Below the pieces are notes generated by a model. That model did not search any database and had not been told where the DNA came from. It saw only the letters and a program-made list of their open reading frames with translations. A DNA stretch of 64,000 bases from Mesorhizobium sp. (GTDB lineage: Bacteria; Pseudomonadota; Alphaproteobacteria; Rhizobiales; Rhizobiaceae): contig NZ_JAEULZ010000030.1 in the NCBI RefSeq assembly GCF_016793485.1, positions 124,001 to 188,000 on the forward strand. The letters are read 5' to 3'. This document shows, piece after piece, positions 1 to 64,000 of the stretch (positions are counted from its first letter, which is position 1; each line of letters starts with the position of its first letter). The position numbers and the translations under genes are program-made.

Positions 1-3000
1 CTCGGACGTGCGCTGCGAGATGCCTTCAACGGCGTTGACTGTCTCGGCGGTGCGGTTTGCGAGCGTATCAACCAGTTCCTGGCTGCCAAGCTGCAGACGC
101 TCCGTCGAACGGGCGGTCACATCCTCGACGGCCTGCAGCGTTTCCGCCGTGCGGTTTGCCAGCGTGCCGACCAGCTCCTGGCTGCCAAGCTGCAGGCGCT
201 CGGTCGAGCGGGCGGTTGCGTCCTCGACGGCCTGCAGCGTTTCGGCAGTGCGGTTCGCCAGCGTGCCGACGAATTCACGGCTGCCAAGCTGCAAGCGTTC
301 CGTTGAACGGGCAGTAACCTGTTCGACGGCATGCAGGGTCTCGGCGGTACGGTTTGCCAACGCCTGAACGAGGGACTGCCCCTCTGTCTGGAGGCGTTCC
401 GCCGTACGGGCGGTGACATCTTCCAGCGTCTGCGCCAGTTCGTTGCCGGTCTGGCCGAAGCGATCGACGAGCGGACGCGCCGTCTCGTCGAGGATGCGCG
501 TGATCTCGGCGGAGCGCTCGGCCAGCATCGCGTTGAGTTCACGCGTATTGCTGCCGATGGTGCGCGCGGCTTCGTTGGTGCTCTGGCCGATATGCTGGCC
601 GACGGCGGCGAAGGTTTCGGAAATGACGTTCGCCCGTTCGATGAGCTGCTGCTCGGCGTGCGCGACCTGCTCGCCAAGCTTCTCGCCCATGGTGATGGCG
701 CCGGCTGCGAGGCGGTTTTCCGCGTCCTCGACATGGGCGTTAACGCGCGCGGCCACCGCCTGTGCACCCGCCGCCAGTCGCTCGTCGGCGATCGTCAGGG
801 TGTCGTCGATGCTGCGGGCGCGTGCCTCGAGCTCGGCGGACGTCTGCTGCGTGCGTGCAACGATGCGCTTTTCGGTGTCGGCAAAGGCGCTGATGACGGT
901 TTCCGCATGCTCGCCGATCGCCATCGCGCTCTCGCCGACCTTGGCGGCGAGCCTGCGCTCCGCATCGTCGAAGAGGTTGCCGACCTCGAGTGCGCGGGTC
1001 GACAGCACCTGCGTCGTGTCGTCGACGCGGGAGGCGACCTGGCGATCGACCGCGGCAAAGACGTTGCCGATCTCGACAGCACGGTTCGACAGCGAGGCCG
1101 CTGTTTCCGCGACGCGGTCGGAGATGCGCTTGTCGGCCTCTTCGAAGTTGAAGATGATTTCGCCGGCCTTGGTGCCGAGCGTCGCGGCGCTGTCGGCGAC
1201 GCGATCGGCAAGGCGCTGGTCGGCTTCATCGAAGATCCGGCCAAGTTCGCCGGCACGCGATTCCAGCTTCTCGGCGCCATCGGCGATGCGCGAAACGAGC
1301 TTCTCGTCGGCGCGGTCGAAGATGCGGCCGAGCTCGGATGCGCGGGTCGCCAGCGCATCGGCGGATTCGCTGATGCGCATGCCGAGCCTCTGGTCGGCGT
1401 CGTCGAAATTGCGGACGATGTCGCCGGCGCGGGCCGCAAGCGAACCGACGGTCTCCATGGCGCGGGCGACGAGCTGCTGGTCGGCCTCGTCGAAGGCGCG
1501 CGAAATCTGCTCGGCGCGGCTGGCCATGCGGTTGGCGATCTCGTCGCCATGGGCGACGAGGGCGAGCGAAGTGTCCTTGGCGCGCGCTGCCAGCCTCTGG
1601 TCGGATTCGTCCAGCACGCGGGCGATTTCCTCGGCGCGGCCTGAAACCAGTCCGGCCACTTCCTCGCTGCGGGCGAGGAGCGCGCTCGACGTGGCCTCGG
1701 TGCGGGCGGCAATCTTGCTGTCGGCCTCGCCGAAAGCCTTGGCGATGTCGTCCACGCGGGCGAACAGGGCGCTCTGCGTCTGTTCGGCGCGATCGGCCAT
1801 GCGCTTGTCGGCTTCGGCAAAGGCATTGCCGGCCTGCTCGTTCAGCGTGTTCGTCACTTCCAGAACCTTGTCGCGCAGGGCTCCGGCGACCGTGACGGCG
1901 CTCTTCTCCAGGACGGAGCGGACATTGTCGACGCCAAGGTTGAGGGCGCGCTCCATGGTGCCGGTGCGCTCTTCGATGACGCCGGTCTGGCGACGGAAGG
2001 CTTCCTCGATCTTCTCCACGTCGGCCGCGACGGCCTGGGAGATATCGACGCGCTTGCCGGCGATGATCTCGATATGGGCGGCAATCGCCGTATCGATCTC
2101 GCGGCGGGCCTCGGTAAGCTTGCCGAGATCGGCGTCGAGGGCGACGGCCATCGCGTCGCGTCCCTCCGCAAGCCGGGCGACATGGCCATTGACCACGTCG
2201 TCGAAGGCGACACGCCCCTCGGCGACCTTCTGAAGGTCGGCCTGCAGCGCCCTGGAGAGCGTCTCGCGGCCTTCGGCGATCTTCTGGACCTGCGCGGCGA
2301 CAAGACCGTCCACGATCTCGCGCGCATCATTGAGCTTCTCAAGGTCGGCCTGAAGAGCACGGGTGAGGATGTCGCGGCCCTGGGCCAGCTTTTCCACCTG
2401 TCCGGCCACGAGGCCGTCGATGCCCGAGCGGCTTTCCGCGAGCTTGGAGAGATCGTCTTCCAGCGCCTTCGTCAGGACATCGCGGCCTTCGGCGAACTTC
2501 TGGACCTGACCCGAAATGAAGGTGTCGATCGTGGCGCGGGTGTTGTCGAGCTTCTCGAGATCGGCCTTGAGGGCGTCGGTAAGCACGCCCCGGCCCTCCG
2601 AAATTCTCTCGACATGACTCGCGACCAGCGAATCCACTTCGCCGCGCGCTTCGGAAATCTTGTTGAGGTCGACTTCGAGGGCGCGCTTGAGGATGTCGCG
2701 GCCTTCGGCCAGCTTTTCCACCTGGCTGGCGACGATCGTGTCGATGTTTGCGCGGCTCTCGGCCAGCTTGGAAAGGTCGGTCTCGAGCGCCCTCGTCAGG
2801 CCGGTGCGGCCTTCGGCGAACTTCTCGACATGTGTTTCGAGCAGCCCGTTGATGCCGGCGATATCTGCTTCGAGCGCCTGTGCCAGCGTCTCGCGTCCAC
2901 GGTCGAGACGCTTCAACTGCTCGACGACCATGTCCTCGACGACCTGGCGGCCCTCCTTGAGCTTGCTGACGTCGTTCTCCAGCACATTGGCGATGGAGTT

Positions 3001-5214
3001 GCGACCGTCGGCAAACTTCTGGATCTGGCTCTCGACAAGGTTGTCGATGGCCGAAAGGTCGGCCTTGAGGGCGCGCGAGAGGATGTCGCGGCCTTCGGCC
3101 AGCTTCTCCACCTGCGCCGCGACGATGCCGTCGATGTTTCCGCGCGTCTCGGCCAACTTGCCGAGATCGGCTTCGAGGGCACGGGCGAGAATGTTGCGGC
3201 CTTCCGCCAGTTTGCTGACATGACCGGCAACCATTTCATCAATGGTAATACGGGTTTGCGCGAGTTTTTGCGAGTCTTCCGACAGGATTTTCGAGAGGCT
3301 GTCGCGGCTTTGCGAGAGCCTTTCCAACTGGCTGCCGAGCGCCGAGTCGATCGAAGCGCGCTGGTCGTTGATCTTGCGCAGGTCCTCTTCGAGGGCGCGC
3401 GACAGCATGTTGCGGCCTTCGGCCAGTTTTTGCACCTGCGAACCGACAGCGGCGTCAATTGAAGCGCGTCCCTCGGCGAAACGGGCGAGGTCGGACTGCA
3501 GGGCGGCGGCCATGCGGTCGCGGCTTTCGGACAGCTTGCGGGTGTGGTTCTCGACAGCATTTTCGATGCCGGAGCGCGCTTCGGTGAGGCGCTGGATGTC
3601 GGCGTCGAAGGCGCGCGAGACGACGTGCCGTGCATGCTCCAGGCGGCCGGCGAAGTCGGTAGCGCGACCTTCCAGCATGGAGGAGGTCGACTGCACGATG
3701 TCGGACATTTCGGCGCCGATGCGCGACTTGCCCTCGTCGATCATGCCGAACAGCGTTTCCTTGCCCTCGATGAAGGTGCTGGCGATTTCCTTGGCGCGCT
3801 CGACCAGCGTCTCGTTGATCTGGCGGGCGCGGGCTTCCAGAGCGGCGTTGAGCTTGGCGGTGCCGGTGTCGAGCGCATGGGCGCGCGTCTCGAACTCGCT
3901 GATCAGACCCTGGCCGCGCTCGGAGAGCGTGCGCTCGATGCTGTTCAGGCTGGCCTCGAACTCGGAACTGAGCGTGCGGGCAGCGCCGCCGAGCAACGAC
4001 ACCATGCCGGACGTGCGGTCATCCAGGAGGTCGGTCAGCGAGCGGGTGAGGTTGTCGGTGGAGTCCGTCAGCTTGGCGATACGGGTATCGAGCAGGCTGG
4101 CGAACGCCTCGCCGGACGTGGTGAGGCGATCCGTGATGGAATCGACGCGCGAATCCATCGAATCGAAGAGATGCATGCCGCTTTCGTTGATGCGGTCGAT
4201 CAGCGTGTCGCCCGAATTCGTGATCGTCATCGACAGGTTGGTCGATGCGTTCAGGATCGAATCACGGATGATGTCGGAAGCCTGGCCGATCTCGTCGCGC
4301 AGGGTCTCATGCGCACCGGTGATCGATGCGCGGACGCGCTCGGCGTGGGTGACGACGGCTTCACGCTCGCTGCCGAGGCCGTCGACAAGCGCGCGGATGC
4401 GCGCGGCGTTCTCCGAATAGGAACGCTCGATCTGGTTGACCTCTGTATGGACGAGCGTTTCGAGTTCGACGGCGCGCGCCAGCGTACGCTCGATGCCTTC
4501 GCCCATGGCCGCAACCTCGCGGCGGACGGCCTGACCGACCATCATCACGCGATCCTGAGCGAGGTTTTCCGGTTCCGAGAGGCGGAAGGCGACTTCCGTC
4601 ATCGACTGCGCGGCAAGCCGCATCTCCTGCGCGCGGCGGACCATCGCCGCAAACGCCCAGATGAGGACGACGGGCAGCAGGACGCCGACCGCGAACATGA
4701 CGAATTCGGGACGGGACACCGCTGCCGACCCCGACTGCAAAAGGCCGGGGAAGAGGCGGTCGGCCACAAGAGCAGCCGCGCCGAGCCACGCAACCGAAAG
4801 GCCGGCGGCGATCCAGTAAACCGTGCTCGATGCGCGTGCGCTCAAGCCATTGAACGCTGAGCGGAAATCCTTCTGGCGGTCGTCATTGGCCGGCGCGAAG
4901 CTTGCCGGCTGACTGACCGCTACCGGACGGTCTACGGGCCGGTCGAAATTGCGATCCACCGGGCTGTCGTAGATTTCGTCGATCATCCGCTCTCTCGACC
5001 TGACGTCGTCAGCAGGCCGGGCGGGCGGTGCGGCGCGCTTTCCGCGGCCTTCACGCACCAGTTCGTCGGCTGCCTGGGAGATCTGCGCTTCCAGATCGTC
5101 CATGGAAGCGACGGTGTCTTCCCGGCGGCGCGTTTCCGCGAAATCCAGATCGAGCGCGCTTTCAAGTTCACGCGAGACATCGTTTTCGATAGTCCTGGTG
5201 GGATTCTTCGCCAT
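1..5214 (-). CDS. gpr: Growth pole ring (GPR/RgsE)-like giant coiled-coil membrane protein, C-terminus outside window
   Basis: The minus-strand frame starting at ATG 5214 stays open to base 1, giving at least 1,738 codons with no stop, so the C-terminus lies outside the window. The first ~125 residues are charged and disordered. Two membrane segments follow (about 130-155 and 170-193), then an almost uninterrupted apolipoprotein-like helical region. That region has three repeat families: 36-residue units (108 bp, about 2.3-3.5 kb), 29-residue units (about 0.9-1.8 kb) and 33-residue units (99 bp, 1-400). Two membrane helices followed by a giant apolipoprotein-like repeat domain match Agrobacterium GPR and Sinorhizobium RgsE, which form a ring at the growing pole in Rhizobiales. 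The family assignment is from memory of architecture. A purely structural homologue is the alternative. Confidence 0.72.
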   Translation of the reverse strand, partial: MAKNPTRTIENDVSRELESALDLDFAETRRREDTVASMDDLEAQISQAADELVREGRGKRAAPPARPADDVRSRERMIDEIYDSPVDRNFDRPVDRPVAVSQPASFAPANDDRQKDFRSAFNGLSARASSTVYWIAAGLSVAWLGAAALVADRLFPGLLQSGSAAVSRPEFVMFAVGVLLPVVLIWAFAAMVRRAQEMRLAAQSMTEVAFRLSEPENLAQDRVMMVGQAVRREVAAMGEGIERTLARAVELETLVHTEVNQIERSYSENAARIRALVDGLGSEREAVVTHAERVRASITGAHETLRDEIGQASDIIRDSILNASTNLSMTITNSGDTLIDRINESGMHLFDSMDSRVDSITDRLTTSGEAFASLLDTRIAKLTDSTDNLTRSLTDLLDDRTSGMVSLLGGAARTLSSEFEASLNSIERTLSERGQGLISEFETRAHALDTGTAKLNAALEARARQINETLVERAKEIASTFIEGKETLFGMIDEGKSRIGAEMSDIVQSTSSMLEGRATDFAGRLEHARHVVSRAFDADIQRLTEARSGIENAVENHTRKLSESRDRMAAALQSDLARFAEGRASIDAAVGSQVQKLAEGRNMLSRALEEDLRKINDQRASIDSALGSQLERLSQSRDSLSKILSEDSQKLAQTRITIDEMVAGHVSKLAEGRNILARALEADLGKLAETRGNIDGIVAAQVEKLAEGRDILSRALKADLSAIDNLVESQIQKFADGRNSIANVLENDVSKLKEGRQVVEDMVVEQLKRLDRGRETLAQALEADIAGINGLLETHVEKFAEGRTGLTRALETDLSKLAESRANIDTIVASQVEKLAEGRDILKRALEVDLNKISEARGEVDSLVASHVERISEGRGVLTDALKADLEKLDNTRATIDTFISGQVQKFAEGRDVLTKALEDDLSKLAESRSGIDGLVAGQVEKLAQGRDILTRALQADLEKLNDAREIVDGLVAAQVQKIAEGRETLSRALQADLQKVAEGRVAFDDVVNGHVARLAEGRDAMAVALDADLGKLTEARREIDTAIAAHIEIIAGKRVDISQAVAADVEKIEEAFRRQTGVIEERTGTMERALNLGVDNVRSVLEKSAVTVAGALRDKVLEVTNTLNEQAGNAFAEADKRMADRAEQTQSALFARVDDIAKAFGEADSKIAARTEATSSALLARSEEVAGLVSGRAEEIARVLDESDQRLAARAKDTSLALVAHGDEIANRMASRAEQISRAFDEADQQLVARAMETVGSLAARAGDIVRNFDDADQRLGMRISESADALATRASELGRIFDRADEKLVSRIADGAEKLESRAGELGRIFDEADQRLADRVADSAATLGTKAGEIIFNFEEADKRISDRVAETAASLSNRAVEIGNVFAAVDRQVASRVDDTTQVLSTRALEVGNLFDDAERRLAAKVGESAMAIGEHAETVISAFADTEKRIVARTQQTSAELEARARSIDDTLTIADERLAAGAQAVAARVNAHVEDAENRLAAGAITMGEKLGEQVAHAEQQLIERANVISETFAAVGQHIGQSTNEAARTIGSNTRELNAMLAERSAEITRILDETARPLVDRFGQTGNELAQTLEDVTARTAERLQTEGQSLVQALANRTAETLHAVEQVTARSTERLQLGSREFVGTLANRTAETLQAVEDATARSTERLQLGSQELVGTLANRTAETLQAVEDVTARSTERLQLGSQELVDTLANRTAETVNAVEGISQRTSE

Positions 5215-5357
5215 GACGCCTTTACCCTCTACTCGATGCGCGCGAACGCCATGATCTGGCACAGAAATATCCGCACGCGAGGCTTTTTATGGACCCGCCG
5301 TATCGTAGTGACACAGACTGGTAAAGGAAACATCCAATCCGGGCGATGTGTAAAAGT

Positions 5358-5373
5358 TTAAACATAAGGTTAA
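5358..5373. promoter_or_regulatory. Possible CtrA-like paired TTAA motif between gpr-like gene and hpt gene
   Basis: Two TTAA half-sites sit 8 bp apart in the divergent intergenic region. The canonical CtrA box has a 7-bp spacer, so this is an imperfect match. A further GTTAAC lies about 50 bp downstream. The region could hold divergent promoters for the polar-growth gene and the Hpt gene, but nothing here proves binding. Confidence 0.2.
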
Positions 5374-5487
5374 CACTGGGGCCGTTTGAGGCGAATTTAA
5401 GCCGCGATTTCGCGGTTTCCCCGGTTAACGCCTTGTCCACCGGCACCCCCTACTGTCGCTGGACGTCGAATTGCCGGGAGAACAAAG

Positions 5488-5868
5488 TTGGGTATCTTGC
5501 GTCATGGTTACGCGAACGTGGCTTTCGCCATGCCGGGAGGCGAAACGTCCGGAATTCGCCACTCCAGGCCGATAGACCTGGCGCATCTTTCGATCCAGAC
5601 CATGGGCGACCGCGACCTGGAGCGCGAAGTGCTCGGCATGTTCGTCGACCAGGCGCAGTCCGTGCGCAGACAACTTTCCATGGCAGACCTCAAGGAGCGG
5701 CTGTTCCTTGCGCATACCCTGAAGGGCTCGGCGCGGGGCGTTGGCGCCTTTCCGATCGCCGACTGCGCCGCGGAAATGGAAGAGCGCCCAACCGACAAGC
5801 TCGTCGCCCGGCGCTTGGAGAAACTGATCGACGAAGCCTGCGACTTCATCGCCTCCATCGATCGCTAG
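5488..5868 (+). CDS. Small Hpt (histidine phosphotransfer) domain protein
   Basis: This 126-aa protein is essentially one Hpt four-helix domain. The motif [15 protein letters not shown] in its middle carries the phospho-accepting His followed by the usual K-G-S. Such proteins shuttle phosphate between hybrid kinases and response regulators. No kinase or receiver gene is adjacent, so its partners are unknown. The TTG start is chosen because GGGAG lies 7 bp upstream; an in-frame ATG at 5530 would remove 14 residues but leave the domain intact. It is divergent from the giant coiled-coil gene. It lacks the degenerate kinase-like part of ChpT, so it is not ChpT. Confidence 0.75.
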
Positions 5869-5941
5869 GACTGATGCCGGTTTTACGCGGGAAGGCGGCG
5901 TTCTTCGGCCGCAGTTGACAGGCGTGACGGAGTCATTATCT

Positions 5942-5959
5942 CGGGAAGTCGATTTCCCG
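5942..5959. promoter_or_regulatory. Perfect inverted repeat upstream of ferredoxin gene
   Basis: CGGGAA-GTCGAT-TTCCCG, with 6-bp perfect arms and a 6-bp spacer, lies 9 bp before the ferredoxin ATG. It could be an operator or a short mRNA hairpin affecting translation. It does not match a binding site I can name. Confidence 0.3.
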
Positions 5960-5968
5960 GGACCGCTT

Positions 5969-7364
<1,396 letters not shown>

Positions 7365-7370
7365 TACCGG

Positions 7371-7982
7371 TCAGCCCGGGATTTCGCCGGCCTCGATCAG
7401 CTTCACACGCTGGCGCATAAGCTTCAGCAGGCGCTTCTCGAAATTGGCGGCTTCGGCCTGGTCGAACTTCGCCTGCGCCTGGTCGTGCTTTTTCAGAAGT
7501 GCGTCGGCGGTCGCTTCTGCCTTTGCGGCCACGGTCTTGCAGTCCTTGGAGCGGAGCCGCGTCAATTGCCTTTCCAGCTTGCGCGCGTGGTCGCGCGCGA
7601 TGGAGACATGCTGGTCCTCATGCCGCTTGATGTCGCTCGAAAGCGTATCCCACACCAGCCGCACATCCTGATCTGCTCCGTTGCGCTGCCGCCACCTCGG
7701 CAGGATCACCTTGGCCCTGACGGTCACGGTCGCTTCGGTGACGCGACAGGAGCCGTTCTTTTCCACATATCCGAGGCGGGTGTGGAACTGCATGCGCGTC
7801 GCGCCGGGGTGCCGCTGCCCGGTGCTCTTCACCTTCGGGCCGCGCTTGTTGAGTTCCCGTTCCAGGTCGTCCAGCGTGCTGCCGCCAACCGAAAAGTAGC
7901 TGTAAGTCTTGTTCACGTTTTCCGCGGACGCGGGCGCGATCACGAACACGACAAACAAGGCGATGAGCAGAATGCGGATCAT
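7371..7982 (-). CDS. DUF922-family secreted Zn-protease-like protein
   Basis: This 203-aa protein has a cleavable signal peptide (MIRILLIALFVVFVIAPASA). Residues ~25-160 resemble the DUF922 family, with the metal-binding HExxH-like element RHEDQHVSIA near the middle. A long charged helical tail rich in K, A and E ends the protein. DUF922 proteins are predicted periplasmic zinc peptidases; the substrate is unknown. The ATG at 7982 is chosen because the signal peptide begins there; an upstream start would put about 50 arginine-rich residues before it. It is divergent from folP. Confidence 0.7.
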   Translation of the reverse strand: MIRILLIALFVVFVIAPASAENVNKTYSYFSVGGSTLDDLERELNKRGPKVKSTGQRHPGATRMQFHTRLGYVEKNGSCRVTEATVTVRAKVILPRWRQRNGADQDVRLVWDTLSSDIKRHEDQHVSIARDHARKLERQLTRLRSKDCKTVAAKAEATADALLKKHDQAQAKFDQAEAANFEKRLLKLMRQRVKLIEAGEIPG

Positions 7983-8031
7983 GAAACGGTCCCGTTTGGG
8001 CCGGACCTTGCGACACGGCGTAACGCACTGC

Positions 8032-8087
8032 AACGGAAATCGACCGCCTTGACGACATCGCCTCATGGGCTGGTGAACGGAAATCGA
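8032..8087. promoter_or_regulatory. Direct repeat AACGGAAATCGA x2 between DUF922 gene and folP
   Basis: The 12-mer AACGGAAATCGA occurs perfectly at 8032-8043 and 8076-8087, 44 bp apart (about four helical turns). It lies in the shared promoter region of two divergent genes. The spacing suits a dimeric regulator, which is not identified. Confidence 0.35.
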
Positions 8088-8158
8088 TTGATTTGCCATT
8101 GATTTCGCAGGACGGCGGCGGCAATGGCATCGTCCAAACACGCATTTGCCGCCGGACG

Positions 8159-9016
8159 ATGACGCACACGACCGAAAACAGACGCTGGAACCTGGCGCAC
8201 GGACGCCATCTCGACCTCGGCCCGAAAGCCGTTGTGATGGGCGTGCTGAACGTGACGCCCGACAGCTTTTCGGACGGCGGCAAATACGAGGCCGCCGAAA
8301 GCGCGGTGGAGCAGGCCGGGCGGATGGTTGCGGAAGGCGCCGCCATTGTCGATGTCGGAGGGGAGTCGACCCGCCCCGGCGCGGAAAGCGTGACGGCGCT
8401 GGAGGAACAGCGTCGCGTTCTTCCGGTCATCGAGGCGCTGGCCGCCAATGGCTCCTGCCTCGTATCTGTCGATACCTACCGCGAGGAAACCGCGCGGCTG
8501 GCCGTGAAGGCCGGTGCGCATATCGTCAACGACGTCTGGGGCCTGCAGCGCGAGCCCGGCATTGCCAAGGTGGCGGCCGAGGCGGGGGCGGGGCTCGTCA
8601 TCATGCACACCGGTCGCGACCGCGAGAAACTGTCCGACATCATCGCCGACGAGCTGATTTTTCTCAGCCGCTCGCTGGAAATCGCGGAGGCGGCGGGGAT
8701 CGACCGAAGCCATATCGTGCTCGATCCCGGCTTCGGCTTTGCCAAGGATGCGGACGAGAATCTCGACCTGATGGCGCGGTTTTCGGAATTGCATGCTTTT
8801 GCTCTGCCGCTCCTCGTGGGAACGTCGCGAAAGCGCTTCGTCGGCCACGTCACGGGACGGGAGCCGGACGAGCGGGACGCGGGTACAGCCGCGACGAGCG
8901 TCATCCTGCGGCTCGGGGGTGCCGACCTTTTTCGCGTCCACAATGTCGCAATGAACGTGGACGCGCTTTCCTTCGCGGATGCTATGCTTGCGCGCCAGAA
9001 ACCGGAAGAACGGTGA
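8159..9016 (+). CDS. folP: Dihydropteroate synthase
   Basis: FolP condenses p-aminobenzoate with hydroxymethyldihydropterin pyrophosphate in folate synthesis and is the sulfonamide target. The 285-aa protein is normal in length. It shows the pterin-site signatures NVTPDSFSDGGKY and GGESTRPGAESV, DTYR in the substrate loop, and the GTSRKRFVG motif near the C-terminus. The ATG at 8159 puts the family core 30 residues in; a start 22 codons upstream would add unconserved sequence. Its stop overlaps the folB start (TGATG), so the two are translationally coupled. Confidence 0.93.
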   Translation: MTHTTENRRWNLAHGRHLDLGPKAVVMGVLNVTPDSFSDGGKYEAAESAVEQAGRMVAEGAAIVDVGGESTRPGAESVTALEEQRRVLPVIEALAANGSCLVSVDTYREETARLAVKAGAHIVNDVWGLQREPGIAKVAAEAGAGLVIMHTGRDREKLSDIIADELIFLSRSLEIAEAAGIDRSHIVLDPGFGFAKDADENLDLMARFSELHAFALPLLVGTSRKRFVGHVTGREPDERDAGTAATSVILRLGGADLFRVHNVAMNVDALSFADAMLARQKPEER

Positions 9017-9375
9017 TGTACCAGATACGGATGAAGAACTGCGCCTTCTTCGCGCGTCACGGCGTGTTCGACGAGGAAGAGATGCTCGGCCAGCGCTTCT
9101 ATGTCGATGCCGTGCTGACGGTCGATCCCGGCCGCGCGCTCGAAGATGACGCCATCGAAAACACCGTCGACTACGGCGTCGCCTTCCAGGTCATCGAGAG
9201 GATCATCACTGGCCAGCGGCGTTTCCTGATCGAGGCGCTGGCCCTGGAGGTGGGCAAGGCGCTGGCGCAACGCTATCCGCAGATCGCGCGTGCGGAAATC
9301 ACGGTGCGCAAGCCGAACGCGCCGGTGCCGGGCGTGCTCGATTATGTCGAGGTGACCGTTGCCTTCCCGCACTAG
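9016..9375 (+). CDS. folB: Dihydroneopterin aldolase
   Basis: FolB cleaves 7,8-dihydroneopterin to hydroxymethyldihydropterin and glycolaldehyde, supplying FolK and FolP. The 119-aa protein has the N-terminal motif FFARHGVFDEEEMLGQRF, with the substrate-binding Glu. It also has NTVDYGVAF and the C-terminal VRKPNAPVPG segment, which carries the conserved Lys-Pro. The start codon shares its A with the folP TGA. It is the second gene of a tight folP-folB-folK operon. Confidence 0.93.
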   Translation: MYQIRMKNCAFFARHGVFDEEEMLGQRFYVDAVLTVDPGRALEDDAIENTVDYGVAFQVIERIITGQRRFLIEALALEVGKALAQRYPQIARAEITVRKPNAPVPGVLDYVEVTVAFPH

Positions 9376-9874
9376 CGAGACCGTCTACCTCAGCCTCGGC
9401 GGCAATCTGGGTGAGCCGGACAAGGCGATGGGTGCAGCGTTGCGCATGCTCGACACAGACGCACAGACGGAGGTCGTCGCGGTTTCGTCGCTCTACCGCA
9501 CGCCGCCGTGGGGCAAGCTCGACCAGCCCGATTTCCTCAACATCGCGGCCGAGCTGAAAACGTCGCTTTCGCCGCGAGGCCTGCTCGACCTCTGCCTGGA
9601 GGCCGAACGCAGGCTGAAGCGGGTGAGGCAGGAACGGTGGGGACCGCGGCTGATCGACATCGACATTCTGGTCTTCGGCGACCGGGTCGTCCACGAGGAC
9701 GGGCTGGAAATCCCGCATCCGCGCATGCTGGAGCGCGCCTTCGTGCTGGCTCCGCTCACCGAGATCGCCCCGGACTTTCGCATGCAGGGAAGGACGCTCG
9801 CCGACTGGCTTGGCGAAATCGATACGGCCGGCATCGTCCGCCAGCCGTCCGGCCGCGGCTGGTGGAAGGGCTGA
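9359..9874 (+). CDS. folK: 2-amino-4-hydroxy-6-hydroxymethyldihydropteridine pyrophosphokinase
   Basis: FolK transfers pyrophosphate from ATP to hydroxymethyldihydropterin, making the FolP substrate. The 171-aa protein has the opening YLSLGGNLGEP, SSLYRTPPWG in loop 2, and the catalytic and Mg-binding signature RWGPRLIDIDIL with its Asp pair. It starts at a TTG inside the folB end, overlapping it by 17 bp. GAGGTGA lies just upstream of that TTG, supporting this start and translational coupling. Confidence 0.92.
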   Translation: MPSRTSETVYLSLGGNLGEPDKAMGAALRMLDTDAQTEVVAVSSLYRTPPWGKLDQPDFLNIAAELKTSLSPRGLLDLCLEAERRLKRVRQERWGPRLIDIDILVFGDRVVHEDGLEIPHPRMLERAFVLAPLTEIAPDFRMQGRTLADWLGEIDTAGIVRQPSGRGWWKG

Positions 9875-9887
9875 CGGATCAGCCCTT
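9866..9887. terminator. Hairpin spanning both stop codons of convergent folK and DUF924 genes
   Basis: A perfect 9-bp stem, AAGGGCTGA / TCAGCCCTT, with loop CGGA contains the folK TGA on one arm and the stop of the opposite gene on the other. It could act as a bidirectional terminator, though no long T-run follows on either strand. Confidence 0.45.
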
Positions 9888-10427
9888 GAAGCCGCCAGAG
9901 TCCAGAAAGGATTGCTCCTCTGGCGTCGTGTCGCGGCCAAGGATTCGATTGCGGTGCGGGAACCGACCGAAGCGTTTGACGATGTCCCTGTGGCCGACTG
10001 CGTGCTTCAGCATTTCCGCGCCGAGCGGCTTGCCATGCTCAACCGCGATTTCCTGATTGGCCAGGTCTTCCGAATGCGAGAAGGGCAGGTAGAAGAAGAC
10101 CCTGACGCCTTCCTCCAAGGCCATGTCATGTCCGGCTTCCAGCGCCTTGCGGGCAAAATAAAGCGCAAGCGGATCGGTTGCGTACATATGGCCGGTTCCG
10201 CGAAAGCAGTTGCGCGGAAATTGGTCGAGCAGGATCATCAGTGCGAAAGCGCTTTCAGGGTGTTCGATCCAATCGTCCAGCTTGCGCGCGGCGGCCTCGA
10301 AGTGAAGATCGCGAAAACGGTCGTGGAAGCCCGCGTCGAAATCCGCGTTCTTCTCGAACCATGCCTCCCAGCCAGCGTCGCGCCAGAATTTCGTGACTTC
10401 TGCTGCGCGTGGATCGATGTCCGCCAT
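9879..10427 (-). CDS. DUF924 family protein
   Basis: This 182-aa all-helical protein matches the DUF924 (YPL067C-like) family. It has the conserved ALMILLDQFPRNCFRGT motif in the first half and FFYLPFSHSEDLANQEIAV in the middle. The fold resembles TPR-like repeats and the biochemical role is unknown. ATG 10427 is preferred over the start 7 codons earlier because GGAAGGTGA sits just ahead of it. It is 19 bp downstream of the CPA2 antiporter gene start side on the same strand, so the two may be co-transcribed. Confidence 0.8.
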   Translation of the reverse strand: MADIDPRAAEVTKFWRDAGWEAWFEKNADFDAGFHDRFRDLHFEAAARKLDDWIEHPESAFALMILLDQFPRNCFRGTGHMYATDPLALYFARKALEAGHDMALEEGVRVFFYLPFSHSEDLANQEIAVEHGKPLGAEMLKHAVGHRDIVKRFGRFPHRNRILGRDTTPEEQSFLDSGGFKG

Positions 10428-10444
10428 ATCGTCACCTTCCCTTG

Positions 10445-12286
10445 TCAATTGTCCTTTGCGGGCGTCCGTGCGCCCAACGCATCGGCAGCCCCTTCGTTCA
10501 TCGCCTGTCCAACACGCCTCGGCGTTGCCAGCGGCGTCGGCGTCGGTTCGGGGATGTTGCCCTTCATCAGGCTGCGGCCCGCCTGTATGCCGCCCGCGAT
10601 CTGCAGTTCCAGCCGCTCGGCGTCGCGTCGGCGGACGTCCTCGATGACTGCTGCGACCTCTTCCTCGCTCGCGCCAAGCTTGCCGATGGTCTCTCCGCCG
10701 AAGATGAGCGCGGATTCGAATGTCTCGCGGATCTGGTAGTCGACGCCGGCATCCATCAGGCCGATCGCAGCGCCGCGATCGTAGGCTCGCGCCAGCACGG
10801 GCACGAGCGGAAACTCCTCGCGCATGTTTTCGGCAATGCGGATCGCGGCCTCGGCCTTGTCGACGCAGATGAGCACCGCGCGGGCGCGACCGGCACCGGC
10901 GGCATGCAGGATGTCGAGCCGCATACCGTCGCCGTAATAGACCTTGAAGCCGAAGTCGGCGGCCGCCTGGATCATCTCGACATCATTGTCGATGATGGAG
11001 ACGTCTATGCCGCGCAGCAGCAGCGGCTGGCTGGCGATCTGGCCGAACCGGCCGAAGCCGATGATCAGCACGCTGCCGTTCAGGCCGTCGGCAACATCGA
11101 CGCCGTCCAGCGTCTGCTCCTCCTTGGGCATGAACGTCCGCAGCAGGATGATGGCGAACGGCGTGAGCACCATCGAAACGATGATGATCGCAGTGAGGAT
11201 CGCATTCGCTTCGCCGTCGATGATGCCGACGGCGGTCGCGGCGGCGTAGAGCACGAAAGCGAACTCGCCGCCCTGCGCCATGATGACGGCGCGCTCCATT
11301 GCGTCGGCATGGCTGGAGCGCAGGAAGCGGGCGACGGCGTAGATGCCGACAGCCTTCATGACCATGTAGGCGATGACGTAGATCACCACAGTCTGCCAGT
11401 TGGCCGCAATCACCGACAGGTCGAGCGACATGCCAACAGCCATGAAGAAGAGGCCGAGCAGGATGCCGCGGAAGGGTTCCACGTCGGCTTCGAGCTGGTG
11501 CCGGAAGGTCGATTCGGAAAGGAGAACGCCGGCAAGGAAGGCGCCCATCGCCATGGAGAGCCCGCTCGACTGCATGACCAGCGCCGAACCGAGGACGACC
11601 AGCAGGGCGGCGGCGGTCATCACCTCGCGCGCGCCGGAGGACGCCAAAATGCGGAAGAGGGGATTGAGCAAATAGCGTCCAGCGACGATGAGGCCGGCGA
11701 TCGCGCCAAGTCCGATGGCGACATCGGTCAGCCGCTGCGACATGGTCATCTCACCGCCGCCCGGCGCGAGGAAGGCGACGAGCGCGAGCAGCGGAACGAT
11801 CGCCAGGTCCTCCAGCAGCAGAATGGAGATCATCTGCTGGCCACGTGGTGAGGACACCTCACCACGCTCCTCCAGCACCTGCATCACCACCGCAGTGGAG
11901 GTCAGGACGAAGCCCGCGCCTGCCACGAACGAAACGGACCACGGGAACCCGCCGATGACGCCGACGAGCGTCAGCAGGAAGGCGCAGAAGCCAACCTGCA
12001 ATGCGCCGAGCCCGAAAATCTCCTTGCGGAGCCCCCATAGACGGGACGGTTGCATTTCGAGCCCGATGATGAACAGGAACATGACGACGCCGAGTTCGGC
12101 AACCTGCAGGATCGCCTCGGGCTCGGAGAAGATTGCGAGGCCGAATGGGCCGATGACCAGACCGGCGGCAAGATAACCCAGGATGGAGCCCAGTCCGGCA
12201 CGTCGGAAGATCGGCACAGCGACGACGCCCGCCGTCAGCAATGCGACGACCTGTACGAGTTGAGTGCCCGAAGCCTCTGCCACCAT
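10445..12286 (-). CDS. CPA2-family monovalent cation:proton antiporter with RCK (TrkA-N) domain, KefB/KefC-like
   Basis: This 613-aa protein has about 12 hydrophobic segments in residues 1-380 (Na+/H+ exchanger fold, with GYLAAGLVIGPFGL near the N-terminus). A cytoplasmic RCK_N domain with the nucleotide motif LIIGFGRFGQ lies near residue 408. Family members exchange K+ or Na+ for H+ and are gated by nucleotide or glutathione adducts. No KefF/KefG partner is adjacent, and I cannot tell whether glutathione controls it. The C-terminal ~70 residues, rich in Pro and Thr, are not conserved family sequence. Confidence 0.88.
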   Translation of the reverse strand: MVAEASGTQLVQVVALLTAGVVAVPIFRRAGLGSILGYLAAGLVIGPFGLAIFSEPEAILQVAELGVVMFLFIIGLEMQPSRLWGLRKEIFGLGALQVGFCAFLLTLVGVIGGFPWSVSFVAGAGFVLTSTAVVMQVLEERGEVSSPRGQQMISILLLEDLAIVPLLALVAFLAPGGGEMTMSQRLTDVAIGLGAIAGLIVAGRYLLNPLFRILASSGAREVMTAAALLVVLGSALVMQSSGLSMAMGAFLAGVLLSESTFRHQLEADVEPFRGILLGLFFMAVGMSLDLSVIAANWQTVVIYVIAYMVMKAVGIYAVARFLRSSHADAMERAVIMAQGGEFAFVLYAAATAVGIIDGEANAILTAIIIVSMVLTPFAIILLRTFMPKEEQTLDGVDVADGLNGSVLIIGFGRFGQIASQPLLLRGIDVSIIDNDVEMIQAAADFGFKVYYGDGMRLDILHAAGAGRARAVLICVDKAEAAIRIAENMREEFPLVPVLARAYDRGAAIGLMDAGVDYQIRETFESALIFGGETIGKLGASEEEVAAVIEDVRRRDAERLELQIAGGIQAGRSLMKGNIPEPTPTPLATPRRVGQAMNEGAADALGARTPAKDN

Positions 12287-12423
12287 GCGCTATCCCGACG
12301 TGTTGATACCGACGCGCATGTGCGGCCGGCCAAGGAAGCGTTCAAGATAGGATGCGACCGGGCGATCGAACAGCCCGATTTACGACAAGTGGCGGACGAT
12401 CTGGCCTGATCTGTGTAGCGTGC

Positions 12424-12975
12424 CTACTGACGAGCGATTGCACCGACCGCCGTGTCGTCCACGCGCTTGAGGCTCATGCCTATGACAGGTATCATCGACT
12501 CCTCGACCCGGACGGAGATGGTCACATTCATCGTGTCGTCGTTGGGCAGGCGCGCCTGCATGACGCCGCGCAGGTCATTTCGAAGGATCGCGAACACGAC
12601 CTTTCGGTCGTTAACGACATTACCAGCCGTGATGTCGAGGCCAGTGCCAGCCGCGCCGTCCATGAATTGGCCCTTGTAGCCGACGGCGGCATTCTGAGCG
12701 ACCGTGGCCGTCATCTTTTGCGTGAAGACGCCGACGCGACAGTTGCCATCCAGCGTCATGCCGAGGTTCTTGGTCGGCATCAAGCCGGCAAAGGTGCAGT
12801 TGAACTTGGTGCCCTTGTACTTGCCGGCGACGATTTCGCCGGCGCCAGTCCATGTACCTTCGATCGACCGGAAGAACTGCTTATCGCGCTCAGCCGCATA
12901 CACCGTGTCGATGCCGGCAACACCGGTTGCCGTTACGGCAAGCGAGAAGGCTGTGGCGAGAACTTTACGCTTCAT
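12424..12975 (-). CDS. Secreted hypothetical protein with signal peptide
   Basis: This is a 183-aa protein with a clear Sec signal peptide (MKRKVLATAFSLAVTATGVA, cleavage probably after VYAA). The mature part begins with the WTGAGEIVAGKYKG region, looks mainly beta and has two Cys residues. It resembles small periplasmic proteins common in Phyllobacteriaceae. I do not recognise a function. The ATG at 12975 is chosen because the signal peptide starts there; a start 17 codons upstream would spoil it. It stands alone on the minus strand. Confidence 0.65.
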   Translation of the reverse strand: MKRKVLATAFSLAVTATGVAGIDTVYAAERDKQFFRSIEGTWTGAGEIVAGKYKGTKFNCTFAGLMPTKNLGMTLDGNCRVGVFTQKMTATVAQNAAVGYKGQFMDGAAGTGLDITAGNVVNDRKVVFAILRNDLRGVMQARLPNDDTMNVTISVRVEESMIPVIGMSLKRVDDTAVGAIARQ

Positions 12976-13087
12976 CGAGGGGCACCCGGCAACGCATGGA
13001 ATATGGAAACGACCTGCCGGAACCATGACCAGAAATGGTTAATGGAAAGTCTATGCCGGGTGATTTGGCGGGCTTTACGCGATGAGT

Positions 13088-14140
13088 TCAGCCGTCTTCG
13101 CGACCAGCTTCCCTGCGCGTGAAGGAGGCCAGCGCTGCAAGGAAATCCGACATTCCCGGCCGCTTCAGCGCGGTGAAGGGCAGAGGCCGCGTCACCTCCA
13201 TCGCCGCGACGCCGATACGCGCCGTCATCATGCCGTTGACGACACCCTCGCCGAGCTTGGCCGAAAGCTTGGCGGCAAGCCCCTGGCCGACGATCTGGTG
13301 GACAAAATCGTCGCCGGCGGCGATGGCGCCCGTCACTGCAAGATGGGCAAGGACACCGCGCGCCAGCCTGAAGAAACCAAGCGTTCCGGGGCGGCCGCCA
13401 TAAAGTTCCGACAGGCGGCGGATCAGCCGGCCGGCCTCGAACAGCACATAGGCGAGATCGACCAGTGCCCTCGGGCTGACGGCGGTGACGACCGACACCC
13501 GCTTCGCGGCGTCCAGAATCAGTTTCTGCGCGCGCTTGTCGAGCGGGGTCATGAGTTCTACCTCGGCGATTCGCACGAGGTCCGCGCCATCGACGATGTC
13601 GCCCTCCAGTTCCTTGAGTGCGCGGCGGCCCGCCGCTGTCTCCGGCTTGGCAGCAAGGAAAGTCGTCAACTCGCCGACCAGCCTGCGCGCAATCTTGGGA
13701 TCGTCCCGGGAGATGGCCTCGAGTGCCTGCGCGCGCAACTTTTCGACGGACGCCAGCCGTGCGATCGCCAGCGCTTCGCGACCGAGGACGACCACCAGCG
13801 CCAGCGCGGCGATGACAGCAAGGCCAGCGGCCATCCAGCCAAGCCATTCGGCCCGGGCAAACAACTCGCGGATGAGCTGGTCCATCCAGAGACCAAAGGC
13901 GAGCGAAACAAGAACGCCGACCGCCGAGGCGAGAATGGCGCCCGCCCGGAAGCGTCGCCTTGGCGCGACGGGCGGAGCGGGCACGTCGTCGGTCGGGGTG
14001 TCGAACACATCGATTTCGGCCGGCGTCACCACCACCTGTGACTTGTCGAGGGCGCGGGGCCTGCGCTGCGTCGGCGGCTCCACGGCAGGTGCGCGTTCAG
14101 GTTCGATGCGGAAGGACGCCGGTTTTCTCGGGCCGGTCAT
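13088..14140 (-). CDS. ycjF: YcjF/TIGR01620 (DUF697) family inner-membrane protein
   Basis: This 350-aa protein has a disordered, Pro- and Arg-rich N-terminus (1-65), two membrane helices (about 70-90 and 100-125), and a DUF697 C-terminal domain. That domain contains the DLAYVLFEAGRLIRRLSELYGGRPGTLGF segment. It is the usual partner of YcjX, and the pair is linked to envelope stress in Proteobacteria. Its exact activity is unknown. Its ATG overlaps the ycjX stop by 4 bp (ATGA), a sign of translational coupling. Confidence 0.88.
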   Translation of the reverse strand: MTGPRKPASFRIEPERAPAVEPPTQRRPRALDKSQVVVTPAEIDVFDTPTDDVPAPPVAPRRRFRAGAILASAVGVLVSLAFGLWMDQLIRELFARAEWLGWMAAGLAVIAALALVVVLGREALAIARLASVEKLRAQALEAISRDDPKIARRLVGELTTFLAAKPETAAGRRALKELEGDIVDGADLVRIAEVELMTPLDKRAQKLILDAAKRVSVVTAVSPRALVDLAYVLFEAGRLIRRLSELYGGRPGTLGFFRLARGVLAHLAVTGAIAAGDDFVHQIVGQGLAAKLSAKLGEGVVNGMMTARIGVAAMEVTRPLPFTALKRPGMSDFLAALASFTRREAGREDG

Positions 14141-15612
14141 GCGAGGTGGTCTCCGATCAGGAATTGCAGCGCGCGGTCAAGGCGGATGTGCGGCAGTGAG
14201 AGCTTGAGGCCGTCGGCGTCGCGCTCAAGTTTCGGCGGGCGGAAGCGGACGAAGCGGATCGGCGATTCGTCCTGCCGGGCAGCCTCCGCGCCCTCGTCAA
14301 AAATCGCGTCGATCTTCTCCGGCAGGTCGCCGGGAAAGATCGCGGTTTCCGTCTTGCCGTCGAACGTCTCGCCGCTGATCGTCTCGCCCTTGAGCGGTGT
14401 GCCTATGATGACGGGCAGCGTTTCGCGGCCCTGCCTGACGGTTCCCTCGCGGGTGGCGCGAACGGCCGCCATGGCCAGCACCTCGACCGAGGCGCCGGAA
14501 AAGTCGGCGCGCTGGATGGCGCGGTCGGCGAGCCGCCGTACGATCGCCTGCAGCCGGTCGTGGCTTTCATGGTGAAGGTGATCGGCTTTAGTCGCCGCGA
14601 TGAGGATGCGGTCGATTCGGCGTGAAAAAAGGTCGGTCAGGAAAGCATTCTTGCCCGGCCGGAAACAGGCAAGGATTTCGGTCAACGCGCGCTCGAGGTC
14701 GGCGACGGCGCCAGGACCGGCGTTCAGCGCCTGCATCGCGTCCACGAGCACGATCTGGCGATCGAGCCGCGTGATGTGCTCGCGAAAGAACGGCTTAACG
14801 ACATGCGTTTTGTAGGCTTCGTAGCGCCGCTCCATCATCGCCTGGAGCGAGCCTTGACGGGGACGGTTCGGCGAAAGACGGGGCAGGGGCGCGAAGGTCA
14901 GCGCAGGCGACCCGTCGAGATCACCGGGCATCAGAAAGCGGCCTGGCGGCAACGTCGAGAGGGCACGCTCGTCGAGCTTGCACGCAAGCAGATAGGCGGT
15001 GAAGGACTCAGCGAGCCTCCGGGCGGTCATCTCGTCCGCATCGGCATTTGGATCGACCGTCTCGGCAACCTTGCGCCATTCGGCCGAGAGTCCGGCGCGG
15101 ACGGGGAGTCCGGCAAGTTCGAAGGCATCCGCGGAAAATTCGGCGTAGCTCTTGCCGAGCAGCGGCAGGTCGAGCAGCCATTCGCCGGGATAGTCGACGA
15201 TATCGACCGACAGCCGACCGCTGGAAAAGAGACGCCCCCAGCCGGAAGCCGATTCGAAATCGATCGTCAGCCTGAGTTCGGAGATTGCCCGCGTCGACTC
15301 CGGCCAGATCCGGCTGTCGACGAGCGCCTCGATATGATCCTCATACTGGAAGCGCGGCACCGCGTCGTCGGGTTGTTCCTCGAGAAAAGCGCGCGCGATG
15401 CGCCCGGACTTGCGCGCCTCGAAAAGAGGCAGGCGTCCGCCATGGATGAGGTTGTGCACGAGTGCCGAGATGAACACCGTCTTGCCGGCGCGCGAAAGGC
15501 CGGTGACTCCGAGGCGGATCGATGGCGAGCCGAACAGCGAGGACGCGCGGCCTGCGAAGGTGTCGAGCGCGATCCGCGCTTCATCGGTGAGAGTTGTCAG
15601 CGAAGTCGCCAA
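14137..15612 (-). CDS. ycjX: YcjX family P-loop protein
   Basis: This 491-aa protein has a Walker A motif VTGLSRAGKTVF about 40 residues in and a VDIVDYPGEWLLDL Walker B/G3-like element. Later motifs are LVDAMQALNAGP and IAATKADHLHHE (NKxD-like). These define the YcjX family of GTPase-like proteins that work with membrane protein YcjF. The start is a TTG at 15612 with GAGGGCAG upstream, giving the usual LTDEARIALD opening. Longer in-frame extension would add 70 unconserved residues. It forms an operon with ycjF. Confidence 0.88.
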   Translation of the reverse strand: MATSLTTLTDEARIALDTFAGRASSLFGSPSIRLGVTGLSRAGKTVFISALVHNLIHGGRLPLFEARKSGRIARAFLEEQPDDAVPRFQYEDHIEALVDSRIWPESTRAISELRLTIDFESASGWGRLFSSGRLSVDIVDYPGEWLLDLPLLGKSYAEFSADAFELAGLPVRAGLSAEWRKVAETVDPNADADEMTARRLAESFTAYLLACKLDERALSTLPPGRFLMPGDLDGSPALTFAPLPRLSPNRPRQGSLQAMMERRYEAYKTHVVKPFFREHITRLDRQIVLVDAMQALNAGPGAVADLERALTEILACFRPGKNAFLTDLFSRRIDRILIAATKADHLHHESHDRLQAIVRRLADRAIQRADFSGASVEVLAMAAVRATREGTVRQGRETLPVIIGTPLKGETISGETFDGKTETAIFPGDLPEKIDAIFDEGAEAARQDESPIRFVRFRPPKLERDADGLKLSLPHIRLDRALQFLIGDHLA

Positions 15613-15679
15613 AATCTGCCCTCGGCATGTGCAGGCAGCATATAGGGGAACGAAACCGCCTTTGAAATGGCAGGCCCGA

Positions 15680-16183
15680 TCAGTCGCCGGTCGGTATGTG
15701 GAAGGCTTCCAGACGGCCCTTGCCCGGTGCTGCCTTGTCCAGGCTTCCCGGAAAGCCGATGACCGCCAGACCGGCTGTTGGAAAACCGAGCCCGAGCGTC
15801 GACAGCGCGGCCGGTTCGCCATCGCCTGAAAGCGCCGTGGCGAGGTCTTCCATCATCGGATTGTGCCCGATGACGAGGATCGATCCGCCGGTCGCGTTGT
15901 CTCGGATAAGATCAAGATAGAAGGCAGCGTCTTCGCTGTAGAGCCGCTCGTTAAAGACGATGCGGCCGGTGTCGGCTTCGCCGGCAACCTCTTGCAAGGT
16001 CTGGCGCGCGCGCACCGCGGTGGAGCAGAGCGTCAGGTCCGGCATGTAGCCGCGCAGGCGCATCTCGATACCCGTCCTGCCGGCGTCGATACACCCGCTC
16101 CCCTCCAGAGGGCGATCGAAATCGCGCATCCCCGGCAACGCCCACTGCGCCTTTGCGTGCCGGAGCAGATAGAGCCTGCCCAA
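15680..16183 (-). CDS. sixA: SixA-type phosphohistidine phosphatase (histidine phosphatase superfamily)
   Basis: This 167-aa protein starts GRLYLLRHAKA, the RHG catalytic motif of the histidine phosphatase superfamily in its SixA form (RHAK). The second catalytic His is in ILVIGHNPMMEDLA. SixA removes phosphate from histidine on Hpt domains or PTS proteins. The TTG at 16183 is preferred because AGGGGAG lies 7 bp upstream and homologues start at this point; ATG 16207 is the alternative. An Hpt protein is encoded 10 kb away, but I see no evidence linking them. Confidence 0.82.
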   Translation of the reverse strand: MGRLYLLRHAKAQWALPGMRDFDRPLEGSGCIDAGRTGIEMRLRGYMPDLTLCSTAVRARQTLQEVAGEADTGRIVFNERLYSEDAAFYLDLIRDNATGGSILVIGHNPMMEDLATALSGDGEPAALSTLGLGFPTAGLAVIGFPGSLDKAAPGKGRLEAFHIPTGD

Positions 16184-16419
16184 GACTTTCCTCCCCTGGA
16201 CTTCCATCGTTCGCGCGGTTTTAGAGATGCCCGGGGCTTGGGGCAACAGGAGTCGCGGGCGGCTGCCGCACCGTGCAAATTCCCGGCAAAGATGCCGCAG
16301 CGGAAGCGCGGAAACTGGCACGCACCTTGCTTTTGACAATTGCGTGAGGGCAGCGCCAAATAAGCTTGTGCCGCATTTTGTGCCCGAATATATAGGCGCC
16401 GAAAAAGCGGGTTACGTGG

Positions 16420-16845
16420 GTGAGTCGAATGAATGATTTCGTGACTTCCGATTATGTGCCCTCCGACGACGAGCCGTTTATGAGCGAACGGCAGAGGTCC
16501 TACTTCCGGGCCAAGCTCATCGCCTGGAAAAGCGACATCCTCCGGGAAGCTCGCGAAACCCTCGAAATCCTGCAGCAGGAAAATGCCAACCACCCCGATC
16601 TTGCAGACCGTGCGTCGTCCGAGACGGATCGCGCGATCGAACTGCGCGCGCGCGACAGGCAGCGCAAGCTGATCGCCAAGATCGACTCTGCCCTGCAGCG
16701 GATCGAGGAAGGCACCTACGGTTATTGCGAAGAGACGGGCGAACCCATCGCGCTCAAGCGTCTCGACGCCCGTCCCATCGCCACGCTTTCGATCGAAGCG
16801 CAGGAGCGACATGAGCGGCGCGAGAAGGTCTATCGCGACGACTGA
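16420..16845 (+). CDS. dksA: DksA, RNA polymerase-binding transcription factor (reduced-cysteine form)
   Basis: DksA binds the RNA polymerase secondary channel and cooperates with (p)ppGpp. The 141-aa protein has the coiled coil with ADRASSETDRAIELRARDRQRKL, including the tip region, and a C-terminal zinc-finger remnant YGYCEETGEPIALKRLDARP. Only one of the four zinc-ligand Cys of E. coli DksA is present; the others are Thr, Leu/Ser and Ala. Such Cys-poor forms occur in other bacteria and may be less sensitive to zinc and oxidants. The GTG start at 16420 matches homologue length; ATG 16429 is also possible. Confidence 0.9.
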   Translation: MSRMNDFVTSDYVPSDDEPFMSERQRSYFRAKLIAWKSDILREARETLEILQQENANHPDLADRASSETDRAIELRARDRQRKLIAKIDSALQRIEEGTYGYCEETGEPIALKRLDARPIATLSIEAQERHERREKVYRDD

Positions 16846-16870
16846 GCGGATAAGACGAGCGACACAGAAT

Positions 16871-16897
16871 AAAAAAGCGGCCGATGGCCGCTTTTTT
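16871..16897. terminator. Bidirectional rho-independent terminator after dksA
   Basis: A perfect inverted repeat AAAAAAGCGGCC-GAT-GGCCGCTTTTTT lies between convergent dksA and the FliO-like gene. The T-runs on both strands make it a strong two-way terminator. Confidence 0.9.
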
Positions 16898-16917
16898 ATT
16901 TGGCTGACGCTGCGTCA

Positions 16918-17808
16918 CTATCGATTGTTGTTGGACAATTCGCCGAGCAGCTTGGTCATCTCGTCATCGAGCGTCATCTCGACCGGAACGGGAGCTTTCT
17001 TCGGCGCCGGCGGATCGAAGATGCTGGCGTCGAACGAACTCGGATCGAAGGAGGGCGGCGGCGGGCTCGCATCGAACGTCACCTCAAGCTCCCTGAGCAG
17101 CGCGTCGTCCAGGTTGCTGGTCGGAGCTGGCTGGTAGCGTCCGACCGACGAGGACATCGCCGCCGGCAAGGGCGGAAGCGAAGCCGCAGGCAGCCGCGAC
17201 GGCGCTGGTCTGGCTGGCGGCGCCATGTCCCTGGCTGCCGGCGGACGCGTTCCTGTCTGGCGCACCGGGCGCGTCGGCGGCGGCGCGCGTTCCGGTGCGC
17301 GCGGCGGTTGTGGGCGTTCCGGTTGTCTTGCGGGCTGGGGTGGAGCCGCGCGCGCCGGCGGCGGAGCAGCCTGGATAGGCTCGGGCGCACGCTGGCGTGG
17401 CGCAGGCGGAGCCTGGGGAACGGTCGGAAGCGGCGGAAGACCTGGCACCTGCGCCTGCTGTCCCTCGAATTCGCCGTCGTCGCCAAACACCGATTGCGCG
17501 CGCCGGCCACCGGAAACGCGGATTTCCCGTTCCACCACGACGTCCGTTGGACCGCCGATCAGGAGAAGGTGCTCGATCTCGTCGCGTCGGACCAGAACCA
17601 GCCGGCGATGGCTGTCCACGGCGGTCGCATCCATCACGGCAAGGCGGGTCTTGCGGTTTCGTCCACCGGCAACAAAGGTGCCAAACGTCATGCTGCGGAC
17701 CAGACGCACGACAACAAGTACGATGACGAGCAGGATCAGGGCGGCAAGCGTCCAGATGACGGCGGTGGCAAATTCGGCGCCACCAACCCCTGCAAACCAA
17801 TCGCTCAT
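16918..17808 (-). CDS. FliO-like membrane protein with long proline-rich tail
   Basis: This 296-aa protein has an N-terminal membrane helix (about 12-36). A compact ~60-residue domain follows, with RLAVMDATAVDSHRRLVLVR and HLLLIGGPTDVVVE, resembling FliO (PF04347), a factor for assembly of the flagellar export gate. Residues ~135-230 are very rich in Pro, Ala and Arg and probably disordered, and a short acidic C-terminal region follows. No flagellar genes are nearby, so a flagellar role is inferred from the domain only. ATG 17808 has GAGG upstream. Confidence 0.6.
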   Translation of the reverse strand: MSDWFAGVGGAEFATAVIWTLAALILLVIVLVVVRLVRSMTFGTFVAGGRNRKTRLAVMDATAVDSHRRLVLVRRDEIEHLLLIGGPTDVVVEREIRVSGGRRAQSVFGDDGEFEGQQAQVPGLPPLPTVPQAPPAPRQRAPEPIQAAPPPARAAPPQPARQPERPQPPRAPERAPPPTRPVRQTGTRPPAARDMAPPARPAPSRLPAASLPPLPAAMSSSVGRYQPAPTSNLDDALLRELEVTFDASPPPPSFDPSSFDASIFDPPAPKKAPVPVEMTLDDEMTKLLGELSNNNR

Positions 17809-18121
17809 CGACAACCTCGTGGCTACGACCAAAGCGGCGAACCCGGATTCGGAAGCGCCGTTACCGTTCCATTTTCTTGTCCGACCATCGGGCAGCCGTG
17901 AAGGAAGATTCGCGCTTTCCGACCGATGTATTCAGAGCGGGGACAGTAACCCTTGACGGCAGGAGTCCGCAAGTTGCCTTTCCATAAGCGTTTTTTGGCC
18001 TCGAAAGGCTAGCCGGCAGCTTTTTCCCGGGCGCATTTGGGCCGCAGACCTTTTCCCGCCCGCCCGAATATGATTCAACCGGTCGGCGGCAGGGGAGCCG
18101 TCTTTTCGGGAATCACCCTTG
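17809..18121. other. Divergent intergenic region between FliO-like gene and cckA
   Basis: This 313-bp region should hold promoters for both genes. A CTTGAC hexamer near 17952, like the rhizobial -35 consensus, points toward cckA, but no convincing -10 follows at the right spacing. A T-rich stem-like stretch lies near 17988-18025. I see no open reading frame of note. Confidence 0.4.
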
Positions 18122-20719
18122 ATGACACGCGAGCCACGCGGCGATTTCTATCCATTACCGATCGTGGACCAGAACACGCGTCCCGGCGCTGTCACGCGTC
18201 TCATCGTCTTCATCGTCGTGCTGACCGGCGCGGCGATCGTGTTCGGCATTTTCCGCGAGCGGCTCGGGGACCCCTTCCTGCTCGGGATGCTGGGCGTCCT
18301 GGCCATGATCGGCGTCGGTTACCTGTTCGCCACGGCGATCGGCTTCGTGCAGGTCGCGCCGCGCTCGACCACAGACGAATTGTCGAAGGCATTCGTGGAT
18401 TCGACGCCGCAAGGACTTGTCGTCACCGACATCAAGGGCCGCATCGTCTATGCCAACAAGGGCTATGGCGAGATGACCGGGGCTTCGTCGGCGACCGATA
18501 TTCGCACGGTAGAGAACCTTCTCTCGGACATTCCAGAAGCGTCAGCCATCGTCTACCGGCTGGCATCGGGTTTGCGCGATGGCATCGCCGGCGACGGTGA
18601 ATTCCGCTTGTCCCAGTCGATCCGTCCGGGCTCCGAACCAGGCGCACGCTGGTACCGGGTGAGCGCACGCACCTTCAATGCACCGGGCCGGCGGCAGCCG
18701 CTGCTCGCCTGGCAGCTTGACGACATATCGCGCGAACGCGCCGAGCAGGAGCGCTTCTTCCTCGACCTCCAGAAGGCGATCGACCACCTCGACCATGCGC
18801 CAGCCGGTTTCCTCGCAACAGACCAGGAAGATCGCGTCACCTACATCAACGCCACCCTGGCGGAATGGCTGGGCTTCGACCTTGCGAGCTTCACGCCGGG
18901 CGCGACGACACTTCCCGAAATCGTTGCCGGCGACGGCATGGCTTTGATCCGCTCGGTGAAGGCCGACCCCGGGACGACGCGCAATGCCGTCATCGACCTC
19001 GACCTGGCGACCGTCACGGGAGAGATCCTGCCGGTCAGGTTCATGCACCGCGTGACCGCCAACCGGGACGGCGTTGCGGGTCCGAGCCGGACCATTGTCC
19101 TCAACCGCACGCAGGGTTCCGACGCATCAGCCGAACTGAGGGCCTCGGAAATCCGCTTTACGCGCTTCTTCAACTCGACGCCGATGGCGATCGCTGGCGT
19201 CGACCTGCTGGGACGGATCGTGCGCACCAACGCGCCCTTCCTGTCGCTATTCTCCACCGTGGTCGACCGCGACGCCGTCGATCACAAGATCCGCCTCGAT
19301 ACGGTGATCCACGATCGCGACCGGCCAGCCTTCTCCGCAGCCCTGGAAAAGGCGCGCCTGCGCCAAGCCAACATCGCGCCGATCGATACCGTGCTACCGA
19401 ACGACGAGGAGCGCCACATCCGCTTCTACGTCAACGCCGTGGCAGAGGGCACCGGCGGGGAGGAGGCAGAGGAAGCCGCGATCGTCTACGCCGTCGACAC
19501 CACCGAGCAGAAAGCGCTCGAAGGCCAGATGGCGCAGAGCCAGAAGATGCAGGCAGTCGGGCAACTCGCCGGCGGCATCGCTCACGATTTCAACAATGTG
19601 CTGACGGCCATCATCATGGCGTCGGACCTGCTGCTGACAAACCACAGGCCGTCGGACCCGTCCTTCCCGGACATCATGAACATCAAGCAGAACGCCAACC
19701 GCGCCGCCTCGCTGGTGCGGCAACTGCTTGCCTTCTCGCGCAAGCAGACGCTGCGGCCCGAAGTCTTGAACCTGACCGACGTGCTGGCCGACCTTCGCAT
19801 GCTGTTGGCACGGCTGGTCGGCAACAAGATCAAGCTCAAGGTCGACCATGGTCGCGACCTCTGGCCGGTCAAGGTGGACATCGGCCAGCTGGAGCAGGTC
19901 ATCGTCAATCTGGCGGTGAACGCGCGCGACGCCATGCCTGAAGGCGGCGACCTGACGGTGCGCACCAAGAACGTCACGGCCGAGGACGTCGGCGCGTTCG
20001 GCTATCGCGAACTCGTGCCGGCCGACTATGTCGTCGTCGAGGTCGAGGATAACGGCACCGGCATCCCGCCAGACGTGCTCAAGAAGATTTTCGAACCGTT
20101 CTTCACGACGAAGGAGGTCGGCAAGGGCACCGGCCTCGGCCTCTCCATGGTCTATGGCATCATCAAGCAGACCGGCGGCTTCATCTACTGCGATTCCGAG
20201 GTCGGCAAGGGCACGGTGTTCCGCATCTTCCTGCCGCGTCATGTACCGGGTGTGGTGACGCAGCCGGATGCCGATGGCCAGGTCGCCCAGCCGAGCGAGA
20301 TGCCCCCGCCGCCTGTGAAGTCGCCCGACACCGCCCGCGATCTGTCCGGTTCGGCGACCGTGCTTCTTGTCGAGGACGAGGACGCGGTGCGCATGGGCGG
20401 GGTGAGGGCGCTTACCTCGCGCGGCTACACGGTCCACGAGGCGTCGTCCGGAGTCGAGGCGCTGGAAATCTACAACGAGCTCGGCGGACAGGTGGACATT
20501 GTCGTTTCGGACGTCGTCATGCCCGAAATGGACGGGCCGACCCTGCTCGGCGAATTGCGCAAGCTCCGGCCCGACATCAAGTTCGTCTTCGTGTCCGGCT
20601 ACGCAGAGGATGCCTTCGCCAAGAATCTGCCTGCCGACGCGAAGTTCGGCTTCCTGCCGAAACCCTTCTCGCTGAAGCAGCTGGCAACCGTCGTCAAAGA
20701 GGTACTGGAGGCGGACTGA
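18122..20719 (+). CDS. cckA: Cell-cycle hybrid histidine kinase CckA
   Basis: CckA phosphorylates ChpT and thereby CtrA and CpdR, controlling the alphaproteobacterial cell cycle. The 865-aa protein has two N-terminal membrane helices (about 25-75), PAS-type domains (about 90-450) and a dimerisation/phospho-acceptor motif [14 protein letters not shown] with His near 487. An ATPase domain carries the N box (LAVNARDAM), DNGTGIPP and [15 protein letters not shown]-terminal receiver follows, with VLLVEDED and the acceptor Asp in [12 protein letters not shown] near 797. This order and length are those of CckA. TTG 18119 immediately precedes the chosen ATG. Confidence 0.95.
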
Positions 20720-20934
20720 ACGCCGCCACGGTACTCCGCGATTAATACAATTTTAGAAGTCCGTGATATTCTCGACCCAGTTCCTGAGTCGAGTTTCAGA
20801 CCGCGTCTATTCAGTCCCGGGCGACACGGCGGGTCTTCTTGCCGAACCGACAAGTTCCGCGCAAGCGACGCATTTCAAAGTGTCCCTCAAAGCATTGTTC
20901 TTCAGTGCGTTGAACCAGCGAACGGGGACAACTC

Positions 20935-21114
20935 ATGGACCATTACGCAGAGGACAATACCAAGCAACGGCTGACCGACCGTCTCGACATCATCATGGCC
21001 ATCAACATCCTGCGCGGGCAAGGGTACGACCATGAGGAGCTGATCCGCGAGATCACAAGGATATTCTACATCGACCTCGACGAATTCAACGCCGTCGTCA
21101 GCAAGGCGGCCTGA
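20935..21114 (+). CDS. Small conserved hypothetical protein (59 aa)
   Basis: A 60-codon frame starts at ATG 20935 with GGGGA upstream. The peptide is soluble and helical (LTDRLDIIMAINILRGQGYD, then an acidic stretch and a hydrophobic end). It converges with pccB, with 9 bp between the stops. Reading frame, ribosome site and codon usage look genuine. I do not know a function. It is transcribed in the same direction as cckA, 215 bp downstream of it. Confidence 0.6.
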   Translation: MDHYAEDNTKQRLTDRLDIIMAINILRGQGYDHEELIREITRIFYIDLDEFNAVVSKAA

Positions 21115-21123
21115 AGCCGTTGG

Positions 21124-22656
21124 CTAGAGCGGGATGTTGTCGTGCTTCTTCCAGGGATTCTGGAGGTCTTTGTTGCGCAGCATCTTCAGCGCACGGGCGA
21201 CGCGCCGCCGGGTCGAGTGCGGCATGATCACTTCATCCACATAGCCCCGCTCTGCGGCCACGAAGGGTGACAGGAAGCGATCCTCATACGTCTTTGTGTG
21301 CGCGGCGATCTTGTCGGCGTCGCCAATGTCCTTGCGATAGATGATCTCGACGGCGCCCTTGGCGCCCATCACGGCGATCTGCGCCGTCGGCCAGGCGTAA
21401 TTCACGTCGCCACGCAGATGCTTTGATGCCATAACGTCATAGGCGCCGCCAAAAGCCTTGCGCGTAATGACCGTCACCTTCGGAACCGTGGCCTCGCCAT
21501 AGGCGAAGAGCAATTTCGCGCCGTGCTTGATCAGGCCGCCATATTCCTGCGCCGTGCCCGGCAGGAAGCCCGGGACATCAACGAAGGTGACCAGAGGAAT
21601 GTTGAAGCAGTCGCAGAAGCGCACGAAACGCGCCGCCTTGCGGCTGGCGTCGGAATCCAGGACACCGGCCAGAACCATAGGCTGGTTCGCCACAAAACCG
21701 ACGGTGCGACCCTCGACCCGGCCGAAGCCGGTGACGATGTTCTTGGCAAAGCTCTGCTGGATCTCGAAGAAGTCGCCTTCGTCGCACGTCTTCAGGATGA
21801 GTTCCTTGATGTCGTAGGGCTTGTTGGCATTGTCCGGGACCAGACGGTCGAGCGACAGGTCGTGGTCCGAGGCGGACTGCAGGCATTCGATCTCGGGCAC
21901 TTCGGCGGTGTTCGACGCCGGCAGAAAATCGAGAAGCCTGCGCATCTGCAGCAGAGTCTCGACATCGTTTTCATAGGCGCCGTCGGCGATGGAGGACTTC
22001 GTCGTGTGCACGGACGCGCCGCCCAGTTCCTCGGCGGTGACCGTCTCGTTGGTGACGGTCTTCACCACGTCCGGCCCGGTGACGAACATGTAGGAGGTGT
22101 CGCGGACCATGAAGATGAAATCGGTCATGGCCGGTGAATAGACATCGCCGCCCGCGCAGGGGCCCATGATCACGGAAATCTGCGGAATGACGCCCGACGC
22201 CAGCACGTTGCGCTGGAACACCTCGGCATAGCCGCCGAGTGCTGCGACGCCTTCCTGGATGCGCGCACCGCCCGCGTCATAGATGCCGATGATCGGCGCG
22301 CGGTTGCGCAGCGCCATGTCCTGGATCTTCTGGATTTTCTCCGCATGCGCCTCTGAAAGCGATCCTCCGAAGACTGTGAAATCCTTGGCGAAAAGAAAGA
22401 CGGTGCGGCCGTTGACCGTGCCCCAGCCGGTGACGACGCCGTCGCCCGCGACCTTCTGCTTCTCCATGCCGAAGTCTGTCGAGCGATGCTCGACGAACAT
22501 GTCGAACTCCTCGAATGAGCCTTCGTCGAGAAAGATGTCGATGCGTTCGCGCGCGGTGAGTTTGCCACGTGCATGCTGCGCCTCGATACGGGCTGCTCCT
22601 CCGCCCATGCGCGCGATCTCGCGGCGGCGTTCCAGTTCCTGCAGCACGTCTTTCAT
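21124..22656 (-). CDS. pccB: Propionyl-CoA carboxylase beta chain (carboxyltransferase)
   Basis: The 510-aa biotin-dependent carboxyltransferase transfers carboxyl from carboxybiotin to propionyl-CoA, giving methylmalonyl-CoA. It has the two crotonase-like halves: the N-terminal one with [18 protein letters not shown] and [17 protein letters not shown], the C-terminal one with [16 protein letters not shown] and [11 protein letters not shown]. That Asp/Tyr pattern favours propionyl-CoA over acetyl-CoA. The ATG at 22656 has AGGGGAG upstream. The biotinylated alpha subunit is not next to it in this window. It would work in propionate and odd-chain or branched amino acid catabolism. Confidence 0.93.
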
Positions 22657-23046
22657 TTGCGGCTCCCCTTTGGCCAAACACCTCGTAGCACGGCGCAACG
22701 AGCGCGCAAGCGGCGGTAGGCATTGTGTCGATTAAGATATCGACGCATTGCTGCATTGCAGCGAAGGCCTTGCTATTCCGAGCGAACTGGCCCATATGCG
22801 GCGACATAGGCGCTTGGGCCGGATTTCCGGCTTTCCACATGATTGGACTGGTTGCGTCTGTTTCCGCCTCCCGGCTTGCCAGAGAGTTGCGGAAAAGTCC
22901 CTCGGATGATCCGCGGGCACGACAGCGCAGCCGAGCGGACACCGAGATGTCCGCCGCCTTGTCGTTCACCACCATATCGCCCGACGCAGGTTGCGCCCTG
23001 CGGAACGGGTTATTTTGCGGCGCATGCCGCCTGAAAGAAGAAGAAA
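22657..23046. other. 390-bp region upstream of pccB and the DEAD-box gene
   Basis: This is a divergent control region. It contains the perfect inverted repeat at 22727-22744 and a nearby GCTGCATTGCAGC dyad at about 22750. A plus-strand frame of 110 codons overlaps it, but its composition is unlike a real protein and I left it out. I recognise no gene or RNA. Confidence 0.5.
22727..22744. promoter_or_regulatory. Inverted repeat GTCGAT-N6-ATCGAC upstream of pccB
   Basis: The arms are perfect and the spacer is TAAGAT. The centre lies about 80 bp ahead of the pccB start codon, where an operator would be expected. The regulator is unknown; propionyl-CoA carboxylase genes in Alphaproteobacteria are often controlled by short-chain acyl-CoA regulators. 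Confidence 0.3.
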
Positions 23047-24573
23047 TTGACGATTGAAATCATTGCGGAGCCGACCGGTTTCGCCAAACTAGGCATCACA
23101 GGCCCGCTCCTGAAGACGACGGCCGCTGCCGGGTTCGACACTCCGAAGCCTGTGCAGGAAAAGGCCATTCCGCCCTTCCTGGCTGGCCGGGACATCCTTG
23201 GCGTCGCGCAGACGGGCTCCGGCAAGACCGCCGCCTTCGCGCTGCCGATCCTCATGAAGATCGCAGCGCTGGGCAGCAAGCGGCTGCCGAGGACGGCGCG
23301 CGCACTGATCCTTGCGCCGACGCGCGAACTGGCCGTGCAGATCGAAGACACGGTGAAGCTGCTGTCCAAGGGCATGCACATCTCCACCGCGCTGGTACTC
23401 GGCGGCGTGTCGCGCGGCGGCCAGGTCAAGAAGGTCGCACCCGGCGTGGACGTTCTGGTCGCCACCCCAGGCCGTCTCACCGACCTGGTGCGCGAGCGGG
23501 AACTGAACCTTTCCGAGACGCGCTGGCTGGTACTCGACGAAGCCGACCGCATGCTCGACATGGGCTTCATCAACGACGTCCGCCGCATCGCCAAGGCGAC
23601 GCACAAGGACAAGCAGACCGCGCTCTTCTCGGCCACCATGCCGGAGGAGATCGAGGAACTGGCGCGCGGTATCATGAAAGACCCGGTTCACATCGAGGTC
23701 GCGCCGCAAGGCACCACGGCTTCCGAGATCAAGCAGAGCGTCGTGCTGGCCCGCCTGAAGCAGAAGCGCAAGGTTCTGTCCGACATGCTGGCCGACGAGG
23801 CGATGAGCTCAGTGATCGTGTTTGCGCGCACCAAGCATGGCGCCGACCGAGTGGTGCGGGACCTCGAGCGCGACGGCTTCAACGCCGCCGTGATCCACGG
23901 CAACAAGTCGCAGAACGCCCGCCAGAAGGCGCTGAACGGCTTTCGTGACGGTTCGGTCCGCATCCTTGTCGCGACAGACATCGCGGCACGCGGCATCGAT
24001 GTGCCCGGCATCAGCCATGTCGTGAACTTCGACCTGCCCGACGAGGCTGAGAGCTACGTCCACCGCATCGGCCGTACCGGCCGCAACGGAGCCGACGGCA
24101 TCGCCATCACGATGGTCGATCCGTCCGAGAACAGCAAGCTCCGGCAAGTCGAGCGGATCATCCGCATGAAGCTGCCGATTGCGGCCGACCATACCGGCCA
24201 GCCCGACCCGCAGCGTCCGGCCGGCGACCGGCAGGCGGAGCGTGCGCCAGCCAACGATCGCGGCCAGTCTGCACGCCAGGGCAAGCCGCATCACCGTGGC
24301 CAAGGCCCGAAGGGGCACGGTGATGGGAACGGTCGTGGCCAGAGCGAGCGTCCGCGGTTCGACGAACGTCGCGCCGACGGCGAGCAGGCTCATGGCGAGA
24401 AGCGCCCGGCGAAGGGTGGCTTCGGCCACAAGACGCATGCCGGGCCGCATGCCGGCAAGCCGGAAGGCGGCAGGCACGAGGGCAACCGCCCGCACGGCGG
24501 CAAGCCCGGCGGAAAGCCGTTCCGCCGCAAGCGCCGTCCCGGTTTCGGCAGCAAGCCCGCGCGGGCAGCGTAA
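23047..24573 (+). CDS. DEAD-box ATP-dependent RNA helicase, RhlE-like
   Basis: This 508-aa helicase carries the Q motif, Walker A AQTGSGKTAAF, PTRELA, LDEADRMLDMGF, SAT, and the domain-2 motifs TDIAARGID and HRIGRTGRNG. The helicase core ends near residue 385. The remaining ~120 residues are low-complexity, basic, Gly/His/Lys/Arg-rich sequence expected to bind RNA. Such enzymes remodel structured RNA in ribosome assembly or decay, often at low temperature. The TTG start has AAAGAAGAAG upstream. A rho-independent terminator follows at 24649. Confidence 0.92.
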   Translation: MTIEIIAEPTGFAKLGITGPLLKTTAAAGFDTPKPVQEKAIPPFLAGRDILGVAQTGSGKTAAFALPILMKIAALGSKRLPRTARALILAPTRELAVQIEDTVKLLSKGMHISTALVLGGVSRGGQVKKVAPGVDVLVATPGRLTDLVRERELNLSETRWLVLDEADRMLDMGFINDVRRIAKATHKDKQTALFSATMPEEIEELARGIMKDPVHIEVAPQGTTASEIKQSVVLARLKQKRKVLSDMLADEAMSSVIVFARTKHGADRVVRDLERDGFNAAVIHGNKSQNARQKALNGFRDGSVRILVATDIAARGIDVPGISHVVNFDLPDEAESYVHRIGRTGRNGADGIAITMVDPSENSKLRQVERIIRMKLPIAADHTGQPDPQRPAGDRQAERAPANDRGQSARQGKPHHRGQGPKGHGDGNGRGQSERPRFDERRADGEQAHGEKRPAKGGFGHKTHAGPHAGKPEGGRHEGNRPHGGKPGGKPFRRKRRPGFGSKPARAA

Positions 24574-24648
24574 ACCGGAGCAACCTTCGGGCTTTTGTGC
24601 CAACGCAGCAGCGCTTGGCTTAATTGCCTGAATGAAGTCGATGAGATA

Positions 24649-24681
24649 GGCGGTCTGGACGATGTCCGGGCCGCCTTTTTT
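24649..24681 (+). terminator. Rho-independent terminator downstream of DEAD-box gene
   Basis: GGCGGTCTGGAC-GAT-GTCCGGGCCGCC forms a 12-bp stem when two G-U pairs are allowed, and TTTTTT follows at 24676-24681. It sits just before the MFS gene, so that gene probably has its own promoter or depends on read-through. Confidence 0.8.
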
Positions 24682-24711
24682 ATGGTCGTCTGCGTCGGGG
24701 GGGGGAATGTC

Positions 24712-25908
24712 ATGGCAGGTATCGCCGCGCTGGCGATCGGCTATGTGCTGTCGCAATTCTACCGCTCGTTTCTGGCGGTCCTGACGCCTGCGCTCACTGC
24801 CGAACTCGGCATGACCAAGGCCGACCTCTCGCTTGCCTCCGGTGCATGGTTCGCCGTCTTTGCGCTGGCGCAGTTCGCCGTTGGGGTGGGACTTGATCAC
24901 TACGGGCCGCGTCGCACGACGGCGCTGATGTTCGGCGCGTTTACAGGCGTGGGCGCATTCCTGTTCGCCGCCTCGACCGGCCCTTGGGGCGTCATCGCCG
25001 CCATGGCGCTGATCGGGCTTGGCTGCGCGCCGATCCTGATGGCCATGCTCTTCATTTTCGCGCGGAATCATTCGCCCGCCCGCTTCGCCGTCCTGACCTC
25101 ATGGGCAGTCGCCTTCGGCACGGCGGGCAATGTGCTGGGCGCCGCACCGCTTGCGGAGGCGTCGGAGTTTTTCGGCTGGCGGCCTGTGCTGGTGGCGCTT
25201 GGCATCGTGACGATACTCGTGGCCGGAGCGGTCGCGGCCTTCGTTCGTGACCCTGAGCGGCTGGAACACGTTCAAGGTAATCCCTCAGGCATTTCCGGAT
25301 ATGTCGAACTGCTGCGCATGAGGGTGCTGTGGCCGATCATTCCGCTGGTGGCGATCAACTATGCGCCGCCGAGCGGCATACGAGGCCTCTGGGCCGGCCC
25401 ATATCTGGAAGACGTATTCGGGCTCGATACGCTGGCGATCGGCAATGTGACACTGCTCATGGCGATCGCGATGGTGGCCGGCGCGTTGTTCTATGGTCCG
25501 CTGGATACGATTTTCCGGACGCGGAAATGGATCGCCATACCCGGAAACACGGTTTGCTTCCTGATCCTGCTGTTCCTCGCCCTGAACCCGCAGCCGGCGT
25601 TGACGGTCGCGACGATCCTTCTTGTGGCGATCGGCTTCCTGAGCGGCAGCTACGGCCTGCTGATCGCGCATCCGCGATCTTTCGTGCCGCAGCACCTGAC
25701 GGGACGCGGTGTGACCCTGATGAACTTCTTTTCGATCGGCGGCGTCGGCGTGATGCAGTTCGCGACCGGTGGCGTTGTCACGGCGTGGTCGTCGCCGGAA
25801 GACCCGACGGCCGCATATGCGGCGTTGTTTTTCTTCTACGCACTGGCGGTCGGCGTCGCGCTGTTCATCTATCTCTTTTCACGAGATGCCCGACCGGAAA
25901 AGACCTGA
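24712..25908 (+). CDS. Major facilitator superfamily transporter
   Basis: This 398-aa protein has twelve hydrophobic segments. Between TM2 and TM3 is GLDHYGPRRTTALMFG, the MFS loop signature (G-x-x-x-D-x-x-G-R-R). The two six-helix halves are joined by a short cytoplasmic loop near residue 185. The substrate cannot be told from sequence. ATG 24712 is chosen because membrane segment 1 follows directly. Its ribosome-binding region is a run of nine G residues (24697-24705), an unusual slippage-prone tract. Confidence 0.85.
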   Translation: MAGIAALAIGYVLSQFYRSFLAVLTPALTAELGMTKADLSLASGAWFAVFALAQFAVGVGLDHYGPRRTTALMFGAFTGVGAFLFAASTGPWGVIAAMALIGLGCAPILMAMLFIFARNHSPARFAVLTSWAVAFGTAGNVLGAAPLAEASEFFGWRPVLVALGIVTILVAGAVAAFVRDPERLEHVQGNPSGISGYVELLRMRVLWPIIPLVAINYAPPSGIRGLWAGPYLEDVFGLDTLAIGNVTLLMAIAMVAGALFYGPLDTIFRTRKWIAIPGNTVCFLILLFLALNPQPALTVATILLVAIGFLSGSYGLLIAHPRSFVPQHLTGRGVTLMNFFSIGGVGVMQFATGGVVTAWSSPEDPTAAYAALFFFYALAVGVALFIYLFSRDARPEKT

Positions 25909-25910
25909 AG

Positions 25911-26345
25911 TCAGGGCTTTTTCGCCAGCTTTTCGCTTTCCTCGCGCAGGCGCTCCTGCTGCTTGACGAGCTCCGGGGTGGCGTTGTCGCCAAAGTCCTC
26001 CATGCCGTACAACGGCCGGATTTCGATGTCCGACGGGCCGGGCATGGGGTTCGGACAGCGCTTCACCCATTCGATGGCTTCCTCCATCGAACCGATCTCC
26101 CAGAGCCAGTAGCCGGCTATCAATTCCTTGGTTTCGGCGAACGGGCCGTCGATGATGGTTCGCTCGGCGCCGTCGAAATGCACCCGGGCGCCCTTGGAGG
26201 TCGGTTTCAGCCCGTCGGCGGCGAGCAAGATACCGGCCTTCACCAGTTCCTCGTTGTAGTTCATCATCGCGGTGAGCATTTCCTCGTTCGGCAGTTCGCC
26301 CGCCTCGCTTTCCTTCGTCGCCTTGACGATCACCATGACGCGCAT
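25911..26345 (-). CDS. YciI-like (DGPF) family protein
   Basis: This 144-aa ferredoxin-like-fold protein has IIDGPFAETKELIAGYW, the DGPF signature of YciI-related proteins often found beside ECF sigma factors. Here no sigma factor is adjacent. The starting MRVMVIVKATKESEAGE strand matches the family. Its role is unknown; some members are predicted small-molecule enzymes. It converges on the MFS gene, with only 2 bp between stop codons. Confidence 0.85.
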   Translation of the reverse strand: MRVMVIVKATKESEAGELPNEEMLTAMMNYNEELVKAGILLAADGLKPTSKGARVHFDGAERTIIDGPFAETKELIAGYWLWEIGSMEEAIEWVKRCPNPMPGPSDIEIRPLYGMEDFGDNATPELVKQQERLREESEKLAKKP

Positions 26346-26525
26346 CGGGTTGCCTCCAGGTTCGGGTCTGTGCCCTCAGTATCGGGGCAGTCGTTCATAA
26401 GAACGCATTCGTATTTCGAGAACCGACATGGCGCGGTGAAAATATTTGGCAAGGACAAACACGCCCTCGCTTGACCGGTACATGCCCGCCTGTAGGCTGA
26501 ACGGATAAAAACCATGGAGGAACGC

Positions 26526-28223
26526 ATGCCCGCAAAGCCCTGGAAGTTCGGCCTGATCGCATCCGCAGCGGCTGTTTTGCTGACTTCGACGGCATACGCG
26601 GACACGATTGTCCTGCGCGGCGCCCGCGTGCTCACCATGGACGACGCCAGGCCGGAAGCGGAGGCGATTGCGCTGGTCGATGGCAAGATCGCCGCTGTCG
26701 GCTCTACGGCGGATATGGAGCCCTACCTCAAGGACGCCGCCGTCTACGAGCTGCCGTCAACCGCGCTGGTCATGCCGGCCTTCCAGGACGCGCACAACCA
26801 CCTCGTGTGGAGTTCCGCGCAGGCGGAGGACATCAGCCTTGCCGACGTTTCGGACGAAGCCGGCTTGCGGGCTGCGATTGAACCCGTCATGGCGACGCTG
26901 CCGGAAGGCGCGTGGCTGCGTGGCGGGGGCTGGAGCGTGGCGGTCTACAAGGACCCGAGCGCATCGGTTCTCGACAAGATCACAGGTGACCGGCCCGCCT
27001 ACTTCGATGACGTGGACGGTCATTCCGGATGGGCAAACTCCGCCGCTCTCAAGGCCGCCGGCATAACAGCCGAGACGAAGGACCCCGAGGGCGGCAGGAT
27101 CGAGCGGGACGCCAACGGCAATCCGACCGGCATGCTGCGAGAGAAGGCGATGGCGCTGGTGCAAGACATCATGCCCGAATACCCGGAAAGCCAGGTGGAC
27201 ACGGGCCTCGAGAAGGCGCAGGCCGAGGCGGTCAGCTACGGTATTTCGGCGATCATCGATCCCGGCCTCGAGGACTGGATGATCAAGGGCTACCAGCGAG
27301 CCGACGCCGCCGGAAAGCTGAAGCTGCGCGTGAAGGCTGCGATTCCGATCGACGCAGCCGAGGGCGTCGCTGGCGTTCAGCGTACGCTTGACCTGCAAAA
27401 GCAGTATGCGTCGCCGCATTTCCAGATCGACTCGGTCAAGCTCTTCGTCGACGGTGTCATCGAGACCGGCACGGCCGCGTTGCTGGAGGCGTATGTCGGC
27501 TCGAATTCGGCAGGCGACCTGCTGTTCACGCCAGAGCAGATCAATGAAGTCGCCACGGCTGCCGACAAGGCGGGCTTGCAGCTTCATTTCCACGCGATCG
27601 GCGACCGCGCGGTTCGTGTCGCGCTCGATGCTTCGGAGGCGGCGCAGAAAGCGAACGGCACGACCGATCGCCGTCCCCAGATCACGCATCTGGAACTCGT
27701 CGACCCTGCTGATGTCGGCCGTTTCGCGCCACTCGGCGTAACCGCCACCATACAGGCGCTGTGGGCCTATCCAGAAACCTATATCGTCGACCTGACAGAG
27801 CCGGTGCTGGGGCCGGAACGCTCGGAATGGCTCTATCCGTTCGGTGCGCTCAAGAAGGCAGGCGCGAGGATCGCAGGCGCCAGCGACTGGAGCGTCTCGT
27901 CGATGAATCCGCTTGAGGCGATCCAGATCGGCGTGACCCGGCAAGACCCGGAAGATCCGAAAGGGCGCGTGCTGACGCCCGAGCACAGGCTGGAACTGGA
28001 CGACATGCTGCGCGCCTACACCGTCAACGCAGCGTATTCGGCGTTCGACGAGGCGAATTCCGGAACGCTGACGGCGGGCAAGCGCGCTGATGTGATCGTG
28101 CTCGACAAGGACCTGACGAAGATCCCCCCGACCGAGATAGATTCGGCAAAGGTCATGCTGACCCTGATCGACGGTGAGGCGGTCTATCGGGAGGAGCGAC
28201 TGCCCGCGCCGGCCAAGCAATAA
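26526..28223 (+). CDS. Secreted amidohydrolase, YtcJ-like
   Basis: The 565-aa protein has a Sec signal peptide (KFGLIASAAAVLLTSTAYA). An amidohydrolase TIM-barrel domain of the amidohydrolase_3/YtcJ group follows. Metal-site motifs include the H-x-H pair in FQDAHNHL and the His in LHFHAIGDRAVR and THLEL. The substrate is not predictable; family members hydrolyse N-acyl or cyclic amides. ATG 26526 follows a strong GGAGG. It probably acts in the periplasm. It converges with the SDR gene downstream. Confidence 0.85.
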   Translation: MPAKPWKFGLIASAAAVLLTSTAYADTIVLRGARVLTMDDARPEAEAIALVDGKIAAVGSTADMEPYLKDAAVYELPSTALVMPAFQDAHNHLVWSSAQAEDISLADVSDEAGLRAAIEPVMATLPEGAWLRGGGWSVAVYKDPSASVLDKITGDRPAYFDDVDGHSGWANSAALKAAGITAETKDPEGGRIERDANGNPTGMLREKAMALVQDIMPEYPESQVDTGLEKAQAEAVSYGISAIIDPGLEDWMIKGYQRADAAGKLKLRVKAAIPIDAAEGVAGVQRTLDLQKQYASPHFQIDSVKLFVDGVIETGTAALLEAYVGSNSAGDLLFTPEQINEVATAADKAGLQLHFHAIGDRAVRVALDASEAAQKANGTTDRRPQITHLELVDPADVGRFAPLGVTATIQALWAYPETYIVDLTEPVLGPERSEWLYPFGALKKAGARIAGASDWSVSSMNPLEAIQIGVTRQDPEDPKGRVLTPEHRLELDDMLRAYTVNAAYSAFDEANSGTLTAGKRADVIVLDKDLTKIPPTEIDSAKVMLTLIDGEAVYREERLPAPAKQ

Positions 28224-28229
28224 ACCCGC

Positions 28230-29045
28230 CTAGTCGCGTTTGCGGCCGGGCATGAGCGGATACCCCCGCCAGCGAGCGACGTATGTCATGAAGCCGAACA
28301 CGACGCGGTGGGGCAATATCCTCAGAAGCTTCATCCCCCATGTGAAGCGTCGCGGAAACGTGGTTTCGAAACCGCCGGAACGGATGGCACGCATCATGCG
28401 TTTCGACGCCTTATCGACCGGCATGAGCGCCGGCATCAGGATTTCGTTCTTGGCGGCGAGCGGCGTGTCGACGAAGCCGGGATTCATGATCTGGATGCGG
28501 ATATTCATCTTCGGCAGGTCGTATTGCAGCGCCTCGGCCATGTTGTTGAGCGCAGCCTTGGTCGCTCCATAGGCGGCGAGCGTGGGCCAGCCGAAATAGG
28601 CGGTCACCGACCCGACCAGAACGATATGGCCACGGCCTCGCAGCCCCATTTTCTCGATGACCGGGACAAGGCCGTTGAGCACGCCGAAGATATTTACGTC
28701 ATAGGTCTTGCGGATGCTCGGCAGGCTGAGGCTTTCCGCGTGGACCGGGATGTAGACGCCGGCGTTCAGCACGGCGAGCACGACCGGGCCTGCCTCTGCC
28801 TCGATTGCCTCGACGGTCGAAGCCATGCCTTGCTCGTCCGTGACGTCGCAATAATGGGCCAGGACCTTGCCGGGAAGATTGGCGGCGGCCTTGATGACAG
28901 GCTCGATGGGGTCCTGTGCGCGCGAGGTGATCGCTACGGTCCAGCCTTCTGCCGCGAGGTCCAGCGCAAGCTGGCGGCCAATTCCCGTTGCTCCGCCCGT
29001 GATCCAGGCTATGCCGTGCCGCTTGTCGGCCCTGTATATCGTCAT
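28230..29045 (-). CDS. Short-chain dehydrogenase/reductase
   Basis: This 271-aa Rossmann-fold enzyme has the cofactor motif TGGATGIG, the structural NAG, a catalytic Ser in VGSVTAYFG and the YGATK catalytic Tyr/Lys. The stretch after the beta-2 strand (TSRAQD) suggests NADP preference. Residues ~230-271 extend past the classical SDR core with a hydrophobic, basic C-terminal tail that might associate with membranes. The substrate is unknown. It is divergent from cysK across about 220 bp in which I see no gene. Confidence 0.85.
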   Translation of the reverse strand: MTIYRADKRHGIAWITGGATGIGRQLALDLAAEGWTVAITSRAQDPIEPVIKAAANLPGKVLAHYCDVTDEQGMASTVEAIEAEAGPVVLAVLNAGVYIPVHAESLSLPSIRKTYDVNIFGVLNGLVPVIEKMGLRGRGHIVLVGSVTAYFGWPTLAAYGATKAALNNMAEALQYDLPKMNIRIQIMNPGFVDTPLAAKNEILMPALMPVDKASKRMMRAIRSGGFETTFPRRFTWGMKLLRILPHRVVFGFMTYVARWRGYPLMPGRKRD

Positions 29046-29266
29046 CCTAAGCCCGCCAACCCCGGTAAGCTTGCTCCTTATGCATCTGGCCGAACCGGAA
29101 ATCGAAAGCAATATCAAGTTGCGCAGATAAGTCGCGAGCGGGCAGCCAGGACCTGCTGGCCCTATCGTTGGGAGAATATCTTTGCTTGAAAGGCGGGATT
29201 GCCGTTTCTAGAACCGGGCGGGCCGCATTTGGCCGCCATCAAGGCCCCGCCAGCAAGGAAGTGAGC

Positions 29267-30301
29267 ATGAACCGTTCCGTGATCGACACCATCGGCAATA
29301 CGCCCCTGATCCGGCTGAAACGGGCTTCCGAGGAGACCGGCTGCGAAATCCTCGGCAAGGCCGAGTTCATGAATCCAGGCCAGTCGGTGAAGGACCGCGC
29401 CGGCCTCTTCATCATCCGTGACGCGGAAGCGAAGGGCTTGCTGAAGCCCGGCGGAGTCATCGTCGAAGGGACCGCCGGCAATACGGGCATCGGGCTGACC
29501 GTCGTCGCCAAGGCGCTCGGCTATCGCACGGTCATCGTCATTCCCGACACGCAGAGCCAGGAGAAGAAGGACGCGCTCCGCGTTCTGGGCGCCGAACTGA
29601 TCGAGGTGCCCGCCGTTCCGTACAAAAATCCCAACAACTACGTGAAGGTGTCCGGCCGGCTGGCCGAGCAGTTGGCCCGTACGGAACCCAATGGCGCGAT
29701 CTGGGCCAACCAGTTCGACAATGTCGCCAATCGCGACGGCCACATACGCACCACGGCGCAGGAAATCTGGCAGCAGACAGGCGGGAAGGTCGACGGTTTC
29801 GTCTCCGCGGTCGGCACGGGCGGAACGCTCGCCGGCGTAGCGGCCGGGCTGAAGGAGCACAGCAAGTCGGTCAAGATTGCGCTTGCCGACCCGCTCGGCG
29901 CATCGCTCTACAGCTTCTACACGGACGGCGTTCTGAAGGCTGAAGGCACGTCGATCACCGAAGGCATAGGGCAGGGGCGCATCACCGCCAATCTCGAAGA
30001 CTTCACGCCGGACTTCTCCTACCAGGTGCCGGATGAGGAGGCGCTGCCGATCGTCTTCGACCTGGTGCAGGAGGAAGGCATGTGCCTCGGCGGCTCGACC
30101 GGCATCAACATCGCCGGCGCGATCCGGCTGGCGAAAGACCTCGGTCCGGGGCACACCATCGTCACCATCCTCTGCGACTACGGCACGCGCTACCAGTCGA
30201 AGCTGTTCAATCCCGATTTCCTGCGCGAGAAGAACCTGCCGATCCCATTCTGGATGGATCGACGTCCCGAGATCACCGTGCCTTACGAACAGGCCGACTG
30301 A
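29267..30301 (+). CDS. cysK: Cysteine synthase A (O-acetylserine sulfhydrylase)
   Basis: This PLP enzyme makes cysteine from O-acetylserine and sulfide. The 344-aa protein has the PLP lysine in NPGQSVKDRAG, the asparagine loop EGTAGNTGIGL, and the phosphate cup VGTGGTLAG. It is longer than E. coli CysK, with a C-terminal extension (FWMDRRPEI) typical of this rhizobial subfamily. ATG 29267 follows AAGGAAGTGAG. Its stop overlaps the start of the AlaX-like gene (TGATG). The acetylserine supplier cysE lies 29 kb away. Confidence 0.9.
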   Translation: MNRSVIDTIGNTPLIRLKRASEETGCEILGKAEFMNPGQSVKDRAGLFIIRDAEAKGLLKPGGVIVEGTAGNTGIGLTVVAKALGYRTVIVIPDTQSQEKKDALRVLGAELIEVPAVPYKNPNNYVKVSGRLAEQLARTEPNGAIWANQFDNVANRDGHIRTTAQEIWQQTGGKVDGFVSAVGTGGTLAGVAAGLKEHSKSVKIALADPLGASLYSFYTDGVLKAEGTSITEGIGQGRITANLEDFTPDFSYQVPDEEALPIVFDLVQEEGMCLGGSTGINIAGAIRLAKDLGPGHTIVTILCDYGTRYQSKLFNPDFLREKNLPIPFWMDRRPEITVPYEQAD

Positions 30302-31038
30302 TGGCCTTTGTTACGGAAGCCCTGTTTCGGGACGACAGCTACCTCGCCGAGGCGGATGCTGAGGTTGTCCACGTCAACGACCGAAGCGGGGTCGTGCTCG
30401 ATCGTACGATCTTCTACGCCACGTCAGGTGGACAGCCGGGCGACACCGGCAGGCTGACCACGGCCGATGGCCGCACGATCGACATCGCGGCGACGATTAC
30501 CGGCGAAACCAAGGACGAGATCATTCATGTGCCGGCGGCGGATGCCGGACTGAAACCGGGCGACAGAGTGAGACTCGCCATCGACTGGCATCGCCGGCAC
30601 CGGCTGATGCGCATGCATGCGGCCTGCCATCTGGTGACTGTCGTCTGCCCGTTTCCGATCACCGGCGCGGCGGTCGCCGAGGATGACTCCCGCGTAGACT
30701 TCGACATACCGGAAGCTGGTTTCACCAAGGAGGATGTGACGGCGAGGCTGATGGAACTGGTGCGCGCCGACCATCCGATCTCGACGCGCTGGATCAGCGA
30801 CGAAGACCTTGCTGCGAACCCGACGCTGGTGAAGTCGAAGAACGTGCGGCCGCCGACCGGCACCGGCCGCATCAGGTTGGTGCTGATCGGCGAAAACGGC
30901 TCTGTGGACAGCCAGCCCTGTGGCGGGACGCATGTCCGCTCGAGCGGGGAGATCGGCGACATCCATATCGGCAAGATCGAGAAGAAGGGACGGGAGAACC
31001 GCCGTTTCCGCATCCGCTTCGGGCCGCCGCCGGCATAG
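30301..31038 (+). CDS. Alanyl-tRNA editing protein (AlaX family)
   Basis: This free-standing editing domain hydrolyses Ser- or Gly-mischarged tRNA-Ala. The 245-aa protein shows the zinc motifs HAACH (HxxxH) and CGGTH (CxxxH) of the AlaRS editing domain, and SGGQPGDTG in the N-terminal part. No aminoacylation domain is present. Its first codon overlaps the last of cysK, so the two are translationally coupled; cysK-AlaX coupling links amino acid synthesis with Ser/Ala misreading control. That link is inference. Confidence 0.88.
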   Translation: MAFVTEALFRDDSYLAEADAEVVHVNDRSGVVLDRTIFYATSGGQPGDTGRLTTADGRTIDIAATITGETKDEIIHVPAADAGLKPGDRVRLAIDWHRRHRLMRMHAACHLVTVVCPFPITGAAVAEDDSRVDFDIPEAGFTKEDVTARLMELVRADHPISTRWISDEDLAANPTLVKSKNVRPPTGTGRIRLVLIGENGSVDSQPCGGTHVRSSGEIGDIHIGKIEKKGRENRRFRIRFGPPPA

Positions 31039-31101
31039 GCATTTCACTTTTCGTCTTGTCACGCTATTTGGAAGGGCGTTGCCAGCATTGGGGAGGTAGA
31101 C

Positions 31102-31950
31102 ATGGCCGAGACCGGAGCCTTCACGATCGACGCGGACTGGCTGCAGCAAAGGCTGGCTTCGCCCGGCATCTCCGTCGTGGATGCGTCCTGGTACCTGCCC
31201 GCACAGGGTCGCAATGCCCGAGCGGAATATGAGGCCGCGCATATTCCCGGAGCCATCTTCTTCGATCAGGATGCAGTCGTCGCGCCAGACGCCGCGCTGC
31301 CGCACACCTTGCCCGATCCCCTGACCTTCGCGCGCCACGCCGGCTCCATGGGCATCTCGGCCGACGATACGATCGTCGTCTATGACGGTCCCGGCATGTT
31401 CTCGGCGCCGCGCGTCTGGTGGATGTTCAGGACCATGGGTGTGTTCCAGGTCTATGTGCTCGACGGCGGGTTTGATCGCTGGAAGGCCGAAGACAGGCCG
31501 GTGACGGCAGAGAAGACCAAGATCGCGCCGAACTTCTTCCACGTCGATTTCGATGCCTCGCGTGTCGCCTCCATCGAGGACATGCTCAAGGTCGTGGCGA
31601 CCGGCGAAAGCCAGATCGCGGACGCGCGCCCGGCCGGCCGCTTTACCGGAGACGATCCAGAACCCCGCGCCGGTGTTCGCGGCGGTCACATGCCGGGCGC
31701 AAAAAGCCTGCCGGCATCCTCGCTGTCAAAGGACGGCAAGCTGTTGCCGCCGGATGAACTCCGCAAGCGTTTCGACGAAGCCGGCATCGACCTCTCGAAG
31801 CCGGTGGTTACCTCGTGCGGCTCCGGCATCACGGCAGCCGTCATCACGCTCGCGCTGGAGACACTCGGCCACTCCGCCAACCGGCTTTATGACGGATCAT
31901 GGACCGAATGGGGAAGCCGGCCGGACACGCCGGTCGTCAAGGGTAAATAG
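31102..31950 (+). CDS. sseA: 3-mercaptopyruvate sulfurtransferase / thiosulfate sulfurtransferase
   Basis: This 282-aa protein has two rhodanese domains. The N-terminal one is inactive and contains YEAAHIPGAIFFDQD. The C-terminal one has the active-site loop TSCGSGITA, the CG[S/T]GVT type that marks mercaptopyruvate sulfurtransferases. It moves sulfur from mercaptopyruvate to cyanide or thiols. It follows cysK and alaX in the same direction, fitting a cysteine/sulfur metabolism group. GGGAGG precedes the ATG. Confidence 0.9.
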   Translation: MAETGAFTIDADWLQQRLASPGISVVDASWYLPAQGRNARAEYEAAHIPGAIFFDQDAVVAPDAALPHTLPDPLTFARHAGSMGISADDTIVVYDGPGMFSAPRVWWMFRTMGVFQVYVLDGGFDRWKAEDRPVTAEKTKIAPNFFHVDFDASRVASIEDMLKVVATGESQIADARPAGRFTGDDPEPRAGVRGGHMPGAKSLPASSLSKDGKLLPPDELRKRFDEAGIDLSKPVVTSCGSGITAAVITLALETLGHSANRLYDGSWTEWGSRPDTPVVKGK

Positions 31951-31952
31951 GC

Positions 31953-32537
31953 ATGGATCACATTGAGGCGGCAAACGGGGTCGAGCGGCTGGACCCGATA
32001 GAGGTTACGGTCACGTTCCTCGAGATGCAGCGGCCGCCGGCGCATTACCCGCACGCGCCCGCCAACCTCAACATCGCGTTGATGAAGACGCGCGACATGC
32101 CGCTGCACTTCTATCGCTACCTGATGGATCGGGTCGGTCGCAAATGGCAGTGGGTGAATGTCCTGCGCCTCGGCGACGAAGAGCTGGAGGGCAAGATCCG
32201 CAAGCCCGGACGCGACATCCGCGTACTCTATCTCGACGGCGCGCCGGCAGGATTCTTCGATATAAACCCCTACAGCGCCGACGAAACCGAGATCGCCTAT
32301 TTCGGGATGATGGAACACGCGACCGGCCTTGGGCTCGGTCGATGGTTCCTGGGCGCCGCGATCGAGGCCGCGTGGGCGACGAACCCGAGGCAGATCGTGG
32401 TGCAGACCTGTACGCTCGACCATCCCGCGGCGCTTCCGCTCTACCAGAAGCTCGGCTTTTCTCCGGTGGGCCAGAAGCAGGAAGATGTGCGGCCGCTGCC
32501 ATTCCATGAGCGGTCGGCAAGCGTGATGCGGCCCTGA
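31953..32537 (+). CDS. GNAT-family N-acetyltransferase
   Basis: This 194-aa GNAT protein has the acetyl-CoA pyrophosphate loop in ATGLGLGRWFLGAAIEAAW near residue 125. The C-terminal HPAALPLYQKLGFSPVG is the conserved strand-helix of the fold. The acceptor substrate is unknown. It begins 3 bp after the sseA stop, so it is probably in the same transcript. Confidence 0.85.
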   Translation: MDHIEAANGVERLDPIEVTVTFLEMQRPPAHYPHAPANLNIALMKTRDMPLHFYRYLMDRVGRKWQWVNVLRLGDEELEGKIRKPGRDIRVLYLDGAPAGFFDINPYSADETEIAYFGMMEHATGLGLGRWFLGAAIEAAWATNPRQIVVQTCTLDHPAALPLYQKLGFSPVGQKQEDVRPLPFHERSASVMRP

Positions 32538-32636
32538 AGTCGGCTGAACCGGGCGTTCAGCGAGAGTTCAGCTTCATTACGCCAGGTTTGCGGCGTGTTT
32601 GGCGGGCGTATCGCTCGCATTACGAGGAGCAAAACA

Positions 32637-33197
32637 ATGTTGAACCGCCGCCAATTCGCCGGAGCCGCGATTTCCCTCCTGGCCCTCCCAACGCTTGCCA
32701 GTGCGCAGGATGCCATGCCGTCGTCCCGGCAGATCGAGCAGCAACTCGACGCCGCGCCGCGCCGGCGGGTACGGCCAGAGGAGCGCGTCACCGTGCGCGA
32801 ATTCAAGCGCCGGCCGGAGCTGCGCCGCATGGCTCCGTCCATCGACATCCAGTCGATCAACTTCGCCTTCAACTCGGCAGAAATTCCGCGTTCGCAATAC
32901 CGCAAGGTCGAGAACATCGCCGACGCGATGGAAAGTGTGTTGCGGCGGCGGCCAAGGGCGGTGTTCCTGATCGAAGGACACACCGATGCGGTCGGTTCAC
33001 AGGCCTCCAATCTTGCCTTGTCGGAACGCCGCGCGGAATCCCTGAAATGGACGCTGGTGCGCGAATTCGGCATCCCGCGCCGCGCCCTGGAAACCGTTGG
33101 CTATGGCAAGGAATACCTGCTTGTGCCGACGCCCGAGCCCGAATGGCGCAACCGCCGCGTGACGCTCAGGCGTTTCGACGATTTCGTGACGCAGTAA
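32637..33197 (+). CDS. OmpA-family C-terminal domain protein with Tat-like signal
   Basis: This 186-aa protein starts MLNRRQFAGAAISLLALP, a twin-arginine-like signal, with likely cleavage after ASA. The rest is an OmpA/MotB peptidoglycan-binding domain. It has IDIQSINFAFNSAEIP, FLIEGHTDAVGSQASNLALSERRAESL and GYGKEYLL-x-PTPEPEWRNRRV, including the diaminopimelate-contacting Asp and Arg. There is no beta-barrel, so it is periplasmic or lipid-free. A perfect terminator follows. Confidence 0.85.
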   Translation: MLNRRQFAGAAISLLALPTLASAQDAMPSSRQIEQQLDAAPRRRVRPEERVTVREFKRRPELRRMAPSIDIQSINFAFNSAEIPRSQYRKVENIADAMESVLRRRPRAVFLIEGHTDAVGSQASNLALSERRAESLKWTLVREFGIPRRALETVGYGKEYLLVPTPEPEWRNRRVTLRRFDDFVTQ

Positions 33198-33200
33198 AGC

Positions 33201-33235
33201 AAAAGCCGTCCGGCGCTGACCGTCGGACGGCTTTT
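33201..33235. terminator. Bidirectional terminator between OmpA-like and tandem-barrel genes
   Basis: AAAAGCCGTCCG pairs perfectly with CGGACGGCTTTT across an 11-nt loop, and more T follows. It separates convergent genes and should serve both. Confidence 0.9.
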
Positions 33236-33255
33236 TCCCGAAAAGTCTGCCGGTC

Positions 33256-34491
33256 TTAGTTGAGCTTGTACTTCAAGCCGACGCCGAACATGTGGAGGCG
33301 GGGCTCGTAGGACAATATGCCAGCTTCGGGGGTACCTTCCAGTGGATCGTGATCGCCGAACTGGGAGAAACGGTATTCAACGTTGAGGGCCAGCCGATCC
33401 GTAACCGCCGTTTCCAGACCGGTTCCGATCGTATAGCCGCTTCCATTCCAATCAAGATCCAAACCTTGGACGTCCAGTTCGAAACGCTGGTTTGTATAGC
33501 CGCCGATCGCATAGGCCAGCGTGGTATCGCTCAACTTTACGCCGACGCGCGCCAGAACGTCGAAACCGTAGTCGCGATCGAGATTGAAGGCATTGATGAA
33601 ACTCGTGCCAGCCGACATGTACCGCGCGCCGAGCTGGACGCCAGCTACCCAGTTGCCGAATTCCTGATCGTAGCCGACATTCAGGGAGCCCCAGCCTCCA
33701 TCGCCGCCCTGACCATCCACGGTATAGGACAAAGGCGAGAACAACGCGTTGTCGATGGCAACCAATGCGCCCAGCTGTGCTCCGATGTAGAAGCCCGTCC
33801 AGTTGTAAGCCGGAGCGGAGAATGTGGCTTCCGCACCGCCGTCCGCTCCAAAGCGGTAGTTCAAGCCGACCCTGTACGTCTGGGTGTCCAAATCTTGTTC
33901 TTCGACGCCGTCATCAACGGAATATGAGGCAAACCGGTACTCGTTTTTCAATGTCCAGTTGCCGCCGACGACGGTCTCGAGGCCGGCGCCGACGGTGTAA
34001 CCATCTCCGTCAATGTCGTCATTGCCTGCTAGAATAGGTATGCTGAAGTCAGCCTCAAACCTCTGCCAGGAATATCCGCCGAGAACGTAGGCGAGGCTGG
34101 TCGGGTTGACCAGATAGCCCGCGCGCAGGCCAACGTCGAAACCCAAAGTCTGCTTCAGGGAAATGCTGCCCGATGTTCCATCCACGGTGGCTTCCTGACC
34201 ACCATAGCGTGCGTCGGCAAAAGCGCCGAGCAGGAAGCGTTCCGAGAACATGTAGTCGTAGCCTGCGGAGACTTCGCCAAAAAAGCCGTCGCCGCTCAGG
34301 CGGAAATTCTGGTCGCCCTGCAGCACAAATGCGCCAACGCCTGCCGCTGCGCCAACGTGAAAACCTGTCCAGTTGAATCCGGTCCGAACCGGCATCTCGA
34401 CAATGGCGTCTGCCGCATGGATCGAGGTCGAAAGCGCGGAAAGAGAAACAGCGCCAAGCAGAATAGCCGCGATGCGCGATTTCATTACCAT
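33256..34491 (-). CDS. Outer-membrane protein with two tandem Omp25/Omp31-like beta-barrel domains
   Basis: This 411-aa protein has a signal peptide (MVMKSRIAAILLGAVSLSAL..., cleavage after HAA). Two homologous units of about 200 residues follow. Unit 1 begins NWTGFHVGAAAG and ends RVGLNYRFG; unit 2 begins NWTGFYIGAQLG and ends GVGLKYKLN. Each looks like a complete 8-stranded barrel of the Omp25/Omp31 family, whose members normally have a single unit of ~200-250 residues. The repeated LAY-x-x-GGY-x-x-QRFE strand in both supports an internal duplication. ATG 34491 follows GGAGGG. Its function is unknown. Confidence 0.82.
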   Translation of the reverse strand: MVMKSRIAAILLGAVSLSALSTSIHAADAIVEMPVRTGFNWTGFHVGAAAGVGAFVLQGDQNFRLSGDGFFGEVSAGYDYMFSERFLLGAFADARYGGQEATVDGTSGSISLKQTLGFDVGLRAGYLVNPTSLAYVLGGYSWQRFEADFSIPILAGNDDIDGDGYTVGAGLETVVGGNWTLKNEYRFASYSVDDGVEEQDLDTQTYRVGLNYRFGADGGAEATFSAPAYNWTGFYIGAQLGALVAIDNALFSPLSYTVDGQGGDGGWGSLNVGYDQEFGNWVAGVQLGARYMSAGTSFINAFNLDRDYGFDVLARVGVKLSDTTLAYAIGGYTNQRFELDVQGLDLDWNGSGYTIGTGLETAVTDRLALNVEYRFSQFGDHDPLEGTPEAGILSYEPRLHMFGVGLKYKLN

Positions 34492-34623
34492 GGTTCCCTC
34501 CAGCACTTCCTGTGCGTGTATCGGGTAGCATCGCCTGCGCTGGAAGAATATTAGCGCGTTATCAAGCTTGAGCTGTCTACCGGCTTTTCGATGAAACTGT
34601 TGCCCGGTTGCAACTAGCGTTGC

Positions 34624-35835
34624 TCAGGAAATACGTTCGGCCTTCATCCCGACGCCCTGGAACCAGACCGGCACGTCTGCGCGACCGGTCCGGGCGAGTT
34701 CGTCGACAAGTCGCACGGCCAGCGCGCGTCCGCGCTCGGAATGCTCGGCGAACTGTTGCTCGGTCCATTTCGGCTCGCCGCCGGGGTCGTCGCGGTTGAG
34801 GGACTCCTCGAACTGGTAAACCCAGTCGCCGAGATCGAGCGCCAACGACCAGGACAGGCCGAGCGCATGCTGGTAGATGCCGCCGACCTCTTCTGAATCC
34901 ACGAACCACAGGGGATCGCTGCCATAGTCGGCCATGACCTTGATCGCCTTGGGGTGCAATTCGGGCAGGCGCGGCCGCGCAACGGGTTCGAAACTCACTC
35001 GGTCGGGGCCGAGTTGTGCCAGCAACCATTCGTAGATCGGCCGGCCTGCTTCCTCGATCTGCACCTGTCTCGAAGCGTCTTTCAGGCGCGTACGCTCGGG
35101 ATCGTCAGGGTCCGCAAGCTCCCGGAACAGGTCCGACCATGCGTAGATCATCTCCGCCTTGTCCTGCGGCAGGATATCGACCGGCAGCCAGCCGACATTG
35201 TAGCCGGTCTCTGCATCAATGAGCCCGCCGCTATAGGACGGCGTCACCACGAGCTTTTTGGGAACATCCGCCTGGGGGTCGTACGGCTCTTCGTCGCGCT
35301 CGGATGTACCGAACGACTTCCCGCGCAGCGGCGCGAACGACTTGACCGCGTATGCGACAATGCCCGCCGAGGCGAGGGCGGCAATCGCCAGGACGACGAC
35401 GGATTCCTCCACAACCGGCCGCAGCACTCCCTGCCACCAGCCGAGCAACATGAAGGCCGCCGCGACGAGATAGAGCCACATCGCATTGCGGCTCTGTCGC
35501 CGTCCGCGCTCGTCCGGCGGGTCGTGGGGATCGAGGAAACGCGGCGCGATGACGAGAATGTAGGCGGCGTAGATCAGCACCGACAGCAGGAAGACTGGCA
35601 GCGCGATGTCGAGAAGGGCGGCGAGCAATACACCGCCAATGCCCATCAGCACCGAGTTCAATGCAAGAATCTTCGTTCGGATGCGGTCGGCGCGATCCTC
35701 GTCGGTAGCGGTTCCCTTGATCGCAATCAGCGCCTTCGTCAGGAGTTCGCCCATGGCGCCGGCGCGGATCGCCACGATCCCCGCAAATGCGTAGAATCCG
35801 CCAATTGCCCGCAGCGCCAGTTCCGCAGCGTCCAT
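34624..35835 (-). CDS. Conserved membrane protein of unknown function
   Basis: This 403-aa protein has about five to six hydrophobic segments in residues 1-165 (a pair near 8-30 and 58-95, then 117-165). A soluble C-terminal half of about 230 residues is rich in acidic residues and Trp. It contains GLIDAETGYNVGWLPVDILP and LLAQLGPDRVSFEPVARPRLPELH. I do not recognise either half. It lies alone between the two outer-membrane barrel genes, all on the minus strand. Confidence 0.6.
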   Translation of the reverse strand: MDAAELALRAIGGFYAFAGIVAIRAGAMGELLTKALIAIKGTATDEDRADRIRTKILALNSVLMGIGGVLLAALLDIALPVFLLSVLIYAAYILVIAPRFLDPHDPPDERGRRQSRNAMWLYLVAAAFMLLGWWQGVLRPVVEESVVVLAIAALASAGIVAYAVKSFAPLRGKSFGTSERDEEPYDPQADVPKKLVVTPSYSGGLIDAETGYNVGWLPVDILPQDKAEMIYAWSDLFRELADPDDPERTRLKDASRQVQIEEAGRPIYEWLLAQLGPDRVSFEPVARPRLPELHPKAIKVMADYGSDPLWFVDSEEVGGIYQHALGLSWSLALDLGDWVYQFEESLNRDDPGGEPKWTEQQFAEHSERGRALAVRLVDELARTGRADVPVWFQGVGMKAERIS

Positions 35836-35900
35836 GACCGCCCCCTAAATGCCCGGCGCGGCGATGCCTTTCCCTTGCGTCAAAACTGTGTCCGAACAGG

Positions 35901-35927
35901 AAAGGGCCAGCGTGAAGCCGGCCCTTT
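35901..35927 (-). terminator. Hairpin terminator downstream of Omp31-like gene
   Basis: On the minus strand AAAGGGCCGGC pairs with GCTGGCCCTTT (one G-U pair). Only three T follow the stem, so termination may be weak. Confidence 0.5.
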
Positions 35928-35955
35928 GATCCCGATTCGCAGACGGTTGGGCCCT

Positions 35956-36780
35956 CTAGAAGCGGTAATTCACGCCGATGCGGACGGTATGGAAGTTGAT
36001 GTCGTTGGAAAGGCCGACGATGATGCCGTCCTCGTTATAGTTGAACACGTCGGCGTCGCCGAGGTCAGTGTATAGATATTCGCCTTTCAGGCTCCAGTTG
36101 GCGTCGATGGCGTATTCGGCTCCCGCACCGGCTGTCCAGCCGGTACGTGTCTTGGAAGAACTGGAGGAGTCGTCGAGTATGTCGCCCGGAGTTAGATAAG
36201 AGCCGAGGATCGTTGAAGTGCTTTTGGTCCGGCCGTAAGCAAAGCCGCCCGTACCGTAAACGAGCAACCGCTCGGTGGGCACAAAGCCGGCGCGCAAGCG
36301 AGCCGTTCCGAACCATTCCAACTCCGTTGTCGTGCTAACGGCCGTTTCGAATGGGAACGTCAATGGACCTACCGTTACTTCCAATTCTTCAGTTCCGGAA
36401 ACCGTGGTATCGATGTTCGCTGCCTGGATGTCCGCCTCCAGACCAAACACGAAGCCACCCGCTTGCCAGTTGTATCCGGCCTGTGCGCCACCGGAGAATC
36501 CGTCGAGATCGGATCCGTAACTGCCCGAAAACCCATCAAACGTTGCAATCCCTAAGAACGTGGCTGGTGCAATCGTCGCGGTTTGGTCGAGATCGCCCCA
36601 GCTATAGCCAGCGTTGAGGCCGATATATCCGCCGGTCCAACTGATGACAGGCACCTCTGCGACGGGCATGTCGACAACCGGCGCGTCTACAACCGCGTCA
36701 GCAGAATGAGCTGCGCCCGTCAGCGCGATCCCGCACACCGAGCCAAGCGCAACTTTCCTCAAAGCATTGAGATACAACAT
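35956..36780 (-). CDS. Outer-membrane beta-barrel protein, Omp31-like
   Basis: This 274-aa protein has a signal peptide (RKVALGSVCGIALTGAAHSA) and a short Pro/Val linker. The opening WTGGYIGLNAGYSWGD is the first strand of the Omp25/Omp31/RopB-type barrel common in Rhizobiales. It ends HTVRIGVNYRF, with the C-terminal Phe required for barrel assembly. Alternating hydrophobic strands and turn residues run throughout. ATG 36780 has GGTGGAAATA upstream; longer in-frame sequence upstream belongs to an intergenic region and the neighbouring gene. Confidence 0.88.
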   Translation of the reverse strand: MLYLNALRKVALGSVCGIALTGAAHSADAVVDAPVVDMPVAEVPVISWTGGYIGLNAGYSWGDLDQTATIAPATFLGIATFDGFSGSYGSDLDGFSGGAQAGYNWQAGGFVFGLEADIQAANIDTTVSGTEELEVTVGPLTFPFETAVSTTTELEWFGTARLRAGFVPTERLLVYGTGGFAYGRTKSTSTILGSYLTPGDILDDSSSSSKTRTGWTAGAGAEYAIDANWSLKGEYLYTDLGDADVFNYNEDGIIVGLSNDINFHTVRIGVNYRF

Positions 36781-36907
36781 TATTTCCACCCGTCCCGAAA
36801 ACCGACGGACACAACCTATACACTTCAAATGCAATGTGCAGTCGCATATTTGCAACAGCCTGAAACTACCTGCCGCAACGGCAATACGCGTCGCGAGTTG
36901 CAAACAA

Positions 36908-36935
36908 AAAAGGCCCGCCGGACAGCGGGCCTTTT
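36908..36935 (-). terminator. Rho-independent terminator of ald
   Basis: AAAAGGCCCGC and GCGGGCCTTTT are perfect arms around CGGACA. Read on the minus strand, the stem is followed by TTTTTT, just after the ald stop. Confidence 0.85.
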
Positions 36936-36956
36936 CAGATGCTGGAAGCGCCGAGT

Positions 36957-38072
<1,116 letters not shown>

Positions 38073-38228
38073 CTGGTGATCTCCTGTTGGCCTTTGCAGC
38101 CATGTTCCCTGTATGAAGGAATTAGACCAGAAAATGCGTCGAACGTGTTTGCGTATGGCGTTGCGATCTCGTCTTCTGCTCGCTATTTGTTGCGTGAAAG
38201 ACAACGATAATCGAAGGAATTTCGAACA

Positions 38229-38702
38229 TTGTCGCTGGACAGGATCGATATCGCCATACTTGAGGCGTTGCAGAAAGATGGGCGCATGCCCAATGCCGCG
38301 CTTGCCGAAAAGGTCGGCCTGTCGCAGTCGGCCTGCTCGCGCCGTCTCGACAACCTGGAGAAATCCGGAGTCATCAAGGGCTATCACGCACAGCTTTCCA
38401 ATGCGGCGCTCGGACACCAGATGACGGCGATCGTGCATATCTCGCTGTCAGGACAGTTCGAGAAGACACTGTCGGAATTCGAGGCTGCGGTGAAGCGCTG
38501 CCCCAACATCCTGTCGTGCCATCTGATGTCGGGCGAATACGACTATATCCTGCGCATCGCAGCGAAGGATCTGCAGGACTATGAACGCATCCACAAGGAA
38601 TGGCTGACGGCAATGCCGCATGTGACGAAGATCAACTCATCCTTTGCCCTGCGCGAGATCGTCGACCGCACCGCTGTCGGCATGAAGCCGGAACTGGCTT
38701 AG
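38229..38702 (+). CDS. Lrp/AsnC family transcriptional regulator, probable regulator of ald
   Basis: This 157-aa protein has an N-terminal winged helix-turn-helix (LDRIDIAILEALQKDGRM, then GLSQSACSRRLDNLEKSGVI) and a RAM ligand-binding domain with GEYDYILRI. It is transcribed away from ald, so control of ald in response to alanine is inferred. The TTG start has GAAGGAA upstream. Its stop overlaps that of the convergent 5-FTHF cyclo-ligase gene by 4 bp. GAAGGAATT occurs at 38115 and 38213 in the shared promoter region. Confidence 0.88.
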   Translation: MSLDRIDIAILEALQKDGRMPNAALAEKVGLSQSACSRRLDNLEKSGVIKGYHAQLSNAALGHQMTAIVHISLSGQFEKTLSEFEAAVKRCPNILSCHLMSGEYDYILRIAAKDLQDYERIHKEWLTAMPHVTKINSSFALREIVDRTAVGMKPELA

Positions 38703-39268
38703 ACCACCACGATCCGATCCATCGGGATGTCGTGTGGCTGTGGACGTATGGTCGGGATGCGCTGCATCTCGTAGCCGACGCCGATCACCAGCGGCTGGCG
38801 TGGCAGCGCAGCGAGAGTCCGGTCGAAGAAGCCGCCGCCGTATCCGAGCCTGTAATTGCCGGGATCGACGCCCACCAGCGGTGCGATGACGACATCGGGG
38901 ATCACAGGCCTACCTTCGGCCGGGATCGGGATATTCCAGACGCCTTTTTCCAGCTTGTCGCCGGGGCGGTAGGCGCGGAAGACCAGCGGTCGCGCCTTTT
39001 CGATGACCACTGGTAGCGCGGGCGTCGCACCGCGCGCGACAAGCGAGGCCAGCCACGGTCGCAAATCCGGTTCGCCCCGGAACGGCCAGTAGAGGCTGAC
39101 GATGCGGCCCGCCACATTGCCGAGGAGAGCGTCGAGTTGTCGGGCAATCTCGGCCGATCTTTCAGCACGTAAGTCGGCCGGGATCGCCAGCCGCTCGGCA
39201 ATCAGCCTTTCGCGTTCGGCCCTGCGCCAGCGTGCTACCGCGGGCCAATCGTTCAGGTCGTCAGCCAT
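38699..39268 (-). CDS. 5-formyltetrahydrofolate cyclo-ligase
   Basis: This 189-aa enzyme converts 5-formyl-THF to methenyl-THF with ATP. It has the N-terminal basic WRRAERERLIAERLAIP helix, the FRGEPDLRPW segment, and VIAPLVGVDPGNYRLGYGGGFFDRTL, with the ATP- and substrate-binding G-x-R-x-G-x-G-G-G-x-Y/F-D motif. GGAGGATC precedes ATG 39268. In Alphaproteobacteria 6S RNA often lies upstream of this gene; I could not demonstrate one here. Confidence 0.9.
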   Translation of the reverse strand: MADDLNDWPAVARWRRAERERLIAERLAIPADLRAERSAEIARQLDALLGNVAGRIVSLYWPFRGEPDLRPWLASLVARGATPALPVVIEKARPLVFRAYRPGDKLEKGVWNIPIPAEGRPVIPDVVIAPLVGVDPGNYRLGYGGGFFDRTLAALPRQPLVIGVGYEMQRIPTIRPQPHDIPMDRIVVV

Positions 39269-39483
39269 GGTGATCCTCCGCCCCAACGATAGACCTCGCC
39301 GCGAAGGTCAACAGGCATATTCGCGACATCGGTTGTCCATTTCGGCTGGCCCAGGCTCTCGACGAGAACCTTATGCAGGCAGGATAAGCGAGCAAGGACG
39401 GCGGCATCCGCTTCGTCAAACCCGCCTCAATTCACAGTTGCGCATCGCTCCAAAAAGGCTGATGCTTTGGCCGGGAGCAAGAC

Positions 39484-39612
39484 ATGCGCTACGTGATCGT
39501 CATCTGTGCCATAGCCGCATTCCTGATCTGGGACTTCGGTTACAACGAGGGCCGCTACGTCGGCTCCGCCGTGTTGGAGGTGAAGCGCCTCGTGAGCATG
39601 GCAACCGGCTGA
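39484..39612 (+). CDS. 42-aa single-pass membrane microprotein
   Basis: The frame starts at ATG 39484 with GGGAG upstream. It encodes MRYVIVICAIAAFLIWDFGY, one hydrophobic helix, then NEGRY and a short basic amphipathic tail. Very short Mesorhizobium-like proteins of this form, opening MRY and continuing WD-x-x-Y-NEGRY, appear familiar. Its function is unknown. It is divergent from the cyclo-ligase gene. Confidence 0.6.
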   Translation: MRYVIVICAIAAFLIWDFGYNEGRYVGSAVLEVKRLVSMATG

Positions 39613-39748
39613 TGTCGAGCTTGGCTTGCGGCGCGCGAATTCGTCACGGTTGACCTGAGCCTGTCGGCGACACAAGAAGGGGCCGCGCGGGAAGGTCACA
39701 CCCACGCACCATCGGTCCCGTCTCAGGGACGCCGGTCCGGAGGCGGAT

Positions 39749-40036
39749 TTGATCAGGCATATCGTGTTTTTCAGCGCGAAGCGAAGCGATGACATCGAGG
39801 CCATCCGCGATGGGTTGCAGGCGCTCGGCACGATCCCGCATTCCACGGTTTTCGAAGTAGCGCTGAACTCGAAAGTCGACCCGTACGGAAACGACATCGA
39901 CATCGTCGTCTACGCCGAATTCCCCGACGAGGCGGCGCTCGCCGCCTACAAGGCGCACCCGACCTACGCCGAGACAACCGCCAGGGTCAGGCCAATGCGT
40001 GAACTGCGCTTTTCCGCCGATGTGAAGGCTGTTTAG
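39749..40036 (+). CDS. Dabb (stress-responsive alpha/beta barrel) domain protein
   Basis: This 95-aa protein fits the Dabb family: opening IRHIVFFSAK, a central helix, and DIVVYAEFPDEAALAAYKAHP before a final strand. Dabb proteins form dimeric ferredoxin-like barrels; some are enzymes in aromatic metabolism and others have no known role. The TTG start at 39749 follows GGAGG at 5 bp. It ends overlapping the convergent methyltransferase gene by 4 bp. Confidence 0.85.
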   Translation: MIRHIVFFSAKRSDDIEAIRDGLQALGTIPHSTVFEVALNSKVDPYGNDIDIVVYAEFPDEAALAAYKAHPTYAETTARVRPMRELRFSADVKAV

Positions 40037-40728
40037 GCTTCCGGTCCTGAAAACAGGCTAACGGACTTCCCGAGTCGCTCGACGATCCACCGGTAGCGTT
40101 CCGCCGAGCGCGGCAGCAGGAATGCGCCTTCCCACTCGCCCGTCACGGGATCCTCGCCGCGATAGGCGAGGACGGGCTGGTCCGGAATATAGGCGGCAAA
40201 GCGCTTGACGACGTCGGAGCCATAGACGCGCCAATGACCGTGTTTTTCCGGCTTCGGGAAGCCCCAGTCGCGCGTAACTTCCTCACGGAACGGATCTGGG
40301 AACGCGAGATAGAGCATGCCGTCGGGCTTCACGATGCGCAGCAGTTCGTGCAACGCCTTGCGGTCGTCGCCGACATGCTCGATCACATGCGAACAGATCG
40401 CGATGTCGTAGGCGCCGTCGGGCCGGTCAATCGCCTGGATATCCATCCCGCTAGGTTCGCCATAGACGGAAAGCTCGTGCGCGCCGAACCACGACGGGTC
40501 GACCGTCGCGTCCGGACTGAACTGGATCGCCTTCCAGGTGGCGAAACTGTCCGTTCCCAGCCTGTCGAACATGACCCGGAAGATGCGGTGACGCTCCAGC
40601 GACTGGCAACCCGCACAGCGCGGCATCGTGCCATTCGGAGCCTTACGGCCCTTGGGTCCCGGGCCGAAAACCGTTCCACCACAGATAGGGCATTGCGGGT
40701 GGGCGGGCGGCACGGCAACTGGCAGCAT
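40033..40728 (-). CDS. Class I SAM-dependent methyltransferase with zinc ribbon
   Basis: This 231-aa protein starts with a zinc-ribbon-like CPICGG...CAGC pair. A methyltransferase domain follows with AICSHVIEHVGDDRKAL, the motif II-region seen in small-molecule methyltransferases. Similar proteins sit in surface polysaccharide clusters, though none is near here. The acceptor is unknown. The start at 40728 is chosen for AGGA at 7 bp; ATG 40833 would add 35 residues. It is the last chromosomal gene before the mobile element. Confidence 0.75.
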   Translation of the reverse strand: MLPVAVPPAHPQCPICGGTVFGPGPKGRKAPNGTMPRCAGCQSLERHRIFRVMFDRLGTDSFATWKAIQFSPDATVDPSWFGAHELSVYGEPSGMDIQAIDRPDGAYDIAICSHVIEHVGDDRKALHELLRIVKPDGMLYLAFPDPFREEVTRDWGFPKPEKHGHWRVYGSDVVKRFAAYIPDQPVLAYRGEDPVTGEWEGAFLLPRSAERYRWIVERLGKSVSLFSGPEA

Positions 40729-40942
40729 GATCGGGTCCTGACGGCGGGAGCCGACAGGCACCATGTCGGTGGCGCAGGCGCAAGCGAAAAGTGGATCAGT
40801 TCCGCGTATCAATTGCGCAACACTGGCTTTCATAGGCGCTCTACGGAAAACCTCGGCCGGTCACGATCATCTTCATGGCAAAACACAACCCGGTTCGCTC
40901 GCGCGAAGAGGCCGGTGCAAGAGACTGAATACGGAAAGATAA

Positions 40943-40965
40943 AAGTGGCTCCCTGAGCAGGACTC
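40943..40965. repeat. attL: displaced copy of tRNA-Asn 3' end
   Basis: This 23-bp stretch, beginning AAGTGGCTCCCTGAGCAGG, repeats the sequence at 58099-58121. Here it is not followed by the rest of a tRNA gene, so it is the displaced 3' fragment left at the far end after integration. Confidence 0.9.
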
Positions 40966-40972
40966 ACTTCTA

Positions 40973-41061
40973 TAACTTTATCGTCCACAGCCGTACACAG
41001 TGAGGCGCTGTAGGCCCTGTAAATAAAGGCTTGCGTTGTCATTGCTAACTTTATCGTCTAC
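40973..41061. repeat. Direct repeat TAACTTTATCGTCYAC x2, probable integrase arm sites
   Basis: The 16-mer TAACTTTATCGTCYAC is at 40973-40988 and 41046-41061, with one mismatch, in the gap between attL and int. Paired direct repeats next to the att core are typical of tyrosine integrase arm-binding sites. No gene lies in 40729-41108 apart from this att region. Confidence 0.5.
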
Positions 41062-41108
41062 CTGTAGCTAATACCCTAATAGTGGGGAAAAAGCGGGGAA
41101 GACGAGAT

Positions 41109-42323
41109 ATGGGGAGCCATACCAAGAACGCGCTGACCGTGAAAACGATCGCATCCAGCAAGGCTCGGAAGCTGCGCGACGGCGGCGGACTCTGGCTCGT
41201 TACCAAAGGGCAGGGCCGCTACTGGATCTTTGACCATCGTTTCGGTGGTAAGCGCCGTGAGATGGGTCTTGGTCCGCTACATACCGTCGGCCTAGCAGAA
41301 GCACGTGATCGAGCGGAAGCTGCCCGCAGGCTGTTGCGGCAGGGCGTCGATCCGATCGGCAATAGAGCCGCAGCGGAAATCGAAGCCGCGCGTGCAAAAG
41401 CGGCGGTGCGAACTTTTGGTGAGTATGCCGACGCCTTCGTCAACGATGCGGTTAAGGCTGGTCGTTGGCGAGGCGCGAGTACCGAGGCCAGATGGCGCAA
41501 TATGCTCACCAACCACGCCGGGCCGATTCGCAGCAAGCCGCTGGCCGACATTGACGTCGCCGCGGTGCTTTCGGCTCTGCGACCGGTTTGGGGATCAAAG
41601 CAGGAGACGGCCGAAAAGCTTCGCGAGGCGATCGAGCGGGTGCTGGATGCCGCCAAGGTCGAGGGGCTTCGCGATGGCGAGAACCCAGCAGCTTGGCGTG
41701 GAAATCTGGAGCACGTGCTCCATCGTCCGGATTCCCTGACCACCACCACAAGTCACGCGGCGATGCCATTCAAGGCAGTCCCGAAGTTTCTGACCGGACT
41801 GCAGAAATTAGACACCATCGGCGCGCGGGCGCTCGAGTTCACCGTGCTGACCGCGGCGAGGTCGGGAGAGGTTAGGGGAGCAAACTGGGGCGAAATCGAT
41901 CTAGAGCGGCGCTTGTGGATCATTCCCCCCGTTCGGATGAAAGGTGGACGCGAGCACCGTGTCCCGCTCTCCGGCCGTGCAATTGCCATTCTGACCGAGA
42001 TGCAGTCGAAGCGCCTGAACGATTTTGTGTTTCCTGGCGCGAAGGATCGGGCACCGATGTCGGAGAACACAATGTCGAAGGTGCTGCGCGAGAACGGCGG
42101 GAAGGGCTTTACTGTTCACGGGTTTCGATCGGCGTTCCGCGATTGGGTGACGGAGGCGACGACCTATGATGGAGCGCTCGCCGAGATGTCCCTCGCTCAC
42201 GTGGTTGGCGACGCTGTTGTCCGCGCGTACGCCCGTAGCGATGCGCTTGATCGGCGACGCGAGCTGATGGCGGATTGGGCGAGGTTCGTGACGACAATGC
42301 CGAAAAAGACGGAAAAGACTTGA
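41109..42323 (+). CDS. int: Tyrosine-type site-specific integrase
   Basis: This 404-aa integrase has an N-terminal DUF4102 (P4-type arm-binding) region: KARKLRDGGGLWLVTK and the LGPLHTVGLAEARDRAEAAR helix. The C-terminal catalytic domain shows the first Arg in LTAARSGEVRGANWGEID and the HGFRSAFRDWVTE box (His-x-x-Arg). SLAHVVGDAVVRAYARSD is the final His/Tyr region. Integrases of this group target tRNA 3' ends, matching the tRNA-Asn att repeats. ATG 41109 follows GGGGAAGACG; an in-frame GTG at 41082 is possible. Confidence 0.93.
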   Translation: MGSHTKNALTVKTIASSKARKLRDGGGLWLVTKGQGRYWIFDHRFGGKRREMGLGPLHTVGLAEARDRAEAARRLLRQGVDPIGNRAAAEIEAARAKAAVRTFGEYADAFVNDAVKAGRWRGASTEARWRNMLTNHAGPIRSKPLADIDVAAVLSALRPVWGSKQETAEKLREAIERVLDAAKVEGLRDGENPAAWRGNLEHVLHRPDSLTTTTSHAAMPFKAVPKFLTGLQKLDTIGARALEFTVLTAARSGEVRGANWGEIDLERRLWIIPPVRMKGGREHRVPLSGRAIAILTEMQSKRLNDFVFPGAKDRAPMSENTMSKVLRENGGKGFTVHGFRSAFRDWVTEATTYDGALAEMSLAHVVGDAVVRAYARSDALDRRRELMADWARFVTTMPKKTEKT

Positions 42324-42369
42324 CGTCGAGTCGCAGAATTTACCGACTAGAACTAACGGAGGTATTTTC

Positions 42370-42573
42370 ATGGCTCACGACAACGACAACATTCTAGTTT
42401 CATTGAACGACGCGGCCCGTATGACGTCGTTGAGCCGTTCAATGCTCAACAAGTACCGGTCCGAGGGACGCTTCCCGCAGGCCGTGGCGATGGGCGAAAA
42501 ACGAGTGGCGTTCGTAAGGTCAGAGGTCACCGCCTGGATCTCTGAGAGGATAGCGGCGAGGGCGGCGGCATGA
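42370..42573 (+). CDS. AlpA-family excisionase/transcriptional regulator
   Basis: This 67-aa protein has a MerR-like winged helix: VSLNDAARMTSLSRSMLNKYRSEGRFPQAV, then KRVAFVRSEVTAWI. That is the AlpA pattern of phage regulators and excisionases found next to P4-type integrases. It follows int by 46 bp in the same direction, with GGAGG upstream. It could direct excision or control int. Confidence 0.85.
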   Translation: MAHDNDNILVSLNDAARMTSLSRSMLNKYRSEGRFPQAVAMGEKRVAFVRSEVTAWISERIAARAAA

Positions 42574-42710
42574 GCCACTGTCGGGACAACTTGTCCTGTC
42601 TGTCGAGGTTATCGGTGACGCCGACAACCTCTGTTCCCTTCAGTTAGTTTCGGTGCAACTTGCCCTGAAACACCTACCGCCTCGGCGGCCCTCTAACCCC
42701 AACGGACCAG

Positions 42711-42944
42711 ATGAAAGTCTTAGCGATCCGCCCGGCACCACCGGGCAGTGGAAGCACGCGTGCACGCTTCGACGTGGAGATGGACGACGGCACCAAGATC
42801 CGCGACCTCAAGCTCGTGCAGAGCCGACAGGGATGGCGGGTCTATGCGCCGCAACGCTTTGGGATGTCGTTGATCACGTTCACGCCTGCAATTGTCGATC
42901 GTCTCGCCGCGGAGGCCCTGCGCCATGTCGAACACACAGCCTGA
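42711..42944 (+). CDS. Hypothetical phage-element protein
   Basis: This 77-aa protein reads as alternating beta strands (ARFDVEMDDGTKIRDLKLVQ, then GWRVYAPQRFG). Small proteins of this form occur ahead of replication genes in rhizobial prophages, and I recall no function for them. It overlaps the next gene by 20 bp, so the two are probably coupled. The ribosome site is weak. A stem-like GAGGTT...AACCTC lies at 42605-42631 in the gap before it. Confidence 0.6.
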   Translation: MKVLAIRPAPPGSGSTRARFDVEMDDGTKIRDLKLVQSRQGWRVYAPQRFGMSLITFTPAIVDRLAAEALRHVEHTA

Positions 42945-44061
42945 ACTGAAGGTCGGCGAGAGCCGAGAATATTGGATGCATAAGGTCGATGCATTCCCGA
43001 GTCCTGTCGCGCAATTTCGGATGGCGCAACTCATCGACTTTGATGACCGTCTCTATGAGACTGCGCGCGTCGTCTACCGCTTCCTGGTCGGCTGGTATCA
43101 CGACGATCATGGTGACGCTCTTCTTTCCCAACGCGAGGTGGCAAGGGTGATGAAGCAGCGGGCGCCCGACGGCTCAATCGTACCGTCACGCAATGCAGTT
43201 CAGCGGGCGATCATCGCCTTGATGGATACTGGTTGGGTGGTTCGCACTGCCAAGGGGCGAGGCAGGAGTGCCAAGAGTCGGAGCCGATATATTCCTGTTG
43301 TGAATGTCCTCGACTTGGCAGCGCAGGGAAAATTCCCGGAACTGGCCCACGCTATTGGGCCGGTTGAAGGCACTCTGAACCGGCCCACGCCAATGGGCCA
43401 GTTAGTGGCCCACGCCAATGGGCCACTTGACGGCGAACCGGCCCACGTGGCGGGCCACCAGACACGACTACAGGACCCGGTCACAAAGACCCGGGTACCT
43501 GTAGTAATAGATAATTCCGCCCCGGTTGACGGCCGGCCTTTGGCCGCCGCACCGGGGGACGGTTTTGATCGGCTCTGCTCTGCCTACGCCAAATCTGACG
43601 ATAACCGCGCAAAGGCCAGAGCCGCGTTCAAGGATATCAATCCAGACGACACAGAACTGGAGCGAATGGTGACGGCTGCCGCTTCATGGAAGCGTACGGC
43701 CACGGGCAAGCGCATGAGTCTTGAGCGCTGGCTGCATGAGCGTCGCTGGGAGACCGCCGAGGAGTTCGCCAACGACAATCGAAAAACACATCGCTTTCCC
43801 TCGTGTGTCATCACCAGGATAAAGCCGAGATGGAACGACGATGACTTTGAAGGTGCTCAGATATGGTTCCGTGACCGGGACGGCACTGCCCACACTCGCG
43901 TCTTAGATGCCTCGGAGTATGGGTGGCTCAAGGAGTGCTGCTACGAAAATGCTCGGCTGATGGATCCGAGCGAAGATCTCCACGAGTTCGTTGGCGCCCG
44001 ATTCCAGATTGATGCGGAGGGCTTCGTTGCAGACCTAACGGAGTGGCAAGATGCAGCCTAG
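42925..44061 (+). CDS. Probable phage replication protein (winged-helix N-terminus)
   Basis: This 378-aa protein has a helical N-terminal ~100 residues with a winged-helix look (LLSQREVARVMKQRAPDG, then NAVQRAIIALMDTGWVVR), as in phage replication initiators and helix-turn-helix primase-like proteins. A Pro/Gly-rich linker region encoded by palindromic DNA repeats follows, then a conserved C-terminal region with MSLERWLHERRWETAEEF. It is at the phage replication position. The replication role is inferred from position, domains and the embedded repeats. GGAGG is 9 bp before ATG 42925. Confidence 0.6.
   Translation: MSNTQPELKVGESREYWMHKVDAFPSPVAQFRMAQLIDFDDRLYETARVVYRFLVGWYHDDHGDALLSQREVARVMKQRAPDGSIVPSRNAVQRAIIALMDTGWVVRTAKGRGRSAKSRSRYIPVVNVLDLAAQGKFPELAHAIGPVEGTLNRPTPMGQLVAHANGPLDGEPAHVAGHQTRLQDPVTKTRVPVVIDNSAPVDGRPLAAAPGDGFDRLCSAYAKSDDNRAKARAAFKDINPDDTELERMVTAAASWKRTATGKRMSLERWLHERRWETAEEFANDNRKTHRFPSCVITRIKPRWNDDDFEGAQIWFRDRDGTAHTRVLDASEYGWLKECCYENARLMDPSEDLHEFVGARFQIDAEGFVADLTEWQDAA
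43344..43456. repeat. Four palindromic iteron-like repeats GGCCCA-N6-TGGGCC inside replication gene
   Basis: Units are at 43344-43361, 43382-43399, 43407-43424 (all perfect arms) and 43440-43456 (5-bp spacer, CGGGCC right arm). Two units share the same spacer CGCCAA. Clustered dyads within a replication gene are how the lambda origin sits inside gene O, so this may be the element origin. Confidence 0.55.
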
Positions 44062-44093
44062 CTCTTCCGTCTCGCAGCCCAGGGGAGCCAATG

Positions 44094-44309
44094 TCAGCGT
44101 GCGCGAAAAATGCTCGAATGCTCAGTCGATTTGTGGATCGCAAATCCAGACGTCGTCGCACCAACGGCCAAGCCTCGCTTCGTGATCGAGGCCAGTCCAC
44201 GCGCGACGAGGTTGTCGACTGCGGCGCGGTCGAGTTTGGCGAGCGCCTGCGGACCGCTGGAGCAGAGAAGTCGAAGAAGGGAGAGTGCCTTGCGATCGTC
44301 TAGGGTCAT
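44094..44309 (-). CDS. Small hypothetical protein, paralogue of the next gene
   Basis: A 71-aa protein opens TLDDRKALSLLRLLCSSGPQ, then an AAVDNLVARGLAS segment and a G-rich end. It is homologous to the 66-aa product of 44428-44628 (shared pattern ALxLLxxLCxxG, then L-x-DR, LxxRGLAS, GxAVxAT). The fold suggests a small winged helix, but no DNA-binding motif is certain. It lies antisense to the main phage transcription. The start at 44309 has a weak ribosome site. Confidence 0.5.
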   Translation of the reverse strand: MTLDDRKALSLLRLLCSSGPQALAKLDRAAVDNLVARGLASITKRGLAVGATTSGFAIHKSTEHSSIFRAR

Positions 44310-44427
44310 GGCGTGCTTTGTTTCCAGATGGAGGCCCGCGGAGATCCCCCGATTCCCGCGGGCCTGTGGGCAGCCTTCGTCTCGCTGCCCGTAACCCATG
44401 TTAAATTACCGCGTTCTACCCGGCGTA

Positions 44428-44628
44428 TCACCGAGAATCGAGGTACTCCCGATAGTGGTCGCGACCCAGACTTGTGGCTGCAACCGCCACCCCCGAATCG
44501 ACAAAGGACGCGAGGCCCCTGGTAATTAGTTTGTCGGCGTGCGTGCGATCGACCAACTCCGAATCCTGGTGACCTTCCTCGCAGAGCGTCTTCAGCAGAG
44601 CCATTGAGTCGTCATCGGCCATGTTCAT
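44428..44628 (-). CDS. Small hypothetical protein, paralogue of the preceding gene
   Basis: A 66-aa protein opens MNMADDDSMALLKTLCEEGH and includes DRTHADKLITRGLASFVDSG. It shares its helix pattern with the 71-aa product of 44094-44309, so the pair arose by duplication. Both are minus strand in a stretch with no other genes. The start could be 44622 instead. The function is unknown. Confidence 0.5.
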   Translation of the reverse strand: MNMADDDSMALLKTLCEEGHQDSELVDRTHADKLITRGLASFVDSGVAVAATSLGRDHYREYLDSR

Positions 44629-45040
44629 ACCGCAGCGGTTCGAGAGAAATAATGGCTAAATAACTCCACTGAAGAGCATCAAAAAGAGCCAGACAGAAAA
44701 AGAACCACCAAAATTCTCATGCCGAGAACGTAGTCAAATCGAAAATCGATCAGCAAATCAGCCTCCATTTTTATTATGTTTTCGGAGCAGAAATGCTTCT
44801 TAGCACGAAAATATCTAGCCTGTGTGATTATTATTTTTCGAATCCCTGAGAGGTTTTTACATGAAAGAAACTGAACGTCGAAACCGGGAAGGTCGCGCAG
44901 CGAAAACACATGGGGGCATTTCGATCTCCACCACCCTCGCAAGGCGGACCGGCGGGGAAGTCTGCCTTTAGTGCTAATTCAGTTTTTCTCACGCGCAGTG
45001 CGCGCGCACGAGAAATCATTGAACAATTCGGAGCCATTGC
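44629..45040. other. AT-rich 412-bp stretch without confident genes
   Basis: Base composition falls sharply toward A/T at 44640-44900, unlike the rest of the element. A 36-codon frame at 44861 has GAGAGG upstream but is not convincing. No terminator or RNA fold is clear. It may be a recent insertion or a regulatory region, since small minus-strand genes lie to the left and plus-strand genes to the right. Confidence 0.4.
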
Positions 45041-45187
45041 ATGCTCGACAACAGGGAAACCGCAGCGGAAACGCCAATGCCAAAGCCTCGGCTCGGGAAG
45101 CGCATTAGTTGGTCGGAACTCTATCGCCAACGGCCTGATTTGCGGCCAGCGAATGATAACGACCAGCTTCAATCTGAGGCGGCATAG
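45041..45187 (+). CDS. 48-aa phage-element microprotein
   Basis: The frame starts at ATG 45041 and encodes a basic peptide. Its centre, GKRISWSELYRQRPDLRPAND, has a W-S-E-L-Y and PDLRPANDN pattern seen in other short rhizobial prophage proteins. I know no function. It lies 88 bp upstream of the 382-aa gene in the same direction. Confidence 0.55.
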   Translation: MLDNRETAAETPMPKPRLGKRISWSELYRQRPDLRPANDNDQLQSEAA

Positions 45188-45275
45188 TCCTATCTCTACG
45201 TCGAACTAACCCGCACCCACAACCGGGGCGGCTTGCCGGCCACGACCGGTCCATCTCTGCGAGGAGAACAACACT

Positions 45276-46424
45276 TTGACCCGCTACACATCGCCCGCCG
45301 CCCTGAAGCGGTGGCGGGAAGCTGCTGCATCGAGTCCAGACCGGTATGACGCACGAGGCTACTTTGTAACCAGGCCTAGCGGCGGCGAGACGTGGTCCGA
45401 CTATAAACCTGAGCGACGCGGCAGAGTGACGGCAAGACGTATCGTAGACCCTGAAGCCGCAGTCTGGATTGGCGCGCGTTATGCCCCAGCGAACGACAAC
45501 CGCGGCAACCGACGTTGGACGGGTGAAGAAAACTACGGCCCGACGGCTGACCTTCTAGCTCGGAAAGCGGACCCAGGTGCCGCTCGCGAATACACTGGCG
45601 ACGTCGCTTCTCGCCTTCTCAACGCCGGCAATCTGGAAAGCTATTTCGTGCTGCGTTCGGTGCGCGCGCTATTGTCTCCAGTCGGCTTGTCGGGCGCGAA
45701 CGATAATGGCGCAGAGGATGCCGACAACGAGATGCGCGATGGTTTCGGTCTCGACTACGCCATCGCTGAAGACAACGGCGAGAAGGCTGTCGAACGGTTT
45801 CTGGACACTGGCCTTCCCCCGTCTGGGGTGCTGCGGTTCCGACAGCGCTCCGGCAATCCGGGCAGTCGAATTACTGCAAAGCATCGGCGTGAAGAGCGCG
45901 AAGGCCGGCACGTAGATAGATACTTGTCGCTGCGCGGCGTTCCGTTCTCACCAAGCGCGCCCACGGCAGACGGCGAGCCGCCATGGCGGTCACACCGGCC
46001 CATCAATGCAATCGCCCGTGCCGAACTGGCCGCGGCATGTGAGCGAACAGAAAAGCAAGACGGAGGCTGGAGGAAGGTAACCTGGACGCGTTATGCGCCA
46101 ATTGCTGCCCGCGTATATGGCGGGATGGCAATCTACTCGGAGATGAAGGGAGTAGGCGAAGGCAAGACTTCCGCTTCGTCGCATCCGGGCGTGCGCGAGC
46201 TTTATAGGCAAGGCGCCGAAAATGAGTTTCGAGCAAAGATGTCGGGGCGTTCGATGGGCATCATCGATGCCATCCTGCAGCGCGACGGGTACGAAGCCGT
46301 AGGCGAAGCGCTGGACATTTCCCGTAATGGCGCAAAGAAGGCCGTAAAGTCTGCGTTGCGTGAAGCTTGGACTGTATTGCACAGCATCACCGGTGAGGCA
46401 TTGCCAGAAAAAATCGCTGCGTAG
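45276..46424 (+). CDS. Hypothetical phage-element protein
   Basis: This 382-aa protein has a basic N-terminus (YTSPAALKRWREAAASSPD), a long central region of no recognised family, and a C-terminal helical stretch (GIIDAILQRDGYEAVGEALDISRNGAKKAVK) that resembles a helix-turn-helix. It sits between the replication part and the head-assembly genes. GAGGAG lies just upstream of the TTG start at 45276. Regulatory and packaging roles are both possible; neither is shown. Confidence 0.55.
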   Translation: MTRYTSPAALKRWREAAASSPDRYDARGYFVTRPSGGETWSDYKPERRGRVTARRIVDPEAAVWIGARYAPANDNRGNRRWTGEENYGPTADLLARKADPGAAREYTGDVASRLLNAGNLESYFVLRSVRALLSPVGLSGANDNGAEDADNEMRDGFGLDYAIAEDNGEKAVERFLDTGLPPSGVLRFRQRSGNPGSRITAKHRREEREGRHVDRYLSLRGVPFSPSAPTADGEPPWRSHRPINAIARAELAAACERTEKQDGGWRKVTWTRYAPIAARVYGGMAIYSEMKGVGEGKTSASSHPGVRELYRQGAENEFRAKMSGRSMGIIDAILQRDGYEAVGEALDISRNGAKKAVKSALREAWTVLHSITGEALPEKIAA

Positions 46425-46527
46425 GGTGCCGTTTTGGCCAGCCCCGTTACCGTAGATATGAAGGGCGCCCTCGCAGGCCCCTAACTCGGAAGAGCGCCGG
46501 ATCTGGCGGCCCGTTCGCCCTCCCACC

Positions 46528-46572
46528 GCCGGCCTTTCGAGTCAGTAGCTCGGGGTCGGCGTTCTCTTTTTT
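46528..46572 (+). terminator. Probable terminator after the 382-aa gene
   Basis: GCCGGCC (46528-46534) pairs with GGTCGGC (46554-46560) around a long loop, with one G-U pair, and GTTCTCTTTTTT follows. The loop is long, so confidence is moderate. Confidence 0.45.
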
Positions 46573-46598
46573 ACCTCCTAATAATCGGAATCCGAAAA

Positions 46599-47114
46599 AT
46601 GAAATCAAAACCTTTGGCGAGGGACGTCGTGGACGTCTTCGCCGAACACCTTGGCCTGCCTAGATCGTTCGTCAGGCAGGTCGTTAATGCCCTTAAGGTC
46701 GCGGAGCGTATCGCCTCTGCCCGGCCGGTTGCACCCGAAGTAACACCCCGCGCCATTGCGCGTATTGCGCTTGCGCTGACCGCACCATCAATCCGAAAGG
46801 CCGTAGAAACGGAACGCGTTCTCGGCTCGCTCGGCTACGTTGCCGGCCAAGGCGAGATCAACCCGGAAGATGAGATCACTGACCTCATTGAGTCCTCCGT
46901 CGGCTGGCGCACCAGATACGATTTCAACCTGCGTGACGGCGCAATCATCGTGGCTCATGAAGACCTGGTCGTGACCGTGGGCGACAGCACTTTCGGCGCC
47001 AAAGGGCAGAAGGCCGTCAAAGCCGGTGGCCTCAGCCGCTTCAGCAGAATCAAGTTTTCTGCTCTCGCTGCAATTGCGCGGGAGTTGCTTCCCAATGACC
47101 GTGGAGTCGCCTAA
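46599..47114 (+). CDS. Hypothetical phage-element protein
   Basis: This 171-aa protein has an N-terminal helical part (LARDVVDVFAEHLGLPRSFVRQVVNALK) resembling a helix-turn-helix, and a mixed alpha/beta C-terminal part with TRYDFNLRDGAIIVAHEDL. Its last base overlaps the next ATG (TAATG), so the two are coupled. I recognise no family. Position before the prohead protease suggests a morphogenesis or regulatory role. Confidence 0.5.
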   Translation: MKSKPLARDVVDVFAEHLGLPRSFVRQVVNALKVAERIASARPVAPEVTPRAIARIALALTAPSIRKAVETERVLGSLGYVAGQGEINPEDEITDLIESSVGWRTRYDFNLRDGAIIVAHEDLVVTVGDSTFGAKGQKAVKAGGLSRFSRIKFSALAAIARELLPNDRGVA

Positions 47115-47731
47115 TGGCCAAGTCTGAAATCAATCCCGAGAAACCAGTCCCCACTCCCGAGGAAGTGTCTCAGCCTCTTCGTGACCTCTACGAACGTCAA
47201 AATAAGCTGACTGCGGCTCAGAAGGACGACGAAGATGAGTTGCGTGCGATCTATGCAGAGGACGGCGTCGCTCGCTCTCAAACTCAGAAGCGCGACCAGG
47301 TTGATGCTCTGGTCCGCGGGACCAGTTGGGAGCCGCCTGCTTCCAGCCGTGACAGAATCGCGGAAATCGCCAGGCGCCGATCATTGCTTGTTGAAGCGCA
47401 GGAAGAGCTTGCAGCGCTTATTCGCAAAGAGCGTATCGCGGCAAGCAAGATGGTCATCGACGAATTCTTGGACGAGCAGAAGATGTTGGCGCAGGAGTTT
47501 TGGTCGCACTTGCTTCCGGCCATCAAGGTGCACGCCCGGTTCGGCGAAATGAAGGCTCGGCTAGAACGAGCAGGCGTCGATACCACCAGCGGGCCGCTTT
47601 ACGACTTTGGCCGCGATCTCTGCGGGTGGCCATCCAGCCGAACCGATCATGCCGCCTACGCTATGCGCGATGCGGTTCGTCGAGGTTATATCGCCGCGAA
47701 GGATTGCCCTGTTGGGTATGGGATTCAGTGA
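47114..47731 (+). CDS. Hypothetical phage-element protein, mainly helical
   Basis: This 205-aa protein is strongly helical and charged (coiled-coil-like ERQNKLTAAQKDDEDELRAIY, and RRRSLLVEAQEELAALIRKERIA). It has no recognised family. It lies in the tight unit upstream of the prohead protease, whose start it overlaps. A scaffold-like or terminase-accessory role is possible but unproven. Confidence 0.5.
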   Translation: MAKSEINPEKPVPTPEEVSQPLRDLYERQNKLTAAQKDDEDELRAIYAEDGVARSQTQKRDQVDALVRGTSWEPPASSRDRIAEIARRRSLLVEAQEELAALIRKERIAASKMVIDEFLDEQKMLAQEFWSHLLPAIKVHARFGEMKARLERAGVDTTSGPLYDFGRDLCGWPSSRTDHAAYAMRDAVRRGYIAAKDCPVGYGIQ

Positions 47732-48395
47732 GATGGCGCGAGAATACTACGAAACCCGCGCCCTCGGCGGCCGCGTCGAGTTCCGCGATAACGATGGCGG
47801 CATCGAGTATACCAGCGGCCCGATCGTGTCAGTTGGCGGTGTCCCGCAGCTAGGGCGTTTGCCCGAGAAAAAGGCCGCCCAATCCGTCGCACTGCAGGGT
47901 TACGTTGTAAGGTTTAACAAGCCTCATGCTTTCAAGGGTGGCATCGATGTGTTTGCTCCAGGGTGCTTCGACGCATCGCTGGCCAGTCGCAAGCGTGTCG
48001 GCTTCTGGCTTGCGCATGAGGCCGGCACAGAGATCGCATCGACCGATGGCGACTTGGAACTCATGGCCGACGGGACCGGGCTGGCTTTCCGACTAAAGAA
48101 CCCGCTGGCAGACCTCGTAACCGAGGTTAGGGAACGACGGATGACAGCTATGTCGGCCGGCTATCACGTGGTGCGCCAAGAGCACAAAACCGTAGCCGGC
48201 GAGCGCGTACGATTTATCCAAGAGTGCGACCTCACGGAGGTCAGCTTGTGTAAGGCAGGTGCTGTCAAGCAGGCGTTCATCGATGTGGTTGATCTGCAGC
48301 AGCGTGGGTCACTGCGCGATGACGTCAAGTCCGGCCGTGTGCTGGCCGATGGTGCATTCGTGGCATTGATGAGGTCGCTGGGCAGGGCGCAGTGA
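47718..48395 (+). CDS. HK97-family prohead protease
   Basis: This 225-aa protein has the U35 prohead protease core: GYVVRFNKPHAFKGGIDVFAPGCFDAS, VGFWLAHEAGTEIAST with the catalytic His, and TAMSAGYHVVRQE with the catalytic Ser. It would cleave scaffold and capsid during prohead maturation. No capsid or portal gene is present in the element, which is odd. It overlaps the preceding gene; ATG 47733 is an alternative start. Its stop overlaps the 21-aa frame that follows (TGATG). Confidence 0.85.
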   Translation: MGFSEMAREYYETRALGGRVEFRDNDGGIEYTSGPIVSVGGVPQLGRLPEKKAAQSVALQGYVVRFNKPHAFKGGIDVFAPGCFDASLASRKRVGFWLAHEAGTEIASTDGDLELMADGTGLAFRLKNPLADLVTEVRERRMTAMSAGYHVVRQEHKTVAGERVRFIQECDLTEVSLCKAGAVKQAFIDVVDLQQRGSLRDDVKSGRVLADGAFVALMRSLGRAQ

Positions 48396-48460
48396 TGGAC
48401 GACCTTCTTGTAGTGCTGTCGATCACTGTCGTGCTGCTTGTGACGGCTGGAGCGGTCTGA
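48395..48460 (+). CDS. 21-aa hydrophobic microprotein
   Basis: A 22-codon frame starts at the TGATG overlap with the prohead protease stop and encodes MDDLLVVLSITVVLLVTAGAV, one hydrophobic helix. The coupling and clean hydrophobicity suggest it is translated. It could be a membrane peptide such as a holin-like or regulatory element. Its shortness makes the call uncertain. Confidence 0.35.
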   Translation: MDDLLVVLSITVVLLVTAGAV

Positions 48461-48560
48461 CCCACCGGGGGCCGAACATCTCTGCGACCCTCGAGAGGCG
48501 GGAACGGCGCGGGTCAAACGCGCAGAGAATTCCAAATGAAAATATGGGGGTCGAACCAAA

Positions 48561-48947
48561 ATGGCTCGTCCGAAAACACCTCGACTAAAGGCCGACGTAA
48601 CGGGATATTCGACCAAGCATCCGGAGCGATTTCGACCGAAACCGAACGCAACCGTGGTCGATCGACCCGTGGGTGAACCTTACGACTGGCTGAAGCCTGA
48701 AGCGCATGAAGCCTGGCAAGAACTGGCCGACAATCTGCCCTGGCTCAACTATTCACATCGCGCCATCGTCGGCTTGACCGCGTATCTGGCGGGCAGGCTA
48801 CGGCTAGGCACCTTGCCGGACAGCGGCGCCAATCTGCTGCGTCAATGTCTGGGTTCGCTGGGGGCGACACCTGCCGATTTCGCGAAGGTTGGCTGGGCGC
48901 CGCCGGTTGATGACGATGATGATCCGGGCGGGGAGTTTTTTCGGTGA
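48561..48947 (+). CDS. Phage terminase small subunit-like protein
   Basis: This 128-aa protein resembles P27-type small terminases: a basic start (ARPKTPRLKADVTGYSTKHPERF), EPYDWLKPEAHEAWQELAD, and a helical middle ending in an acidic tail. Small terminase binds the packaging site. No large subunit is found in the element. It is the last plus-strand gene before the antisense deaminase cargo. The ribosome site is GGGGGTC at 10-12 bp. Confidence 0.6.
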   Translation: MARPKTPRLKADVTGYSTKHPERFRPKPNATVVDRPVGEPYDWLKPEAHEAWQELADNLPWLNYSHRAIVGLTAYLAGRLRLGTLPDSGANLLRQCLGSLGATPADFAKVGWAPPVDDDDDPGGEFFR

Positions 48948-48954
48948 GCGGGGC

Positions 48955-50487
48955 TTATGTATGCATTTCTTTTTCAAGGTCCGCCGGCTTGTCAGTTACC
49001 GTGCTGAACACCTTCACCATGGCATCGGTTACAAACTTCTCCAGTTCTAGGTAATAGGGGTACTTAACGTCGCAAACCGGCGCCGGTTCGCCGCCTCGGT
49101 AAGGCTCGAATTCCCCACCCGATCTTTTCCGCTTACCTCGCTCGAAAAGCTCTCGGTATCTTCGAGGCGAGATCCCATGGAAGTGCTGAAACTGTACAGC
49201 AGGATAGCTTTGGTATCGTCCCCGATCGCTGCTCTCGATCTGTATCGAGTCTGAATGCAGGTCAAGCGCTAGACTCTTTGGGTATGGTTCTAGGAAAAAT
49301 ACCTTGGCTATTCCGGCGGAGACGATGTGTTTGGCGCACATGTGGCAAGGGAAAGTCGTGCAGTACAGGATTCCATCCTTCAGCGCGTGACCTAGTCGAG
49401 CGGCATCAGAGATCGCTGACATCTCTGCGTGCACGATACGCCCGTATTCCAACGCATCCATGAACTGGGAATCCTGCACAGGGAGAGAGTCGATAACCTC
49501 AGAAACGTTCTTGGTTGGATCGATAATTTTGACTAGCTCCGAGAGAATCTCTCGTTTTCGCTGATCATTGGAGTCGAAGCGTCGAATGTACTCCCGGTCA
49601 TCATGAAGTTCGTCACACCAATAGGTGCCGCCAGTGGCTTTCGGTACCTCGTTCGATCCAAGGGAAAGAACCTCACCCCTCTCCGAGAAGACCGCAGCAC
49701 CAACCTGTCGAGAAAGATCGAGCGTGCGCAAAGCGGCCGCCTTCGCAACAAACATGCCATACTCAAGATGCGTGGGTGAGATGGAGTTTGAGCCGAAAAG
49801 GAGTTCGCCGAAGCGATCCACTTGACGCTCGACGGGCTGCTCCGCGTCAGTGTTTATGATGAAGTCCGCATCGTGAAATATCTTGGAAACGCGTTGGCCA
49901 TGAGTATTTGAAATTTCGTGCTCGTCAGCCTGAGTCAACGTCTCAGCTTTATCACGAAAGCGTTGAGGACCCGACGTGTTGTCATCGCTCGCAAAACGGC
50001 GTGACAGATAATCCACCCTCGCTCCACGCCTTGAGTAAACGGACACCTGAAAAAAAAGGTCTCCGTAAACCGAACGCAGCAGGTCAATTTCTTCTTTTCG
50101 TTTGAACTGATGGAGGATGTACGCGATTTTGCTGTAGTTATTCGAACCAATCGCGTCCTGCGCTCGCAGCCGGCGCTTAATCACTCGCATGATCGTGGCC
50201 GCGGCCAAAAAAGCATTATCTGAGAAATGTTCTCGTAGCTGATCGCCATAAGCGATGTGCGTCTCGTAACGCTCGTAAAGTGGTGTTTTTTTCAGCTGGC
50301 TCTTTGGTCGGACGTATTTTTGGAAAACGGAAAAGACGTCCGTCACCTTAATTTCCACGACGTGATAGTCGCGTGTTTCCAGATATTTTCGAAGGGCTGA
50401 AATCGACTGCGTAATTTCCGCGCCCATCGGGGCAACGAAGCCAAAAAACAATTCTGGAAATTTTATCGGTTTAATCGATGCGCCCAT
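48955..50487 (-). CDS. Anti-phage dCTP/dCMP deaminase (AvcD-like)
   Basis: This 510-aa protein has an N-terminal P-loop-like domain (FGFVAPMGAEITQSISALRK, no canonical GKS/T) and a C-terminal zinc cytidine-deaminase domain with HAEMSAISDAAR and TTFPCHMCAKHIVSAG. This architecture matches anti-phage dCTP deaminases such as AvcD, which deplete dCTP after infection. AvcD itself is held inactive by an RNA, AvcI. The gene is antisense to the phage genes, AT-richer than them, and lies where capsid, portal and terminase genes would be expected. It starts 56 bp from a divergent 58-aa gene. Confidence 0.8.
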   Translation of the reverse strand: MGASIKPIKFPELFFGFVAPMGAEITQSISALRKYLETRDYHVVEIKVTDVFSVFQKYVRPKSQLKKTPLYERYETHIAYGDQLREHFSDNAFLAAATIMRVIKRRLRAQDAIGSNNYSKIAYILHQFKRKEEIDLLRSVYGDLFFQVSVYSRRGARVDYLSRRFASDDNTSGPQRFRDKAETLTQADEHEISNTHGQRVSKIFHDADFIINTDAEQPVERQVDRFGELLFGSNSISPTHLEYGMFVAKAAALRTLDLSRQVGAAVFSERGEVLSLGSNEVPKATGGTYWCDELHDDREYIRRFDSNDQRKREILSELVKIIDPTKNVSEVIDSLPVQDSQFMDALEYGRIVHAEMSAISDAARLGHALKDGILYCTTFPCHMCAKHIVSAGIAKVFFLEPYPKSLALDLHSDSIQIESSDRGRYQSYPAVQFQHFHGISPRRYRELFERGKRKRSGGEFEPYRGGEPAPVCDVKYPYYLELEKFVTDAMVKVFSTVTDKPADLEKEMHT

Positions 50488-50543
50488 GAAACATCCCCCC
50501 GGATTTCGTGTTAGGCTTCGATTGTTAACTCCCGGAGGGAACA

Positions 50544-50720
50544 ATGGCTGGAATGAATCCGGAAAGAAAGACCCAGAACGACATAGAAAAAGCCAACCGA
50601 AAAATGCTTGAAGAACAGGATAAGCGTTTGAAAGAATGGCGTGAAAATCGGATTAATTCCATCGACAGAGATCGTAAGGAGGCTTCGTCTCAGCACCTGA
50701 GGTCGATGTCTCTCAGATAG
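50544..50720 (+). CDS. 58-aa charged helical protein divergent to the deaminase
   Basis: ATG 50544 has a strong CGGAGGG. The product is very hydrophilic and helical (NDIEKANRKMLEEQDKRLKE, then WRENRINSIDRDRKEASS). It is not a member of a family I know. Only 56 bp separate its start from the deaminase start, so at least one of the two promoters must lie within the opposite gene. A terminator follows at 50789. A role in controlling the deaminase is possible. Confidence 0.6.
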   Translation: MAGMNPERKTQNDIEKANRKMLEEQDKRLKEWRENRINSIDRDRKEASSQHLRSMSLR

Positions 50721-50788
50721 AATCAGTTCGGATTTGCTTCATCGCCTGGCCGCAATTGGCAGGGCGATAGGGACAGATATGTCACTTC

Positions 50789-50810
50789 AAAGCCGCCTCT
50801 GGGCGGCTTT
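50789..50810 (+). terminator. Terminator-like hairpin after the 58-aa gene
   Basis: AAAGCCGCC and GGCGGCTTT are perfect 9-bp arms around TCTG. It separates the defence cargo from the tail genes. Confidence 0.7.
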
Positions 50811-50893
50811 CCATCAGGTCCGCCGCACACCAGACATACCGTAACGGCAATGCGCCCCACATAGGCGTCGCCGTCCAATCAACAGGAAACACC

Positions 50894-51094
50894 ATGACCA
50901 ATTTCGACCGGGCGTTCCGCGCCGCGGCAGCCTTGTCGCGCCATTTATCCGGCCGCGGAACTACCTACGACGAGATCTCGGACGCCCTGCTTGCGGAGGG
51001 TCTCGCCATCAGCATCGGAACCCGCAGCCGCGCAGAGACCGCAGAACGCCTGCGCGCCTTAGCCGCCTATCTGGAGGCGACCGATGGCAACTGA
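50894..51094 (+). CDS. Hypothetical small phage protein before tape measure
   Basis: This 66-aa helical protein (FRAAAALSRHLSGRGTTYDEI, then AETAERLRALAAYLEATD) overlaps the tape-measure start by 11 bp. At this position siphophages often encode tail assembly chaperones, but no sequence match is evident. AGGAAACACC precedes the ATG. It is the first gene of the tail part. Confidence 0.55.
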   Translation: MTNFDRAFRAAAALSRHLSGRGTTYDEISDALLAEGLAISIGTRSRAETAERLRALAAYLEATDGN

Positions 51095-52910
51095 TATGCA
51101 GCGCTTGGTCGTTGCGCTTGAAGCACGTACGAAAGCTTTCGAGAACGCGCTCAACAAAGCGAATGGCATTGCTAACAAACGCGCTCGGGCGATCGAAACC
51201 ACTTTTGCCAAAGCCAACGCGAAGATTGGCTCGACCATAGCCGGTATCGGTAAGGGATGGGTTGCTGGCATCGCCGCTGGACTTTCCGCTGGCGCAGTAG
51301 CCAAATTCTCCGACGCAGCTACGCGCATCAACAACGCCCTCAAGGTGGCCGGCTTGTCCGGCGAGGATCTGCAGAAAACCTATGCGGCGTTGCGCGACAG
51401 CGCCATGAAAAACGCTGTCCCGCTTGAGGATATGGTCACCCTCTACAGTCGAGCCTCGATGGCCGCAAACAATCTCGGCGCCAGCCAGGAAGACTTGCGC
51501 AAATTTTCCGAAAATGTCGCGTTGTCCCTACGAGTGTCCGGAAAGTCGGCACAGGAAAGCAGCGGCGCGCTATTGCAGCTGAGTCAGGTGCTGGGTGGCA
51601 GTGTCGTCCAAGCTCAGGAATATAATTCGCTGATTGATGGGGCCTACCCACTGCTACAGGCGGTGGCCTCGGGATTGAAGGAAGCGGGCGGCGATGTCGG
51701 CAAGCTGACGCAGCTTGTAAAGGCTGGCAAGGTTCCGACCAAGGCGTTCTTTGACGCATTCCAAGCGGGTGCCGTCGTGCTCGAGCAGAAGGTTGCCGGA
51801 TCCCAACTTACGCTTAGTTCGGCACTGGGTAATTTACAGACGGCGCTGATTGATACGGCTTATGAATTCAACACGTCCACCGATGCCGGCGGCCGCTTCG
51901 CTAAAGGCATCAACAACGTTGCCGAAGCCCTCGCCAGTTTCGACGTATCGGGATTCCTAGCTGAGCTTGGCGAAGCGAAATCTGCCCTCGAGAGTTTCTT
52001 GACCGACGTCGGAAACTCAGACTTCTTCAAGTGGCTGGCAGAGCAGGCAGTTGGTCAGGAGATTACGATCGGTCAGCCGATCAATCTGGAAACGGTCGAC
52101 GCGCAGAACAAGTTGGCGACACTTCAGCGCGACATCGATCTGCTGAAGGAGCGCATCGAGGAAAACAAGAAAGTCGAACTGGATTCGACCGAAGCTTCCG
52201 CACGGCTTGCAGATCTCCTGAAGCAAGCAGCGGCTGTCCGCGCCACGATATCCGGACTGCAGACTGGACCAGGCTATCAGCCTGGCACTCCGGGCGATCC
52301 CAATGCGCTCGCGCAACGCACGGGCGGACTAGCACCTCCTGTGGTAGCGAAACCTGTGTCGCTCACCGGGTATGCATTGCCGGGCGATTCTGACGGCGGC
52401 AAGAAGGAACGGCTGAACGAATACGAGCGGGAAAACGAGCAGATACGCGAGAGGACTGCTGCTCTGCAGGCAGAGACGGCTGCGCTAGCTGGACTGAATC
52501 CTCTCATCAACGATTACGGATACGCAGTCGAAAAGGCGAGGGCGGTTTCAGAACTGGAAAACGCGGCACTTGCCGCCAAGGTCGAGCTTACACCGCAGGT
52601 GAAGGCGAGCATCGATGGTCTCGCCACGAGCTATGCCAACGCTGTGGTGGAAGCCGAAATGCTGGCGGAAAGCCAGGAGTCTGTGCGCGAGGCTGCGGAA
52701 GGTCTCCGTGATCTCGGCAAAGATGTCTTGGGCGGAATTGTCTCCGATCTGCGCCAGGGGAAAAGCGCCGCAGACATTCTTGCGAGTGCCTTGGACCGCG
52801 TCGCCGACCGGCTGGCCAGCATGGCGCTGGACTCGCTCTTCAGCGGTCTGGGCGGCGGCGGCGCCCCCATCGGTGGACTGCACAAACTCAATTTCCGGAG
52901 AGCCGCATGA
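51084..52910 (+). CDS. Phage tail tape-measure protein
   Basis: This 608-aa protein has an N-terminal tape-measure domain: helical MQRLVVALEARTKAFENAL, then a Gly-rich hydrophobic segment GKGWVAGIAAGLSAGAVAKF. A long alpha-helical body ends in coiled-coil stretches (QNKLATLQRDIDLLKERIEE). Length sets tail length; at roughly 1.5 A per residue this would be near 90 nm, a short tail if the whole protein is extended. It overlaps the next gene by an ATGA. Confidence 0.85.
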   Translation: MATDMQRLVVALEARTKAFENALNKANGIANKRARAIETTFAKANAKIGSTIAGIGKGWVAGIAAGLSAGAVAKFSDAATRINNALKVAGLSGEDLQKTYAALRDSAMKNAVPLEDMVTLYSRASMAANNLGASQEDLRKFSENVALSLRVSGKSAQESSGALLQLSQVLGGSVVQAQEYNSLIDGAYPLLQAVASGLKEAGGDVGKLTQLVKAGKVPTKAFFDAFQAGAVVLEQKVAGSQLTLSSALGNLQTALIDTAYEFNTSTDAGGRFAKGINNVAEALASFDVSGFLAELGEAKSALESFLTDVGNSDFFKWLAEQAVGQEITIGQPINLETVDAQNKLATLQRDIDLLKERIEENKKVELDSTEASARLADLLKQAAAVRATISGLQTGPGYQPGTPGDPNALAQRTGGLAPPVVAKPVSLTGYALPGDSDGGKKERLNEYERENEQIRERTAALQAETAALAGLNPLINDYGYAVEKARAVSELENAALAAKVELTPQVKASIDGLATSYANAVVEAEMLAESQESVREAAEGLRDLGKDVLGGIVSDLRQGKSAADILASALDRVADRLASMALDSLFSGLGGGGAPIGGLHKLNFRRAA

Positions 52911-53611
52911 GCGCATTTCTCGCAGTGACGTACGACGATCGCGTCGAGCTTCTTACCGATGGCGCTATCTATACCGCGGACGGCACTCTAACGGGCATTC
53001 GGCGCAAGGTCTGGCCGGTCGGCAATTTGCCGATCGCCATCACGGGTCGTGGAAATTCGGGGGTGCTCGACGCTTTCGTAGCGGTGTTCCGAGTGGCGGC
53101 TGGTGCCTGCGCAACCGTCGACGACGCGTTGGCCTCAATGGCCGGCGTCATTGAAAGACGGGCCGGGAAGGGGATGCCATCTGATGTCGAGATGGTGATC
53201 TGCGCCATCTCGGAATCTCGCGGGCCGTCCCTCTTCTATTTTGCTACCGCGGATATGTGGGGCGCGGGTATCGAGCCATGGACGTTGGTCGAGGTCGATA
53301 GCCCGTTTTACGGCGGTCCTCTCGTCGACGTGTCAGATCTGTCCGCGCGAGATGGCCTTGCCGAAGTTGGCGCCGAGGTATTCTCGCGGATGCGGCGTAC
53401 GCCGGGCCGTAATCCACTCAATCCGGAGATGCCAAAACTGTACGGCATCGGTGGCCACGTCGACCACACTACAGTGTCGGCCGCGGGCTGCACCATTGAG
53501 CGCATTCATGAGTGGCCGGAGGACGTGGTTGGTAGAAGGATCGACGGTCTCGGCGCCGACAAATCGTTCGGCAGCCGCTTCGGCGCCAGGGTGGTGAAGT
53601 CGAGAAGGTGA
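52907..53611 (+). CDS. Phage-element protein, Ntn-hydrolase/HslV-like, paralogue 1
   Basis: This 234-aa protein has residues DGA at 18-20 and KVW at 34-36, a Gly-rich strand (PIAITGRGNSGVLDAF) and a conserved C-terminal EDVVGRRIDGLGA. The same layout is in the product of 54422-55087. It resembles HslV/proteasome beta strands, where GDGQVT, a KV and a G-x-A-G strand follow the N-terminal Thr. Here the first residues are MSAFLAVT, so the catalytic Thr would not be terminal and activity is doubtful. It follows the tape measure by ATGA overlap. Confidence 0.55.
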   Translation: MSAFLAVTYDDRVELLTDGAIYTADGTLTGIRRKVWPVGNLPIAITGRGNSGVLDAFVAVFRVAAGACATVDDALASMAGVIERRAGKGMPSDVEMVICAISESRGPSLFYFATADMWGAGIEPWTLVEVDSPFYGGPLVDVSDLSARDGLAEVGAEVFSRMRRTPGRNPLNPEMPKLYGIGGHVDHTTVSAAGCTIERIHEWPEDVVGRRIDGLGADKSFGSRFGARVVKSRR

Positions 53612-54009
53612 GCTACATCGGCATTCCGTTCCTAGATCGCGGCAGGGATAAGGCCGGCTGCGACTGCTGGGGGCTCGTCCGCCTCGTGTTCGCAGACCGC
53701 GGTGTCGATCTGCCCACTTACGGCGAGATTGGCGCGAAAGAGGTGCTGGCGGTCGCTCGCGCTATGCAAGCGGACAGCATCGTAGAGCCGTGGCTTGAAG
53801 CGACAAAGCCCTATCGAAAGCTTGACGTCGTCGTGATGAAACGCCTTTCCGAGATCGGCCGGGCTCCGGTCCATGTCGGTGTTTTGATCGATGCCAAGCG
53901 CATGCTTCACACGACAAAGGATGTGGGGTCTGCCCACATAGTTCCGCTCAACTCGCCGGCCCTGCCGTTCCGCGTTTTTGGCGTTTACCGACACAAGGAA
54001 CTTGCATGA
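53608..54009 (+). CDS. NlpC/P60-family tail assembly peptidase-like protein
   Basis: This 133-aa protein has the catalytic Cys in GCDCWGLVRLVF and the catalytic His in HVGVLIDAKRMLHTTK, the order of NlpC/P60 cysteine peptidases. Phage tail-tip proteins of this kind (gpK-like) help tail assembly or cross the cell wall. The GTG start overlaps the preceding stop (GTGA). Its end overlaps the J-like gene. Confidence 0.85.
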   Translation: MSYIGIPFLDRGRDKAGCDCWGLVRLVFADRGVDLPTYGEIGAKEVLAVARAMQADSIVEPWLEATKPYRKLDVVVMKRLSEIGRAPVHVGVLIDAKRMLHTTKDVGSAHIVPLNSPALPFRVFGVYRHKELA

Positions 54010-54425
54010 ACAATATTGAAGGACTCTACCGTCGGCCGTTCTCGACTGAGCCGCCTAAGCGACTGGCGTTCGCGCCAGGACTAACTCTCGCCGACATGGC
54101 AGCGATGGCAGATCTGCCGTCCGACTTCGGGGAGACAGGAACAATCTGCGTTGGTGGCCGCGTTATGCCGCGCGATATGTGGTCGACGGCGACGCCCAAG
54201 TCTGGCCATGTCGTGACGTTCCATCACATGCCGCTTCATGGCGGCGGTGGCGGGCGCAAGGCAGTGCTGGGCATCATCGTAGCGATTGCCACAGTACTTA
54301 CCGCAGGGCTGGCGCTTCAATACGGAATACCGGCGCTCGGCATTGCGGGCGGCACCTGGCAGGCTGCGCTAGTCGGCAGTTGCTTTTCGCCCACTGGATC
54401 CTGCGCGCTGGAGGCCATGCAATGA
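54006..54425 (+). CDS. Tail-tip protein J-like N-terminal fragment
   Basis: This 139-aa protein starts like J-type tail-tip/host-specificity proteins: LTLADMAAMADLP, then ICVGGRVMPRDMWSTATPKSGHVVTF. A Gly-rich loop (HGGGGGRKAVLGIIVAIATV) and a hydrophobic stretch follow. Full J proteins are usually near 1,000 residues; here the frame ends at 54425, directly at the next ATG. Either the gene is truncated or the element uses a short J form. Coupled by ATGA on both sides. Confidence 0.65.
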   Translation: MNNIEGLYRRPFSTEPPKRLAFAPGLTLADMAAMADLPSDFGETGTICVGGRVMPRDMWSTATPKSGHVVTFHHMPLHGGGGGRKAVLGIIVAIATVLTAGLALQYGIPALGIAGGTWQAALVGSCFSPTGSCALEAMQ

Positions 54426-55087
54426 GTTCGATACACTGCTTTCGAACTCTTACCGGGTTTGCCGTTTTATCGGATGGCGCCGTAACCGACCTTCACACAG
54501 GAAATCTCGCCGCGACTACATCGAAGGTTTGGTGCGGCAACAATTTTGCGGTCGGCCTGCTTGGGCATCCGCACAACCTGATTGCCGGATCGGCCCGCGC
54601 CCTGGCGGAAGCGCAGTCGTTTGATCATGTGTGCGACCTGATCGATAAACAGCTTCCGGTGCGCAAAGTGCTTACACCGGATTGTTTGGCGACGGTACCA
54701 GTCGTCGGTTGGTCGGATCGAACTCAATCTTGGGTCATGGTCGTCGCCAATTTCTCGGACCAAGATCCGAACTTCGCACCGTGGTCAATCAATGTGATCG
54801 AAGGCGCCGAGTTCAGTCGCGGTCCGGTTGTTCCACTCGAGGAGATGAAGGAAATTTTCGCTGGCCGGTTGTGGCAATTTGACGAGCCAGGGATACGCAG
54901 GATTGGCGCTGACTATTTCGAGGCTCAGCGTCGGATAAAAATGCAAACGCCGGGCTTTCCGCCGATGCACATGGTTGGCTCCTTCGTCGAACTAACCATT
55001 GTCGACCACGCTGGTGTGCGTCAGGAGCGTCTGCGGACGTTGGAGCAGGATGTGGTTGGGCGGCCGATTGAGCCGTTGGCGGCTTAA
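54422..55087 (+). CDS. Phage-element protein, Ntn-hydrolase/HslV-like, paralogue 2
   Basis: This 221-aa protein has DGA at 18-20 and KVW at 35-37, then FAVGLLGHPHNLIAGSARAL, matching paralogue 1 across its length. The middle share is PW-x-x-x-V-x-x-x-x-F...GP, and the C-terminal one is DVVGRPIEPLAA. It occupies the place where the main body of J should be. A structural or receptor-binding role is as likely as enzymatic activity. A strong terminator follows at 55161. Confidence 0.6.
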   Translation: MSSIHCFRTLTGFAVLSDGAVTDLHTGNLAATTSKVWCGNNFAVGLLGHPHNLIAGSARALAEAQSFDHVCDLIDKQLPVRKVLTPDCLATVPVVGWSDRTQSWVMVVANFSDQDPNFAPWSINVIEGAEFSRGPVVPLEEMKEIFAGRLWQFDEPGIRRIGADYFEAQRRIKMQTPGFPPMHMVGSFVELTIVDHAGVRQERLRTLEQDVVGRPIEPLAA

Positions 55088-55160
55088 CGCTGCCTTCACA
55101 CCCTTGCCTCACAGTGGCAATGCGGGTTGTTCCTGCGTCCCGCAAGTGCACCGCGTTGAC

Positions 55161-55197
55161 AAGCCCGTCGCCTTCACCCCGCGACGGGCTTTAATTT
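55161..55197 (+). terminator. Rho-independent terminator after the tail genes
   Basis: AAGCCCGTCGC pairs perfectly with GCGACGGGCTT across a 9-nt loop, and TTAATTTT follows. The rest of 55088-55432 holds no gene I can support. Confidence 0.85.
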
Positions 55198-55432
55198 TCG
55201 ATAACATCCATGCGGATGTCGCGGAGCTACCGATAAGCTACAACTCGATGGTGGTGCTGGTAGTAAGCGGAGAGCCAGCTTGCGCAGCTACCGACTGCAG
55301 CAGCACTCTCGATTTGATCAGTACGGGCTTTTCGTATCCGCGCTTGGCATATTGCTGAGTTTCCAAATTCCTCTCCTTTGGATGCTCCGCCCGATGACTA
55401 GGATGCTGTAGATGCAGGGGGGGGTAGCAAGC

Positions 55433-55460
55433 AAAAAGCCCGGCGCGATGGTCGGGCTTT
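55433..55460 (-). terminator. Terminator of the 91-aa minus-strand gene
   Basis: AAAGCCCG and CGGGCTTT flank a 10-nt loop; read on the minus strand, the stem is followed by TTT. A G8 tract lies just outside it at 55417. Confidence 0.7.
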
Positions 55461-55476
55461 GGTCTGATGCGCCAGA

Positions 55477-55752
55477 TCACTTCTGCATGCGGCCTGGCTT
55501 GTCGCTTGGTTTTCGCAGGCGCCACAGTTGCTGGCTGCGTTCCCAAACGACACCATCGCCACTCAACTCCCGAAACGCATCGTTAATGCGCTTATCAAGT
55601 GCCCAATTTCCGTTCTTGTTTCTCGACGTAAGGGATGCATCGACATGCTGTCTGACGTGCTGCGCAACTCGTGTTTGATAAAGGCGCTTACCCGATGAGA
55701 CTTCACCCATCATCCATTGCGCGACGGCGGAAATTTGCGGATTCCCATCCAT
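55477..55752 (-). CDS. Hypothetical helical phage protein
   Basis: This 91-aa protein looks winged-helix-like: QISAVAQWMMGEVSSGKRLYQ, RVAQHVRQHVDASL, then ERSQQLWRLRKP. I know no family. It lies on the minus strand after its own terminator, next to the Cas2-like gene, so it belongs to a minus-strand cargo unit at the right end of the element. Confidence 0.5.
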   Translation of the reverse strand: MDGNPQISAVAQWMMGEVSSGKRLYQTRVAQHVRQHVDASLTSRNKNGNWALDKRINDAFRELSGDGVVWERSQQLWRLRKPSDKPGRMQK

Positions 55753-55782
55753 GTTGATCTCGCTTCAGGTCATCAAAAAATG

Positions 55783-55807
55783 AAAAGGCCCGCCACAAGG
55801 GCGGGCC
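55783..55807 (-). terminator. Terminator of the Cas2/SinR-like gene
   Basis: On the minus strand GGCCCGCC pairs with GGCGGGCC across a short loop, and TTTT followed by further T comes after. It lies directly after the 55816 stop. Confidence 0.8.
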
Positions 55808-55815
55808 GGCCGGTG

Positions 55816-56091
55816 TTAAGCGGCGCGCTGGTACTGCATCTTGCTATCCAGCCAGTCGACGACATCTTTGGGCCCCCAGCCGGTGTAAGGCTTGGTCACC
55901 CGCAGAACGAAAAAGTGGTCGTTGCTGTCGAGATGCTTTTTGAAACGCGCGTAGACCTGATCAGCGGTCTCGAGCGTGTCGATGATGTAGGAAGACTCAG
56001 AAAGTCGAGCGTAGTCCGTCTTGCGGATTTCGGCGACGATGTTCGGACGCTTCACCTCTTTGTTGAGGTCGTAGTTCACTGAAAACAGCAT
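55816..56091 (-). CDS. SinR/Cas2-fold-like small protein
   Basis: This 91-aa protein opens MLFSVNYDLNK, then YARLSESSYIIDTLETADQV and LDSNDHFFVLRV, a layout shared by SinR-type and Cas2-like ferredoxin folds, where a first strand ends in an Asp. No CRISPR array or cas genes are near, so it is not part of a CRISPR system. Its function is unknown. AAGGA lies about 10 bp upstream of the ATG. Confidence 0.5.
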   Translation of the reverse strand: MLFSVNYDLNKEVKRPNIVAEIRKTDYARLSESSYIIDTLETADQVYARFKKHLDSNDHFFVLRVTKPYTGWGPKDVVDWLDSKMQYQRAA

Positions 56092-56501
56092 GGGAGGAGC
56101 TGTCCTTCTATTAGGGTTGATGTTGAACCCTCGGGACGCTATCTCTCCTTTTGCACAGTGAGTGACGCGTTGTCCGCCTCACGGCATTCACCGCGACACA
56201 AACAAGAGGGCTGCACCCGATTTCGGATGCAGCCCTTTTTGGTTTGGCTGCGGACCTTCTTGCAGATGCAGCGCAACCATGACAGGAAAATTCGATCCTG
56301 TCTACACTAATTGTTAACCGTCGCGCTTTGTAGCTAAGGGTATACCCGTTATCCCCAACCGTCAATTCTCTATTTTGGACAAAATGACGCTATGGCCGGG
56401 ATGCCCGTTAGCGGCACCGACTTAGGTGGCGAGCATGTGGTGATGCTGTTTTCCGTGAACAAGACAGGAGTGCTGACGTAACGGGAGATTCGTTTGGCGC
56501 C
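56092..56501. other. 410-bp region with a plus-strand terminator and an operator-like dyad
   Basis: A terminator GGGCTGCA...TGCAGCCCTTTTT (56208-56240) points rightward although no plus-strand gene is upstream. The perfect dyad ATTTTG-GA-CAAAAT lies at 56372-56385. A 29-codon frame begins near 56391 but has no good ribosome site. No gene is supported. Confidence 0.45.
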
Positions 56502-56666
56502 CTACTCCGCGGCGCCCTTCGGCAGGAAGCCTTTGGTCTCGAGGTGCTCCATAAGAACCTTCTCCACCAAGCTCGATACCGATCGGCGATCCTCTTTGGC
56601 GGCTTGGTCGAGTGCTTCCTTCAACTCAACCGGTATGCGCAACGCCAGATTGGCGGACTTGACCAT
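56502..56666 (-). CDS. Ribbon-helix-helix (CopG-like) small regulator
   Basis: This 54-aa protein matches ribbon-helix-helix regulators: first strand ANLALRIPVELKEALD, then AKEDRRSVSSLVEKVLMEHL. Such proteins bind as dimers of dimers to short dyads and often repress themselves. The dyads at 56693 and 56740 lie just upstream, making self-regulation likely. The start is ATG 56666; longer in-frame sequence is unconserved. Confidence 0.8.
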   Translation of the reverse strand: MVKSANLALRIPVELKEALDQAAKEDRRSVSSLVEKVLMEHLETKGFLPKGAAE

Positions 56667-56692
56667 GTAATCTCTCTGATTTGAATGTGTAC

Positions 56693-56753
56693 TGCATTGT
56701 AATGCATTTTTAGTTTGACCGCTATCCCGACCTATGTCATGCATTGTCATGCA
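56693..56753. promoter_or_regulatory. Two TGCATTGTMATGCA dyads upstream of the RHH gene
   Basis: TGCATTGTAATGCA (56693-56706, perfect dyad) and TGCATTGTCATGCA (56740-56753) are 47 bp apart. They lie between the divergent RHH gene and the 98-aa gene. They are good candidates for RHH operators. Confidence 0.55.
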
Positions 56754-56777
56754 ACGCATTACATCGGAGACTACCCA

Positions 56778-57074
56778 ATGCCACAAGCACCGCTTGCGGC
56801 GACCGGCGAAGCCATGCCGATCGACCGCCATCGCATACAGCGCATTATCGACAACCTGATCGACCTCCTCGACTCGACAGAACCCGATCCTGACTTTGAA
56901 CCCAATCTAGGTTGGGCGCGCACATGGAGTGGAGCGCCTGGCGAGTTCGGCAACGTCGATGATCGTGAGGGGGACGACGAGAGAGAAGACGACCATGCCG
57001 AGCGTTTCGGAATCGGCGATCTGGACGGGCTTATCGAGCAGTGGCCGTCACAATTCGGGGAGATGGCGATATGA
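56778..57074 (+). CDS. Hypothetical acidic phage-element protein
   Basis: This 98-aa protein is very acidic in its middle (NVDDREGDDEREDDHAE). It opens PIDRHRIQRIIDNLIDLLD, then EPDPDFEPNLGWARTW, which I recall from short rhizobial prophage proteins. The function is unknown. ATG 56778 has GGAGACTACC upstream. Its stop overlaps the next ATG. Confidence 0.55.
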   Translation: MPQAPLAATGEAMPIDRHRIQRIIDNLIDLLDSTEPDPDFEPNLGWARTWSGAPGEFGNVDDREGDDEREDDHAERFGIGDLDGLIEQWPSQFGEMAI

Positions 57075-57289
57075 CCCAAGCCATGGACAGACGCACCATC
57101 CTCGCCGGCCTTGGCCTGGCGCCGCTAGCCGCCGCTCCTGCTGTTGCGGCTGCCACCGAAACACCTGAGGAGCGCGTCGAGCGCCTCACCGTCGAGTTGC
57201 ATGCCGCTCTCGTGGCGGAGCACGGCGGGAGATGGCGCGTCCAGGTGGAGGACGAATTCGTCATCATCGCGCGGTCCATGCGTCGATGA
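57071..57289 (+). CDS. Small exported or Tat-signal-like phage protein
   Basis: This 72-aa protein starts MTQAMDRRTILAGLGLAPLA, a twin-arginine-like start followed by Ala-rich hydrophobic residues, then a charged helix (TPEERVERLTVELHAALVAEHGG). It is coupled to the preceding gene by ATGA. It is probably exported or membrane-tethered, but the partner is unknown. Confidence 0.55.
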   Translation: MTQAMDRRTILAGLGLAPLAAAPAVAAATETPEERVERLTVELHAALVAEHGGRWRVQVEDEFVIIARSMRR

Positions 57290-57328
57290 CCCCGACTTAG
57301 GCGGCGCCAACCGTTCCGCCACCCAACT

Positions 57329-57352
57329 AGCCCGCCTTGTGCGGGCTTTTTC
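57329..57352 (+). terminator. Rho-independent terminator after the 72-aa gene
   Basis: AGCCCGC and GCGGGCT are perfect arms around CTTGT, followed by TTTTTCTTT. It ends the small plus-strand unit. Confidence 0.85.
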
Positions 57353-57528
57353 TTTGAGAGGAGGAAGCCCGCTCCGATCACAATGTTCGGAGAGCCACCG
57401 AAGTGGGCTTCCCGGCCGTTGTCGAACCGGCCGACTAGTGAACTTCCACTGGCTGAAGCTTGTTCCCCGGCACAAGGAATTCCAAGGCACATAATTTCAA
57501 CTCGGGATGTTGAAACGTTGTGCGCCTT

Positions 57529-57554
57529 TGACTAATTCTATGCACGCTTAGTCA
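57529..57554. promoter_or_regulatory. Dyad TGACTAA-N12-TTAGTCA upstream of second RHH gene
   Basis: The 7-bp arms are perfect and the spacer is 12 bp. It sits just before the RHH gene at 57576, fitting an operator for self-control. Confidence 0.4.
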
Positions 57555-57575
57555 CTTACTCAAAAGGGGCATAGG

Positions 57576-57815
57576 ATGGCTGCGCTGGAACGTCCTGATC
57601 GATTGCAGGTGATGCTGAGCCCGGAAGAGCTCGAGGCATTGGACAATTGGCGATTTGAAAAACGAATGCCCAGCCGGGCTGCAGCAGTAAGGGAATTGCT
57701 TAGGCGCGGGCTTGCCGCGGATGGCTTCCTGTCCGCCGCCCAGAGCAGCAAGTCTGCCGACTTCGGGATATTGAAAGACAGTTCTAAATCTGACGGAGAG
57801 GGCGAACCGACTTAA
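57576..57815 (+). CDS. Ribbon-helix-helix family regulator
   Basis: This 79-aa protein opens MAALERPDRLQVMLSPEELEAL with a strand-helix of ribbon-helix-helix type, then AAAVRELLRRGLAADGF. The last ~25 residues are a charged tail. It has a dyad upstream and GGGGC ribosome-site sequence. It is the second RHH protein of the element and could be an antitoxin-like or phage regulator; no toxin is adjacent. Confidence 0.7.
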   Translation: MAALERPDRLQVMLSPEELEALDNWRFEKRMPSRAAAVRELLRRGLAADGFLSAAQSSKSADFGILKDSSKSDGEGEPT

Positions 57816-57928
57816 CCCTTGCGGCGTGGAACCATTCACCGTCAGCGCCGTTCTTACAGCACCCCCGCCTACAAAGGCCTGTCGCTCTCCCCCGAGGCGG
57901 CGGGCCTTTTCTTTCGAAGGAAGCCGCC

Positions 57929-58018
57929 ATGCGTATCGCAGAGCAATTTGTGCTGTTCAGCCTGAGCTACGCACTAATCGTCGGATTCGTCGTGGGTGGA
58001 TTATGGCTTGGGAGCTAA
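57929..58018 (+). CDS. 29-aa membrane microprotein
   Basis: The frame at ATG 57929 has a strong AAGGAAG upstream. It encodes one hydrophobic helix (EQFVLFSLSYALIVGFVVGG) with a short end. Its place beside the right attachment region and its good ribosome site favour a real gene. The function is unknown. Confidence 0.45.
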   Translation: MRIAEQFVLFSLSYALIVGFVVGGLWLGS

Positions 58019-58021
58019 GCC

Positions 58022-58048
58022 AAAAGCGGGGAGAAAAAGCGGGGAAGA
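58022..58048. repeat. Tandem AAAAGCGGGGA repeats at right end, also present at left end
   Basis: AAAAGCGGGGA occurs at 58022-58032 and 58035-58045, and at 41089-41099 beside int. The longer 16-mer GAAAAAGCGGGGAAGA at 58033-58048 matches the left copy except its first base context. Both ends sharing it fits integrase or excisionase binding sites. Confidence 0.45.
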
Positions 58049-58098
58049 AAGTTGCCAATTTGGCAAATTTCCTTTGTTCACAAAGCTTTGGGTGGAGT

Positions 58099-58121
58099 AA
58101 GTGGCTCCCTGAGCAGGACTC
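58099..58121. repeat. attR: att core at the 3' end of tRNA-Asn
   Basis: This copy of the 23-bp repeat, beginning AAGTGGCTCCCTGAGCAGG, is the one that completes the intact tRNA gene. Its partner is at 40943-40965. Confidence 0.9.
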
Positions 58122-58177
58122 GAACCTGCGACCATTCGATTAACAGTCGAACGCTCTACCAACTGAGCTATCAGGGA
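58102..58177 (-). tRNA. tRNA-Asn (GTT)
   Basis: The minus strand folds as a 76-nt tRNA. The acceptor TCCCTGA pairs with TCAGGGA, the D-arm region is GCTCAGTTGGTAGAGC, the anticodon loop is CTGTTAA (anticodon GTT, Asn), the T-loop is GTTCGAGTC, and CCA is encoded at the 3' end after discriminator G. The 3' end is the attachment site of the mobile element. Confidence 0.97.
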
Positions 58178-58375
58178 ACATCGCTCTCGCGACTGCGGGC
58201 TGCCCTATAGCACACCTTTCGCGTTTGCAAAGAGCAGAAAGGCACTTTTTCCCGACGCGATTTTGCCGTCTTCTCGCAATTTGCGCCAAATCGCATCATA
58301 TGCCCGGCTCGGGCGTTTAAGCCTGCCGCCCGCGCGCGGCAGAAGGTTAGCCATGGAGCCAGACGCAACAGAAAC

Positions 58376-58660
58376 ATGACCGACAAGCCGATCGATCACA
58401 GTCTGCATCCCCGCCGCAGAATTAACGTCCTGGGGCGGGATTTCCACCTGCCGCAATCCAAGCCGCTGCGCATTTCGATCGGCTCCGGGCTGGTGTTCTT
58501 GGGCTGCCTCGGATTCCTGCCCGTACTCGGTTTCTGGATGATTCCGCTTGGCTTGCTGGTCCTGTCGCATGACTTGGCATGGGCACGCCGGGGCAGGCGG
58601 CGCATGAATGTCTGGTGGGAAAAGCGGCGCCGAAGGAAGGCAGGCGCGCCTACGCGTTGA
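58376..58660 (+). CDS. Hypothetical membrane protein (DUF-type)
   Basis: This 94-aa protein has a cytoplasmic N-terminus and two close hydrophobic segments (GSGLVFLGCLGFLPVLGFWM, then IPLGLLVLS). A very basic C-terminus follows (RRGRRRMNVWWEKRRRRKAG). The function is unknown. It overlaps the end of the convergent HD-domain gene by 11 bp. Confidence 0.65.
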   Translation: MTDKPIDHSLHPRRRINVLGRDFHLPQSKPLRISIGSGLVFLGCLGFLPVLGFWMIPLGLLVLSHDLAWARRGRRRMNVWWEKRRRRKAGAPTR

Positions 58661-59246
58661 GCCGCGACAACGATCGTTCGATGTTCGCCCGCGCCGCCGC
58701 CTCGTAGCGCTTCCTGAAAAGTGCGCTGTGGAAGATCGCAGGCCGGTCCGCGAATTTTCGCAGCACGGCGGCGCGTCCCGTTTGCCAGGCGGCTTCGTCC
58801 ACCCATGCGTACTCCCGGCGTATGGCGGCTTCGTAGGCGTCGAAGACGTCGGCGGGCGCACCGAGAATCGAGAGGTCCATATCCAGGAACAGGGCCGCGT
58901 CGCGACCTGCTTTGCCCGGGAGGTCGGGCAGGGCGTGCGTGGCCGTCGCCTCGATCATCGCGAGGATGCGGGAAAGACGGGCAAACTCGAACGTGTCCGC
59001 CAGCCGCTCGGCCGCCAGCGCCGCGCTCTTCGCCTCGTTGTCCGCTCGCTGGCTGTCGTAGATGGCGTCGTGGAACCAGATCGCCGCCTCGACCGCTTCC
59101 GGGTCGGCGAATTCGGATCGGTTTTCACCGAGCAGGCGCAGCAGCGCCTCTATATGACCGAGGCCGTGGTAATGTCGATCATGCTGCCGATAGAGCGCAG
59201 AAAGCTCCGTTTTAAGGGCTGCGTCGATCAAGGGTTCGTTTGCCAT
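58650..59246 (-). CDS. HD-domain predicted metal-dependent phosphohydrolase
   Basis: This 198-aa protein has the metal-binding His in YHGLGHIEALL and the HD pair in AIWFHDAIYD, matching the YfbR/COG4339-like predicted phosphohydrolases. All-helical fold throughout. Substrates of this branch are not established. It converges with the small membrane-protein gene, overlapping it at the ends. Confidence 0.85.
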   Translation of the reverse strand: MANEPLIDAALKTELSALYRQHDRHYHGLGHIEALLRLLGENRSEFADPEAVEAAIWFHDAIYDSQRADNEAKSAALAAERLADTFEFARLSRILAMIEATATHALPDLPGKAGRDAALFLDMDLSILGAPADVFDAYEAAIRREYAWVDEAAWQTGRAAVLRKFADRPAIFHSALFRKRYEAAARANIERSLSRLNA

Positions 59247-59377
59247 GCCGTCTTGAATCCCGATGAACCAATTCCATTTGAAGGACGACTAAGGAAAATT
59301 GAGTTCAATCGTAGGGCAATTTGCCTTATAGCACCGTCCGATAGAGCCTGGACTGCCGCCCGTCGGCAATGGGGAAC

Positions 59378-60232
59378 ATGTCGATGAATACCCTCAGTAT
59401 CGCAAGAGGCACGAACCTCCAGCCGGTCGACCCGATCTGGCGCGCTGTCCGCGACGAGGCGACCGAGGCCGTTGAACGCGACCCGTTGCTGGCCGCTTTC
59501 CTCTATTCGACGGTGCTCAATCAGGAGACGCTGGAGGACGCGGTCATCCATCGTCTCGCCGAGCGCCTGGCGCATCAGGATCTGGGCGCCGACATCATCC
59601 GCCAGAGCTTCAAGGCCATGCAGAAGGCCAATCCGGAATGGAGCTCGATCGTGCGCGTCGACATCCAGGCGTATTACGATCGCGATCCGGCCTGCGACCG
59701 CTTCATCATGCCACTGCTCTATTTCAAGGGCTTCCATGCCGTGCAGACGCATCGCCTGGCGCACTGGCTCTACTCCGAGGGCCGCCGCGACTTTGCGCTC
59801 TATCTTCAGAGTCGTTCGTCGTCCGTGTTCCAGACCGACATCAATCCGGCGGCGCGGATTGGCAAGGGCATCTTCATCGACCATGCGACCGGCCTCGTGG
59901 TCGGCGAGACGGCAGTCATCGAGGACGACGTGTCGATCCTGCATGGCGTGACCCTCGGCGGCACCGGCAAGGCCGGCGGCGACCGCCACCCGAAGATACG
60001 CCACGGCGTGCTGATTGGCGCCGGCGCCAAGATCCTCGGCAACATCGAGGTCGGCCATTGCGCCAAGATCGCGGCCGGCTCGGTCGTGCTTGCGCCTGTG
60101 CCGCACAACAAGACGGTCGCAGGCGTTCCGGCGCGTGTAGTCGGTGAGAGCGGCTGCGCGCAGCCCTCGCGACAGATGGACCAGTTGCTGCCGTCGCAAT
60201 CGATGGACCACGTCGTCAGCTTCGATATCTGA
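59378..60232 (+). CDS. cysE: Serine O-acetyltransferase
   Basis: CysE acetylates serine to O-acetylserine, the substrate of cysteine synthase. The 284-aa protein has the helical N-terminal domain and a left-handed hexapeptide helix. Catalytic Asp and His lie in DINPAARIG and DHATGLVVGET; E. coli has His in place of that Asn. Later motifs are GGDRHPKIR and GAGAKILGNIEVG. The C-terminal tail ends DI, and the terminal Ile is needed to bind CysK. The start is uncertain between 59378 and ATG 59384. The CysK partner is at 29267. Confidence 0.9.
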   Translation: MSMNTLSIARGTNLQPVDPIWRAVRDEATEAVERDPLLAAFLYSTVLNQETLEDAVIHRLAERLAHQDLGADIIRQSFKAMQKANPEWSSIVRVDIQAYYDRDPACDRFIMPLLYFKGFHAVQTHRLAHWLYSEGRRDFALYLQSRSSSVFQTDINPAARIGKGIFIDHATGLVVGETAVIEDDVSILHGVTLGGTGKAGGDRHPKIRHGVLIGAGAKILGNIEVGHCAKIAAGSVVLAPVPHNKTVAGVPARVVGESGCAQPSRQMDQLLPSQSMDHVVSFDI

Positions 60233-60410
60233 GCTGGTGGGTTTCTGCGCCGCCTAAGGCGGGCAGGTGGCTCGAAGGTTGTGACGCGATCTGGCGTCAG
60301 CCTTTACAGCGCCACACCTCCATGCAAGAAGCACCTCCCACCATGAAAGCGCACCATGTTGCCTGGCTGCATAGGCCGGGACAGCGCCGCGTCCAGATCG
60401 GAGAAGAGCC

Positions 60411-60614
60411 TTGAAGCCGGAAGAAATCAGGAAGCTGACCGCTTACCTAAAGCGTGTGTTTCAGAACCCGACCATCGACGTGAAGGCGCGTCCGCGCAAG
60501 GAAGATTCGGCGGAGGTCTATGTCGGCGACGAATTCATAGGCCTGATCTACAAGGACGAGGAAGACGGCGACTACAATTTCCAGATGGCGATCCTGGATA
60601 TCGACCTGAACTGA
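60411..60614 (+). CDS. DUF3126 family protein
   Basis: This 67-aa protein starts KPEEIRKLTAYLKRVFQNP and includes EVYVGDEFIGLIYKDEEDGD, the pattern of DUF3126, a small alphaproteobacterial family of unknown function. The TTG start at 60411 has GGAGAAGAG upstream. It is downstream of cysE in the same direction, separated by 178 bp holding a small TGACGC...GCGTCA hairpin (60282-60299). Confidence 0.82.
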   Translation: MKPEEIRKLTAYLKRVFQNPTIDVKARPRKEDSAEVYVGDEFIGLIYKDEEDGDYNFQMAILDIDLN

Positions 60615-60639
60615 CCGCCCCAAGGCATGCGGCCGGCGC

Positions 60640-61371
60640 TCAGCCGGACGTCTTCAGCAACGAGAGCGCCTTGTCGCGGACGGCCGCGTCGAGCGTTCTC
60701 CAGTCCTCAAGAAGCGCCAGCGGAAACCGGTAGGTCAGGCTCAGATCCTTGCCGACATGGATGTCGCGTTCGCACGGCGCCAGCGACTCCTCGGCGCTTT
60801 CGCCGACAAGGCAGCGGGCAACGAAGGGCTCGCCCTCGGCGCGCCGCGCCACGGCGAGCATTTCGTTCAGGTAGCCCGATTTCTCGTTGAACATGAACAG
60901 CTCGACGCCCGCTGGCCCGGGCTGCCCGGGCTGCACAAGCATGGTGGAGTAGATCGGCTCCAGCCTGCCGCTCATGTCGCGCGACATCATGCGTTCGCCG
61001 AACGAGAGGAAGATGATGTTGCGACTACCATTGGCGTGGTTGAAGTCGTCGCGCGCGGCATCGCTGTAGCCATCCAACTGCGGCCAGCGCAGATAGAGGT
61101 CGAGACGGCTGGCAACGCCGTCCGTGCGCTGCCGGTCAAAGCGGATCATGTTGGATGGCGCGGAGATCACGTTGTTGCCGATGACGACCTCGCGCAGCGC
61201 TGCGTCGTCCGTGTGGCCGGCGAGCGCAATCGACCGTCCGAGCCACTTGCCGCCGACGCTGATGCCGAGCGACAGCAGGGCCAGCGCCGCGAAGACATAG
61301 AACACCTTCACCACGAAAGATGAATCGATTGCGTGTCTGGATTGCAGTGCCGGCGCAGTCGCCTGGGTCAT
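60640..61371 (-). CDS. Conserved hypothetical membrane-anchored protein
   Basis: This 243-aa protein has one membrane helix (VFYVFAALALLSLGISVGG) at residues ~23-43. The rest is periplasmic and contains MIRFDRQRTDGVASRLDLYLRWPQLDGYSD and YSTMLVQPGQPG, with two Cys near the end that could form a disulfide. I have seen such proteins in Rhizobiales without a function. It is divergent from the carbonic-anhydrase-like gene. Confidence 0.65.
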   Translation of the reverse strand: MTQATAPALQSRHAIDSSFVVKVFYVFAALALLSLGISVGGKWLGRSIALAGHTDDAALREVVIGNNVISAPSNMIRFDRQRTDGVASRLDLYLRWPQLDGYSDAARDDFNHANGSRNIIFLSFGERMMSRDMSGRLEPIYSTMLVQPGQPGPAGVELFMFNEKSGYLNEMLAVARRAEGEPFVARCLVGESAEESLAPCERDIHVGKDLSLTYRFPLALLEDWRTLDAAVRDKALSLLKTSG

Positions 61372-61501
61372 GGGCCCCCCTCGAATCCCGGGATTCTGGG
61401 CCGACCATGGTAAATGGAGCGTAAACCGGCGGATGGCCCGCTTGCTTCGCGGCTGCCGGCCTGTCTACTGAGCACAACAGGATCGAAGAGGCGGAGAGAA
61501 C

Positions 61502-62032
61502 ATGCCGATCTATTCCATCGACGGGAAAGAGCCCGAATTCGCAGACCGCGCCTCCAACTGGATCGCGCCCGATGCAACTCTGATCGGCAACATTCGCCTG
61601 TCGCGCGACGCGTCGATCTGGTTCGGCGTCGTCATGCGCGGCGACAACGAGCCTATCGTTATCGGCGAGGGCAGCAACGTGCAGGAACACACGGTTATGC
61701 ACACCGACCCCGGGTTTCCTTTGACGATCGGAGCGGGCTGCACCATTGGCCATCGCGCGCTTCTGCACGGCTGCACGATCGGGGAAAACAGCCTGATCGG
61801 CATGGGCGCCATCGTGCTCAACGGTGCCAAGATTGGACGCAACTCGCTCGTTGGCGCCGGCGCGCTCGTGACCGAGGGGAAGGAATTTCCGGACAATTCG
61901 CTGATCGTCGGTGCGCCGGCCAAGGTGGCGCGTACCCTGGATGACGCTGCGATAGCGAAGCTGCGTGCATCAGCGCAGCACTACGTCGCCAACGGGCGGC
62001 GTTTTCTCGCTGGGCTTCGCGCGGTTTCCTGA
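61502..62032 (+). CDS. Gamma-carbonic-anhydrase-like protein (YrdA/PaaY type)
   Basis: This 176-aa left-handed beta-helix protein has repeated hexapeptides and the three metal-binding His region: VQEHTVMHTD, GHRALLHGC. Family members are gamma carbonic anhydrases or acyltransferase-like; YrdA and PaaY are close relatives. Whether this one has CO2 hydration activity cannot be told. GGAGAGAA lies before the ATG. A very stable hairpin follows at 62039. Confidence 0.85.
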   Translation: MPIYSIDGKEPEFADRASNWIAPDATLIGNIRLSRDASIWFGVVMRGDNEPIVIGEGSNVQEHTVMHTDPGFPLTIGAGCTIGHRALLHGCTIGENSLIGMGAIVLNGAKIGRNSLVGAGALVTEGKEFPDNSLIVGAPAKVARTLDDAAIAKLRASAQHYVANGRRFLAGLRAVS

Positions 62033-62038
62033 AAAGGC

Positions 62039-62070
62039 GGAGCCGGCCCCGGGGACAAGGGGCCGGCTCC
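62039..62070. terminator. Strong hairpin between convergent genes
   Basis: GGAGCCGGCCCC pairs perfectly with GGGGCCGGCTCC across an 8-nt loop. A second dyad (CCGGTCG / CGACCGG) follows. No T-run ends it, so it may stop transcription with a factor or simply separate convergent transcripts. Confidence 0.5.
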
Positions 62071-62156
62071 TGAACCCGGTCGTTGGGGACGGGGAGGGTG
62101 GGGACTCGACCGGGTTTTCCCGTGAAGGCTCCGCGAACGGCGCCTCCCTGTTCTCC

Positions 62157-62765
62157 CTACTTCACGCTGCCGACGGCGATCGTCGAGCGGCTGTCATCAA
62201 TGGCGATCCATGCGCCGGAATTCCGCTCGGACTGGCGCTTGAGGTAGGTGTACGGCGTCTCGGTCCAGAGCTTCACCTTGCCCTCAAGGTTATCGAGGAT
62301 GAACTCGCCGCGGCTGGTGCGCACCGTCAGGACGGCGTGGCCGTCGCCATTCGGCTGGCGCGCCACCGTAATCAGCAGGTCGCCTGGGGCGACGCCGATT
62401 TCCATCAGTCGGCGGCGCTTCTCCAGTGCATAATCCTCGCAATCGCCGACGTTGGTGGGATAGGACCAGACTTCTTCCTTGCCCCAGATATCCATGTCGG
62501 TGCGCGGCTCGACCGCGGCGTTGACTGCGTTGTTGATCTCGATCATCGAGGACCAAAGCTGGCGCGTCAGCTCGACAGGCGCCTTCTTGGGCGTCTTCTG
62601 GTTGCACTCGATGGCCTCGCGCTGGCATAGTTCGTAGTGGCCGATAGGCTGCGTCGTACGCCCACCCGTCGGCATGTAGGCCGGCTCGGCCTGTGCGACG
62701 CCAACCCAGGCGCCCAACCCCATGACCATCGAAAGTAGAAGCGACGTCCCCGTAAGTTTTGTCAT
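62157..62765 (-). CDS. Bacterial transglutaminase-like cysteine proteinase (BTLCP), LapG-type fold
   Basis: This 202-aa secreted protein has a signal peptide (LSMVMGLGAWVGVAQA) and the BTLCP triad: Cys in GDCEDYALEKRR, His in GHAVLTVRT, Asp in FILDNLEG. LapG, a family member, cuts surface adhesins in a c-di-GMP-controlled way. No LapD or adhesin is next to it, so the target is unknown. A PilZ gene lies 235 bp away on the same strand. Confidence 0.88.
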   Translation of the reverse strand: MTKLTGTSLLLSMVMGLGAWVGVAQAEPAYMPTGGRTTQPIGHYELCQREAIECNQKTPKKAPVELTRQLWSSMIEINNAVNAAVEPRTDMDIWGKEEVWSYPTNVGDCEDYALEKRRRLMEIGVAPGDLLITVARQPNGDGHAVLTVRTSRGEFILDNLEGKVKLWTETPYTYLKRQSERNSGAWIAIDDSRSTIAVGSVK

Positions 62766-63000
62766 CGTTATGTCTCCCCGTTCGAAGACACCATGACAGA
62801 CGGCGATTTAAGTCACGCAAAGACCGCGATCGATGTTTGAGTAAAATAAGGAACGACTTGTAAAGGTTCGCGAATGAACCGTGCCCAAGCGTGGTTAAGC
62901 CTTTATCCCGGCAAGCGGGGCCAGCTGAAACGGAAGGCGGAAACAACAACGACGCGCCGGCATCACCAACGCGTCGCGCGACTTTTACGAAAATCCAAAA

Positions 63001-63618
63001 TCAGGAAAGCCGGCCGCCGAACTCGGCGTCGAGTGACTCCGCACGCTGGAGAACGGCGAATTCGATGGCTATGCCGTCCTCGAAATGACGCACGACCTGA
63101 CCGCGCATTGTGCCCAGCGTAACCTGGACGCCGATGGCCGGCTTCACCTCTATTTCGATCGCGGCGCCTGACAGCGAGAGATCAATGACCCGGCACGGGT
63201 ATTGCCGACCGTCCGTCAACTGCAGCACGCTCATGGGGTTGCGCGGCGCGACGCGTTCGTGCCGGCGATCCTCGGGCAGGTCGAGTTCGTGCTTGTTGGC
63301 GAGCCAAGTGAGCTGAGCCGCCAGCTTGTCGCGCTTGCGCTCGGAGGCGACAACCGTCATCGCGAAGCCGTCCTGCAGCGTGCGCGTAACCACGCCTTCG
63401 ACGCGTCCGATGTGATCCAGATAGGCGATCACCTTTTCGCCGGGCTGACCAATGCGCTTGGACCTCAGCGAAACGTTGCCCGGCGACATGTCAATCACCT
63501 GACAGGGATGTTCAGTGCGATCTTCAAGCATGAAGCGACCGTATATTTTCACGCGTACGCGCTGAAAATTACGTCTTTCGGCCATCGCCGGCGTATGATC
63601 GATCGCCGCTGCCCTCAT
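63001..63618 (-). CDS. Tandem PilZ-domain protein
   Basis: This 205-aa protein has two PilZ domains, the c-di-GMP receptor fold. Each has the Arg motif (ERRNFQRVRVK, DRRHERVAPRN) and a D/N-x-S motif; the second (VIDLSLSGAAIE) is complete with DxSxxG, while the first (DMSPGNV) lacks the final Gly. The second domain may therefore bind c-di-GMP and the first not. GAAGGGAT lies before the ATG. It may sense c-di-GMP for surface or motility control. Confidence 0.85.
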   Translation of the reverse strand: MRAAAIDHTPAMAERRNFQRVRVKIYGRFMLEDRTEHPCQVIDMSPGNVSLRSKRIGQPGEKVIAYLDHIGRVEGVVTRTLQDGFAMTVVASERKRDKLAAQLTWLANKHELDLPEDRRHERVAPRNPMSVLQLTDGRQYPCRVIDLSLSGAAIEIEVKPAIGVQVTLGTMRGQVVRHFEDGIAIEFAVLQRAESLDAEFGGRLS

Positions 63619-63736
63619 GAAATCCCTTCGACCTCCGCTGGAGCATTATCGCAGGACGCGAATTTATGCTGCGACATTACCGCCAAATAGGTTAATGCGC
63701 GGTAACCTTCGGGCTTCCGGGATTTGCTTTTGACGC

Positions 63737-64000
63737 CTATTCCGTGCGGCCGCCGTCAAGCACGACGAGGTGCCGGATACGGCGTGGAGCCGTGGTATTC
63801 TCGCCGATCCCGGCGCTGTCCAATTCGACGGGAGAGAGCGCAGGAACATCGATTGGCGCCCGGTCCCGCAGGAACATGGCTTCCTGGTCGGGATCGACGA
63901 CGCGCACCGATTCGACCATGGCCTCGACAATCGGGTCGGCGCCCAGCCAGAATGGTTTGCGGACAGGGGAAATCGCCCCGATGCAGCGCGGGCTGTCGAC
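63737..64000 (-). CDS. Unidentified protein, C-terminal 87 residues only
   Basis: A minus-strand frame open to the right edge ends at TAG 63739. The last part reads MVESVRVVDPDQEAMFLRDRA, then an end LVVLDGGRTE. The upstream part, seen to the edge, is ISPVRKPFWLGADPIVEA. No family is recognised from this end; the N-terminus lies outside the window. Confidence 0.55.
   Translation of the reverse strand, partial: VDSPRCIGAISPVRKPFWLGADPIVEAMVESVRVVDPDQEAMFLRDRAPIDVPALSPVELDSAGIGENTTAPRRIRHLVVLDGGRTE

Follow-up and report, generated by a model that had tools for sequence, protein, structure and literature searches.

A putative integrative phage satellite in Mesorhizobium encoding prohead protease, small terminase and tail proteins, and a recurring family of related loci in Rhizobiales

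The window analyzed here is a stretch of 64,000 nucleotides from a Mesorhizobium sp. It contains an element of 17.16 kb between two repeat copies that start at positions 40943 and 58099. The features of the element and its integration target are listed below by window position and strand (+ or -; a dot indicates that no strand applies).

40943-40965, strand (.): attL, left copy of the 23-bp repeat, matching the 3' end of tRNA-Asn
41082-42323, strand (+): tyrosine integrase, 413 aa (phrog_1, E 5e-44; Pfam Phage_integrase)
42370-42573, strand (+): AlpA-type regulator/excisionase, 67 aa (Pfam Phage_AlpA, E 3e-12)
42711-42944, strand (+): small SpoVG-like ORF (weak match, under the Pfam cut-off)
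42892-44061, strand (+): replication initiator (phrog_270, E 1e-6; no Pfam match; start codon uncertain)
43344-43447, strand (.): iteron-like array within the replication gene (an 8-mer present four times, with extension to a palindrome in three)
44094-44628, strand (-): pair of small ORFs of 101 and 66 aa, similar when inspected by eye
45276-46424, strand (+): putative regulator, 382 aa, of a family common to the relatives
46599-47114, strand (+): hallmark protein 1, 171 aa
47114-47731, strand (+): hallmark protein 2, 205 aa, a long helical hairpin
47607-48395, strand (+): prohead protease, S78 family (Pfam Peptidase_S78, E 1.1e-19; likely start 47733)
48561-48947, strand (+): small terminase (TerS), 128 aa (phrog_83, E 3e-7; no Pfam match)
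48955-50544, strand (-): cargo, AvcD/dCTP-deaminase-type anti-phage gene (Pfam dCMP_cyt_deam_1, E 8e-17)
50894-51094, strand (+): small conserved protein, 66 aa, just 5' of the tape measure gene
51084-52910, strand (+): tail tape measure protein (TMP), 608 aa (Pfam TMP_3, E 6e-44; phrog_17300, E 3e-133)
52907-53611, strand (+): tail-associated protein adjoining the TMP, 234 aa (no family match)
53608-54009, strand (+): NlpC/P60 tail peptidase (Pfam NLPC_P60, E 2e-9; phrog_329)
54006-54425, strand (+): N-terminal fragment of the central tail fibre J, 139 aa (phrog_31, E 1e-6)
54398-55087, strand (+): probable paralogue of the 52907-53611 gene (homologue in L014, weak match, E 1e-5)
55816-57815, strand (.): right-end small genes
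58099-58121, strand (.): attR, repeat copy overlapping the tRNA-Asn 3' end
58102-58177, strand (-): tRNA-Asn (gtt), integration target (also matched by Rfam)

A first-pass annotation of this DNA had placed the ends of the element at a 23-bp repeat of the tRNA 3' end, and this was confirmed: the repeat is exact, overlaps the tRNA-Asn gene and occurs in only two copies within the 64-kb window. None of 300 control stretches taken from the window had a repeat of such length at a spacing of 14-19 kb, the longest being 14 bp. The GC content of the element is 57.7%, compared with 63.4% in the left flank and 62.4% in the right flank.

The left half of the element carries genes for integration, replication and regulation. 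The integrase and the AlpA-type protein have relatives (58% and 77%, respectively) in locus L118 of Mesorhizobium tianshanense; this locus holds a related element that also lies at tRNA-Asn, and answers the proposal to look for the same gene order at this site in other Rhizobiales. The integrase-looking gene of L123 matches phage integrases in a PDB search, while an in-frame gene at the integrase position of L014 and an integrase-looking gene in L122 gave no PDB match, leaving the integrase of these two loci unconfirmed. The SpoVG-like ORF, which is overlapped by the initiator ORF, is kept 5' of the replication gene in relatives. The four copies of the iteron-like array in the window were reached in 0 of 60 codon shuffles, and the array is a candidate origin. 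As a family trait the array was rejected: among 18 replication regions it is clear only in the window (1/60 shuffles each for L093 and L121, 3/60 each for L132 and L122, nothing in the other 13). For the 382-aa protein neither Pfam nor PHROGs gave a noteworthy match; judged by eye from its relatives, it may have a C-terminal helix-turn-helix.

Next to these genes are the two hallmark proteins and the genes of head and packaging type. The model of hallmark protein 1 (mean pLDDT 76.4) gave no PDB match at E 0.001, and that of hallmark protein 2 (mean pLDDT 85.6) gave no viral fold match at the same threshold. PDB re-alignment of the latter returned common helical arrangements only, with P4 Sid at rank 37. 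Since neither protein has a convincing fold match, no function was assigned from folds; hallmark protein 2 may be considered a candidate capsid-assembly or size factor. In the protease, one His and one Ser column are invariant in 19/19 rows, 17 of which come from the present family. The TerS has an 81% relative in L022. It is of the P27 type, which also occurs in an Ochrobactrum prophage (L116) and is thus not satellite-specific. The order of the genes, protease before TerS, is opposite to that in phages.

Between TerS and the tail genes lies a slot that holds the cargo gene in reverse orientation. The earlier suggestion that the element carries a defence gene holds up: in addition to the Pfam match, PADLOC identified a 'dCTPase' (E 8e-161, residues 25-519 of 529). 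A reversed ORF of at least 180 aa occupies this slot in 12/23 loci of the family described below; among the relatives the cargo varies or the slot is empty, and one relative has an AbiJ-type cargo. Pfam named 2 of the 11 slot proteins scanned (that of the window and ten from relatives, with that of L129 left out), the other nine being without a Pfam match. PADLOC gave no match for ten slot proteins from relatives. The window gene matches the deaminase family of the AvcID/dCTP deaminase system, in which AvcD turns dC into dU (PMC10511110). The difference is that no AvcI-type RNA was identified at the window gene by an Rfam scan, which returned only tRNA.

The tail genes begin with the 66-aa protein, for which both elements of G003, another genome of the same genus, have a relative (60% and 67%). 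The TMP is 38-45% identical, over 76-96% of its length, to TMPs of Rhizobium, Mesorhizobium and Labrenzia phages; with 608 aa it is about 120 aa shorter than in two phage relatives (724 and 729 aa). A shorter TMP as a family trait was not supported (median 629 versus 729 aa, p 0.35); this comparison used 15/15 phage or prophage loci and, on the satellite side, 16/19 loci, the 19 being 18 family loci and the C49 element, of which L119, L122 and L131 had no match by that method. A TMP was detected in 18/23 loci, and the other five have a tail-fibre or glycoside-hydrolase gene in its place. The 234-aa protein has relatives in L014, L093, L131 and others. By eye it has an Ntn-hydrolase-like look. 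If the first start is used, the ORF of its probable paralogue extends over 54179-55087 (302 aa). The J fragment covers positions 140-216 of the 1565 in the phrog_31 profile. Because J is represented by an N-terminal fragment and the TMP is shorter than the two phage relatives, some decay at the right end is possible. The right-end genes include two ribbon-helix-helix regulators and a 91-aa protein (- strand) with a weak Cas2-like match.

A Pfam and PHROGs scan was run on 20 of the 25 window ORFs taken as genes, the other five being 66-119 aa long. It confirmed the gene content read from the sequence in the first pass, namely integrase, AlpA, replication-like protein, prohead protease, TerS, TMP, NlpC/P60 and J fragment. 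The protease, TerS and TMP genes are uninterrupted. The absences noted there, of capsid, portal, large terminase (TerL), tail tube and lysis genes, were borne out as well. Neither these scans nor in-house profiles on ORFs of at least 80 aa found TerL, portal or capsid in the window element, and no lysis families appeared in the Pfam and PHROGs scans. No tail tube or sheath was recognized in the element; the tube profile, which found no match there, is weak and recovers 5/18 controls.

The in-house profiles were also applied to 1248 ORFs of at least 80 aa from 23 elements, the window element and 22 related loci. TerL and portal were found in 0/23 each and the protease in 17/23; for the elements cut by contig ends (at least L022, L128, L129, L130 and L134) the absences cover the part present on the contig. 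A capsid gene was present in 1/23, namely L117 from Nitratireductor, where an HK97 gene split over two ORFs lies in the protease position. The same profiles recovered TerL in 14, portal in 15 and capsid in 17 of 18 control phage or prophage loci, numbers which overstate the sensitivity because the controls were chosen beforehand for head or tail genes and supplied the seeds. The controls were 11 loci of one 16-locus set, L006, L007, L116 and four IMG/VR contigs. Among the loci of that set not used as controls, tblastn found no head gene in L060 and L063 and only a capsid in L065; these are left unclassified.

The 22 other loci largely share the gene set and mostly the gene order of the window element, although several are cut by contig ends. 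They come from Mesorhizobium, Ensifer, Rhizobium, Bradyrhizobium, Nitratireductor, Bosea, Pseudaminobacter and viral contigs. With queries from the window, L014, L022 and L115, hallmark protein 1 was detected in 21, hallmark protein 2 in 19, the protease in 17 and the 382-aa regulator in 12 of the 23 loci tested, a set which for this count includes L136 and omits L093. By this count L117, L121 and L135 each lack at least two of the three genes for hallmark 1, hallmark 2 and protease. Apart from the window, 11 family loci with a tRNA gene were tried for an att repeat, and 7 of them had one. The eight att-bounded members measure 15.70-17.16 kb and lie at six kinds of tRNA gene: Asn (2), Met (2), Phe, Pro, Ser and Lys. 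Close relatives that were larger prophages with deletions would have spoken against a satellite; the closest loci found are instead elements of similar size, where bounded, with the same parts missing. Judged from these gene sets, the window element is not a one-off wreck but one of a recurring family. In the literature searched we found no published description of the capsid-less combination of protease, TerS and TMP.

Loci excluded from the 23 were, from one 25-locus set, L116 (a prophage), L124 (from a gammaproteobacterial bin, with a P27-type TerS together with protease and capsid) and L136, L137, L138 and L139 (few or no hallmarks); and from one ten-locus set, L089-L091, L094 and L095 (contig-end cuts or few hallmarks). 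The following are duplicate contigs: L053 and L115, L054 and L128, L086 and L126, L087 and L122, L088 and L123, L092 and L130.

The searches run revealed no evident helper in the element's own genome. A TerL query from one rhizobial phage gave no match there. The single Pfam capsid match lies inside a GTA-like cluster, and the single Pfam TerL match inside a second capsid-less element.

The element can be compared with known satellites. Functions of its own for integration and replication, a satellite criterion, are present as integrase, AlpA, initiator, iteron-like repeats and att repeats. PICIs such as the Gram-negative examples EcCICFT073 and PmCI172 likewise integrate site-specifically, have a size of about 15 kb and in some cases encode a TerS; the window element, with a specific att site and an integrase, occupies 17.16 kb at tRNA-Asn. 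An AlpA-type regulator is a further trait in common with PICIs. The Gram-positive PICIs are described as having no phage structural genes (PMC6092414), an absence which is not absolute because PmCI172 and SaPIbov5 are described as encoding a capsid homologue. The window element differs in this trait, since it encodes protease, TMP, NlpC/P60 and a J fragment; in its family protease, TMP, NlpC and tail genes occur and a capsid homologue is absent in 22/23. SaPIbov5 Ccm is described as a satellite homologue of one helper head protein which redirects capsid form (PMC8569155). L117 resembles this case in having a capsid homologue, whereas the head component in most of the family is the protease.

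The cf-PICIs are also satellites with TerS and head protease, and some are reported to have putative tmp genes (PMC12987554, legend of Extended Data Fig. 10). By their description they encode both terminase subunits as well as capsid, protease, portal and connectors (PMC10690885), which sets them apart from the window element, in which capsid, portal and TerL were not found. The PLEs of V. cholerae (PLE1, PLE4, PLE11) are described as building chimeric tails with a satellite-encoded TMP (PMC12987554). By this description the window element is like them in encoding a TMP; PLE11 has in addition an anti-phage gene, and the report that PLEs, as satellites, control tail assembly dates only from 2026 (both PMC12987554). 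In contrast to the window element, prohead protease and phage-type TerS are not mentioned in the PLE description consulted (PMC12987554). Furthermore, the PLE helper ICP1 has a contractile tail, whereas vB_MseS-P1, the annotated phage relative of the window TMP, lists no sheath in the stretch shown.

Judged from its sequence, the element is probably an integrative phage satellite and a member of a Rhizobiales-wide family, a reading to which we assign a probability of about three in four. Of the two explanations put forward in the first-pass annotation, the satellite is favored by the absences and the similar-size relatives, while a prophage with a replaced head module is unlikely for the window copy because the slot in relatives has other cargo or none. 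A related view, that a temperate siphophage became a defective prophage when its head module was deleted, possibly on entry of the deaminase gene, would account for the phage-type protease, TMP, NlpC/P60 and truncated J, for the 38-45% identity with phage TMPs and for a deaminase in the phage place of TerL, portal and capsid. However, the same parts are missing in 22 further loci that differ in tRNA site, TerS type and cargo, the bounded members are nearly constant in size, the protease precedes TerS in reverse of the phage order and retains its His and Ser columns, and the slot content differs or is lacking. This makes a prophage wreck quite improbable. It is also unlikely that the element descends from cf-PICIs by loss of capsid and packaging genes while protease and TerS were kept. 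Two things point in this direction, namely L117, where a split gene for an HK97 capsid takes the place of the protease within a similar architecture, and the putative tmp reported for some cf-PICIs (PMC12987554); yet with capsid in one element and TerL and portal in none, capsid making is not a family trait.

A small self-sufficient phage, with capsid, portal and TerL of unknown families, is very improbable. Several genes are without assignment, among them one of sufficient size (382 aa); but integrase, initiator, protease, deaminase, TMP and the TMP-neighbour-like ORF at 54179-55087 account for the other gene-sized ORFs above 250 aa, which leaves no room for both TerL and portal. Moreover, the C-termini of relatives of the 382-aa protein resemble, by eye, DNA-binding regulators, and in contig L008 a protein of this type stands 5' of real portal and capsid genes. 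We give hardly any credence to a domesticated element (gene transfer agent or tailocin remnant) that the host retains for its own benefit; defence cargo would indeed help the host, but the element brings an integrase, AlpA, att repeats and a replication gene of its own, neither tail tube nor sheath was recognized, and the genome has a separate GTA-like cluster.

The best reading is hence that the family represents undescribed integrative phage satellites which would supply the decision-making parts of assembly, with a helper supplying the bulk of the particle. Protease, TerS and tail-shaping genes without shell or motor suggest that the element probably re-programmes the particle of another phage for its own carriage. 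The satellite would excise and replicate during growth of a helper siphophage with an HK97-type head in the same cell. Its protease, perhaps with the 205-aa hallmark protein, would steer the helper capsid to a small head for about 16-17 kb, and its TerS would point the helper TerL at satellite DNA. The satellite TMP, or a tail fibre in relatives, would enter a chimeric tail otherwise made of helper parts. A resident satellite may also shield its host from other phages via the slot cargo, here the dCTP-deaminase gene.

Whether this amounts to a distinct strategy we regard as an even bet. The satellite would then encode the deciding parts only, and helper head, packaging and tail would all be re-programmed by one element of 16-17 kb: the head through a capsid-maturation protease and a candidate size factor, the choice of DNA through TerS, and the tail through TMP or fibre. 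Tail and defence modules would be exchangeable. New anti-phage genes of soil bacteria may be sought in the TerS-tail slot. If the reading is true, the deciding components alone would suffice for satellites to direct every stage of particle assembly, and, with a family that spans several culturable genera, members are at hand to test such control.

The window element is bounded by a 23-bp exact repeat (40943-40965 and 58099-58121), which occurs in just these two copies in the 64 kb. The tRNA-Asn gene (58102-58177, minus strand) shares its 3' end with the right copy. In 300 control stretches the longest repeat at a matching distance was 14 bp. The GC content of the element is 57.7%, versus about 63% outside. 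In the congeneric genome G001, 4.5 kb separate the left-flank sequence from tRNA-Asn, as compared to 19.4 kb in the window; hence no such element sits between the two in G001. In G002 and G003 the flanks fall on different contigs and are uninformative on this point.

Searches with Pfam, PHROGs and PADLOC bore out the gene list of the first-pass annotation, i.e. integrase, AlpA, replication initiator, S78 prohead protease, small terminase (TerS), dCTP deaminase, tape measure protein (TMP), NlpC/P60 and an N-terminal J fragment. The claim that capsid, portal, large terminase (TerL), tail tube and lysis genes are missing also held, with none of these families among the 20 scanned ORFs. Profiles run over ORFs of at least 80 aa likewise found no head genes in the element; the absence of a tail tube rests mainly on PHROGs, because the tube profile was weak (5/18 controls recovered). 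The 91-aa protein encoded at 55816-56091 (minus strand) has a match to phrog_1090 and, in PADLOC, a weak Cas2-like one (E 9e-4).

Closely related TMPs occur in two isolated phages, Mesorhizobium phage vB_MseS-P1 and Rhizobium phage RHph_TM3_3_14B, in which the gene order is TerS, TerL, portal, protease, capsid, connectors, tube and TMP. In the window, in contrast, the protease is upstream of TerS, and nothing but small ORFs and the reversed deaminase gene lies in the interval from TerS to TMP. This arrangement is a pattern, because two IMG/VR contigs show it too. L014 (17.6 kb) carries TerS, a reversed 289-aa gene and TMP. L022 (14.2 kb) carries integrase, AlpA, a SpoVG-like gene, replication gene, regulator, two hallmark genes (their counterparts in the window encode a 171-aa protein and a 205-aa helical protein) and protease, followed by TerS (81% identical to that of the window), a reversed 369-aa gene and a gp10-like gene; next come TMP and one more gene, at the fibre position of the others. 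Two such elements are present on separate contigs of Mesorhizobium sp. YM1C-6-2 (G003), and a search with hallmark 2 matched 11 of 346 genomes of the host's family, the window's own included.

The P27-type TerS known from several members, used as query against GTDB contigs, gave 25 loci, of which 19 were kept and 6 left out; with the window, L014, L022 and L093 these form a set of 23 elements. The gene order is common to the set, with the exceptions of L119, where TerS is upstream of the regulator, and of L014 and L122, where no integrase was recognised at the left end. Hallmark 1 was found in 21/23 loci, hallmark 2 in 19/23, protease in 17/23 and the regulator in 12/23, counting the query-supplying loci and with L136 replacing L093. 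Two or more of hallmark 1, hallmark 2 and protease were not found in L117, L121 and L135. TMP was detected in 18/23 elements; its position is taken by a tail-fibre gene in L125, L129, L130 and L134 and by a glycoside-hydrolase/baseplate-like gene in L118. The latter element, from Mesorhizobium tianshanense, is also at tRNA-Asn, and its integrase and AlpA are 58% and 77% identical to those of the window. At L118:10001-11185 two TerS genes lie in succession, first a P27-type and then one of the window's type with matches in two frames, which suggests TerS replacement.

Profiles for TerL, portal and capsid were built from 18 control phage or prophage loci and recovered these genes in 14/18, 15/18 and 17/18 of them; these values are a rough guide to sensitivity, because phage head or tail genes had been seen in the controls before they were chosen, the controls also supplied the seeds, and some of them are truncated. 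Among 1248 ORFs of at least 80 aa the same profiles found TerL in 0/23 and portal in 0/23 elements, with element limits defined by att repeats in eight and by eye in the others, several of which end at contig ends. The protease profile matched 17/23 elements and the capsid profile one, L117 from Nitratireductor aquibiodomus, where an HK97 capsid gene split between two ORFs (8127-9226) occupies the protease position of other members.

Of the 11 family loci with a tRNA gene that were tried, the window not counted, 7 had a repeat at the tRNA end; L126, L130, L133 and L134 had none. For each of the eight bounded elements, 0/300 controls had a repeat as long.

Size and integration site of the elements bounded by att repeats.
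Window element: 17.16 kb, tRNA-Asn
L118: 16.22 kb, tRNA-Asn
L120: 16.37 kb, tRNA-Met
L123: 17.12 kb, tRNA-Phe
L122: 15.70 kb, tRNA-Met
L125: 15.80 kb, tRNA-Pro
L131: 16.33 kb, tRNA-Ser
L117: 15.91 kb, tRNA-Lys

A near-constant size is what a need to fit the DNA into one small head would produce; random decay would not be expected to.

Loci outside the set place the P27-type TerS in other surroundings. L116 (Ochrobactrum sp. CM-21-5) is a prophage with TerS, TerL, capsid and TMP, its portal not being recognised by profile; downstream of the capsid it also has the P27-type TerS together with the gene next to it. In L124, a gammaproteobacterial bin, the P27-type TerS (68% identical) adjoins genes for protease and capsid, with tRNA-Asn and an integrase-like gene close by; this may be another satellite type. 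Plasmid pRL11 of Rhizobium johnstonii 3841 (L138) bears the P27-type TerS and the small neighbour gene, with a 1089-aa ORF nearby.

The window's own genome holds a 17.44-kb element at tRNA-Leu (contig C49, 613196-630691) with a 56-bp repeat at both ends. It carries integrase, helicase/primase, a ClpP-like head protease, HNH/TerS-like genes, TerL, a gp10-like gene and a TMP that shares 67% identity with the L022 protein; no capsid or portal was recognised among the ORFs examined. Its architecture differs from that of the window element, but the idea is the same. A GTA-like cluster on contig C34 (about 77194-92426) has a terminase-size gene, a portal-like gene, HK97 capsid, a tube-like gene and a 1294-aa protein.

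In 12/23 elements the stretch that separates TerS (or protease) from the tail genes contains an opposite-strand ORF of at least 180 aa, with the limits of this slot set by hand. The cargo is a deaminase in the window and an AbiJ N-terminal domain protein in L054/L128; nine other slot proteins had no Pfam match, one of the 12 being left unscanned, and PADLOC gave no match on ten slot proteins, that of L054 included. From just these two cases, deaminase and AbiJ-type, we infer that the slot may be a defence hotspot.

The protease gene is uninterrupted, and one His and one Ser column, which we take to be the catalytic residues of the S78 family, are invariant in 19/19 aligned rows. TerS, TMP and the replication gene are present, and the last contains an array in which GGCCCACG occurs four times. 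On this gene content, the window-type element would grow in dependence on a helper phage. Protease and hallmark 2 would redirect the helper head, the helper's TerL would package DNA under the direction of the element's TerS, and the tail would be chimeric. The chimeric tail has a published parallel: according to PMC12987554, PLE satellites substitute their own TMP for the helper's, and deletion of tmp lowered transduction by 96% in PLE1 and 99% in PLE4. Putative tmp genes are also reported in PLE-like elements and cf-PICIs (PMC12987554, Extended Data Fig. 10 legend).

No description of such a family was found in the titles and abstract starts of open-licence papers on phage satellites. The family differs from cf-PICIs, which have capsid genes as a defining feature, and from Gram-positive PICIs, for which the lack of structural genes is a listed feature; a broader PICI definition might cover it. 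We class it as a variant of the satellite kind, since it appears built to work as satellites do but does not share these features.
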